A stretch of 64,000 nt of DNA from positions 24,889,210 through 24,953,209 of the forward strand of contig OX031073.1 in the NCBI GenBank assembly GCA_943736015.1. Reading direction: 5' to 3'. The notes under the pieces were generated by a model. It ran no database searches, was not told the DNA's origin, and was given only the letters and a program-made list of their open reading frames with translations. The stretch comes from Tridacna crocea (Eukaryota > Mollusca > Bivalvia > Cardiida > Cardiidae). This document shows, piece by piece, positions 1-64,000 of the stretch (positions are counted from its first letter, which is position 1; every line of letters starts with the position of its first letter). Both the position numbers and the translations under genes were made by a program.

Positions 1-110
1 CCATTGCCAGGGTGTAAATGTTCTGCGTGTCAAGAGGCGATGGGCAGCGAGGATGATCTTTCACATTATTGTGACCAGTATCTAGAAGAACCGGCCCGCT
101 ACACTGTCAA
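1..110 (+). CDS. CAP-Gly gene, first visible exon
   Basis: Open in frame 1 and ending at a GTGAGT donor after two bases of a codon. It encodes 36 residues with Cys at residues 5, 7, 10 and 24 and a His at 22, which could be a small metal-binding or zinc-finger remnant. The left end is cut by the window edge, so the true exon may begin further upstream. Confidence 0.75.
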
Positions 111-3100
111 GTGAGTTTCACTGTTTATCATGCCACAGGCCTTTGATGCTTCAGTAGTTTAATACTGAAAATTTCGGTTGTCATTTATCGAACGTTGTTA
201 CTAAAAATAGCACATTTACTCATACCCTCGAAGCCGCATATAATTGATATATACAACATAGAGGAAATGTTGTCGTGTGCTTTTTGGGAATAACAGCTTT
301 CCATGATCAAGCAATGAAAATTTCGGTCATACATGATAGACAAATGAAGCTTGAAAGGCCTTTACAATCCTGTGTTTTCATGAAGCCTCTTAAAACGTTG
401 TAGGAACAGAGTGAAATACTAAAAACCTACTTTGTCTCCCTTTCCAATGATTTTTATCTACATTTCTAAAATGATTTATCATTCTAGCCACTTCTTATAT
501 TTCGTCTGCAAATGCTTTTAATTTGAAACAATTTAAAACTTTGTCTTCTGGAAAGATTTAAACTCATAACCGTATGAAAACTCATAGAGGGGCTAACTGT
601 TTAAGGCTATTTCACGCATAGAATATGAAAATAGCTTTGGAAAAAAATAAAGATTTATTACTGTTTCAAACAATTAAACAAAAAAAAAACTAGTATCCCT
701 TTCTCAAAAGGGTCATTTTAGGCAGTTTTTAGCATGTATAAAGTAAGATATTTTTTTATGTACGATCGAATTATTTTCAGTCTATAAACACCAAAAACCT
801 TACTATTTCACTTATGACTTCGCGTCTCGATTTTTGTGTTCAATCAATGATTTCTTTTATAATACAATGTTACGAATGAGGCGTAGAAAGAAGCTGAAGT
901 AAAACCAACAACAACATCTTAACAAATAAAAAGATTTATTAATCAAACAAAATGAATTTGCAGATCAATAAGTCGAGTGACTTTACAGATTCCAAATACA
1001 TGCAATGTATTTTTGATAAAGAAAATTCCCTCAATTGTTTCAAATACAATTATACCAACCTTTTATCTGATCCCGAAAATGATCCTTAAACAATCCAGTC
1101 TTTCAAATTAATATGAGCTCTTCTAATTCCAAGAATAAAATTTAACTTTCAGATCTCAAAATACTCAGATGGTAATCCACAAAGGTGGTCAGCCACAAAG
1201 GGTGTTAATTTAAAAAAAGGTCACCCAATATGATTTTCTAACCCATGATTATAGTATTGAGGAAATAAATTTTGTTTATTTCTAGATCAGAAAGTTTCTG
1301 GAGTCAGAATAATTTCATGTATTACTAATATTGAACAGGTTTCTGATACTGGAGAAAGTTTAGGAATATCATTTCTTCATCTAGATGTTTCTACATGTAT
1401 ATTATAAAGATCATGGCTTTTACATAGACTTTTATTGTTGAACGTAAATAATACACTGATTTGAAGCAATGGAACATCAAGAAAGGTGATAACACCTAAA
1501 AGCAAACACTTGCCATTATAATTTGACATACTTGGTGGGAAGGTGGTGGTTAAATTATAACATGATTCATAATGCATGCCTGATGTTGTTAAACTTTAGA
1601 TGGTTGGACGAAATTACGACGGAATGACACTTTTTTCTTTTATTTCAGTGGTAAGCTTCAAGTTCAGATAGGAGACCATGTGACGACAAAACATCATAAG
1701 AGCGGTTATGTCCGCTATATTGGCCATGTGGACAAACTGACCAATCAGACAAGCTCACTGTTTATTGGACTAGAAGCAGATGACCAAGGTATTATGGGTT
1801 GCATTTTTCCATATTTTGATAAGCACGCTTTGCTCTAGAATTAATGCATGTCAAAAATTCATTTAAAAATTATTTAGACAATCATAATATAGGTGCAAGA
1901 TCCGAGAGACTGGGATTCAAATCTCAATTCGATTCAACTAGTCTATGAGGTCATTGCCATAGAGTTGAGTCAGCAGCAATTTTAGATATAGTCTGTTTAC
2001 TATAAAAACGTCGTAACTACAGCTTGTAACAAGCTGTAGTTACGAGTTTTTTTTTTATATTTTTTTACTTTAAATTTAAAAAAAAAAAAAACATGTACTG
2101 GATTAACCTAGACCTTCTGTTACCGCCGAACAAATCGCTATTCTTGGAGGGTTGTGTGAGGATTTATGTTAAAGTGGCAGGTTAAAGAAAGGATCAATAC
2201 TTGCCGTTAAGGCATGACTATATGAACGAACAGTATAGATCCAAGATAAGACTCCATAGTGTAGTCTGACCTTGATATTTGGTCCGCAAAAGCCCTTGTT
2301 TTGGATTTCGGTATTATAGTTTTAAGTTATAAATTTGGTTTGTATTTCACATACAGAGGTATATGTGCATTCAAATACCCATTACTCTATCAATACAATT
2401 ATTTTACCATTGTTCTGCAGAAGTTAAACCTCCTTGTTAAAAACGCGTTCATAAATAATTTATGGTGGAGAAAAATCTAATTCTTATCTTTCAGTTGGAG
2501 GCCATGACGGTTTTTATCGTGGCAAACGTTATTACTACTGTAAAGACAAACACGGTGTCTTCATTCCTTTGGTGGACGTTATCAGTAAAGTCGGTAAAAA
2601 GGTGAATCTTAGTGTAGGCGACAGTACTTAAAGATAAGAATGATTAATAATTAAAAATATTTATACATATGTTTCGATCAATGTCCGTTGAGCCAGGTCG
2701 ACATTCCAGCTCAACCACCAGCTCAACAGCAAAAATACATATATATGTCAAAATCAAAGTCTATTGAGCCAGCCCGACATACCAGCTCAACCACCAGCTC
2801 AACAGCAAAAATACATATATATATGTAAAAATCAAAGTCCGTTCAGCAAGCTCAACATTCCAGCTCAACCGCCAGCTCAACAGTAAAAATACTTATACAC
2901 ATGTTTCGATCAAAGTCCGTTGAGCCAGCTCGACATTCCAGCTCAACCGCCAGCTCAGCAGTAAAAAATACTTATACATATGTTTCGATCAATGTCCCTT
3001 AAGCCAGCTCAACAACAGAAATACATATATTTGTCACAATCAGCTCAACGGCCAGGCCAACAGCAAAAATACATATATATGTCACAATCAAAGTCCTTTG

Positions 3101-6100
3101 AGCTAACTTGACATTCCAGCCCAACCGCCAGCTCAACAGTAAAATATTTATATATACTTATGCTTCGATCGATGTCCGTTGAGCCAGCTCGAAATTCCAG
3201 CTCAAGGTCCAGCTCAACAGCAAAAATTTAAATATATGTTCAAAATCAAAGTACGTTGAGCCGACTCGATATTCCAGCTCAATCGCCTGCTCAACAGTAA
3301 AAATACTTAAGTTGAGCTGGCTCAACGAACTTTGTTTTTGACATATATATGTATTATTACTGTTGAGCTGGCCGTTGAGCTTGAATGTCGAGCTGGCTCA
3401 ACGGACATTGATCAAAAAATATATATATAATTATTTTTACTGTTGAGCTGGCGGTTGTGCTGGAATGTCGAGCTGGCTCAACGGACAATAATCAAAACAT
3501 GTATAAGAGTTTTTACTTTTGAGCTGGCGGTTGACCTGGAATGTCGAGCTGGGTTAAAGGAATTTGATTTTGATATATACATTTATTTTTGCTGACCGTT
3601 GAGCTGGTATGTCGAGCGGGTTCAACGGACATTGATCGAGGCATATGTATAAGTATTTTTACTGTTGAGCTGGCTGTTGTACTGGAATGTGGAGCTGGCT
3701 CAACGGACAATGATCGAAACATATGGATAACTAGTTTTATTTTTGAGCTCGTGGTTGAGCTGGTATGTCGAGCTGGCTCAACGGACTTTGATTTTGACAT
3801 TTATATGTATTTTTGCTGTTGAGCTTGCGTTTGAGCTGGAATGTCGGGCTGGCTCAATAGTCTTTGATTTTGACATAAATATGTATTTTTGCTGTTGAGC
3901 TGGCCGTTGAGCTGGAATGTCGAGTTGGCTCAACGGACATTGATCGAGGCATATGTGTAAGTAGTTTTGCTGTTGAGCTGGCGGTTGAGCTGGAATTTTG
4001 AGCTGGCTCAAACATTGATCGAAACATATGTATAAGTATTTTTACTATTGAGCTGGCGGTTGAGCTGCAATGTCGAGCTTCCTCAACGGACATTTGATTT
4101 ATATATATTATATATATATATATATAATACTGTTGAGCTGGAATGTCGAGCTGGCTCTACGGACAATGAATGAAACATATGTATAACTAGTTTTCCTGTT
4201 GAGCTGGCGGTTGAGCTGGAATATCATGGCTTAACGGACTTTGATATATATATATATTTTTTTTTTGCTGTTGAGCTGGAATGTCGAGCTTGCTCAACGG
4301 ACTTTAATTTTGACTCATATAATTATGTACTTTTGCTGTTGAGCTGGCCGTTGAGCTGAAATGTCGAGCTAGGTCAATGGACTTTGATTTTGACATATAT
4401 ATGTTTTTTTTTTCTGTTGAGCTGGTGGTTGAGCTGCAATGTCGAGCTGGTTCAACGGACATTGATCGAAACATATATATAAGTATTTTTACTGTTGTTT
4501 TGCGGTTGAGCTGAAATGTCGAGCTGGTTCAACGGGCTTTGATTTTGACATATATGTATTTTTGCTGTTGAGCTGGCCGTTGAGCTGGAATTTCGAGCTG
4601 GCCTAACGGACATTGATCGAAGCATATGTATAAGTATTTTTACTGTTGAGCTGGCGGTTGAGCTGGAATGTTGAGCTGGCTCAACGGACATTGATTGGAA
4701 CATATGTATAAGTATTTTTACTGTTGAGCTGGCGGTTGAGGTGGAATGTTGAGCTTGCTGAACGTACATGGATCTTGTCTTTTTGCTGTTGAACTGGCTA
4801 TTGAGCTGGAATGTCGAACTGGCTCAACGAGTATTGATTTTGACATGTATATGTATTTTTGCGGTTGAGTTGGCCGTTGAGCTGGAATTTCGAACCAGCT
4901 CAACAAGGCTGATGTCGAGCTGAATGCCGATTACTGAGCATTGAACCAACTTCAATGTTCCTGTGCACTAGTTACCTACGTAAACAGCACGACATTCAAC
5001 CAGGTGGAAATATAACGTAATTTACCTATCATGTCTTGCGCTTTACGTAAAATTATAATGCGTTGTTATATGGAGGGGGTATGCCATGGAAAATTGACGA
5101 AAACAGATATAATTAATTTCAATGTAAGTCCCTTCCCTCCCCTTCCTGCCCCCCTTCCCCCTCCCCCCTCCCCCCTCCCCCCCCTTCCCCCCCCCAAAAA
5201 AAAGGAGGGGAATGGACTAGACGCATGAAAGAAATAAAAAGAATATTATTTTTGTCGATGAGAGATCGAAATTTACTTTATCGCGTGATCAACCTCGTTA
5301 GTGTTTTCAAGAGCGGAGAAAAATATCTCCTTATCGGACAGAAAGTGCAGTATGATCTTAATCGACACTGTCTGCGACATGTCACTGAGTTCTGCATATC
5401 AATCTCAGGAAAAAAATAGGAAAGTAGTCTTATTCAAGCTTCTATACTATAAGGCCTGAAACAAGTCGTTTAGGTTCAGGCTGCGCAGGCAAATCAGAAA
5501 CGCCACTTTTCGTTTTTATGTAACTTTCTCTTTTGCCCAATTCTACTGTTAGACAGAATCTAATGTGGTCGTAAAGTGCTGTCTCGGATTACGCAGTATG
5601 CGTAGGCTGATCTGAGACGACACTTTACGCAAACGTTCGAATATCCCTTCTTGCGTGTTACAGGCCATATATAATAAAACGTCTTATCTATTCTATAAAA
5701 CAGCTGATTCCATTTCAGACGCAGAGTAAGACAGCTAAAGAGGATTATCTAAAGGTAAAGAAACACTCAAGAAAGCCGCCATCGAAAGAGGAAAAACTTA
5801 CCCACCTCTGACAACAGTTCGTACCTAGAGAGATAGATTGCAAAGACCCTTAAGCCAAGCTTCACCATTAACGAGCAATGTACTGACAAAGCAGCGTTTA
5901 ATGTATCCACTGTGCTCCGTTTTACCATCTTTGCGAGCCAAGGTTACGATCACTACGTGGATCTTACCTTGGCTGATTGAGCCAGATTTCGAGATTCCTG
6001 CGATGCGCCCTCTATTGGATCCTGGTTATCATCCCCCCCCTTACATCATATTTCTAAGAGCTAATGAAATATCGTTTTACAAACCGCTTACGAATACACA

Positions 6101-9100
6101 TGAAGCGATAAGCAGACATCCACGTGGATTTCCATGTTTACCTTCTATTCGAAAGGTAGCGACCTGGTTCTATTTTTATCAAAGATGAAACGCTACGAGC
6201 GATTTCATTCGTTGCAGTTAGAGCTGGCTGCATCCAATGAAAAAGCGTATCGGGGGAATTTAAAAATCAAGCTTGATCCTCAAAGGGTACAGTAGCGTAG
6301 TGAATCGTCAGCCTTGGCTTGCGAAGATGCGTTTTACTAAGGTAGTTACGAACATAATTTGAGTAAGTTTTGCATAAACATAGGATAGTGGTATTACGGT
6401 AGTAGACCAATAGTATACTCAAGTTCTGTAAATAAGTGTGCACTTAATTTTCTTTAATTTCTCGTCGCATGTTTTATTGAAGACCAACAAATTTGGTATC
6501 CTACTTTAGTTCAGAGTCTGTAGAAAATGCCAGGCTGATCAGATTTTGACTAACAGAAAATTTAAGTTAGGGTTTTGCAGTTTAAATGAAGGTGACACTA
6601 AAATCAAAGTTGCAAAAGTACTCAAAGATTAAGGTAACATTAAAGTTACGTTTTTCTTAATGTTCTTGTAATGTTTCTATCAAATTCTTGCATGGCGACC
6701 TCTGCTTTCGTTACAGACAATTATTCGACGTCGCATAGACCTTACATAACGTGAAATCATTGCATCAGGAATGTTCTTCCATTCCTGCACGAGAGCACTG
6801 GCCACAACCTATTTTTAATGCGACGAGAAAAAAAAGAAGATTAAGTGCATATTTATTTGTGGAACTGAGTACACTTTTATTGCAGTATAACATAAAATTT
6901 CTTGATAGTTGACAAATACGGATATACATAATACTTTTGTACATTTTTGACTTACCAGAAATGCCTTTTATGTCTATCTTGAAAATATTTGTCGATACTT
7001 TTGTTAATTTCCAGAAAAGGGAGATAATCATTTTCTCCCTTTGTAATGAGAATATAATGGTTTGAGCTTTATACATGATAATTCTAAGAAGGACAAAAAG
7101 GAAAAAGGAAACAAAAGTGGCTCGGTTCAAGTAATACAATAATATTCATTTTTTAATCATAGCAATTTTTGTAGGATAATATCATAGTGGAAATAGCTGA
7201 TTTCTATTGCGGGTCAACTACATTAATCTGCCACGAGAAACGAGATAACTATCATTATTATTTTAGTAAACTATTGCGATAAATCAAAGTTTCCTGGATT
7301 TTTTATCTTTTCATTTTATACAGATAACATTTCCAAGAAGCTTGGATTTATCGCAAAAGTTTTCTGAAATAATTATGATAGTTATAAGATATCTCGTGGC
7401 AAAGATGAATGCCATTATAGTTTAGTTACGTAAAACCTACGCAAAATTTGTCCGTAACTACATTTGTAAAACGGGGCCTTTGTCCTTTGACATGCATCTT
7501 CGCAAGCCAAGGCTGACGATTCACTACGCTACTCTACCCTTGGAGGATCGAGATTGATCTTTACATTCACCCGATACGCTTTTTCATTGGATGCAGCCAG
7601 CTCTAACTGCAACGAATGAAATCGCGCGTAGCATTTCATTGTTGATAAAAATAGAATAAGATAGTGATCTTTCGAATAGAAGGTAAACATGGAAACCCAC
7701 ATGGATGTCTGCTTATCGTTGAATAATTGTATTCGTAAGGGGTTTGTGAAACGATATTTCATTGGCTTTCAGAAATATGATGTAAAGGGGGGTAATAACC
7801 AGCATCCAATAGAGGGCGCATCGCAGGAATCTCGAAATCGGGCTCAATCAGCCAAGGAAAGATCCACGTAGTGATCGTAACCTTGGCTCGGGAAGATGTT
7901 TGACATGCAGAAAATATGTACTGAATGCAACAAGTTTCGACCAAGGTTTTGCCTACACAGAGTATACAGGCTGACCTGAGTAACTGCTGTTTGAAGGTGC
8001 ATCAAGCCCCTTATTCTCAGAACATTGCGCATTTGATTTTGGTAGATATGCTTCTTTTTGTCCAGAATTTAATTTTCAGTCACTTTATTTTTTTTCTTAA
8101 CTATTTTTTTTTTCGTGTTTTATCGAGGCTACACGATGAAAAAAAAGTCTCATTGGCTTAATTCTTTGATCATAGATTTGTATAAATGACCTGCAACGCG
8201 CGAAAAAGGGACATCTGGACATTTGCGTAAAGTGTCGTCTCGGATTAGCCTGCGCAGTCCGCGCAGGCTAATCCGAGACGGCACTTTACGACTATATTTA
8301 GATTTTGTGTCACAAAAGACTTGTGCAAAACAGAACATTACATAAAAACAGAAAGTGTCGTTACTGATTTGCCTGCGCGGAATGCGCAGGCTGATCTGAG
8401 ACATCACTTTACGCAAATGTCTGTATGTCCCTTTTCGCATACTGTACTGTATTAGGAACTTTTAGGGGTTACATGAGTAGACAGTGCTTTCCTGTTGATG
8501 TCAACACAAAAAAACGCATACTGATTTCAAATACTGTTTAACCTTTACCAAATGACAAAATTTTCCAGTTGTCCAAATCTAAATCACACCAAAATATCGC
8601 TGCCCTAAATGTTGGGATATGCTCTTGAAAGGATAGAAAACACTATGGGACAAAGGTGAAAATGCTTTTAACCAGCGTTTTCTCTTTTCCCCTTAAAGTT
8701 CTAAATGACTTTTTCCTTCTCCTTCGGGGTTGTTAAAATTCGTGATTGTATGTTTTAAGGATTAACTATTCACAAGATGACAAAATTTTATACTCGCCCG
8801 AACTACAACATTTTCCGACGACAAATCAAATTTGTCACAGTCGGTGAGATGTATGAGTACTTTTGAGAATGTTGAAAACGTTGTGGGATAAGGATACAAT
8901 TCTAGTTCTTAAATTCTGAGAACAGCAATTCCAAAATTTCTACTTTGTCACATAACTCTTCCATTGTTTTCAATGTAAGACAGCTAGATATGTTTCGAAT
9001 TTATTTGTCTTACACACGTATGAGATCAGAAAGTAGTGCCGTATTTGGTTAGCGCGTTGTAATTATATGCCGTATTTCTAAGCATTGCCGACCAAGGTTC

Positions 9101-12100
9101 CTGTGTGAAACTGGCTGTCAATTTGATGGTTGTGACAAAGCTGCTAATTTTATTATCTTCAGATTTAACACAAAACCGATATATGCAAGTTTCGATGGAA
9201 CTATTTTTTGTCTGTGGTGTACAAACATGTCAAAAGAACAAAATGGCTCCGTGTAAATTTCAAGACATATGCACATGTATGCCTACGTTTTAACACGCCA
9301 AAAACTATAATACCTGAGATACAGTTAGTGATAAAAAAATCTGACATTCGTTGGCTTTTTAGGTAAAATTATTTTAAGCTCGTCTACATAAAAAAATGTT
9401 TTTTTGGCTCGCTAAAAGGTCGCTTAAATCTTTACCAAACAACTAGAGTTTTAGACTAGTGCAAATTTATGCATTTGTAGACGACAAAAAAATAAAAGTG
9501 ACTGAAAATCTGAAATTTCTTTTGGGAAGGAATGAAAACATCGTGGGCAAAAGGAGAAAATGCTGGTTACCAGCATTTTCTTCTTATCCCACAATGTTTT
9601 CAAAAGGCTTGTTTCAAAGGGTTGTTAAAAGTAGGGCTTGTGTGGTAAAGGTTTAAAAGAAACTTGCAAACCTCTTGCAAAAGCCTGAATTTGGCTGTTT
9701 CAAAGTTAATTTTGAAGGGAAACATCTCTCCTTATAGAACAGTGTAGATCAAAAAATCAAACTGCCAGTTCTGTGTTGTCTGATCTTGATCTACACTGTC
9801 TACAAAAGGCAACTGAATGGTACTTGGTTGCCTACGGATTAATAAAAGGAATTCTTAGGACCCAAATTTTCGAAATAATTATGATACTTGATGTTTGATT
9901 TGTTCTCCGTTCTTTAATCTGCAGGAAGATAAATGCTGAATTTCTATTAAGGGAGTGGACCCGTAACAGAAAGCAGCTGTTTCCACTATAATATCCGAAA
10001 AAAATTTGCTATGATTAAAAATAATTGTTGTTGTACTACTTTAACCGAGCCACTTTTTTCTTTTTTTCTTTCTAAGAATTATCATTCATGAATCTAAAAT
10101 TACTATATTCTCATTACAAAGGAAGATAATAATTACCTCCCTTTTCTGGAAACTAACGAAATCATCAAGAAATAATTTTAAGATAAAACTATCGAATAAT
10201 TTTCTGGTTGGTTAAAATTTGTGGAAGAGTATTATATTTATATGAATTTGTATTAATCAACTATCAAGAAATTCTTTTCCATGTTGCACTAGACGTGTTA
10301 CGGGTCTACTACCTTAATGACTTTTAGCGGGAAATACAAATAGAGACTCGATCGGTCTGGGATAAAAGAAGAAACGCAGCGGACTCATTGTTTGGCTGAT
10401 ATGTATTGATCAGATAGTTCGAACTCATTGAATGATTAATGCTGAGCCATGCTCTGTGAAAAGGGGGCTTAACTCCTGACCAAACGACGAAATTTTAGAC
10501 TGGTCCAAATTGAAAGCGCTTGCAGACAGCAAATTAATGTTAACTCAAAAAGTGAAATTCGTTACTAGCTGGGTAGAAAACATTGCGGGAAAAGGAGAAA
10601 ATGCTGGTTACCAGCATTTTCTCCTTTTCCCACAATGTTTTCAAAAAGCTTCTATCTCAGGGTCGTAAAATTGATTATTTGGTAAAGGGTTCCGAAAAGT
10701 ATCGACTCAGATCAGCCTGTGCAGTCTGTGCAGGCTGACCTGTGTCATAACGTTTCGCTATTGGTGAATTCTATGCATACCCAAGGACCATTGTACCTCA
10801 TGATTGAGTCTGATGTGTAAAAAATAGTCGCCATTATAGATCCATAATTATGTGGTGGCTTACTTGGTAACATCGATCATGCAAAGCATTACTCCCCCTT
10901 TTTGCCAGGGCATGGGCCTTTATATTTTGCTGAGAAAATGTTACTGTTTAATCGAACATTTCTTTTTTGTGCAGTATATGCTATCGATAAGAATGTAAAT
11001 ATATATGCTCTAGATGTGTTTATGACGATACGACTTTTCAAGATGGGCGAAATACGAATGCTGCAGCAAAAAAAAAAAAACATTTATAGATTTATATCTA
11101 TATTTGCATGGGGTTTAACCTGTTTGAAAAATCAATTTTTTGAGATTTCAATATGTGATTATAGATAATTAAAACTTGTGTACAAAATCCAGGCTCGAAT
11201 TGACGAAATGATTAGTTTCTTTTTTTTAAATATCGAAAGTGTCAACTAAATCACTAGTCTTTGTTATGAATTATGGCTTGTAACACGCGAGAAGGGACAG
11301 TCGTGTCGTTCCGGATTAGCCCGCGCAGTTCGCGCAGGCTTATCCGAAACGGCACTTTCCGTTCTGAGGCAATCTTCCCTTTCACGCAGGTCTACTCCAG
11401 GAAAAAATCTAATGTGGTCGTAAAGTGCCTTCTCGGATCAGTCTGCGCGAACTGCGCAGGCTGATCCGAGAGGGCACTTTACACATATGTCCGAATGCCC
11501 CTTTTTGTGTGTTGCAGTCATCACATAAGTGTGGATCCGTAAAATCCATCCTGTCAAATAACCTGTTGAATATTGAGGTAGAACGGTCTTTCAACACGCA
11601 GAAAAATTACAAATATATCATCCGTTTCACGCAAGTCTACTCTAGGACAAAATCTAAATCTAAATCGTAAAGTGCCGTTTCGGATCAGCCTGCGCGAACT
11701 GCGCAGGCTGATCCGAGACGGCACTTAACACACATGACCGAATGCCCCTTTTCGCATGTTTCAATCATCACATAAGTGTCGATCCATAAAATCAATCCTG
11801 TCTAATAACCTGTTGAATAGTGAGGTAGAACGGTCTTTTAACATGCAGAAAAATACAAATAGATCATTGTAGTAAAAGAAGGTTTCGATCGATGTCAGCA
11901 TGTGCGGACTATGCAGGCTGATATGGGTCGATAATTCATGAAAATGCTATATACCCTTTTCACAGACAATGGCCCGTTTACGATATCTGGAATTCGTTTG
12001 TACCGAAACTATCCTAGCTGTTCGCCCATTTTGAAAAGTAGTTGACTAATGAAGAAATAAAAGAAAGATGTATAATCTTGTTTTGTTATCATGTTTATTT

Positions 12101-15100
12101 CAAAACTTGCTGTTATATTGCAAAAGAAAATTCTCGCGATCTGATTGGATAATATGCCCCGGACACCACAGTCATGTATTAGTAGTACTCTAGCAAAATC
12201 CACGTAAATGCAGTTTCTGCATTTCTGTGTGTTTCGATCAGGATGATCTACGTGTTTGTTTAAAGTGGTGCGTATCAAATGAGAATGAATGTTAAATGCA
12301 TACCTTGTTACACACGCAAACGAGACATGATCCGACCGGACAAAAATGCAGACAGCTGTAAAGTTCCTTTTATTATATCGTGGGTTTACGTCAAAAATCT
12401 CGTAACTACAGCTTATAACAAGCTGTAGTTACGAGGTTTTTGAAGTAAACCGACGATATACCTTCCATTTTCAACTGTAAAGAATACATGTACATCATAA
12501 ATTGAATTCCATACAAAACAAAATCAGGGAGCAGCCTGTTTTCAGTATTTGACTAAAAGAACCAAACGGGAACATACAGAAGTGCTCTGAACAGAGAATA
12601 TGCGTGATACGGAAAACCAAACACAGAGTAAATGAATGACAAGGAAAACCCCACTCAGAATACATGCGTGAAAAGCAAAAGCCCACACAGAATAGTTGGA
12701 TGAAACGAAAAAACCTACACAGAGTACATGGGTGATACGGAAAAGCCCACACAGAGAAAGCGTGATACGGAAAAAACCTACACAGAGTACATGCGTGATA
12801 CGGAAAAAAACTTACACAGAGTACATGCGTGATACGGAAAAGCCCACAAAGAGAAAGCGTGATGCGGAAAAAACCTACACAGAGTACATGCGTGATACGG
12901 AAAAAACCTACACAGAGTACATGCGTGATACGGAAAAGCCTACACAGAGTACGTACGTGATACGGAAAAGCCTACACAGAGAATGCATGACATGGAAAAA
13001 CCCACACAGAGTACATGCGATATCGAAAACGCTTTCTGGTCTGCTGTATATGAGCTGTTTCTGTGAAAATGTAGCTTTTAAAATGTGTCAACAACTACTA
13101 TCAACCCATGTCAGCCTGCCACGTCCGCGCAGGTGGACGGAGCGACTGATCGACCAACAGATATGAATAGGTCTTGAATTCCTGAAGTTGTTAGCCTTGT
13201 TATGGTAGCAAAATACAGAATGAAACCCATCCTAAGTTACGCTTGGTTTTTGGTAACGCTTGATTTTTTTTTAACGTACTTGGTTCATATCACCGTCCTA
13301 CATGGTCTTGGTTTAACGTCTCATCCGAGACACAATTAGACGTACTTGAGTTCAGTGTATAAACCGTCACATGGGACCTCGGTTTAACGTCTCATCCGAA
13401 AGACTATTTTGGATGGCCAGCTGTGGGTATCGAACCCACACCCTTATGATCACGAGTCCTACGCTCTACCAACTGTGCTATGCAGGCTGGTCTAGATTTT
13501 ATGATGGATTCTACATAAAGAGATATAGTCAAGGCCACAGTGTAGTGTGACAATGGTTGGTAGACCCTTTACCGAATAAACAAGCTAAATGAAACTCAGC
13601 CCAATATTAAGAACCCCAATGTTGGTGTTTCACAGTTATTTTGAAGGAAAAAATATTTCTGTATCGGACAGTGAAGATCTAAGATCAGATTGCACGTTCT
13701 GTGCAGTCTGATCTTAGATCTACATTGTCCGCAAAAGGTCAGCGATTTGCACCTAGCAGTCTGGAAGAAATGGGGCTGGTTATCGCAAACTTCTTGTGTG
13801 TCCACATATATCGGTGTCGGGATAGGTGTGAATTAATCTACCCCCACTGGTAGGTACAAAACCATCGATTAAACGCCACTGTAATAAAGGACAGGGGACC
13901 GTAATTGTATTCGTGTAACATCGCCTTTCAACGCCCAAATCGTACGTACTCGGGTAGGACACGGGTAGTCCGTAAACGATGCTGGGAAACAGCGTCCATC
14001 GGCCGATCGATAATAGATTACTCGAGTCTTAGCCGAATACCGTATGTTTTTATTCCGGCGATGAAACGAGCTGTTACCGGAATGCGCATTAGGGTCCTTG
14101 TCCTTAATCTCTGTATGAATGATTCGCGGTACAGATTAATGAGCCATGTTCCATAAAACGAAGGCTTAATGCATCTGCCAGAAGTATGGGCTGAGGTCAG
14201 TCTGCATGCTTATCTGGGCCGATCCTTTTTGCTGTTGTGGGTCAATTTTCTACTTGTCAAAGGACCAGTTTAGGTCATGATTCAGTCATTTATTGGACAA
14301 AAAATGAACTTTAAGGATCTATGATTGGGTGCTGACGTCGCTGGTTGTATTAACCCTTTACCTAATATCGTATCTCTAATTGACCCTAATTAACACCAAG
14401 GATGAAGCAGTTTCTTTTGTGTACATGACACCTTTTGATAGCATAGAAAACATTGTGGCAAAAGGTGAAATTGCTCGTGACGAGCAATTTCACCTTTTGC
14501 CACAATGTTTTCCAAAGGCTCGCACAAGCAATGCGCGGAGATGAGTATCAATGGAGTAAAGGGTTATGCACCATGGAGATGCATCAAGTCCCCTTTTGTC
14601 AGAGCATGGCTGATCTTCGTCATATATATACTCACTGCCGAGCTGACAAATTAGCATTTTACCACACTATCGCGATTCTTTGATACCTTGAGAAACAAGG
14701 CTTTTTCGATCAAATATTATGGTAGCCTGTGTAATGCAGAGAAATGACCCTCCCCAACAAAATGACCCATGGGTCACTTCTCAACGTAGAATAATGACCC
14801 GGGTCATTTTGTAGGGGAGGGGTCATTTCTCTGCATTACACCGACATTTTCTCCATTTTACATAATGAAATGCTGGATGGCGGCACGTTTCCCGTTGCCC
14901 GCAAAGTTTGAGAAAGCTTTATCGAAAGTATTATTAGCAATCAGAGGTTGATATGCGTGGATGCCCTAATGTGCACACTTTAAAGGCCAAAAGCATAAAC
15001 AGAGCCAGATACACATTCCAAAAAAAGAAATGGCTAGGGCGCTGTAAATTCGAAACCAAACAACAATATTTTAGAATTTTCCAAATTGAAAGCATTTTCA

Positions 15101-18100
15101 GATCAATTGATGTTTTTCGGAAGTGTAGGAAACACTGCTCCAAGGGACTATTTTACCACCTTACTCGTTTATTCGGATGGGTTTAAAACTTAACAATAAT
15201 TTATCCTTAAAATCATAAACGCTAATCATATTTGAACAAGTTTATATAAAAAGGAAACAAATACTATGTGGATGTAAATAAGTTTATTTTTAAGGACAAA
15301 AATGTCATAAATATTTGTCCAAAAGAATTCAAGCCATGCTCTGGTAAAAAATGATTTTGGTGCATCTTCGTGTAGCATGATACCATACAAGTCATCTCAT
15401 AATTATGGTCCAGTTTATAAATTCTAACATGACACGTGGATTGAGCGCTATAAACACAGTGCAACGAAACCCTGGTAAAATATATCGTCGGTGTACTTCA
15501 AAAACCTCGTAACTACAGCTTGTTACAAGCTGTAGTTACGAGGTTTTGGAAGTACACCAACGATATGATTAATTCACGTTTTTGAGGTTGTTAACACTCG
15601 CAGTGGCCCGAAAAATGCTTTAACGCCCGAGTGCAAAGCACGAGGGTGTTAAAGTATTTTGAGGGCCTCTGCGAATGTTAACAACCTCAAAAACGTGAAT
15701 TAACGCTATTATTGCATAAGTAAAGGTATTTTAACAATAATTTGCAAAGATAGCAAAAATATTTCCATAGGAATGCAGATAAGCGAACTTCAAATGTACT
15801 GTACTTAAGTGGGTCAAAACCGGAAGTCGGCGAAGAAGTTTTTGTTACGAGCAGTGAAGGGCCGTTAGTCCTGTATGCCAGTTTTGATTCTCTCGGTGTA
15901 AATACACTTCTATTGATTTTTAATGCAAATTGGACTTCTGTGGGATAAACTTGCACACGTTTGGACGATTTCAACTAGAATGAATGAGTGGATATGAATT
16001 TCTGTAACGGAAAGACGTAAGAGGATTCGATAGATACTTCAAGCGAGGGAACTACTACCGATCACGTTAAAAAATGGGTGGGATGTAGCTGGTTTAGAGT
16101 AAATTTCACAGGGGGATTTTTTTGTTCAGATCTCGATTAAACTGAGATTGCAAAATGTTGTTCGTGGTGTACTAATATCATCAAAGACATGCCATCAAAA
16201 GGATCTAATATGGTACAAATTCCTACAGTTTGTTGAACGGAGTCTAGGGAAAATCTCACAAAGACAGACGCTGTTTATAAGGTAGGCCTGAATCGAGGAT
16301 ATTGATAGTACAAAGCCGGGCGTTAACGGCGCGTGAATTTACTGATTAATACACGTTTTCTCTCGTTAATCGCCTGATTTTTACCCGTTAATAATTGCTT
16401 ATAATGGCCCGAAAAGGCACGTTTTATGCAATAATCTGCGTTATTCTATGTAGAATGACGTCATTCTGTATAAAGTAAGTAAGTAAATTATTCAATGGAA
16501 TATAATCAGCATCCGCGTTTTTACCCTAAGTATGATTTTTTTCCCTGTCATTAAGATTTGGTCATGTTAGAATCGAAATAATCTTTCTTAATCGTGGTTT
16601 ATCCTTAAATAAACCACTTTGTGAGTTATAAGGCGCAATGAATAAACCACTCGGGCTATCGCCCTTAATGGATTATTCATTGTGCCTCATAACTCCCAAC
16701 TGTAGTTTATTGAATTAAAAACCACGATAGAAAGAAGATAATTTCTTAAACAACCGACTGTCTCGGTATACTGGTCCTTTGGCATGCGAAAAGTTTACAA
16801 ATGGTGAAAAGTTTCGAATCAGGTAAATATGCGCGGACTATGCATGCTGACCTAATCGATACTTTTTTTGCAGATGGATGTAACCGCGTTCTTCACAGAA
16901 TATTGCTGTTCTCTCAGATTGGGGAACCGCGTTACTATATGGAGTGCAACACACGAAAAGGTGCATTCGGACATTTGCGTAAAGTGTCGTCTCTGATCAG
17001 CGCGTGCAGTCCGCACAGGCTAATCCGAAACGACACTTTCCGATTTTATGTGATTTTCTGTTTTACGAAAGTCTACTGTAGCACAAAATCTAATGTAGTC
17101 GTAAAGTGTCGTCTCGGATTAGCCTGCGCGGACTGCGCAGGCTAATCAGAGACGACACTTTACGCAAATGTCCGAATGCACCTTTCCCCGTGTTGCACTC
17201 CATATATAGTAACAACAAAGTCAATGAACACTAGAATTAATCTCACACGTGGCTGTTCCACCCAACTAATCTTCTACTTTGAAAGAAAAACAGCTTTCTT
17301 ACAAAACACACCTACAATTGTGAGAGAAAAACAGCCTAACAACCCCTGGAGTCTGTTTGTCCTAATATGACCTGGAAGTTTAGAAAAAGCCGAGTTGATC
17401 ATGATCACACAAGAGATTTTCAAGTCACGCTTCGTAACCTATGTTTTATAACTACCTACAATTGTGAGAGAAAAACAGCCTAACAACCCCTGGAGTCTGT
17501 TTGTCCTAATATGACCTGGAAGTTTAGAAAAAGCCGAGTTGATCATGATCACACAAGAGATTTTCAAGTCACGCTTCGTAACCTATGTTTTATAACTACA
17601 TGCTTGTAACAGAATGTAAAGTTCTGTCGAGAAAATCAATTGATTTGAGAGAGTTTGACTCCGATTTCTGTCTTATTTCAATTATGTTATCCACGAAAAC
17701 CGAAGGGTATCGAATGCGATCAGATAGTAAAGGAGAAAATGGACATAAGCAATATCTCTGTGGTTAACCTAGCCTTTTTTTCTAAATTTCTTTTTTTTTT
17801 TTAAAAGCATCATTTCACGCGGAAAAAATTGTTTATACAAACACTGTTATTTTGCTGCACATTTTTCAATATAGGTTACCAAATATAGACTTTAGGGGAA
17901 CCTGGCTACGCCCGGCATTTTCCCAGTCTTATTAACAAGAAGCGTCCAGGCTTATACCGAAACTATAACAAGAGCATGTAGGGGCTTTTTTGATAAATGA
18001 CTGGTGCAAGGTTACATGATAGCTGACCATAGCTGAATGCATGGTACCATGGAGCGATTTATTGAGTAAACGTTTACTTTGAAATTTGAACGGGAGTAAT

Positions 18101-21100
18101 AGTCTTAGAGAAAATTACTCCGGTTCTGTACCCAGAATGCCAAAATCAGATAGGTGTGTATTTCAATAATTAAACCTATCGGAAGATAATGATATAAGGA
18201 TGTCCCCATTAATAAGTTTTCCATCGTTGTTGTTGTTATTTCAGTTATTTTCCCATACTAGCACTCCTCCATGAAGGGTATTCTTCTTGCGTGTGAGAAT
18301 TTTTTCACTATATTGTGAGTGTTCTATTTAGTTTATTAAGCACAAATTTTGGTAGACGCGAGCCGGAAGTTGGCCTTCATGTAGTACATTAGTCTATGTT
18401 TTAACATATAGCGCATCTGGGCCCGTATTCACAAACCATTCTTAAGAGCGTTCTGTATCTTATTCTCCAGAATTTTCTATATTTGTAAGTAACGCAACTT
18501 CTGATTGGCTAAACCATTCGGTTTACAAATTTAGAAAACCATGGCGAATAAGACCAAGAATATTCTCAAGAATGGTTGGTGAATACGGGCCCTCGGCATA
18601 TATTGGGATTAACCCATTACCACACAATCCTTACTTTTGACACCCCTGAGAAAGAAGCCTTTAGAAAACATTGTGGGAAAAGGAGAAAATGCTGGTAACC
18701 AGCATTTTCTCCTTTTCCCACAACGTTTTCTACCCTTTACAAGACAAATTTAAAAATTTCAGTCACTTTTATTTTGTCGTCTGCAATTCCTTTCAATTTT
18801 GACAAACCTAAGATTTTGTCGTTTGGTAATGAATTAAGAATAGAAGAAGATGCTGAGGCAATTCATTTACTAAGTGTTGGATATGAGGCGTGTTCTTCCT
18901 TGGTTTAGAGCACAACATAGACATTAAGAGCATCTTTCAATTTCTCTGGTTTGCTTACTGTTGAATGCGAGATGATTTTGGATAGATTCATGTGTATAAT
19001 ATAGTATACATTGTAGGAAATTATCATTTTGTTCATGGTTTAAAAATCTATCTCCAATAATTCCATTTATAGAATGAATGTACCTGTTTCTAATACTGGT
19101 CAAAGCTGTAAAAGATAGCATAAAATGTTATAAATCGCGTCCTATTTAATCACCTCGTAGTCGATAGACATTAACTGACAAAAGTAATTCCCCAGTAATA
19201 CAACCCAGTGCAATCGGGGAAAACTGAGAACCCAGTACAATCGGGGAAAACCAGTAATTGTCGCGTATAAAAGCTGACAAAGTAACACAGAATCCTTCCA
19301 TGGTAACGGTTAAATGGTTGCCATGAGAGGCAGGGGCTACGTATTGCGTTGACCAATGAAATTTAATCTTGATGGGGGGTCGACAAAAATGACACATAAA
19401 TAGTTCAAATTATCAATGATTGTCTTATTGTAGAAGTAGTTTTTTGTGGCGTTTGATGCGACAATGGTGAATTGAATACAGGGAGTTATCAATAGTTTTT
19501 CTTATGTTACATTGAACGATGGGTTCGGGTTGTGCAAAGGGTATGTCCGTACATTCTTTTCCAATACTTATCTTTTAAGTTACTGGTACCTTCCTAATGA
19601 AAAACAATAATTTCAACTATAATATCATCCCATATTTTTTGCTTTTCTATGAGTATTATTGCTCTACTTTAACTTATAACTAAACGGCAATTTTTGAGGT
19701 TTCTAAATCGAAAGCATTTGCAGACGACAAAATAAAAGTGGCTGAAAATTTGAAATTTGGTTTGTGAAGGGTAGAAAACATTATGGGAAAAGGAGAAAAT
19801 GCTGGTTAACAGCATTTTCTCCTTTTCCCACAATGTTTTCTAACGGATTCTTTCTCAGGGTCGACAAAAGTGGGCATTGTGTGGTAATGGATTAATCGAA
19901 CCATTTTTTTTTATCTTCTTAGAATTATAATTTACATGTATACATCTAAAACCACCATAATTTTATTACGAAGGGATATAATAATAACTTCTCTTCACAG
20001 GGAACTAACAAAAGTAGCAACTAATAATTTCAAGATAGACATCAAGGGAATTCATGGTCGGTTAGAAGAGTGCAAAATTCTATTAATTCAGTATAAATCC
20101 TTATTAAAAACTAATAAGAAATTTTATTCCATGTTGCACTAGACTTAGTTCCTATATCAGCCTGTCCAGTCTTTGTCGAAAGTTTTGCTGCCTTTCATTT
20201 TCTTCATTCATCGATAATTCCTTCGCTGTACTGATGTCTCGTTGGTCTATACTGTCAAGTGCTTTAGGGTCAATCTCTCTGAGGACATTTAGGAGCGTCT
20301 GTAAGTGTTCTCATTGTATTGCCAGGACTTTCTTGGTTTCTGAGAACTTCTCCTGTCCATCTGCCGATTTCATTTGTCTCCGTCCAATAGTCTGTTCCTA
20401 CTGTTTTTTCAGTGCATTGCAGAAAACCTATCATGGCATTTTGTCTAGCGCCCTATGTGGTCCCTTTGGTCCTCTGTCCCACCAGGTTGTCTGAGCTCTT
20501 CAACAAACAATCCCTAGGTTTCACGACCCTAATTAAGGAGTCTTATGAAAGATTGTAGGAAAAGGAGAAAATGCTGGTAAACAGCATTTTCTCCTTTTCC
20601 TACAATCTTTTTTTCACAGTAAAGAACATCAGGTCATTGGTTCCTATTTCAAACTTTTGTCTTCGGATGCTATAAATCTGGCAGATTAAAGAAAATAACA
20701 CTTTGGTATAAGGTAGCAAGTGTGCTGTTGGAATTGTCTGCAAGCATCTTTGTATGCTGCAATTGTCCATCTTGTACCCTTAGTCTGCAGCACCTTCAGA
20801 TGAGCTTGGTCCCTCTTGTCCATCAGTCGACGTAGTTCCTGGTAGTCTGAGTAATACCAATCTTGCTGCTTTCTTCTTTGCTGTACAAGAATTATTTTTG
20901 CTGTATTATAGACAACTTATCGCAGGGCTATGCATACTTGTTCCTCGGCAGATCCATGCATAACTTCAAGTTTGACGATGCTGTCATTCATGCCTTATGA
21001 CCTTTGGTCAGCAGCTGTGAGATTGGCAGTGTGAAGTTTGGAGAGCCTCTCGGTACCTTGCTTGTTGTACTTCTATCGAAAGAAAATGCAATTTTTTATC

Positions 21101-24100
21101 GCAGCATCTGATGGTCGGTGCAGCGATTTCCTCTTGATCCACGCATGATTCTTGCCTTGCTGAAGTCTATCTTTTAATTATTTCTAGTTACGGTGTAGTC
21201 TATGATTTACCAATAATTGGAGGTAGGGTGCATCCATGCGGTCTTTCTTTTAATTTTCTGCTTGAACAAGGTGTTTGTCATAACCAATTCAAATTCTGAG
21301 TAAAGAGAAAGTAGTTGCTCTCCATTTTTAATTACACTTGCACAATTCATGATTTCCCCAAGCCGGTAGGCCTTGTCGCGGCCAACCCCTCCCTGGCGTT
21401 GAAATCTCCCATCAGTACAGGCATGTCAGTAGGAAGGTTCTTTCAGGGTGCACGACCCTAGAGGTCGCAGGTTAATTTGTGCAGACACCACACCATTCTT
21501 CATTTAATTTGCCTGAGAACAGAGAGAAACGACTTTGGAAAAGGGGAAAAAATCAGTTTATCAGGTGTGCTTTCAAAAGCCCTCTTCCTCCGGTGTCGTT
21601 GAAGCACGTGATTGTTAGGTGAAGGGTTAAGGCTTGGAATAAGTTTGTCTTTGATCAAAGAGGCTGCAGAGGAAACTTTGCCGGTCAAAATGAACGATAA
21701 ATATAGTTTATTCTAAAAATGATTTACTATAGGGAGATATTGCAGATACAGGAAGAAACCTATCCCAAGTTAAGGCCTGGTTCGTAAAAATGCTCGGTCA
21801 TAGCATCTTCATACAGGACTTCGGTAAAAGTCTCATCCAAAAGACTACTGTTAGTTTCAGATTGCTAGGCATGGGAACCGAAACCACATTCTCACGTGAC
21901 CCGCAACATCACGTTCAAGAATCCCAAGTTTATCAAACGAGCTATGGGGGCTGTTAAATTGAATGATGACCCTGTGGCAGAAGGTTGTTAAAACATTGTG
22001 GAAAAGTGTGAAAAACCTAAATAGTTTACTTACCTCACGCATTGAATTCCTATCAGGTTTTCATGGGCGAGTGAGTATACCATTCTAGTATCTAAATTAA
22101 GGAGGTATATTTCCCGAAAAACAGAGAACATCTTTATAAAATAATAAGAAAACGCGGTTTTTATTTTTCGTTTCGCAAAATTTTTTAGAGTACATGCCCC
22201 TCAAGGTCGTAAGGTTAACCCTTTACCAAACAAGCCCTGGTTTTTACGGCCCTGGGATAGTAGTCTTATGAAAACACTGTGGGAAAAGGAGAAAATGCTG
22301 CTGAACAGCATTTTCTCATTTTCCCACAATGTTTTCTACCCTTCTGGATACAATTTCAATTTTTCGAGTAACGTTTAGTTTGTCGACTACAAAATTTGCT
22401 CTATTCGGACTAGTCTAAAATCTTGTTGTTTCGTAAAGAATTAACTCTTTACCAAACGACAAAATTTTAGGCTGGTCCAAATTCAAAGCATTTGCAGACG
22501 ACAAAATAAATGTAACTCAAAAATTGAAATTTGTTTCCAGCAGGATAGAAAACATTGTGGGAAAAGGAGAAAATGCTGGTTACCAGCATTTTCTCCTTTT
22601 CCCACAATGTTTTCAAAAGACCTTCATCTCAGGGCCGTAAAATCTAGGGATTGTTTGGGAAAGGGTTAAAGGCATTCAATACAAGTATGGGTGTGAACTG
22701 GACACTCCGATGAAACACAGTCTCGCCCTGTTCCAACCTATCCCGGGATATCACGACTCACAGGAAACAGGCCGTTGAAAACATTGTGAGTAGAGAATGT
22801 TACGGGAGACCACTCCTTCGTGCATGACTTAACAACTGCGCCAGGGAAAATTCTTTTTAGCTCAATGGTTATGGTGTTGGCCTTCCGTCTGGGAGTTCTA
22901 AGTTCGATTCCTGCCCAGTAGCTTTATTTCTGCTATGCATCTATTCATCTGTTTCTTTGTAAAGGACTTTGTTCGTAAGATTGGGTCTCATCGTTAGTCC
23001 CATTTGTTGTTCGAAAACGGACTTTGTGTCTATTAAAGGTGGGTATCTAGAATTTTCACATTCCACCAAATTAAACAATATCTTTATCACTGAAATCTAT
23101 ATGAAAAAACAATACAAATCATCAATAATAAAGAACCATAAAATAAAAAAAAAACAATGATGGTATTCTCTTAAAAGGCTACGTAGCCTCTTAAGCTGTT
23201 TTTAGATTTCCCGCCAAAAATAAGAAAAAAACATTGTGGGAATGTTAAGTGACTTGCACGTGACTAATGATGCTGAAATGCCATAACATAACAAACATGC
23301 AATTATTTTCCATAATGTCTTTTTCGGACGCGATGTTTGAAGCTTCGTCTGTATGATTCCAGTGTGTAAATGAGCGAGTTGCACATGTAAAAATAGATAG
23401 TGTTTCCCCTCGGTGTCGACCTGGGCTGCAGAAAATCTCTAATTTCTCTTGTTTTCGGATGGATTTCGACTACTGGGGTTTTATAAACGAAAGTTATAAG
23501 GCTTTTGGAGTATAAGGATGATTTTTTTGTATTCTTGAAAAATTTTCGTCCCAAAATCTGAAGGGCCACCTTTAAGGCTTTGCGTCATCAATAAATAATG
23601 ACTTTTAGAGGGTATGTTTCGGGAAACTACTCCTTCATGCATGGGTTCATCCTGGTTTCAAAATAATGCCTAACGACTGCGCTAGGGAAAACTCTGGTAA
23701 CCAACGCTTTTCCCTCCTCCAACATATATTTTTCTATCTATTTAACGACAAATCTCATAGCTTGAGTCATGTTGTCATCTGAAATTGACTTAAATTCAGA
23801 CAAGTCTGAGATTTTTATTTTTCATTTGGTAAAGAGTTAAAACGGCGATAAAACAAACAAACAAACGAAGAAACATACAACGAACGAACAAACAAAAACA
23901 CAAGCAAACAATATCGTGTCTAGATAACATAGCCATATTTTTTTCCCAATATTTCTCATTAATTGTACTTGTCGGTCATTTACAGTTCATTTTCATCAAC
24001 ATTCGTTTCATTTACATTTACGTAAGTGTTCTTTTGGCATCGTTAAACTTGCGCAATGAATAACAGAACTCCTACGAATGTTTTAACACAACCACTTCAC

Positions 24101-27100
24101 AACTATTGCTGCTACTACTGTTTTTTTCCCCCAACGCAGTGTTACTAGCCACAAAAAAACCTTGAAATAAAAGGCATTTTGAAAGCATTTTAAGAAAAGA
24201 AGAAAATGCTAGTAACAAGCATTCCCTTCTTTTTCTACAATGTTTTCTGTCTGGCATACAAGAGCATTGCTCCTTTTATTTGGAGGACATTTATGTTGCC
24301 GTTTGAAAATGCTTTCAATTTAGACATGTCTAGGTTTTTGTGGTTTGGTAAAGGGTTAAGTTTGAAATGATCAGGTGTTATATACATGATCTTTCTATCA
24401 ACCAGTTCTTCTTCAGTCAGCTAAGTCCTTGTTTATTATCTTGTTGTTTTCATGAACGAGAATTATGCACACGTGTACAGATAAAGGACAAACACAATGT
24501 TGTCGTTGGAAACCGCTAAAAATCTAACTAATTTCCGGTTAATTATATTGATATTCATACGCGTGAAAAAGTAATTACTCCTCCGCTTAACTCTTTACCA
24601 CACGACAAAATTTTAGACTGGTCCAAATTGAAAATATTTGCAGACGACAAAAAAAAGGTGACTGAAAAAGTGAAATTTGTTCTGGGAAGGGTAGAAAACA
24701 CTGTGGGAAAAGAAGAAAATGCTGGTTACCAGCATTTTCTCCTTTTCCCATAGAGTTTTCAAAAGGCTTCTTTCTCAGGGGCGTCAAAAGCAGGCATTGT
24801 GTGGTAATGGGTTAATATAGAAACAACGCATTCTGCATTCAGATAACTATGTTTGTTATTTGCAGTATTCTGCTGTTATTGTTTTTCATATTTCAAAGAT
24901 TTCAGATAATTCATCCATTTTTTGTGCGTTTGTTTGCTTCAATAAGTAAATAAAAAAAATGCCACGGCATCGTTTTCTGTTGGCAGCAATAAAGCGGTAA
25001 ACCGCCATTGCATTTTCAAACATATTTTTTTGCGACATCAACCATTGTGAATTCAAGTTAAAGTCTTTTAGATATCATTCATGCTCTGGACAAAAGGACT
25101 AAATTCATCTGCAAAAAATATCAACCTATGTCCGAAAAGGCTAACCTGGGTCGAAACTTTCTGTTATTGGTCAATTTTCTGCTTGTCCAAAACCATTCTA
25201 CCACATGATTTAGTCGGTTTTTAAACAAAATGAGTTTGATGAATTCATGATTATGTGATGTCTTGCCTGGTTCAAAGCGTCGTGGAGATGCATCAAGCCC
25301 CTTCTGCCGAAGCACAGCTCATATCCCCTTATAAATGGTCTGCGACATGCCAACAGGGTCATTCGGACATTTGCGTAAAGTGTCGTCTCGGATTAGCCTG
25401 CACAGTGCGCGCAGGCTAATCCGAGACAGCACTTTACGTCCAAATTAGATTTTGTTCTGCAGTAAACTTGCGCAGAATAGAAAATTACTTAGGAACAGAA
25501 AGTGTCGTTTCGGTTTAGCCTGTACGTATTGCGCAGGCTGATCCGAGACGACACTTTACGCAAATGTCTGAATGCCTCTTTTCGCGTATTGTAAGCCATA
25601 TATAGATGTCACACCACTGCAAAATGCTTTGTAGATTTTTCTTTTTTTTTTTTCAAAAGTATTCCTGTTTGAAAATTTGACAACATACCGACTTCTGTTG
25701 CTCTGTTTCATTAGAGAAAAAATCAGGAAAGGTCTTAAATATGTTTCTGGTATTGACTAGCTAATTTCCAAGACTTCTTGGCAAGCAGTTTATTCTCCTT
25801 AACCCACGGTATACACAATAAAAGACAAATTCGGTCATTTGAATCACTTCAATATATCCTAGAATGTTTTCTATACCAAGCCAAGGTCCAGATGGAAATT
25901 ATCAATTAATGACTTATTGCCGGGGTTTCCGTTGACAGTCTTTACAGATATGTGGCAAGACGAATGCACTTGTTGTGACAAAAACGAAATTGAAGATGAA
26001 TATCATTTTTTTTTATTAGTCTGTCCAGTGTATTAAGACCGGTTCATATAAAAAGTATTTTTATAAACGCCCAAATATATTAAAATTTGTGAAATTATCA
26101 AACTGAAAAAAAAAAGTTTTGAATTTAGCCAAGTTTATTGAGCAAACCTTTCCTCAAAGATCAGAAATTATTGACAACAACATAGAATAATGTCTAACTA
26201 GTCTCGTGTGAGTCGACTTTTTCGTTGTTCAACTAAGTGCTTCTCTTCCTGTAATGTCATTTATTATTGTTATTTTCTCCATAAAAGATCTATTTGATTT
26301 CATTGCCATATTTGGCATCACGATATGTCTTTCTACTATTATCATTGTCATTATCATGTTATCATTGAGTATATTTTTGACGACTATTCTATTGCCTGTC
26401 ACTGTATTATTATCTTTCTTTTTAAATGCTTGACAAGAAATGTAGAGTCTAAGTCAATAAACTACTGTTTTGTCTTGTCTTTATCGCTTCCGTAATTACT
26501 TTCATTTTTGATGTCATAATGATAGAAAAGGAAAATAAATGTACTGACTTGAACCTAGTCTATTTTCTACCCTTTCACACCTAAATTTCATGTATTGAGC
26601 CACACCGATTTTATCGTCTTCAAATGCTCTCACTATATGTCTAAACTTTTGTTCATCTATTAAATGGTTAAGCAGTTCTTCACTAATATATGAGCCATGC
26701 CATGGAACAAGGGGGTTTAAAGCATCTCCTTGGTACATCATACCAGGCTAGTCACCATACTGGATCCACAAAATCACTTTCGCCCGACAACAAACTCAGT
26801 CCTAAGGAAGATTGTCCTTTGACATACCTAATATATGTGACCCATCACGCCAAGACAGACCATCTGGGAATTCTGTACATCATTTACATGAAAACAGATC
26901 AACGATGGTGCATGTCAGCTTAAGGTGATAATTCAAAAGTGATTGTAACGTTATAACAAGGTACAATGACCACTTTTCACACAGAAAATGTTATGAAATC
27001 GAAAAGTATCAACCCTGGTCAGACTGCGCAATTCGCGCAGTCTGACCAGGGTTGACACTTTTCGCAGTTCCCAGAAGGTTCTTGTTTTGCTTGATGGGTC

Positions 27101-30100
27101 ACATAATATCAATAGCAAAATGTTTCGACACAGATCAGCCTGCACGGGCTGCGCAGGCTGACCTGAGTCGATACCTTTTGTAGATGCATTGACCCCCCCC
27201 TTTTTTAAGTGTATGGGTCAATAAGTTAAGCACTTGCCAAAGTGTCTTCACCTCATTTATGAATCTGAAGAATTTCTCCATCCTTTATTTCATGCAGAGG
27301 TTACACTGAGAGAAAGCCCCATCATCCCTGAAGGAATCGCAGAACTAAAGGTAGTGTAACATTGTACACTTCTAAGTCATCATCATACTTAATTAATGAG
27401 TATCATGAATATTGATACAGCGGCAGATAATGGGCGGTTAGGATATTTCCATAACCAACAATAATGTCTTGGTGGGACGTCCTCAGAGAATTTGGCTATT
27501 TAAAAGGCAGACGCTCTGCCGGAGAGGGGGAGATAGATTGGTTATTGAATTGTAGATCCGCGTCAGCGGTCTCTGTTTAACAGGGACTTTTCCCTGGATA
27601 TTTTCACTCACATGTTGTGGGTAGTTGCATTTACCCCGTAGGATTATAAAGAGAATGGATTTATGTTGTTAATAAACGTTGTCCGTTACCTTCAGACTCT
27701 GTTTCTTTCCTCCAAATTATAATATTCCACTATACGATCATGAAGATTTATCCCGAGGTGGGAAAAACAGCCGCTATGTTACAGTAGGCATTTACACCTA
27801 AATTTATTTCGTTTTGCATTTTAGATATTTAAGGCCGTTTTCAATATTAATTCAGTTATATCATGGCGGCGGCCATTGCACCTAACAATACTTTTTCGGA
27901 GTTGAAATGCATGTTATGTCAAACTCAAGGAAAGCATGGCTACGTGCACTTGCCTCCTGCTAACCGACACTTTAACCTTTTTTTTTCCGCAGTGCTTTTG
28001 AAACGTCCGGAATAGGATTTACAAATTGGAATGTAAAGTACATGAACTGAAAATATTACATGAGTGGAGACAGTAATACATTAAGACATACATGCACATG
28101 TACGTTATCATACATGTTTTCAATCCTACGCTCTTTTTCACTAAATTCGATCCAAGCCTGGTAGCGCAATAAGTAGCGTATAGAACATAAAACTAAGGGA
28201 GTTCCTGGTTCGAATCTATAACTCGGCGGATATCTTTCGAGGATTGATGATAGTCATTGCGACCAGGTTCATTTCTCTCTCACCACTGATCATTGTGTGG
28301 ACGATTATCATATGGATAATCTTCAATGGTTTGGGAAGAATATAGTGCGAAGTACTGGTAAAAAAGTGAGAAAAAAATCCAGTCAAGCGAGGATAAGCGC
28401 ACTGACAGCCGCGACCTAACTCAAATACTGTTGAAATGATGTTAAGCACCGAAAAAACAGTCAACCTAAAGTCAACCGACTGGTTGTCTGATGTTTACAG
28501 TCTATTCTCTGATTTCACTTGAATATTTTTTGCTTCGAAGGACAGCGCTAATTCGTTTGCGTCATGAGTGACCTTAGTCTACTAGGTTCATCTACGATTT
28601 CGTCGAGGTTTGCAGATTATGCTTAACCCTTAACAAACGACGAAATTTTAGGTTTGTCAAAATTGAAAGGAACTGCAGACGACAAAATAAAAGTGAATGA
28701 AAATTTTAAATTTGTTTTATGAAGGGTAGAAAACATTGTGGGAAAAGGAGAAAATGCTGGTTACCAGCATTTTCTCCTTTTCCCACAATGTTTTCTAAAG
28801 GCTTCTTTCTCAGGGGCGTCAAAAGTAGGGATTGTGTGGTAGTGGATTAATGGCACTTAAAAAAGTGTTCACTTATCTTTTTTTTTTTACATATTTTCTC
28901 CAGGCAATAAAGATCAGATTGGACTGCACAGAATCAAAACTCTGATTTTTAATCCACAGCATCTGTTAATGTTTAATAAACCAATTTGACATCAAAAGCA
29001 ATTGAAAGTATACTAATATCTACTCTAACGACTGGTCTCGAAGGTTAAGTCGTCGATGGGATTTACAGCCTAGGCAATGGATCTTTGGTCACGCTAGACC
29101 CCGACAGTTAAACGGTAATAGGTCTGGCTGTAACCAAAATTGAAGCGATCGATGGGATTTTAGCCCATACAGAGACCTTTGGTCATGATTAGCCATGATA
29201 GTTAAAAATCTGGCTGTAACCAAAGATTAAGCATTCGGTGGGGTTTATAGCCTATAGGCAATGAAACTTTGGTCACACTTAGCCCTGACATTTAAATTGT
29301 AACGGATCTGGTTGTAATCATAACTAAAGCGCTGTATGAGGTTACTAGTCTTGGCAATAGACCTTTGGTCACAAAATGCACTGATAGATTAAGATCTGAC
29401 AGTATCCAAAGATTAAGCACTCGGTGCGGTTTATAGCTCAGGCAAAGGACCTTCAGTCACCCAAGGGACTGACAGTAAATTGGTAACCGATCTGTCTGTA
29501 ATCAAAGATTAAGCACTGGATGTAGTTCATAGCCTTGGCGATCAACCTTTGGTCACAGTTTGTTCTAAAAGTTACACATTAAAATCTCGGTGTATCTAAA
29601 GATTAAGCACTCGATCGGTTTTATAGCCTTGTTAAAGGACATTTGATCAGGCAAATTATTGCAGTTAAACGGTAAGTTATCTCGTTGGGATTTATAGCCT
29701 AGGCAATGGATCTGGTTGTAACCGTGGGTCAGGGGGTGCGCAAGCTCGAATCATGACACCTCAAAAACTCATTCAAGAGCTTAACCTATTTAAAAACTTT
29801 TACTCAAGCCATGACCATTTGTATTGAAGTCGCGGATGACTCAGCCTAGTTATCCGAATTTAGCGTCTCCGTCAGGCTCACATGCCGTATTTGACTCGCT
29901 TATTTCATTTACTCTTTGTTTTGACTTCATCGCCATAGCCATACTATGGAAAAAGCAGGTTTAACCCATTACCACTCAATCCCTCCTTTTGACGCCGCCC
30001 CTGGAAAAGAAGCCTTTTAAAATCATTGTGGGAAAAGGAGAAAATGCTGGTTACCAGCATTTTCTCCTTTTCCCACAATGTTTTCTACCTGATCAATTAA

Positions 30101-31028
30101 CGCTTGTACCATTTTAGCCACATTGAAATTGTCATCTGCAAATGCTTTCAATTTAGACAGAGCTAAAATTTTGTCGTCTGATAAAAGGTTAAATAATGCA
30201 TCCCCTTGATCCATTGTACCAAGCAAGTCAATGCATTATTATAGATCCAAAGCACTCGTTTATCCAACAGCCGCCCGAACCATAGGGTTATACTTTGAAG
30301 AACGTATAGAGATATCCTTGCATTCTATTTTAACAGAAACAGCGCCAATTCAGCGAAGAGTGGAAAAGAAGATTTGACGTCACTCTCAACTGTTACTTCA
30401 CTACGATTAGTCGCCTTTGTGGGAAATCGGCCCCTTATATTAAGGGGTGTAAAGGAGTAATAGTGGTTAAGTTATGGATAATAAATAAGGACCCTAAATA
30501 TTCCAAACTGAACAGTATTCTACATATGCCTGTCTTACAGTGGCATGGGATTGATATCAAATTACAGTGTAAGTACATTCAGCTTTTTACAGGACAAACT
30601 AGATCATGGACAATGATGAGAGTGAAAGCCTCTTGATCAGACGACAACATTTTAGATTCACACATATTTGGAACATTTGCAGGCGACTGGTTAAACGGGA
30701 CTTGAGAGACGGGACATTGTCTTTGAAGGCCCGTAGAAAACATATTGAAAAACAGATGGATCCTGTTATCATTTGTATCATCAGTTTCGTTTCTTGGTGA
30801 ACAATATTATAAAGAAAGATGACTGAAGAAACCAAACAAGTTAAAGCATTTAACAATTTGAAGTTTAAGTTAGAAATGCATCGCTACTGAAAGGAACAGA
30901 CTTCTTGTTCTTCTCTTCCTCGCCCTTCTCTTTTTTCTATGTATTGTTCTTCTTGTCCATCTTGTTCTTCTTGTTTTCATTTCTCGTGTCCCTCTTATCC
31001 TTGTTATATTCGTCTCGGTCTTCTTGGA

Positions 31029-31059
<31 letters not shown>

Positions 31060-34000
31060 CCAAGTTATTAGCACAAATTTCAGAGATAATTGTTTTATTG
31101 TTGTATTTCTTCAGTCCCAAAGTTTCTACCGTTAAACATGTGGGAAGGAGACTTTACAACATTCGCCTTATACCATCCTGAGGATTCCACGAACCGGGGT
31201 TTTTGTACCGTTACCGGAAAAATTGGACAAGAGCAGGTAACCATCAATATTACAATAGCTATCTTTTTATTTGTCGTATCAGTCTGTCTCTCTGTTTATC
31301 CACCCGTCCATCCGTTCGTCTGTCTTCATTTTCGTTTAATAATACCTTATTTTTCCAGGATAAATACATTGTACCACAAACGCGTTCAGTTTGGTGTTAT
31401 TCTGGGAACATGTGGGCGGGTATCGTTTGTCTACCTGGAAAAAAGTGGCCATTTCCTTACACTCAATAGAGGACAATAGGTAGAGTGCCTCCTGCTCCTG
31501 TTGCTCCAGCCTCGTGCGTTAGCAGCAGCAGGGGTAGCAGGCACTCTGCCCCCTGTTCTCTGGGACGATTAAGGAAATTGCGTCATTGTTTCTAGGTAGA
31601 CATATGATAACCACCGTTTTGTTCTCAGAATAATACTCCATTGTTCTCGGAAAAATTGCCCATTGTTCATGGGCGTTCGTGCCTTACCAGTGAAGGAAGC
31701 AGACATTCTGCCTCTTGTTCTCTGGTATGCGTAAGAAAATGACATCACTGTTTCTAGACAGACATTTGATACCTGGTCCACTGTTCCTAGAATATTATCA
31801 CATATACCAGAATAGTATCCCATTATAAGTGGATAGCCAAGCTTGAATGACCCCACCGTTCTTAGGCAATTACGCGTGACGGCTCTAGGAGCAACAGGGG
31901 GCAGCAGGGCCTTAGGCACTTTCCCCAACTCCTTGAACTATACTACTCTCGTTATCTGAGAGTGTAGATCGATAGTCAGACTACACGTTCTGTGCAGTTG
32001 GATCTTGATCAACAGAGTCTACAAAAGGTCACTAAGTTGCATTTAGCAGTCTCTGGTGGTTGGATACAATTTATTATTTTTTCATTTGAACAGATATTGA
32101 TAGAAGAAGAACTACGATTTGGCAAACCTGTACCAACGGAAGAGTGGAAAACTTTATCAAAGAAGCTTGAGGTAGATCTAAAACCCGTTATCAAACAATC
32201 CTTTACAATTCTTTTATACTATTGGAACGAGGCCTTTAGAAAGTATGGTGTACATAGAAGAAAATGTCGTAATTTAGGTATCTGCGTGCATCTTTTGACC
32301 AATAATAATCATTGATATTCATCAATTTCATCAAAACCTTCATCGTAGTCGACTATGCGATTACAAAGATCATCATTGTTGTCTTCCATGGCATTATTTT
32401 GACACGATTTACAACAAGAGGTATTCACTGTTTGCACAAACATCAATATCTATACACATAAAAATTACATCTGAAGCATTATTTTGACATGATCTACACC
32501 AGTAGGCCACCACTGTTTGTACCATCGTTGATACCTATACCCATTAAAATTTCTTCTAGGGTATCATTTTAAGAACAGTAGGCTTTCACTTTTATACTAC
32601 CACCAATATCCATACGCATAAAAGATTACCTTGATAGCATCATCTTTAAAGAATCTTCAACTGCAGGCCTGCACTAATTGCACTATCATTTATATTTTTG
32701 CGCATAGAAATTACCTCGATGGCATTGTCTTGATATGATCTATAACAGTAGGCTTTCGCTGGTTGAACAACCATTGCTATCTATAAGCAAAAAAACCACT
32801 CAAGAGCATTATCATGACATAAAGTACAAAAACTAGTATGCCTTCACTGTTTGCACCATTGTTGATAAATGTATATATAAAAGTTATCTCAAGGGCATTA
32901 TCTTCACACAATCTACAACAGTACCTCTTCCTTGTTTGCACCACCATTGATATCTATACTCAAAAGAACTACCAATATAAGGATCCTCATCATGGTTACC
33001 GTTTTGTTCATGATATACCATCTTTGTTGTTCTTGGCTGTATCATCAACTTTGAAGAATCTGTCACTGCTTCCACTACCAGCAATACCAATGAATATACC
33101 GATATCATAATCATCGTTTTATTCGTCCGTCTGTTTTTTATCACCGACTCCCAGCTTTATTTTTTTATTTCATCTTTTTTTTTTTATTTATTTATCTTTT
33201 TTTGTTTTGCTTCTTTCACCACTGATATTAAAACTGAAGAATAAAATCAATATCATAATCATCATCATCATCTTCCTCATGATTAAAATTATCATTATAG
33301 TAGTGCTACATTTTTTATAAAGGGCAACCAGTTTTTTACTGCTTCCACTACCAGCGACATCAATATCCATGAATAAAATCAATGATAACAAACCGAGTTG
33401 TCTTCATTATGATTAGAGTTATCATTACTAACGTCCTTCATATTTGTATAAACGTCAACAAGCCTTTCACCACTTCCACCACTAAGATTATCAATTCTTA
33501 TGAATAATACCAATATCATGACACATAATCATTGTCTCCTCTACTGTATATACTCGTTTATCATCCATTACAAGAAGAGTCTTCGAGTGCTTCCATCACC
33601 AACAGTATCAATAATCATGAGTAATACCAATATCATTATCATCATTATGGTCGTCCTTCATTTTCTTTCAACAACATCATCAAGCCTTTCACTTCTTTCA
33701 CAGCAGTATCTAACTTATGAAAAATTGAAGGTGGCTTCTGTGCTTGAATTACACTGTCCGCAAAAGATCACTAATTTAAGCTTAAAGTCATCATTATTGT
33801 CTTCTGTCAATCTTTCATCAACGGCAGCAAGCCTTTGACTGCTGCTATCACTTATATCATACTCATCATGCTCATGATACTTTATGTCATGAGTCACTGA
33901 TTAACCACTCTCATCGTTATTTTACAGTCGCAACTACACAAGTACCAGGCATCAACGAAAAAAAGTGAGTGAATGAAGTTCAGTTTGTGAAAAAAAATCT

Positions 34001-37000
34001 TAATTATTTAAACTCAGAAATATTACAACAATCTGTAACTAAATTTAGATCCCTTGCAAGATAAAGTCCAAAGATAACTAAATAACACATTTGTTCTTTT
34101 ACCTGTATTCTTTTGGTTTTATCCTTAATTACTATGGGGATGTTGCGATAAATGTAATTTGGTTTATAATTATATAGTCAAGTTCTTTTCATGTATTTAA
34201 ATTCTATTTAAACATTGGTTTTGTTCCCTTATTTCATTATTTATTTTTTGGTTTCATTTTGACTTTCTTTCTATCTGATTTTTCACTTTACTCAGCTCTT
34301 TTACGTGTGTTACCTTTTCTTTCCGTCTTTCATTATCCCCTTCTTCTCCCCTTCCCCTCCTCCAAGTTTCTTTCTTTCTTTTAATTGCCTGACGCTTTAC
34401 TTACAAAAGTGTTTTTTCCCTCACAGAAAACAGAACCTCACACGAAAGAGGAAGTGCGAAAGAGAGCCACGATACAGGATACACCTCCGAACAACAACCA
34501 CCATATCCGACATTGCGATACAGCGAACGTGATACCGACAGTAAGTCGAACCTCGGAAAAGCCGAATGATTCATTAATCCGAATCTTTCTTTTTATGAAA
34601 AGGGAAACTTGGAAAAGCCGAGTGATTCATTAATCCGAATCTTTCTTTTTCTTATGAAAAAGGAAACTTGGGCTAAAGATATGAGTCAAGTTCCTACAAA
34701 GACAAATTTAATGCGTTTCCGTGATCCGTTATACCAAGTAAGCCATCATATAGCTTGCAATACGCGAAAAAGGACATTCGAACATTTGCGTAAAATGTCG
34801 TCTCAGATCAGCCTGCGCTGTCCGTGCAGGCTAATCCGAGAAGACATTTTACGACTATATCAAATTTTGTGATACAGCAGAGGCAGCCCAATCACGAAAC
34901 TACATAAAAAATCCGAGACGAAATTTTACGCAAATGTCCGAATGCCCCTTTTCGCGTGTTGGGGGCCAATTATAGTCATGGATCCAAAGAATCCATTTAG
35001 TCTTACAATCGAATAAATCATGAGATAGAGTAGTGATAGGACATGCGAAAAATCTACCAAAAGCAAAAGGTCTCGACTCATGTCAGCTTACACGGACTGC
35101 GGAGGCCGACCTAGTTCGATACTCTTTGTAGATGTTTTTTTTATAAATGTCCTTCTCACAAACCTTGACACATAGAGTTTCTTCTTCAGCTTTTAATAGC
35201 AGACTGTTCTATACGATAGACACGTGAAAGTGAGATAGTTTTATTCTGTGTATTATCTCTTTACCACACAATCTCGAGCTTTAACGATCATGAGAAAATA
35301 GGATTTTGAAACCACAGTGGGAAAATGACACAAGGCTTGTAACCAGCATTTTCTCCTTTTTTTCACTATGGTTCTACCTACTCAAGGATACGTTCTTTAA
35401 TATGGAAAAAAAAACAACGTTAGAATACCTTGATTTAAGATAATTCTAAAACTTTGCTATGTAGTCGACGGTTAATCTAACTTAGGGGCATTTATTTAAA
35501 ACAACAAAAAAAATCGGGGTATACATAGGATTTTTTTGTGTGATCATTTTAAAACCTTTCTGTATTTTCTTTAGAAATATTGATGAAATATTGACTATAA
35601 CAATCGTTTCAGCAGTACCTTTTTGAGTGTATACATTTTATTTGTTATAGGTGATCTTGAATTCGAAGAGCAGAAACAAACAGACAAGGTATGCACGTCT
35701 CTGTTTACTCATCTGTTTTAAGCGAGGTGTACATTATTAGTTGTACCGTCAGGTGGCAGGGGACTTGGAAACTTGTTCACGGCTGTGGTGAATCATGATG
35801 CCCCGAGCCGAATGCCACCTGACCGTACAACGAATTTATTATCCTGCAAGGTTTAGCCATTCCAATGTTTGTTAAGCGATTTTTTTTCTTTGTTTTGTTT
35901 AAAAAATTGAGTACGCTAAAGAAGTAGAATTTCCTGTCTGAGTGCCCAGATTCAATGAAAACTTATTTTGGATGTCGTGTTGATAGCATAGTCATGTATA
36001 CGAGGCTCCCGAAAGTGAAACTGCTTTTGCGTTGGTTTTTGCCTATGTACATGATACTTACGTTCGGGTTCGGGACATATTAACCAAGTTCACAAGAACT
36101 CTTTGCAGTATAATAAATTATGTATTTAAAGAAAGAGAATTACTATATGTTGGTGACGCTTTCAGCGAGAAAAAAAAAAAGAGAAAAAATACTTTACTTG
36201 ACATAATGCAAAATAAAGAAAAAGCTCTTAGGATTCTGCAAATAAAACGATATAAGTATTCAACATGCGTTCAATCGTCATACATTTTTTTTGACAAGTG
36301 ATACCATAGGGTTTACTGCATTTGCTGAACGTATTGAAACATGTCAACCTGTATAGTCCTCGCAGGCTGACCTAAGTCAAAACATTTGGCGCTCGGTGGA
36401 TTTTCTGTTTGCCAAATGGCAAGCTTACATCATGATACAGTCGGTTGATAGAACATTTGAAAACTTTTTCACCCATGAACATAATGTTGACTTGCTTGGT
36501 AAACCTCGTTTGCCAGAGTGCCGCTTAAGGTAGTACCATTCTAATAACAAAGAGTTTGTTCCACAATAATGTTATTCTAATGAAATTGCTATGATTAAAA
36601 ATGAATACTATTGTAATACTTTGACTGAGCCACTTTTTCCATTTTTCCTTCTTAGAATTATCATTTATAAATCTAAAGCCACTCTATTCTTATCACAAAG
36701 GGAGATAATAATTACCTACCTTTTCAGAAAACTTACAAAAATGTCATTAAATATTGTCAAGATAGACAACGAATGAATTCCTGCTTGGTTAAAAATGTCC
36801 AAAAAAATTATATCAATATAAATCCTTATTTATCAACTGATAAACAAGAGTTATTCCATGTCATATTAGGAGCCTTAGGATGGTAATACCTTAAATACAT
36901 AAATTTTCAATTAGTGAACAAAATCCATTTGTAGCACCTTCAAAGTTGTTTTGACCATATTAGCTCCTAAAAAGTCCTTCTTTACGAATATTTAACAGAG

Positions 37001-40000
37001 ATCGAAGATGAGACGAAAAGATACTCCCTCGTTTTACGGCAGACCTTTCATAAAGAGTAAGTAATCATCATTTTCCATATTTTGTAGAATCATGATACAG
37101 ATTTACAGGTACACGGAGTGATTTTGATTTCAAAATTGAAAATATTAATAATTCTCCAGTAAAGCCTATGTTATGGGTACTCATTGGAAGTGTCTCATCG
37201 AGACGATTCTAATGAGTACTCACAACATAGGATTCGGAAGAGAAATAATGGATTTAGAATAGTACCACTTCTTATCGAGAGCTCTGATGATATACATGTA
37301 TGTTTCCAGTATGTTTTCATTTGTTTTTTACATCTTCCAACAGTTGTTTTTGGGTTATTCAGTGAAAATTGTAGACTTAAATAAATAAATAAAAATGGTC
37401 GGCCAAAACGAACTGTTTCAAGCATTTTCTTCTTTTTCCACAATATTTACAATCGCTTCTTAAGTATTTGAGACGTGTTCTGTGAAACGGGGTTCTATGT
37501 ATCTACAAAATGTATCAACACTGGTCAGCCTGTGCAGTCCGATCTTTGATCTAAACTGTCCGATAAGGAGGTATTACTTCCTAGGAGATAAGGAGTTATA
37601 TTCCCTAACATATAAATTTAAATAGCACTATTCAAGATTTTTCTATCTAAACGAACATCTAATTTTCGTTATATTGCAGGATAATGGATGGTTAATTCAG
37701 TATTTCGACATAAAGAAAGTACCTGTCATAAACATTTTGAGTACCATCGTGTGCTTATTCAAAACTGTTAAACTTTCCCTTACAAAGCAAGGCTCTGTCA
37801 TGCACATTTTGGATACAACCATGTGCTTACTTAAAAATGTAAAAATGTTCCTATATAAAGCCAGGACCTGTCATGCACATTTTGGGCACGATCATGTGCT
37901 TACATGAAAATGTAAAAAAGGTTCCCGTACATAGCCAGGACCTGTCATGCACATTTTAAGTACCATCACGTGCTCACCTAAAAATGTTGAAATGTTCCTG
38001 TATAAAGCCAGGACCTGTCATACACATTTTGGGTACCATCATGTGCTTACATGAAAATGTAAAAATGTTCCTGGATAAAGCCAGGACCTGTCATACACAT
38101 TTTGAGGACCATCATGTGCTTACATGAAAATGTTGAAATGTTCCTGTATAAAGCCAGGACCTGTCATACACATTTTCAGTACCATCATGTGCTTACATGA
38201 AAATGTAAAAATGTTCCTGTATGAAGCGAGGACCTGTCATACACATTTTGGGTACCATCATGTGCTTACATAAAAATGTTGAAATGTTCCTTTATAAAGC
38301 CAGGACCTGTCATACACATTTTGGGTACCAACATGTGCTGACATGAAAATCTTGAAATAATCCTGTATATAGTCAGGACCTGTCATACACATTTTGGGAC
38401 CATCACGTGCTTACATAAAAATGAAAAATGTTCCTGTACACAGTCAGGACCTGTCATACACATTTTGGGACCATCACGTGCTTACATGAAAAGGATAAAT
38501 GTTCCTGTACACAGTCAGGACCTGTCATACACATTCTGGGACCATCACGTGCTTACATGAAAATGAAAAATGTTCCTGTACACAGTCAGGACCTGTCATA
38601 CACATTTTGGGACCATCACGTGCTTACATAAAAATGAAAAATGTTCCTGTACAGTCAGGACCTGTCATACACATTTTGGGACCATCACGTGCTTACATGA
38701 AAATGAAAAATGTTCCTGTACACAGTCAGGACCTGTCATACACATTTTGGGACCATCACGTGCTTACATGAAAATGAAAAATGTTTCTGTACACAGTCAG
38801 GAACTGTCATGCACATTTTTTTTGAAAGAAATATACCTCTTCAGTGTAGAAGATCATACTGCACAAACAGTGCAATCTGATCTTCTTCTGCACTCTCCGT
38901 TGAAGTCCTAAATTTGTCATTAGCAGCTGAATATAGTGGGCAATTTTTGAATTTTTACTGGATGATTGATTAATACAAGTTGGAATTTGATAAACGATAC
39001 GTAGGCTATCCTATTACAAAAAGGGGGGGATTGATGCCTCAAGCAAATTATCTGAAAATTAGGTAAACATAAGATCTATTTTTCAAAAAAAAAAAAGACT
39101 GAATCATGAGGTAAAATGGTCCTTTGAATGCAGAAAATTTACCAAAATCAATTGAATTACTTAGGTCAGCCTGCCCAGTCTGCACAGGCTAATTTGAATC
39201 GATAACTTTCTTGCCCGGTTCAAATGTGACCCATTACGGAAAAAGGGACCATCTGTACATAAATAAGATGAAAACAGATCAACGATAGTGCAAGTCAGTT
39301 TGAGATGATCAGTTTCAAAAATGATTGTATAACAAGGTACATTGACCACTTTTCATACAGAAAATGTCATGACAGCGAAAAGTGTAAACCCCGGTCAGCC
39401 TGCGCAATTCGCGCAGTCTGACCAGGTTGACACTTTTCGTAGTTCTCAGAAGGTCCCTTTTTTCCGTGATGGGTCACAAATATTTTATGCTCGTATACAA
39501 GTTTTTCGTCTCTTCTTCTCGCAGGTTCTCTAAAGTCTTGTAACATCCCCTTAATTGAGGAACTGGAAATGAATCAAGAATCGTCAGATGAGCTCTCAGG
39601 TAATGCTGTAAATGTTTTAATGCAAACTTCTGTAAAAATGATATAACAGCGGGTCTAAAAGTTCACAAATTACCACAAAATGACCCCAGGCCTGTTTTAA
39701 AATCCCTTGAAAACTGCAGCACCTTATCATTCCATGTAATAAATCTGGATTTTCATTTCGATAAGACTCGTCTTATTAGCACAATTAACTACTAGACTGG
39801 TTTTCTAGTAGTCTTCGATAAAAAAAAAATACACTAATTGATGTCGATAAGGTTCCTAGTCAGTCGCTTCCATGTGACCTGGAATTTCGGTAAAATATAT
39901 CTAAGGAAGAAGACCCCTAACGCTTCTAGTGCAACATGGAATAAAATTTCTTGTTAGCTGATAAACAAGGATTTATACTGATATAATAATTTTGCCCATT

Positions 40001-42234
40001 TTTAACGAACCAGAAATTCCTTAACTCTTTCTTAAACGACAAACTTTTGGACTAGACAAAATTGAAAGCATTTGCAGACGACAGTTCAACTCTTGCTGAA
40101 AAGATGATTTCGTTCCATGATAGGGTAGAAAACATTGTGGGAAAAGGAGAAAATGCTGGTTACCAGCATTTTCTCCTTTTCCGACAATGTTTTCAAAAGG
40201 CTACTATTCCAGACCCGTAAAAACCAGGGATTGTTTGGGAAAGGGTTAATATCTTTCTTTAAATTATCTGTTGATACTATTGTCAGTTTCCTGATACTCG
40301 TAATAAATTGAGGTAATTATTATCTCCCTTTGTAAAGAGGATATATATAGCGGTTTCAGATTTATAAGTGATAATTCTCAGAAGGAAAAAAGCAGCTCGG
40401 TTAAAGTGATACAATAATACTCATTTTTAATCCTAGAAAATATTGTAGGATAATATTATAGTGGAAATAGTCGATTTCCGTTAGGGGTCTACTACCTTAA
40501 TGTACAGTAGCTTAAGTTTTTGCAGGAGGATGGATATCTTCGCGATTTATATCAGTAAACAAAAATCGCAAAGATTTGTACGACGCAAACACTTGACCTC
40601 TTTACGACACAATTCAGATTTAGACACCCTAACAGAAAAGGCTTTTGAAAACATTGTTGAAAAAAAGGAAAATCAAGGTAGCGATCATGTTCTTCTTTTC
40701 CCGAACCGTGTTCTACTGTTGAAAGAAAAAAAGATTTTTGGACGCATTTAATTTGTTGTATTCCAACGCTTTGAATTTAAAAAGTGTAAAATTTCGTCGT
40801 TGGTTAGTCAATAGTTAATCCATTTGAAACGATGGTCACCGATTACGTAATCTTCCTGTAGCTGCAATAAACCCCCTATACTACTTCGTTTTTTTAATTA
40901 GAGAAAACTTTTGGGAATTGCATATTTTTGCACATTTTGATCTTCGTTTACACTTGCAATGAAGAACAAACATGAAATAAAAGACTTTTGAAACTATTGT
41001 GGTAAAGTGAGGAGCAGCAGATACTAGCATCCGCTTCCTTTTCACAATCTTTTCTGAACTTAGAAAGCAGAATATTCTCATTGAAGCTTCAGGAAATTTT
41101 GGTCTAAATTATGCATAATCCATTAACACACAATATCTACCTTTGACGACCCTGAGAAAGAAACCTTTAGAAGACATTGTTGGGAAGGAGAAAATACTGG
41201 TTACCAGCATTTTCTCCTTTTCGAAAAAAATGTTTTCTACCCTTCACAAATAGAATTTCAAATCTTCAGTCACTTTTATTATGTCGTCTGCAAATGCTTT
41301 CGATTTGGACAAACCTAAAATTTTGTTGTTTGGTAATGAATTAAATTCTGACTGCGGAATCGCTCGTTCAGTGCTGGCGGATGCGACGGCCTCGTCCGGA
41401 ACCTTCTTGGGCGAGGCCACGGGGACGGCACGTCGTGCTTACTTGCGACGACGGTGCGTGCCGAACAACTCCCCTTGCACGGGTCGTGGCGGAGGAGACT
41501 CTGCCGTCGGTCACCGTCGGTTTTCATAAGAAAGTCCGTCATGCTACCGTAAATATAACTTTTAGACTTTTGTCGTCTGGTAAAGACTTAAAATAGCAGT
41601 AGTAAAAGCTGCAAGGTACTACCACTATTTTACAGACCCCGATACCGCGAGAGTTGCCGGGTCCGAGAACCCATCCAGAAAAGTGAGTGAGAAATCAGGG
41701 GAAGCTAATGTTGGCTCCTTGGGTGCAGCTAGAGTGGTGTCCCGTAGGTTTTCCGGCTCGGGAAAACGGAAATATTCTACGAGATCCTGTAGAGTCCGGA
41801 CACCGCTTCAATCGGAGAATGCCGGACAGAAACGGAAATCAAGGTCCCTCGTGGACTTTCACAACACAACAGGTGATGGATTTGCTTTTGTTGCGGATTT
41901 TCGAGTTTACTCTTAACGTGCAAAATAAACTAAACTGAACTTTTCAAGCCTATGATTAAAAAACCATTTGCTGGTATTGATCAATATTTTAAAGAAAAAT
42001 CTTAAAGAAAAATATCGCCGATTTACTTTGTAACTACAGCTTGTAACAAACTGCAGTTACGAGGTTTTCGAAGTAAACCGACGATATCTTGTTATCGGAC
42101 AGTACAAAACCCAGTATTCACTGTCCGAAAAAAGGTCCTTAAGTCGTGCTTAGTACCAAAAGGATTATCCTGCTAAAATGAATTAATTAAAACTTTTCAA
42201 GCCGACAGTGAAAAGCCAAGTTTGGCTAATACAC

Positions 42235-42273
<39 letters not shown>

Positions 42274-44845: not shown

Positions 44846-45217
44846 CAGGTGAGGAGCATCATCTTATTGTGATTAAGGATAAATCAGAGCATATGGATAT
44901 GGCTTAACCTTATGCGAGGCACCAAAACTTCACAGTCGTGTCACCCAGGAAAGAGGCTCGGTCGATTTCTGTCCCCGGCCAAGTGCAAGGACAATCAGAG
45001 GAAACGGTGCTTGGTTTAGTAGCATCTGTTTTTGCTTAGGAAGGGGTCGCATCTGTGATACCAGGAACCTCTTTACACTCTTTTCAGGGTTTTGTTACCA
45101 ACACAATAGGACGGTTTTTTTTATCATTATTTTTTTTTTCATTGTTTTTAAAGGAAGGAAGAGGCTTTTTTCTAGGTTCCATGAGCTTTTAAAGGGATTT
45201 TGTCAGCATGGTGTACA

Positions 45218-45372
45218 TCAAAATTGAACGGTCAGGTGTCAGGGAACTTGGGAACTTGTTCATGGCTGTGGTGAATCATGTCGCCACCTCGCCTTCGGCT
45301 CGGGGCGACATGATTCACCACATCCGTGAACAAGTTTCAAAGTCCCCTGTCACCTGACTGTACAACTAATTT
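45218..45372. repeat. family F palindrome, longest copy
   Basis: GAACGGTCAGGTGTCAGGG through TGGTGAATCATGTCGCCACC and back to ACCTGACTGTACAACT. About 70 bp per arm with only a few mismatches. Confidence 0.92.
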
Positions 45373-45383
45373 ATTAATCTGAC

Positions 45384-45612
45384 TTAACCCTTTAGTCCAT
45401 AGATACTCATATTAACACATTGCTTGTAGGAGCCTTTAGAAAACATTGTGGTAAAAGGTGAAATTGCTCGTGACGAGCAATTTCACCTTTTGCCACAATG
45501 TTTTCTACACTATCAAAAAGTGTCATATACACATAAGAAACGGCTTCATCCTTGCTGTTATTTAGGGTCAATTAGAGATACCAAAGAAATGCCTTATGGG
45601 GTAAAGGGTTAA
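45384..45612 (-). repeat. family A element, variant core
   Basis: TTAACCCTTTAGTCC to GGGTAAAGGGTTAA. Core GGTGAAATTGCTCGTGACG, as in the copies at 14350 and 61672. Confidence 0.92.
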
Positions 45613-45644
45613 CTTATTTCAAAAGTAGCCCATCATTTAAATTG

Positions 45645-45768
45645 GGCTGAAAGTGCAGGTTTTGCATTTGAAGGGGCGGAAAACATTGTGGAATAAGGAG
45701 AAAAAGCCAATTACTAGCATAAGCCCTCTACCGGAAACAGAATCAGGATTGTGTTGTAAAGGATTAAA
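45645..45768 (+). repeat. family A half element
   Basis: GCGGAAAACATTGTGGAATA and AGGATTGTGTTGTAAAGG with a decayed core. Confidence 0.55.
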
Positions 45769-45984
45769 TGAGGGCTTAAATGTGTTTGGCATGCAATGTC
45801 TTTTGTGTCGAGGTTTTTATTTCAAGTTTGTATGTGCAATGATATTTTACTGCAATATTTTATAAGAGAAGGAGATTTGCTCATTAAAATTTGTTGTAGA
45901 GCTTTTTTTTTTTATAATTTTATTTCATTGATATCTTCTTACAATACGTGAAAGATAACGCTATAGGGGTAAACACTTCAGGTT

Positions 45985-46205
45985 TCCATATTATAGGCCA
46001 CTGAAACTAGACTTTTCCATCACAGAATACTGAACTTTTTGTTGGTCGATCATCGGACACCGTTACTAAAAATAACATATTTGATGTAGTGGAGTTGTCA
46101 GTGTGATCTTTTTAGTAAAGGCGTCTAATGATCGACCAATTAAGATTTCAGCACTCTGTGATAGATCAACAGAGATTCAGTGACCTATGGCCACATCAAA
46201 AGTTT
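45985..46205. repeat. imperfect inverted-repeat element
   Basis: ATTATAGGCCACTGAAAC and TTTGTTGGTCGATCATCGG are loosely mirrored by CTAATGATCGACCAATTAAG and CAGTGACCTATGGCC. A related motif (TTATCGAACGTTGTTACTAA) is at 185-205. Confidence 0.6.
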
Positions 46206-46219
46206 CAGCGTCAAATTCC

Positions 46220-46448
46220 TTAACCCTTTCCCAAACGACAAATATTAGACTGTTAAACTGACAGAGTTTGCAGACAATAATTCTAAATTTGATGAATATG
46301 GTAGAAAGTTCTCTGATATATAGGGTAGAAAACACTGTGGGAAAAGGAGAAATTGCTCATTATGAGCAATTTCTCCTTTTCCCTCACTGTTTTCAAAAGA
46401 CTTGTACTGCAGACACGTAAAAACCAGGGCTTGTTTGGAAAAGGGTTA
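46220..46448 (+). repeat. family A element, third core type
   Basis: TTAACCCTTTCCCAAACG to GGAAAAGGGTTAG. Core GGAGAAATTGCTCATTATGAG. Confidence 0.92.
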
Positions 46449-46784
46449 GGAGGGCAGTCAATCTTTGGAACTGTCCAGATCAATGTGCCAGTACTTGTGA
46501 AGGTTATATCACCATAGGTGATCAATATAAAAGTTGTAAGATTCACGAGTATCTATAATTACAGTGCAAAATAAATAATATTGACCTCTTCTACGACTGA
46601 AGATACAATTCACTGAAATTTTCTAATGACGAGAATAACCCTTAGTTCTAAATTTACAAAAAGCATCTTCGATCTTATCACATGTTTCCAAACATAGCCT
46701 GTTTACTTATTGTGATTTATAACCGTTTCGCTCTCTGGTTTGTTTCTCACTGTATTAGAACAATTGGGGTTGTATAAAAGTCAA

Positions 46785-46985
46785 GCTCTTTAAAAAGGGT
46801 CTTGACGCATCTGCAAAAAGTACCGACCCATGTCAGCCTGCGCTATCTGCACAGGTTGATATGGGTCGAAACCTTTAGCTATCGGCCGATTTTCTCAAGC
46901 GTGACTCGGGATTCAACTGGTTCTTAGACATAAACAATTTTACGTATCCACTGAGGTGCTTTGTATCATGCATCATAAAACATCA
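46785..46985. repeat. family C element, partial
   Basis: GCATCTGCAAAAAGTACCGA, CCATGTCAGCCTGCGC and near inverse, then CAAGCGTGACTCGGGATTC. Confidence 0.7.
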
Positions 46986-47100
46986 TGCGTTATCATACAT
47001 TAAACCAATCGCATTGGCAGAGCATTGCTTATCTACAACATACAAAAAGGTATAAACACACGTGTAAATACAGAGCCGTACAGCCAAACAGTACCTAAAC

Positions 47101-47304
47101 CTATCGCGATGCTTTATCGATATTAGTAAATTTTGGGTCATCATGGCTTTTTGCATTGGAAATACTGCCGTGGACTTCATCTTTGGGTTTCTTTACGAAA
47201 AAACTTGTCACCGCCTTGGTTTTGCTCCCTGAGTTTTTGCCGGAATTAGATGACGTTCTTCCGACAGCAGGTGTACAGCACATATTCTTCCACGTGTCAA
47301 CAAT
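47101..47304 (-). CDS. adhesion GPCR exon 13, cytoplasmic tail
   Basis: 67 residues and TAG: IVDTWKNMCCTPAVGRTSSN, then a basic/Ser-rich stretch ending NIDKASR. The CC pair soon after TM7 is a plausible palmitoylation site. Confidence 0.9.
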   Translation of the reverse strand: MVDTWKNMCCTPAVGRTSSNSGKNSGSKTKAVTSFFVKKPKDEVHGSISNAKSHDDPKFTNIDKASR

Positions 47305-50300
47305 CTGAAAGCAAGACAAGAAAGAACCACACCAATAAAAAGACAGAATGTTTATGGCTATCTACATCAATACAGAAGTAATGAAATAGATTATTGGGGC
47401 ATTCAGAACATATGCCACATTTTTTTTCTAAAGAACATTTTTATTACAGTTTTGCTCAAATGATGATTTACTGTATGCAGAGTAATAAAATGAAAAGAAA
47501 ATCATACGTTGCGTGGCAACAAAGGTATAGATCTCAAAGTTCAAAGGAGATACAATTGTCAAAATTTCAGAAAATCGACTTAAATTTCAATTCTAAAAAT
47601 GGCTGTTAAAGTAGCAAACACTGCTAGAATAAATGATTAATTTATAGAAACCTGATATTTGCCGATTTTATAGTATGTATAGAATGTTTGGTCAGCATAG
47701 TCTTAGAAATTTCTATGCACTTACCTGATCATTTTAAGAGAATCATGCGAGAAAAAAATACTTTCAGAGTTTAGAATTTAATTTCAATGATTTTGTCCGT
47801 TAGGCTCAATTCTACTTTTGCCATTTGAAAATGGTGGAGACAGTGCAACAAATGGAACAGCCTACTATCCTACGGTCGATTTGAAAATATTTACATATGA
47901 GGCAAAGTATATTCAAAATCTAATACATTATCAGTTGTGCGATCAGGTGGCAGGGACTTGGAAATTTGTTCACGGCTGTGGTGAATAATGTCGAAGGCGA
48001 GGTTGCAACATGATTCATCACAGCCGTAAACAAGTTTCCAAGTCCCTTGCCACCTGACCGCACAACGAATTTATTTGACTGTAAAATTTCACTGTTCCAA
48101 CGTTTGTTGATCGATTTTTATCTGTTTTTTTTTTTGAGTTCGCTGACGAAGTAGAATTTCCCATCTGAGTGCCCCCCTTCCCCATTCACCGAAAACTGAG
48201 GTCGCTGGGAACTAACGTCACTAAAACCTTAGTAATACGTATTAAAATGTGCAATTATGGCGCAATTTGGCGTTCGGACCAAAGATGAATCTCCTATTTT
48301 TCTTTTGCATCTGTGATTTCTGATTTTTTTAAAAGTAACTAACACCTTACGCACACACATACACAAAAATACTACCTTACATACACAAAAATACCACCCC
48401 AGTGGTATGTAGAAGACTAGCAAAAATGAAACATGTTCAGAAAACTGTGTCCTTAAGCTGAAAGTTTGATACCTTTTGCAAAATGAAAAGCATAGGAAGA
48501 GCCTGATACTAGCGGATGCGTCTGCATATGATCGTTTGACTTTGAGGTGTGCCGAATAGTAAATTCATCAATCAATATACGTTGTGACAATTGATATATT
48601 TCGGAGTAACACTTCCTAGAGTCGCACATTGAACGTATGGTTATTGATCAATATCTGCGATATAAAGGTTCTCTGTGTCACGTCTAATGGGCACCTCTTT
48701 CATCGGACTTGAACTCAACCCCCCAACGATTTTTTGTCCATTTGGTTATGTGAAGGACAATGTGTATCAGAACAATCCTGAAACAACTGGTGAACTCAAG
48801 GCTGCAATTGCTGGGTAAACTAGAGCTATTCCTAAACATGACCATACCTCCCACAAGCTCCTTGTCACAATTTAGGTCTTTGTTACAGAATGCAGAATGG
48901 CGTTGTACAAAAGTAAGAGTTCAAAAAAGTTCAAGGGGAGATAATTACATAACAAATCGCTGCAGGGTCATGAAAATCGCACATGCACAACTTCATATAT
49001 ATAGAAACCCTGCATGTAAATTTGAGTTTAGTACATGAAAAACTGTAAGACTATTGCTCCGGACAAAATTGTGGCTACGGACTGACGGACAGACGGACAC
49101 ACAGCCATGGCGATTCCAGTAAACCCCCTCCAATACGTTGTGGGGGTATAATTAGGGGAGTCCAGAGAGGGAAGTGCGTGTGAGTAACTGACAATTTTGC
49201 GCCACAGATGCAAATCTGTCTCCAACGCCGATAAGGTCATTAGGTCATTTAAATTGGGTATGATCCTTCGCCGATAGAAGTTAAATGTACACAATTACAA
49301 TAATTTTTCTCTATATTTGCAGGAGTAATTCCGAAGTTTATAGGCTTTTTTTAGGGGAGGGGGAGGGAGGAGGGAGTAAGGAGGTCACCCTGTATAATAC
49401 ACATTTGTTACCTGTCTTTTTTCGGCAGTAAACAAATTACATCATTTGATCCAAATTAATTTTATTGTCAGCAAACGATTTCAAATTTTAACCGTATGAG
49501 TTATTTAAAAACTTATAATTCAATATTTGTTACCTGTTTTTCTCTAGCAGTAAACAAGAGAAATATGAAAAAGCCTTGGAAAGCATTGAGAGCGGCAAAC
49601 ACGTAATGGAAAGTGATCCTGGCTCCGCCGATGGCAAGAAACCCGAAGACCCAGGTCAATCCTACAAAACATGGAACTTATTTTGAGAAACTCCGTCAAA
49701 GTAAAAGAAATACATTCTCATAGGTGCTTTGAATCGCATTTATATTTTCTTGTATACAGCAAATCGTCGGTTTACTTCGAAAACCTCGTAACTACAGCTT
49801 CTTTGAAGCTGTAGTTACGAGATTTTCGAAATAAACCGACGAAATATACATCTGAATCATGCTCTTGCAAAAAGAAGATTTAATGTATCTTTGTGATACT
49901 TTTAACCAAGCAAGCAATCAAACCATTATGGATCCATGAAATTAATTTTGTCTGGTAACTGACTAAATCATCAGGGAGACTTTTTCATGCCGAAAAAAAT
50001 ACCAATAACAAAAAGTTTTGACGCAGGTCAGCTTATACAGTCTGTGCAGGCTGTCCGCTCAAATATAACCAGAGCTATAACTAAACCTGATTATACCCCA
50101 CTAAACATGATCATACCTCCCACCAGCTCCTCGTCACAAAATAGGTCTTTGTTACAGAATGCAGAATGGTTTAGTACAAAAGTAAGAGTTGAAAAAAGTT
50201 AAAGCGGAAACAATTCCGTAACAAATCACAGCAGGGTCATGAAAATTGCACATGCACAACTTCATATATATAGAAATCATGTGTGTAAATTTGAGTTCAG

Positions 50301-53300
50301 TACGTGAAAAACTGTTGGAGTATTTCTGAGGACAAATGTCTACGGACTGACGGACGGACAGACAGACAGCCGTGGCAATTCCAGTATACCCCCTCCACTA
50401 CGTGGTATAATTAGAACTGCGGCAGAACGACAATTATATCCCCACAAACTTGTCACAATATCAGGGTTAGACTGTCAAACGAGCATTGCAGCTGTAAAAG
50501 TCGACCAATCAGGCTAATCGACTAAAGCTGAGAAAGGTGTTTAACTTTTAGTCAGATCATAACATGCGGCTGTTGTAGATACATGATAAGACTGCAAGGT
50601 CTAAGCATTTCGACCATAATTTATGCCTATCGGGAAACCGTGTCCTTTCTTTTATAACACTAAAAGTGTTCAAGGTCATTTTTGGCTAGGGGCCAACGGC
50701 GCCTAGCCTTAATATCCACGTTTCAGACTTTTTCATGAAAGCTGCAACCACTTTCAACATTGTAAATACGCACTATTCGCTGTATCTGATTTGCTGGAAC
50801 TGCAATTGCCGTTTCTTATTGGCTTAAAACGACACACCCCTCAAAACCGCCTTACATCTTACGAGTTATTCACCTGTGATGTAAAAAGAAATTGAAAGAG
50901 AGACTCGTGTTTACATTTACCGAGAAAATGCCAAAGAGAATATATTTTTAAACCAAGAGTTTTAATGGTGTTTGTTGGCGTGTTGAATTTTAAATGAAAA
51001 CGCTTAAAAGAGAAAGAGATTCTCTCGTTTATTTCACCAAATATTCATGCAGACCATGACACAACCAACGCCCGTATTAACCTTGGGTCATTGCTGTGGG
51101 CCCACCTTCGGATACATATATGGATTTACATTTGATTGATAAGACTTCTATGATGTGTATCCAATTGCTTTACACATATATGCACTTTCCACTTGCCCCT
51201 AGCCACCAGCGCTTTTGAGCACTTTGATTGAACTTACCCATTACAACAAATATGGAGACAGCTGCTTGTAAATGCAGGAACGCCAACTTTCTTTCTGACT
51301 GATTCGACGCCATTTTATGTGATTTACGTCTCAATAAGTTGTGGAACACAGCACAAAAGGTGCCCACATTGGCACATAGAATCACGGCTACTGGAATTAT
51401 GAAGCCGTATATCATGGCGTCACGAGCAAGCCAACAACTGCAATAGAACATGTATTTCTAATTTGTGAATGTAAAAGTTAATATTGCTGCATTTGAAGAC
51501 AGTGCAATCTGACTTTTCATCCATGCAGTCCAATATCGAGAAGCAATTGCTGATAAAAATAAAGAGAATAAAAGTAAGTGGACAAAATACACATTTTTAA
51601 AATCTATAGGTAGTTCTTATGAAACTCTAAAATGATATGTTGAGACTTATAGCCAAAGGCTTTTGCCAACAAAATAAGAAAACTAAAGAAACGGTACGAA
51701 TCGAGAGAGCGGAATTATTTCGGTAAATATGCACGTAGCTCACTTACTATCCGTTTCCTCCATAGTACAGCTCGTGGTCGAGAATAGCAATAGTGACCAC
51801 TGGGATGGCAGGAATACCTGGTAAAGACAGAGGTGCAACATACTGATTCCCCATTTCATTGCTTCAACCGAACTTCAATACTTCTTATTTCTATTAGTGG
51901 AACTTTTAAAGTAGCAGGCGCTTTTACATAAACCATCGGGACCACGGGTAAATAATAACCAGTGACACCATGAATGAAGTTCAATCAAATGTAGCCATGT
52001 AGGTTTTCATTTGTCATTTTCTTTTCCCCTAATAGGTTCGTTGAAGATTTGCATCGTGTAGGTTCCGGTAATATCATGTAGTCTCACGACACTTCTTCAT
52101 TTCCTTACCATAAAAGCACAAGAGTGCTCAAAGAGAGATAACTCTATTGAACTGGCGATAGGAACTATTCACACGTCATTCATCGTAAAGGTATAACTAT
52201 ACTCAGATTCATAAATAAGTGTGCACTTAATTTTCATTTATTTCTCGTCGCATGTTTAACTGAAAACCAACAAAAGTTCTTGTAATTTTTTATTCAATAT
52301 CCTGTATGGCCAACTCTGCTGTCGCTACAGGTAATTATTCGGCGTCACATAGACCTTACATAATGTAAACTCGTTGCATCAGAAATGTTATTCCATTTTT
52401 AACGGGGCGGTGGCCAAAACCTAGTTTTAATGTTACTTTTATCTTTGAGTACTTTTGCAACTTTGATTTTAGTACCACCTTCTTTTAAACTGTAAAAACC
52501 TAACTTAAACTTTCTGTTAGTCAAAATAAAATAATGCGACGAGAAATAAAAGAAAATTAAGTGCACACTTATTCGTGGAACTGAGCATATAATTGGGGTG
52601 CAAGACGCCAAAAGGTGCATTCAGACATTTGCGTAAAGTGTCGTTCCGGATTGGCCTGCGCAGTCCGCGCAGGCTAATCCGAGACGGCACTTTACGACTA
52701 CATTCGATTTTGTGCTACTGTAGACTTGCGCAAAACAGAAAATCACATAAAATCGAAAAGTGTCGTTTCGGATTAGCCTGTGCGGACTGCACACGCTGAT
52801 CCGAGACGACACTTTACGCAAATGTCCGAATGGCCCTTTTTGCGTGTTGCAGGCCATATCGTCATTTGTCTAACAAGCATGAGTACACAACGGTTTATGG
52901 CGCTAACAAAGTGTTGCTGATGTCTTGATACAGACAACTGAAGCATATATCGCCATTTGTCTAACAAGCATGAGTACACAACGGTTTATGGCGCTACCAA
53001 AGTGTTGTTGATGTTTTAATACAGACAATTGAAGGATATGAGCCATACTCTTTCAAAAGGAGTTCAATTTATCTCTGTGATAAATTATAGCACTTGATCA
53101 TATAACTGAGGATCTTTGCAAACAATATTGACCAAAGACTTACTTATGAGACGGAATGGTCCTTGGACTAAAACCGACAAGTTTCGACGTAGAGAGCGCA
53201 GGCTGGCCTAGGTAGATACTTTTTTTGCAAATGCATTTGGCACCAATACCCCTTCTCAAAGCATGGCTGTTGTATCTATATACTTTGTCAATATTTGTTG

Positions 53301-56300
53301 AGTTTTTCATTATTTTTTCTCAGTAAAAGTCATGAGAAGACAAAGTTTTGGCCATTTAACCTGAATTACATAAAAAGTTAAAGTATGATTTTCAGGATAT
53401 CGAAGAACTGTACATTGTATAGATCAAGGTGCACTCCGCATATCGCCTTTGTGAGTTTGTTCCCTTGTAATGTAAAAGAAAAAGTTTATGTTTATATGGC
53501 TAAAAATTTTGAACCTGTCTTGTCGACACTTTGCATTTTTAAGCATACACATTTCATTAGTGTATATTTTTGCCTTTGCAAACACAGACTTACCCCATGC
53601 AGGAACCATAGTCTTGACCATGAAGTTGGGGATATAAGTGCCCAAAACTTTGACAAATCTCAGATACTGTAGAACGCCTTCAACAAGCATCCACATGAAT
53701 GATACCAGAATAAAGTAGTGAAGGAGGGCGGCCACAACCTTACAGACCAGCTTGTTTTCTGTTCGTTCCATTCCCAGCAGAAATATTACAGATGAACAGA
53801 CCATAGCTACCGACAAGTTGATCAGCACCTTTTGCCCGCGGCCATTACGTAATTTTCTGGAGCGAAAAGCAGGGTCATTTACGCATCTAAGGAAGTTTTA
53901 AATTCAACACTGTAATCTTCGATATTTTGACTAAATTACCTTTTTTCAAGAGTTCGATGCACTTTTTCCGCTTTCATATCTTTAATATAACTTTAATATA
54001 AGTGTGCAATTCTCCAACCAATAAGCAAACGTTCTAAAGCAACAAGTGCTTCGAAACACTCGAAAAAAGCAACACCAAAAGTATCGAAGGATAGAGTTTT
54101 TTCCCTTTTTTTTTATTTTGCTTATTCAGTACATTTGATAATATAACACTAGTTATCGAATGGAAATCTACCCGAAGACAACAGATTTTGATGAAAAATT
54201 ATCTTTGATATAATTCATTGTTATTCCATTGAATGGTGCACAAAGTTTCGTTAATGATCTGGCATTTTCACACAGAAAATGAAACAAAAACGTTCTTTAC
54301 TGCAAATCAAAGAGTCAGATTATCGAGTATGTCTGCACCTCGCACAAAGCCGAAATGTAGAAAAGGACAACATCCTACAGCAAGGTAAAAACCTCAAAAT
54401 TCCTGTCGGGGGAGACGAAACTGGCAAGTTTTGACAAAAGCAAAGGGTCACAATACTGGATATCTATCATGTGACTTTTTGATTGATGGCAAGCAAGAAC
54501 TTTTTGCATAATTTTCTGTTTAAAACTTTTAATTCATTTTACAGAAATTTTGTCTAATACTCGTTGGAACAATAACTGATAACAATGGTTATTTCATGCT
54601 TTCCCGCAGTTAATCGAGAAATAACGGTGAAATATTTTTCGATATTTCATGTTTACGACCAGTGAGAAATACCGATTTTATTTCCTAACTCTTCAATTGA
54701 GGACGCAAATAGTAGTTCCCGCGCACTAGTTACCTAGGCAAAATTGTCATTTACATCATTGGTAGTATTACCTATGATGTCCACTCGATGAAATGAATTC
54801 CACCAAAAAGAAAATACCTTCTATATGTATAAATTGATATCCTCCGGCAGATTTTCGGCTTTTAAATGCATTGAGTGTAAGATAAGTGTTCCATTGATTA
54901 CAAAAATAAACCAGACAGATCTGAATGTTAGTAATGATGACGAAGATTTAACCCTTTCCCACACGACAAACTTTGCACTCTTCCAAACCAAAAGAGTTTG
55001 CAGACGACCATTTTAGATTTGGAGAAAATGGCAGAAAGTTCTCAAAAAGGGTAGAAAACACTGTGGGAAAAGGAGAAATTGCTCGTTATGAGCAATTTCT
55101 CCTTTTTCCACAGTGTTTTCAAAAGACTCTTACTGCAGACACGTAAAAGCCAGGGCTTGTTTGGTTAAGGGTTAATACAAGAATTTTTCTTAGTGAAAAT
55201 ATTATCGCAATATAAAGACTAGGTATGAATTGAAGTTCGATTTATTTTTATGACTTTGTCTTCTTTAATAGCTTTTGAAAATTTCGAAAATGTGCTAGCA
55301 TAGAAAACATCAAATATGGTATCATTATAATAAGTACAGGTATTCAAATGCATTACTTATGACTTGGCTTTACTTACTTAAACATCACAAAAGTCACAAT
55401 GCCAAGGCCCAGTCCAACAATGGAGAAACTTAGTCCAACTTTCGTGACAACTTTCAACACCAGCTTGTTTGTGCTGGAGATCGTATGAGCTTCTAAATCC
55501 TGTAAACATATACATGTACTTAAACTGAGAAAAGAATATTAAATGCATCTGCAAACGTTTCGCAGTACGTGTAGGCTAATCCAAATCAACACTTTCCGGT
55601 TTTTTTTTTTTTTTGTTATGTAATTTTCTGTTTTGCGCAAGTCTACTGCACTGCAAAATCAAATGTAGTTGTAAAGTGCCGTTTCATATTAGCCTGCGCG
55701 GACAACACTTTACGCAAATGTCTGAATGTCCCATTTTGCGTGTTGCAAGCCACAATTACGATATTTGGTGTTTCATTGCCAGTGATGACAGTGGTGGCAT
55801 TACTAATTCCCAATTGACCTCGTATAGGCGGTGGACAGAAAAAACATATAACAAAAAAAGGAAGAAATCAAACTACTTACAATGAGCACAGCAAAATTAG
55901 TGAGATGGTTGCACCGACATGAGATTCTCTTGTCCGGTAAAACTGTCATATCACAGCCACCAGTCCGCCATGCCCCGCCTTCTTGATCAGCTCTGTAGTC
56001 CCAGTACCCACAGACTGTTCTGTTGTCTTCCTGTGAGCAATACATCACAGATATCTATACACATGAACATTAAATCAAAATGGCCAAAAATAATTGACCA
56101 TTGAGTACAGGAAACTTAAAACAGATTTATATCCATGTTTTATACATAGCTTGAATGACAACAGCAAATGTATTAACTCTTTACCACACAAGAAGATTTT
56201 AGACCAGTCCAAATTGAAGGCATTTGCAGACAACAAAATAGATGTGACTGAAAAATTGAAATTTGGTTTGGGAAAAGTAGAAAACATTGTGTGAAAAGGA

Positions 56301-58841
56301 GAAAATGCTGGTTACCAGCATTTTCTCCTTTTCACACAATGTTTTCAATAGGCTTTTTTACTCAGGGTCGTCAAAAGTCGGGATTGTGTGGTAAAATGTT
56401 AAACACAAACTTATAACATGTAAATGGGTGGCGCTTTAGTAATGCTCATGAGTATAGATAGATATGCTAAGCACTGTGGAAGATCATGTGCTTTAGAGAA
56501 CAATTAGAAACCGCTCAAGCATTCAAGATGCATTAAACTCAATGCGCCTTTACTACAGATAAAACATAAGGAAAAGCATTCGAGAAAGAAGACCAACTCC
56601 TTTTTTAAACAAAAGTTTGGTCACTTTCAAGTTTAAAAAGTTTGTTTTGGAAGCATGTGAGGTTCTCTTTTTTCAGATACTGTACCTTCAAAGGCTTGAA
56701 CACAGCTGTCACTGTATCATTACCAAGGTCTGTCACTTGTTTTCCATTAATCTTGAGACTTGCTGCAGCAACTTTGCTTATCAGCTCGAATCTATTGGAA
56801 TAGACTGTGTTGAAGAGGGAAGTCTTACCGTAGATCTGAAATACCGTTCTCGTCTCTTTATCTGGAACATAATAGAAAGTCCAGGATCAATTTTCACAAA
56901 CTATTCTGAATAGTGTTACTAGTTTAATTCTCAAGAATTTTCCAAATCTGAAAACAACCCAACGCACTTTTTGACAGGCAAAACAAAATAAATTGGCTAC
57001 TCAGAAATGGCGTTACGTTCTAAATCTAGAGCCATACCAAGAATACAAGTCATAAAGGCTGGTGAATACGTTCTAGAGGAATGTCTACGTAAGCCTTCTA
57101 CTCTTTGTAGCTCTTACTTGTGCAGTTACCAGTTTTAGTTCAGAAACATGGTTGGTTTTCAAAAAACTCAGTCCATGGACAAGAGCCACTTGTTTTAAAA
57201 GACTAGTTCAATCTCTGCGCTATCCTGGATCCATATTCACCAATCATTCTTAAGAGCATTCTTTGTCTTATTTTCCAGATATTTCTTAAGTTCAAAGTAA
57301 CATAGCTTTTGATTTACTAACCAAATGATTTAGACAAACAGAAGTCGTGTCACTTTCGTCTTTGGACAGTCGTAGAAAATTAGATATTTTTTAAGAACAG
57401 TTGGTGAGAATGGACCCAAAATGATTGTCAAACCATTAATTGACAAAATCTTGATTAATTCTCCTACTTGTCACTTCGTACCCCAGGTTTTACTTTCCTT
57501 TTATCCCTTAAAATACCTTTCACTACTACAGCTGCCTTTGCTGCCGGTAAAGATAAAGATTAGACTGCAACAAAATGTGCAGTCTGATCTTTGATATACA
57601 CTGTCCACTTTACCGTGACATTCTTAACAACATCGACTATGATAATTCGTCTATTTCGGTCTTTTTTCTAGATTCAAAATGTTTCTCAACATATGTTTAT
57701 CAACACAATACATGTATATAAAATCTTCAAGCATTTGTCAACAGTGTTGATAATCAATACATAGACTGTATTTTCTGAACGTATCCTAATATGTATAAAC
57801 ATATCTCTTTTGAAAAATAATTTGTTTATACCTATGAGAATGTCTTCATCGAAATAAATAGCCGTATCAGTAACGCTTGAATCAGTGTCTGTTGGTTGTT
57901 CAACAGTAAATAGATCATTGCTGTCTATGGTATCTTTGTATTCCTCTTGGTGCAGCTTGAAGCCAATAACAAGTGTCCCTTCACCGTCCTGATCCCGCAC
58001 TTCAGAGGCTAGAAACTTTTGTACAATACGTAGGCTACTTTGTAATGGTAATGGGACATTGTTAGTCAGTTCTTCTAGGGACTCGATGATCCTTGGAGAA
58101 AACATAGTCAATATTTTCATTTAGATAATCACGTGAACCTTAAAAGTAAAAGTGCTTGCCCTGTTTCTTACGTGCATAATCACAACATTCAGATATGTAA
58201 ATCTTTGTTCAAATGACATAAGATATAGCTCACAATAAGAAATGATACGTCGATGCTGCTGATTGTTCAAGCTTCAAATCATAAATAGTACAGAACAAAA
58301 GCAGCTAACGTTAAGCTGTTGAAATACTGGTTTCCCTTTCATTATTTAATGAAATTCTTTATTATGAAACATGAAAACAATAAATAAAAAACAGGTGGTT
58401 GATCCTGTGATCTAAGTATGAAATGAATTTAGAAACTACCAGCCTATGCCTGTATGTTGTTTGAGAGAAAATGAGGATCAAGATAAAACTGGAATTGCGG
58501 ACACCAGTTTTGTAGAATATCCTTGGACCCAGACCTTTTTGCAAATAACAACATTGCAAAAACTCTGTAAGATATGATCACCACTCTAGGATTGTATCCT
58601 TGGTGGTAAAAAATGAAGAAATGGAACTAAAGTAAGAAGTAATCAAGTATATCTTCAACCTGTTTCCAATGTTCGATACTCTTTTTGCAGCGTCGGTAAG
58701 ATCAGGAATTCGTTCAAGGATATTGTTGACTATTCTATAGATATCAGTCAGTATCTGAAATGAAAACGTTAAATGTTAGACCGTCATTTTGCATTCCTTT
58801 TCTAATTAATTATTTGTTCCACGACCCTTCGAAATTTCCGC

Positions 58842-58887
<46 letters not shown>

Positions 58888-61800
58888 ATTCCCCCTCTCT
58901 CTCATTCAATTCTCTCTCTCTCTCTCTCTCTCTCTCAGATTCCCCCTCTCTCTCTTTCAATTCCTTACCTTATTTCACACCTTTAAGGCTTAACCCGTTA
59001 AGTAAGTGAAATGATACATACTACGCTATAGTACGTACAAGATCAGATATAATCAACACTTATTCGCTTAAATTTATCAAATGCAAACTGGCATCATTCA
59101 GACCATATTAAATTGCACACTCTTCTACTCAAAGCTAAAATTGGTTTGCTTGACCTTTAACCCTTTCCTACATAGATACTCATTTTGACATCTCAACAAC
59201 AGACAGCTTTTGAAAACATTGTGGGAAAAGGAGAAATTGCTCGTAAAGAGCAATTTCTCCCTTTCCCACAATGTTTTCCACTTAATCAGATATTTGTATC
59301 GTCATTTGTCCATATTTTTGACATCATATCTTAATTTGCTGCTGAAATGGAAGAGCCTCAAATTGGCATATCAGGGAAAGGGTTAAAATGGTAATGATTT
59401 TTATTACAATTTAAACAATAATGTTACGTATTTTTTTCTAATCTACATTTAAAAGATGGTGAATGTAGTTATATGAGATCAACGTTCTGTCACTTTGGTT
59501 GAATCACACATCATTCATTATGAATTCTAGATAGTGTTTCCCTTTTCATAAAAGCCTTGAAACCTTCATCATTGTATGTTTCCCGGAGCACCAAAACAGA
59601 GAACTACAACTATGTTTCAGATTTGTTTTCCCAAAAATTTCTGAGAGCATGAAAATATCCTTCAAATAAACAGGAGTAACGTTTCCGGACACTAACGGTG
59701 ACAGTTTTCCCCCAAAAGTTGCTGAGATCTTTGGTAAAACCAAAGAGCGTCCCATGAAAATGAAAGAGACCTGGATGACTTGTAAGCTCTGTTTTATCAT
59801 GGTTATCCATCAAGACTTTTGACTTTTAAAGAACCACAGCTTTAAAACCCTTCTACAAATATTTGATCAGGAGGGAAATTTGTGTTATTGTTGAAAACAT
59901 TTTCCTCAGCACTATTTTGAAGTTTCTCGAAAAAAAAAAAACACACAAATAAAATGATTGGTAAGGAAATACGACTGAAACACTACAGTGGGGGGAGGCG
60001 AAGCAGATTTTTCTGATCTATCTGTTCAATAATAATTTCGGCACTTAATGTAAATTACGAGCCATGCTCTCTGAAAAGGCAACTTAATGCATCTCCAAAA
60101 AGTTATGACCCAGATCAGCCTATGTTGACTGCACAGGCTGACCTAAATCGATACTTTATGCTAATTTATCGCTATCAACTTGTTCTATTGGCCAGTTTTC
60201 TGCATGTCAAAGCACCAGTATACCTCAGTCCGATATTATAAAAAAATGACTCATACTACTGGATGTTATGAATTACGGTGATGCATTAAATACTCTTTTA
60301 CCAAAGCATGGTCCCTTTTTCCGAAAAACAATCTTTACTTTGCCTGCACGTGCAGCCTAATATTGGCAAACAGTCTCAACCTCATCACAACACACATTTA
60401 TTCATGGTGTTGAATGATATACTCACATCTGGAATAGTCACAACAAATTCCCAAAAGTTAAATACTATTTCAGCGACGTAAATTACATCAGCCTCTGTCA
60501 GAGTAAGGCTTGGGTCTGTAAGCGCCAGCGTACTACTCAAGACATCTTTTAAGTTGGTGCCATCAAGCTGAATCTAGATGGGAAAACAAATATATGTACT
60601 TTTTCTCCCTGTAATCTAAATAAAGTACCAGATTTTACTAACTTTGCTTCTGATAAATGAAATTTTGGTTTTTAATACATTATCAAACAACACGAAAACC
60701 ATAAAGAGTCCTTTAGTTCCTTTTAGCAAACTAAGGCTTAAATGACACTTTAGTATTGCTATTCCAGATTGGGGTGGGAAGGAATGTCCTTCTCCTACAG
60801 TACGGGTCCAAGATCAGACAAAATCAGCTAGCCTGAAGACGCAAGATGCACATTCTATTTAGTCTTAATCTATAGTGTCAGTACAAGGCTCTTGAGTCGT
60901 GTTTGGCACTCTCAGGGCTAATTTCACCCGTCATTTCATTGATCACTCATTTCTAAAAAAAAATCATCAGATTTACAATACAACTGAATATGGATATTTA
61001 TAACAAATGGGATCAGTTTACCTCTGCTTGCGCCTTCAGGCTAGCTGTACTGTCTGACTCGTCTAGAACTGGGAAAGGCTCACATCTGGGACTGTAAGTT
61101 ATATATCCAAACCTCGCGCTGTCATCGTAGCCTCCCAAGCACTCTCTAAATGCAAAGGCGCCACTTACTGAAGAAAGAGAAACGTAAAACCTGAAGAACA
61201 TGAAAGTTCGCAACAAATGCAGAAACAAAAACCGCACCTGGCGGGATGAGAAAAGATCCTCGTTTATTGAGATTTGAAAGGCCAACGCCATAACCCCTTA
61301 CCATACAACAAAATTTTAGACTGGTCCAAATTGAAAGCACTTGCAGACGACAAAGTAAAGGTATCTCTAAAATTGAAATTTGTTTCCAGCAGGGTGAAAA
61401 CATTGTGGGAAAAGAAGAAAATGCTGGTTACCAGCATTTTCTCCTTTTGCCACAATGTTTTTAAAAGGCTTCTATATCAGGGTGGTAAAAACCAGGGATT
61501 GTTTGGTAAAGAGTTTACTACTAAGCCAAAGAGAAATTTCCCCAACACACTGATTTGCGGATCAGAAATGAAATATTGCTCAAATGGTACGTTTTGTCCG
61601 TGATGGGATACAAAAAAATGTGGCAAAGGAGAAAGTGCTGGTTACTAACAACTCCATTTCCCCCACTTTTTTTAACCCTCTATCCCATAAGGCATTTCTA
61701 TGGTATCTCTAATTGACCCTAAATAACAGCATGGATGAAGCCGTTTCTTATGTGTATATGACCTTTTGATAGTGCAGAAAACATTGTGGCAAAAGGTGAA

Positions 61801-62887
61801 ATTGCTCGTCATGAGCAATTTCACTATTTGCTACAATGTCTTCCAAAGGCTCCTACAAGCAATGTGTAGAAATGAGTATTATGGAGTAAAGGGTTAAAAG
61901 CCGTCTTTCTCAGGGTCATTAAGACTCGGGATTCTCTGGTAAAGGGTTCAATTACTTTTTCTGTGCAAATACATTATCAGTGTTTTAGACAGCATAGATC
62001 AATTATAAAATGGATCGTTCTGTGTGGTATGATCTCGATGCTCGCCGCCAACAAAAAGCACAATGAGAAGTGTACATCACGTACAGACATTACTTACTAG
62101 ATACTGGAATGGCTGCGCCACTCCTTTAAGTATTATTGATACCGATCACTCTAGGAATGAAATTTATATCTTTCACAAAAAAAATTGTATCAATCTCCAT
62201 TAAGTTTTTTTTCACACTCTAGTTTAGCAAAGGCATCTGTACTAGCTGTAGAAGGTGCGCGACAGTATTCCCGATGATGGTCACTCGATTAGATAAATAG
62301 AGGATATTTGTTTTTTCGCGAGTTGCGATCTAACGAGTGAAAATATTACAGCTGGTGTTCTAGAGATGAAATATTTTTAGATCTGTTACAGAAAATATAT
62401 ATATATATATATTTGTTACATTCGTCATACCTCTTTTGGAAGCTTACATCAAAATCTAGAACAGTTCTTCTCGGTATTCCCCGTGGTGTATCCTCTCCAT
62501 GCAGAACAAAGCTTTATAATATTACGTAAAGCTCAAGAAATTTAGAGTAAATTACATCATAATTCCACCTGGTTGACTGGCACGTGCTGTTTACCTAGGT
62601 AAATAGTGTCCGAGAACTTTGGTTTCTGCCTTTAATTTGAAGAGTTAGAAAATAAAGCCAGTATTTTCACTGGTCGTAACCATGAGATATTCCACCGTGC
62701 TTTCGTAATAAACAACCGAAAAACATGAAATGAATTTCGATCTTTCATCGAAAAAGATATCCTCTAAAAATCACCATGTATGTACCTTCATAACACCTCT
62801 CCCAACTGTAGCTTATCTCGCCTACACGGACAGAAGGAAATGTTACTTCTGTACCATTCACATCGAGTTTAACGCGCCGACAGGCAA
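47101..62887 (-). CDS. adhesion G-protein-coupled receptor, 13 exons, N-terminus outside window
   Basis: Exons on the minus strand in gene order: 62887-62786, 61167-61022, 60573-60427, 58754-58660, 58091-57832, 56861-56686, 56054-55881, 55499-55378, 53856-53594, 51817-51748, 51437-51238, 49661-49534, 47304-47101. All junctions are GT-AG and phase-consistent; 694 visible residues. Order: HormR-like Cys module (1-61), GAIN helices and beta region (83-308), GPS (309-366) with C..W........C.C and HLT at 358-360, seven transmembrane helices (from about 385 to 620), 67-residue tail. In this family the GAIN domain cleaves itself before Thr of HL/T and the freed N-terminal end of the 7TM part acts as a tethered agonist; the needed residues are present. 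The subfamily cannot be fixed without the missing N-terminal domains. Confidence 0.93.
47305..47930. other. intron 12, first part
   Basis: AT-rich; short frames on the + strand have no support. Confidence 0.5.
47933..48072. repeat. family F palindrome
   Basis: AGTTGTGCGATCAGGTGGC to CCACCTGACCGCACAACG. The G in the GTGCG end and the C in CGCAC are mirrored relative to the GTACG of other copies. Confidence 0.9.
48820..49157. repeat. dispersed repeat with GACGGACAGACGGAC tail, copy 1
   Basis: ACCTCCCACAAGCTCCTTG, AGGTCTTTGTTACAGAATGC, GCACATGCACAACTTCATAT, ACTGACGGACAGACGGACAC and CCAGTAAACCCCCTCC, in the same order as at 50068-50412. Confidence 0.9.
49534..49661 (-). CDS. adhesion GPCR exon 12, TM6-TM7
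   Basis: GLTWVFGFLAIGGARITFHY then VFAALNAFQGFFIFLLFT. The LTW.FGFLA and N..QGFFIF motifs are typical of family B2 receptors. Donor CAG|GTAACA. Confidence 0.96.
49760..49846. repeat. family E palindrome
   Basis: AAATCGTCGGTTTACTTCG to AAATAAACCGACGAAAT. The AAATCG/CGAAAT ends are mirrored changes relative to the usual ATATCG/CGATAT. Confidence 0.9.
49855..50062. repeat. family C element, partial
   Basis: AATCATGCTCTTGCAAAAAG, then AAACCATTATGGATCCATG, then GTTTTGACGCAGGTCAGC. It is cut by the next repeat. Confidence 0.7.
50068..50412. repeat. dispersed repeat with GACGGACGGACAGAC tail, copy 2
   Basis: Same order of landmarks as 48820-49157, ending CCAGTATACCCCCTCC and ACGTGGTATAATTAG. Confidence 0.9.
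50413..51237. other. intron 11, remainder
   Basis: No recognised element. CGATTAGCCTGATTGGTCG-like symmetry at 50505-50525 is short and may be chance. Confidence 0.45.
51238..51437 (-). CDS. adhesion GPCR exon 11, ECL2 to TM6
   Basis: (Y)CWLARDAMIYGFIIPVAVIL opens TM5 after the conserved ECL2 CW. Then HNLLRRKSHKMASNQSERK is intracellular loop 3 and LHLQAAVSIFVVM enters TM6. Confidence 0.96.
51748..51817 (-). CDS. adhesion GPCR exon 10, TM4 end and ECL2
   Basis: (G)IPAIPVVTIAILDHELYYGG then NGY; phase 1 in, phase 2 out. The small exon splitting TM4/ECL2 joins in frame to exons 9 and 11. Confidence 0.93.
51818..52199. other. intron 9, part
   Basis: No recognised element. Confidence 0.45.
52200..52588. 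repeat. family I element, copy 2
   Basis: CTCAGATTCATAAATAAGTG and GTGCACTTAATTTTC at the left; AATTAAGTGCACACTTATTC and GTGGAACTGAG at the right. The middle shares CGACGTCGCATAGACC-like and TCTGTTAGTCAAAAT-like blocks with 6419-6870, in partly different orientation. Confidence 0.82.
52586..52858. repeat. family B element, full length
   Basis: TGGGGTGCAAGACGCC to GCGTGTTGCAGGCCATAT; both palindromes well kept (GGATTGGCCTGCGCAGTCC and inverse). Confidence 0.92.
52856..53036 (+). repeat. 89-bp tandem duplication
   Basis: TATCGTCATTTGTCTAACAA and TATCGCCATTTGTCTAACAA each precede GCATGAGTACACAACGGTTT and ATGGCGCTA. About 6 differences between copies. Confidence 0.92.
53038..53273. repeat. family C element
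   Basis: GAGCCATACTCTTTCAAAAG to CCTTCTCAAAGCATGGCTG. Confidence 0.8.
53594..53856 (-). CDS. adhesion GPCR exon 9, TM2-TM4
   Basis: KLRNGRGQKVLINLSVAMVC (TM2), ENKLVCKVVAALLHYFILV with the conserved TM3 Cys, SFMWMLVEGVLQYLRFV (the FMWMLVEG motif of family B2), then TM4 start. Donor TGGG|GTAAGT. Confidence 0.97.
53857..54589. other. intron 8, part
   Basis: AT-rich, no element recognised. Confidence 0.45.
54590..54815. repeat. family K-like element
   Basis: CCGCAGTTAATCGAGAAATA, TTTTCGATATTTCATG, ACGACCAGTGAGAAATACCG, GTTACCTAGGCAAAATTG and CCACTCGATGAAATG, related in order to 62560-62760. Confidence 0.6.
54948..55175 (+). repeat. family A element, third core type
   Basis: TTAACCCTTTCCCACACG to TTGGTTAAGGGTTAA. 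Core GAAAACACTGTGGGAAAAGG with the inverse CACAGTGTTTTC: the T-to-C change in ACATTGTG is mirrored. Confidence 0.93.
55378..55499 (-). CDS. adhesion GPCR exon 8, TM1
   Basis: DLEAHTISSTNKLVLKVVTK then VGLSFSIVGLGLGIVTFVMF. First helix. GPS-distal stalk is short, as usual. Confidence 0.95.
55551..55757. repeat. family B element, partly deleted
   Basis: TAGGCTAATCCAAATCAACAC, GCGCAAGTCTACTGCACTGC and CGTGTTGCAAGCC. The right palindrome is missing its second half. Confidence 0.78.
55881..56054 (-). CDS. adhesion GPCR exon 7, GPS
   Basis: 58 codons, phase 0. Cys at residues 314, 323, 342, 354 and 356, Trp at 326 and 337, ending CRCNHLTNFAVLI. HLT at 358-360 is the self-cleavage site. Matches the GPS consensus C.YWD.......W...GC.......C.CNHLTNFA.L. 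Confidence 0.98.
56173..56402 (+). repeat. family A element with a mirrored arm change
   Basis: TTAACTCTTTACCACACAAG to GGTAAAATGTTAA. Core has GTGTGAAAAGG on the left and CCTTTTCACAC on the right, where other copies have GTGGG and CCCAC. Confidence 0.93.
56686..56861 (-). CDS. adhesion GPCR exon 6, GAIN domain
   Basis: (D)KETRTVFQIYGKTSLFNTVY, then NRFELISKVAAASLKINGKQ and VTDLGNDTVTAVFKPLK. Beta-strand-rich GAIN subdomain B pattern (V.A.L......L...V...FK). Confidence 0.93.
57226..57420. repeat. family L element, diverged copy
   Basis: GGATCCATATTCACCAATCA with TTCTTAAGAGC, and TTTTTAAGAACAGTTGG with GAGAATGGACCC. Confidence 0.7.
57540..57612. repeat. family G, partial
   Basis: AAAGATTAGACTGCAAC and GTGCAGTCTGATCTTTGATA, then TACACTGTCC. 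Confidence 0.65.
57832..58091 (-). CDS. adhesion GPCR exon 5, GAIN domain
   Basis: (R)IIESLEELTNNVPLPLQSSL, RIVQKFLASEVRDQDGEGTL, VIGFKLHQEE and a Thr/Asp-rich loop, ending TAIYFDEDILI. The acceptor is TCCAAG. Exons 5 and 6 join through a split Asp codon. Confidence 0.9.
58092..58659. other. intron 4
   Basis: No recognised element. Confidence 0.45.
58660..58754 (-). CDS. adhesion GPCR exon 4, GAIN helix
   Basis: ILTDIYRIVNNILERIPDLT, DAAKRVSNIGN; amphipathic helix of GAIN subdomain A. Phase 0 in, 2 out. Confidence 0.9.
58843..58967 (+). repeat. CT microsatellite
   Basis: Two CT runs separated by CAGATTCCCCC and CATTCAATT. It lies about 90 bp upstream, in gene sense, of exon 4 in intron 3; read as GA on the gene strand. 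Confidence 0.97.
59157..59386 (+). repeat. family A element, hybrid form
   Basis: TTAACCCTTTCCTACATAG to GGGAAAGGGTTAA. The arms match the GGGAAAAGGAG type but the loop is GAAATTGCTCGTAAAGAGC. Confidence 0.93.
59387..60059. other. intron 3, part
   Basis: A-run at 59930. No element or exon recognised; two overlapping minus-strand frames near 59600-59800 have no splice or homology support. Confidence 0.45.
60060..60312. repeat. family C element
   Basis: GAGCCATGCTCTCTGAAAAG to TTTTACCAAAGCATGGTCCC; core GACCCAGATCAGCC and GGCTGACCTAAATC. Confidence 0.85.
60427..60573 (-). CDS. adhesion GPCR exon 3, GAIN subdomain A start
   Basis: IQLDGTNLKDVLSSTLALTD, PSLTLTEADVIYVAEIVFNF and WEFVVTIPD. The L..AL...T..... 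LT..DV...A.I pattern is usual for the start of GAIN helices. Confidence 0.92.
60790..60930. repeat. family G-like, decayed
   Basis: TACAGTACGGGTCCAAGATC, GTCTTAATCTATAGTGTCAG and CAAGGCTCTTGAGTCGTG. Confidence 0.4.
61022..61167 (-). CDS. adhesion GPCR exon 2, second part of the HormR-like module
   Basis: (V)SGAFAFRECLGGYDDSARFG, YITYSPRCEPFPVLDESDST and a helix ASLKAQAE. RECLG......A.(W/F)G.......RC fits the C-terminal half of hormone-receptor-type modules in adhesion GPCRs, with Phe where Trp is usual. Confidence 0.88.
61205..61545 (-). repeat. tRNA-derived SINE split by a family A insertion
   Basis: CAACAAATGCAGAAACAAAA, ACCGCACCTGGCGGGATGAG and AAGGCCAACGCCATAA, then after the insert ACTACTAAGCCAAAGAGA. 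The uninterrupted relative at 63880 reads ATACCATAACCACTGAGCC across the same site. Confidence 0.75.
61290..61517 (+). repeat. family A element nested in a SINE
   Basis: ATAACCCCTTACCATAC to GTTTGGTAAAGAGTTTA. The terminal TTAAs have mutated; the core palindrome has two mismatches. Confidence 0.88.
61617..61950 (+). repeat. family A element split by another family A
   Basis: ATGTGGCAAAGGAGAAAGTG to CCCCCACTTTTTTTAA, and after the insert AAGCCGTCTTTCTCAGGGTC to TCTCTGGTAAAGGGTT. Confidence 0.8.
61672..61897 (+). repeat. family A variant-core element nested in family A
   Basis: TTAACCCTCTATCCC to GGAGTAAAGGGTTAA. Core GGTGAAATTGCTCGTCATGAG with mismatches on the right arm. Confidence 0.9.
61965..62050. 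repeat. family G, decayed
   Basis: AGACAGCATAGATCAATTAT and GTGTGGTATGATCTCGATG. Confidence 0.4.
62265..62780. repeat. family K elements, diverged
   Basis: CACTCGATTAGATAAATAGAGG, GAGATGAAATATTTTTAGATC, then CCACCTGGTTGACTGGCACG, GTTTACCTAGGTAAATAG and GAAATGAATTTCGATCTTTC. Pieces of one family in both orientations. Confidence 0.6.
62786..62887 (-). CDS. adhesion GPCR exon 1 visible, HormR-like module
   Basis: ACRRVKLDVNGTEVTFPSVR then VGEISYSWERCYE; phase 1 in and out. FP....GE.......C fits the first half of the module. It needs a further upstream exon, not found in 62900-64000, so the gene continues to the right. Confidence 0.85.
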
Positions 62888-62919
62888 CTGAAAAAGAAAA
62901 AAAAAACAGTATACATAGA

Positions 62920-63075
62920 GGATATTTTTTTTTTGTGTGTGTAAGATCGAAATTTATTTCATCGAGTGGACACCATCGGTAATATTTTCACGAGTGGCGC
63001 GGCCACTCGTGAAAATATTACCGATGGTGTTCACGAGATGAAATAAATTTCGATCTTTCACCGAAAAAAACAAAT
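62920..63075. repeat. family K long palindrome
   Basis: GATCGAAATTTATTTCATCG on the left and CGAGATGAAATAAATTTCGA with TC on the right. GTAATATTTTCACGAGTGGC and its inverse meet at the centre (GCCACTCGTGAAAATATTAC). Arms of about 60 bp with few mismatches. Confidence 0.92.
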
Positions 63076-63104
63076 ATCCTATTTATTTTATGCTTTTAAC
63101 CCTT

Positions 63105-63375
63105 TCTGGGAGGAGCTTTATCAAAATTCAGTACAGCTCTTTTCCCTTATTCCCCGTGGCTTACCCCTTCTGCATAGCAACGTTACGTCATGCGCGAGAA
63201 ATGTAAGGTATATGACGTCATATTTCCCATCTGGTCGTTAGGCACGCGCAATTTACCTAGGCGACAAGAACGTGAAAATCGGTATTTTCACAGGTGGTAC
63301 CAGTGTAAGATCGAAAAATATTTTCACTGCTATTTCTCGATATCCTACCGGAAAGCATGAAATAAAATAAAAGGG
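63105..63375. repeat. family K-like element
   Basis: ACGTCATATTTCCCATCTGG, CGTTAGGCACGCGCAATTT, ACCTAGGCGACAAGAACG, GGTATTTTCACAGGTGG and AAGATCGAAAAATATTTTC. Confidence 0.6.
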
Positions 63376-63394
63376 ACATTTCTCAAAGGAGCTA

Positions 63395-63850
63395 GGCATT
63401 GTGAAGAAGGAGTCTAATGCCTCTGCGAAAGTATCGACTCATATCTTCCTATGCAGTCTCCACTGGCTGACATGGGCCGAAACGTTTTTGCTATCCTTAT
63501 TTATTTCATGTCAAAAGACCATTCTATCCCATGGTTAACTCTTTACCAAACGACAAAATCGTAGACTTGTCCAAATTGAAAGTACTTGCAGACGACAATA
63601 TAAATATGGCTCACAAATTGAAATTTGTTTTGGGAAGGGTAGAAAACTGTGTTGGAAAAGGAGAAAATGCTGGTAACCAGCATTTTCTCCTTTTCCCACA
63701 ATGTTCCCACAATGTTTTCAAAAAGTTTCTACCTCAGGGTCGTTAAAAATCAGGATTGTATGGTAAAGAGTTAAACAAAATGGAGGGGGTCAATAATCAT
63801 GTGACGGCTTGCTTGGAAAATGCGTTACGCAGATGCATTAAAACGGAGAT
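63395..63850. repeat. family C element carrying a nested family A
   Basis: GAAGAAGGAGTCTAATGCC, GTATCGACTCATATCTTCC, GGCTGACATGGGCCGAAACG, then after the insert ATCATGTGACGGCTTGCTTG and GCAGATGCATTAAAACGG. Confidence 0.8.
63535..63774 (+). repeat. family A element nested in family C
   Basis: TTAACTCTTTACCAAACG to ATGGTAAAGAGTTAA. The right arm contains an 11-bp tandem duplication (TTCCCACAATG repeated). Confidence 0.92.
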
Positions 63851-63869
63851 TGCCGGTTCGTAACAAAGA

Positions 63870-64000
63870 AACAAATAAATGCACAGCTCGAGTACAAACC
63901 GCATCTGGCGGGATTCAAACCCTTAAAGGGACAAATACCTTCGTTTTTCGAGGATTAAAAGACTAATACCATAACCACTGAGCCAAAGAGATATCTCTCT
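63870..64000 (-). repeat. tRNA-derived SINE, cut by window end
   Basis: Minus strand: GCTCAGTGGTTATGGTATT (A box) and GGGTTTGAATCCCGCCAG (B box), then CGGTTTGTACTCG. Same family as 61205 and 22855. Confidence 0.7.

Follow-up and report, generated by a model that had tools for sequence, protein, structure and literature searches.

The question raised by this locus is why the two arms of a long palindrome at the centre of a miniature element should change in step from copy to copy, and whether that palindrome is part of how the element multiplies. We consider it here for the whole 64-kb stretch of DNA that was analysed, which we refer to as the window.

The copies and their ends

A profile search, with the profile seeded with eight copies and then iterated, found 26 copies of a TTAA-flanked, piggyBac-like MITE of about 227 bp in the window. 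Oriented copies of at least 100 bits number 25, and the 26th, on the minus strand, which is the lowest-lying of the family and begins at base 365, was retained at 73 bits; shorter or weaker matches (67 bits or less) were excluded. The copies were divided by eye, on flank and stem divergence together, into 21 that are well kept and 5 that are decayed. An earlier note on this DNA had claimed about 20 well-preserved copies within 14350..63774, and 19 of our 21 do lie inside those coordinates. The copies are as follows, with the bit score and any further basis for the description in brackets.

Well-kept copies
9424..9655, plus strand: family A copy, stem 9534-9601 (178 bits, alignment)
10469..10692, plus strand: family A copy, stem 10576-10642 (201 bits)
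14350..14567, plus strand: family C copy, perfect stem 14446-14512, mirrored 13G>C, 20A>T, 25A>T and 30G>C (106 bits)
18609..18837, minus strand: family A copy, stem 18664-18730 (214 bits)
19669..19894, plus strand: family A copy, stem 19774-19840 (187 bits)
20496..20693, minus strand: flanks strongly diverged and TTAA ends unrecognisable, near-perfect stem 20548-20612, mirrored G>A and C>G (117 bits, sequence, column pairs 6/63 and 12/57)
22215..22444, minus strand: family A copy, stem 22270-22336, adjoining the 22441 copy at TTAA (177 bits)
22441..22669, plus strand: family A reference copy, perfect stem 22548-22614 (226 bits)
24587..24815, plus strand: family A copy, stem 24694-24760, mirrored 7T>C (218 bits)
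28623..28850, plus strand: family A copy, perfect stem 28729-28795 (206 bits)
29961..30192, minus strand: family A copy, stem 30019-30085 (196 bits)
40021..40249, plus strand: family A copy, stem 40128-40194 (203 bits)
41117..41344, minus strand: family A copy, stem 41170-41237, mirrored 11G>T next to a 2-nt insertion (174 bits, alignment)
45384..45612, minus strand: family C copy, stem 45439-45505, mirrored 20A>T, 25A>T and 30G>C, site 13 differing between arms (123 bits)
46220..46449, plus strand: family B copy, stem 46328-46394, mirrored 25A>T, 30G>C and 31G>A (158 bits)
54948..55175, plus strand: family B copy, stem 55054-55120, mirrored 7T>C, 25A>T and 30G>C (174 bits)
56173..56401, plus strand: family A copy, perfect stem 56280-56346, mirrored 12G>T (205 bits)
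59157..59386, minus strand: family D copy, stem 59212-59278, B-type core with C-like right flank (134 bits, alignment)
61290..61516, plus strand: family A copy, stem 61396-61461 (207 bits)
61672..61897, plus strand: family C copy, stem 61777-61843, mirrored 13G>C, 20A>T, 25A>T and 30G>C (108 bits)
63535..63774, plus strand: family A copy with 11-bp tandem duplication in right arm, stem 63642-63719 (204 bits, sequence)

Decayed copies
365..554, minus strand: 21 arm mismatches (73 bits)
8541..8755, plus strand: 11 arm mismatches (118 bits)
24156..24359, minus strand: stem 24181-24247, 7 arm mismatches (115 bits)
35255..35474, minus strand: 15 arm mismatches (104 bits)
40597..40806, minus strand: 14 arm mismatches (103 bits)

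The plan of the element is asymmetric, with a left flank of about 105 bp, a central palindrome of 67 bp that consists of 33 bp per arm about 1 base, and a right flank of about 55 bp. Copies with both ends are 218-240 bp in size. Arm mismatches, with gaps uncounted, number 0 in 4 copies, 1-3 in 15, 5 in 2 and 7-21 in 5, and with 0-3 mismatches in 19 of the 26 the palindrome is indeed near-perfect and of the 60-70 bp that had been proposed for it.

The ends are of the form TTAAC[C/T]CTTTACC... on one side and ...GGTAAAGGGTTAA on the other, with much variation. That TTAA and ends of a common type are shared by the copies is borne out by a search for the end motif TTAACCCTTT with at most one mismatch, which gave 36 matches where 9.1 are expected, a number reached in 0 of 100 shuffles. 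The TTAA sites are intact at 153 of 160 positions in 20 copies, the copy at 20496 being without recognisable ends and the 5 decayed copies being left out.

There are at least four flank types around the one core. Type A has 14 well-kept copies, type B those at 46220 and 54948, type C those at 14350, 45384 and 61672, and type D that at 59157. The flanks of A and C are 51-61% different and so close to unalignable. The tip CC[C/T]T, given as a hallmark of the TTAA-targeting piggyBac superfamily (PMC2872659), is exact at 12 of 12 ends of B, C and D, yet at only 6 of 28 ends of A, where the tips are often CTCT, CCCA or TCCA.

The small uniform size and the high copy number (26 in 64 kb) are as for a MITE of the piggyBac superfamily, and the copies are too short to encode a transposase, although a 110-aa open frame runs through the copy at 61290. 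There are 22 open frames of at least 110 aa in the window, and the 10 scanned against Pfam included no transposase, the sole match being a secretin-family receptor fragment, which points to an animal source. The element is a TTAA-targeted MITE of piggyBac-like type, present in high copy and apparently non-autonomous. TTAA is also the target of the Kolobok superfamily. Similar repeats may be carried by dreissenid mussels, and peptide-like translations of this repeat may occur for many animal genomes.

Paired change in the two arms

The arms change together. For 20 of the 26 copies the arms give a covariation score of 0.169, which 0 of 500 shuffles reached; shuffled partners give 0.073 (sd 0.009) and slid partners 0.029-0.047. 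In these copies both sides have changed at 10 of the 33 pairs where 4.3 are expected, and 96.3% of cells pair. This set excludes the copies 365-, 8541+, 35255-, 40597-, 41117- and 63536+ and includes one decayed copy, 24156-. Mirrored change is thus beyond chance. When all 26 copies are counted, mirrored cells number 29 where 7.4 would be expected (0 of 20,000 permutations), many of them being family-level changes counted once per copy.

At the family level the changes 25A>T and 30G>C are mirrored in all 6 copies of B, C and D, and 20A>T in all 3 of C. In the case of 13G>C the change is mirrored in 2 of the 3 copies of C, the third carrying C in one arm but T in its partner. The stem differences between families are mirrored and follow the flank families, and the two core types that the earlier note recognised are both present. 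At the level of single well-kept copies there are 12G>T (56173), 7T>C (24587 and 54948), 31G>A (46220) and 11G>T (41117), while 20496- has 11G>A and C>G, 6 bp apart, the C>G being visible only in the covariation alignment. The individual variants singled out previously were all found, as AGATTGTAGG/CCTACAATCT near 20547, GTGTG/CACAC near 56288 and ACACTGTG/CACAGTGT near 55060.

A second palindrome family in the window, with five copies, has two convincing mirrored changes and a third that is probably an alignment artefact, so paired change of arms is not unique to this element.

From mirrored change the earlier note had drawn arm-to-arm copying or selection for pairing, and it proposed a test of whether arms are more alike within a copy than the same arm is between copies. 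We looked at this by permutation of mirrored sites, with and without 20496- and the decayed copies. Within the 14 well-kept family A copies, a set (hereafter A14) that leaves out 20496-, families B, C and D and the 5 decayed copies, there are 3 mirrored sites against 0.71 expected (p=0.022), a modest excess, and 27 left-right mismatches against 32.0 expected (p=0.011); with 20496- added there are 4 mirrored sites against 0.93 (p=0.007). The five decayed copies give no mirrored excess, with 6 observed and 5.60 expected (p=0.52). When right arms were shuffled among flank sisters, for 19 of the 21 well-kept copies, there were 40.2 mismatches against 37 within copies (p=0.12), and for the six closest groups 26.5 against 25 (p=0.25); the 8 groups were hand-drawn from flank trees, with 20496- and 59157- omitted, and some are poorly supported as clades. 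Among flank sisters the arms of one copy are therefore not significantly more alike, and at this fine scale the refuting condition set by the earlier note, arms in a copy no more similar than the family tree predicts, may hold.

The decay of these five old copies is without mirroring, and we find no support for arm-to-arm correction of resident copies in situ; of the implication originally drawn, the joint change of the arms is supported and copying in resident copies is not. Given the lack of a mirrored excess in decayed copies and the non-significant sister shuffle, mirrored change looks to belong mainly to the spreading lineages and to be mostly inherited. Inheritance, however, shifts the question back in time, as the lineages A, B, C and D have altered both of their arms yet kept one architecture. 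There is no sign of exchange of left and right flanks at the stem over 20 copies, in which the two sets of flank distances agree (Mantel r 0.86). Inside A14 they agree weakly (r 0.29, p 0.036), which leaves room for exchange inside family A.

Conservation of the core and its possible role

No other part of the element is as well kept as the core. Arm sites 20-30, which are the 11 bp next to the tip on either side, are almost invariant in A14, with mean pairwise differences of 0.00 and 0.013. The outer arms stand at 0.10, the 5-nt tip at 0.18, the terminal repeats of 13 bp at 0.23-0.26 and the flanks at 0.26-0.27. The ratio of flank to stem variability is 3.74 (2.79-5.60, bootstrap over copies), and in a partitioned ML tree the stem evolves at 0.285 times the flank rate for A14 and 0.266 times for 21 copies. 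In those 21 copies we see 42 single-arm changes, against 187 expected from the flank terminal branches. The left stem edge is sharp, with 0.44 in the last 8-base bin outside and 0.07 in the bin spanning the stem start, and the right edge is softer, with 0.14 in the spanning bin and 0.25 in the next. Within family A the internal region is better conserved than the terminal repeats, and the core is common to B, C and D too.

In the 21 well-kept copies, for which low mismatch is partly a product of selection by eye, 1 of 231 inner pairs and 35 of 418 outer pairs are mismatched (p=1.7e-6, or 0.0001 after correction for a scan, the boundary at site 20 having been picked after viewing the data). The decayed copies have 24 of 55 inner and 40 of 100 outer pairs mismatched, so that there the inner sites are unprotected. 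Profiles of the flanks alone gave 26 left and 19 right matches. Stemless copies with good flanks are absent from the 15 left and 14 right matches of at least 40 bits (core score at least 43 of 67), a weak check, since the A copies from which the profiles were built make up 14 of those 15 left and all 14 right matches. Seven of the 26 left-flank matches, all of 35 bits or less, have a core score below 28, the random 95th percentile.

With a core better kept than the rest and arms that change together, it is reasonable to propose, as the earlier note did for the hairpin, a role in multiplication. Our preferred reading, which we put forward tentatively, is that the central palindrome may be a cis-acting module required for mobilisation of the copy, and probably a two-fold-symmetric recognition site. 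Constraint that peaks on two 11-bp half-sites, with a variable 5-bp tip between them, is what one would expect if a dimer reads the site or if the palindrome forms a looped hairpin. The site would take up about 27 bp centred on the dyad, the two half-sites and the tip together; a dimer might bind it as duplex, or it might be presented as a hairpin, and the outer 20 bp or so of each arm would assist. A dimer of the transposase C-terminal domain would be the obvious candidate for binding. Copies with a damaged core would father no new copies, spreading lineages would retain the core while their flanks drift, and a core change in a lineage would alter both half-sites; once inserted, a copy would decay, core included. 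We infer that a core fitting a dimer would keep its halves alike and change both when the specificity of its partner changed. The arms are unlikely to be extra copies of the terminal repeat, a possibility that we reject as 18 comparisons against shuffled arms gave no significant common motif (lowest p 0.0205). The lack of such a motif counts against the mobilisation-module reading, as do the absence of a transposase from the 10 frames scanned, the softer right edge of the stem, the weakness of the flank-profile check and the restriction of the evidence to 64 kb of one genome.

With regard to age, 7 of the 160 TTAA positions in 20 copies have changed, against 18.8 expected if the flank terminal branches were entirely post-insertion decay (P=0.0017). 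Much of the flank difference thus seems to predate the last insertion, and to lie between spreading lineages. Single-arm mismatches, at 39 of 660 pairs or 2.95% per arm site, are overall consistent with the TTAA clock. At the TTAA rate, however, about 20 of the 462 inner-arm sites in the well-kept set of 21 should have changed, and 1 mismatch is seen. Either the well-kept copies are younger than TTAA implies, and the mismatches of the outer arms represent lineage variants, or the inner core was maintained in place for a while, and this tension counts against the simplest form of the mobilisation-module reading.

The covariation could also come from selection for pairing, if the stem is required to form a hairpin, whether as RNA or as single-stranded DNA in replication or excision, the mirrored changes then being two-step compensatory substitutions. 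Copy 22441 folds at -88.6 kcal/mol as RNA (z -10.05; z -10.91 as DNA), and the variable 5-nt tip would suit a loop. However the arm sequence itself is conserved, beyond what pairing asks, and the outer arms tolerate mismatches at the 35 pairs noted above. Single-arm mismatches in the 21 well-kept copies show no bias to GU over AC (14 against 11), on which ground we reject RNA-level selection from one strand. Further, each of the 4 mirrored changes at family level is an A/T or G/C flip, without a wobble intermediate, as against 10 of 42 single-arm changes (Fisher p=0.006); the excess is weaker with the 9 mirrored sites that we listed by hand (5 of 9, p=0.07) and when the 11G>T of 41117, initially omitted, is added (5 of 10, p=0.11), and so is suggestive only. 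We consider selection for pairing rather unlikely, and favour it less than the recognition-site reading.

Similarly doubtful as a full account is template switching at replication, by which one arm would be copied onto the other in a spreading lineage in one event, with the constraint on sequence having a separate cause. Template switching is reported to fix base pairing in existing stems (PMC8794818). It needs no wobble intermediate, which matches the flips, and the two mirrored changes 6 bp apart in 20496- and those of the second palindrome family are in its favour. However on its own it would let the arms drift at the speed of the flanks, which they do not, and resident copies that have decayed lack the mirrored excess. 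It may well be the supplier of double-change variants.

Ectopic gene conversion, in which breaks at an extruded hairpin are repaired from other copies and the centre is homogenised, would fit a variability that declines from 0.27 in the flank to 0.10 in the outer arm and 0.00-0.013 in the inner arm, as well as the gradual right stem edge, and could account for inner arms that look younger than the TTAA sites. The tip would be the expected maximum of conversion and is variable (0.18), the left edge is sharp, and core types remain with their own flank families, so we think this improbable. History alone, with a few perfect-palindrome founders that differed by chance and were recently amplified, agrees with the non-significant sister shuffle and the absence of mirroring in decayed copies, but it is very improbable, as the consensus cores of A and C differ at only 4 of 33 arm sites, all mirrored, while their flanks have diverged almost beyond alignment, as founders still had to alter both arms, and as it does not hold the core still while flanks drift.

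To return to the mobilisation module, there is a wider form of it that we offer as speculation. The palindrome could be a portable propagation module, a third, central and two-fold-symmetric site that outweighs the terminal repeats for spreading. It would be shared by several families of TTAA MITE whose flanks are nearly unrelated, and would switch its specificity through joint change of the half-sites, perhaps in a single template switch. The usual view of MITEs is that they depend mainly on their ends, and a better-kept central palindrome with several flank families would say that a feature of the middle decides which copies spread.

Relation to known systems

Rfam, at the gathering score, has no match for the element, the only match in the window being a tRNA at 13415-13487. 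Two patterns had 0 matches in a genome contig collection and two specific patterns 0 in a viral contig collection; phages (query 22442-22668) and plasmids (query 54949-55174) likewise gave no match, and as these are prokaryote and virus data the absence says little. One match to a short one-arm pattern, in a contig judged to be phage, was put down to chance. Judging from listings of the literature, we found no account of this core.

MITE-derived microRNA hairpins of the MADE1/mir-548 type also come from a near-perfect palindromic MITE, and the present element is possibly a source of hairpin RNA as well. However in MADE1 the arms are the terminal repeats, whereas here the palindrome is internal.

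Both piggyBac and piggyBat have TTAA as target, as does this element. The account of their complexes in PMC11707139 has two CRDs, one from each monomer of the dimer, jointly binding a palindrome in the transposon end, and the palindromes of the two systems are unrelated in sequence. The likeness thus extends to palindromes, theirs being recognised by transposase CRD dimers, and this favours the dimer-site reading. However theirs are of 14-19 bp and in the ends (PMC11707139), as against 67 bp and central here, and this counts against it.

The closest known system to this family is that of the CMITEs, TTAA MITEs of about 100 bp in Acropora corals (Wang et al. 2010, PMC2872659). As described there, CMITEs have the TTAA duplication and mostly CCCTTT-type ends, and families with differing ends share an internal region that is conserved between families above the terminal repeats, which its authors suggest matters for transposition (PMC2872659). 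The cores are unrelated: the 60-bp internal consensus of CMITE has no match in the window (blastn, E up to 1), with matches of only 4-7 bases to this stem, and its longest exact inverted repeat is 5 bp, in contrast to the 67-bp palindrome. CMITEs also lack the size of the present element, with its 227 bp or so and its covarying arms. Our element is best described as a piggyBac-like TTAA MITE that behaves in the manner of a CMITE but has a different internal sequence. The coral paper left open the question of the internal region for its own core, and a palindromic core with mirrored, family-specific variants makes that question testable, as arm-by-arm mutants could separate duplex recognition, hairpin pairing and template switching.

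A second palindromic family

The window also holds a second palindromic family of five copies, separate from the main MITE (the TTAA-flanked piggyBac-like element), in which the arms start with ATATCGTCGGTTTACTTC and the centre is AGCTTGTNACAAGCT. This family has mirrored changes of its own, substitutions on one arm being matched by the complementary substitution on the other, and these are marked in the list of copies:

1985-2060, copy
12374-12460, copy
15482-15566, copy, mirrored T>G
42013-42087, copy
49762-49844, copy, mirrored A>G

Stem and ends of the main MITE

The stem at 63642-63719 carries CCCACAATGTT twice in its right arm, an 11-bp tandem duplication, and a clustered change in its left arm, which together look like slippage or a template switch within the stem.

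Two oppositely oriented copies at 22215-22669 have a single TTAA junction in common, and as this junction is shared it is probable that one copy used the other's end as its insertion site. Changes in the TTAA are skewed to the right end, which has six of the seven changed sites, spread over 5 of the 20 copies counted.

Tandem repeats and a coding fragment

Other features are as follows:

2653-4904, tandem array of about 2.2 kb, 77-80-bp units in both orientations
17310-17599, tandem duplication of a 144-bp unit, 100% identity
37710-38819, tandem array, 73-bp unit, 15.4 copies
53427-53897, minus strand, secretin-family 7-transmembrane receptor fragment (Pfam PF00002, E 2.7e-14)

As the two 144-bp units are identical, the duplication is either very recent or an assembly artefact.
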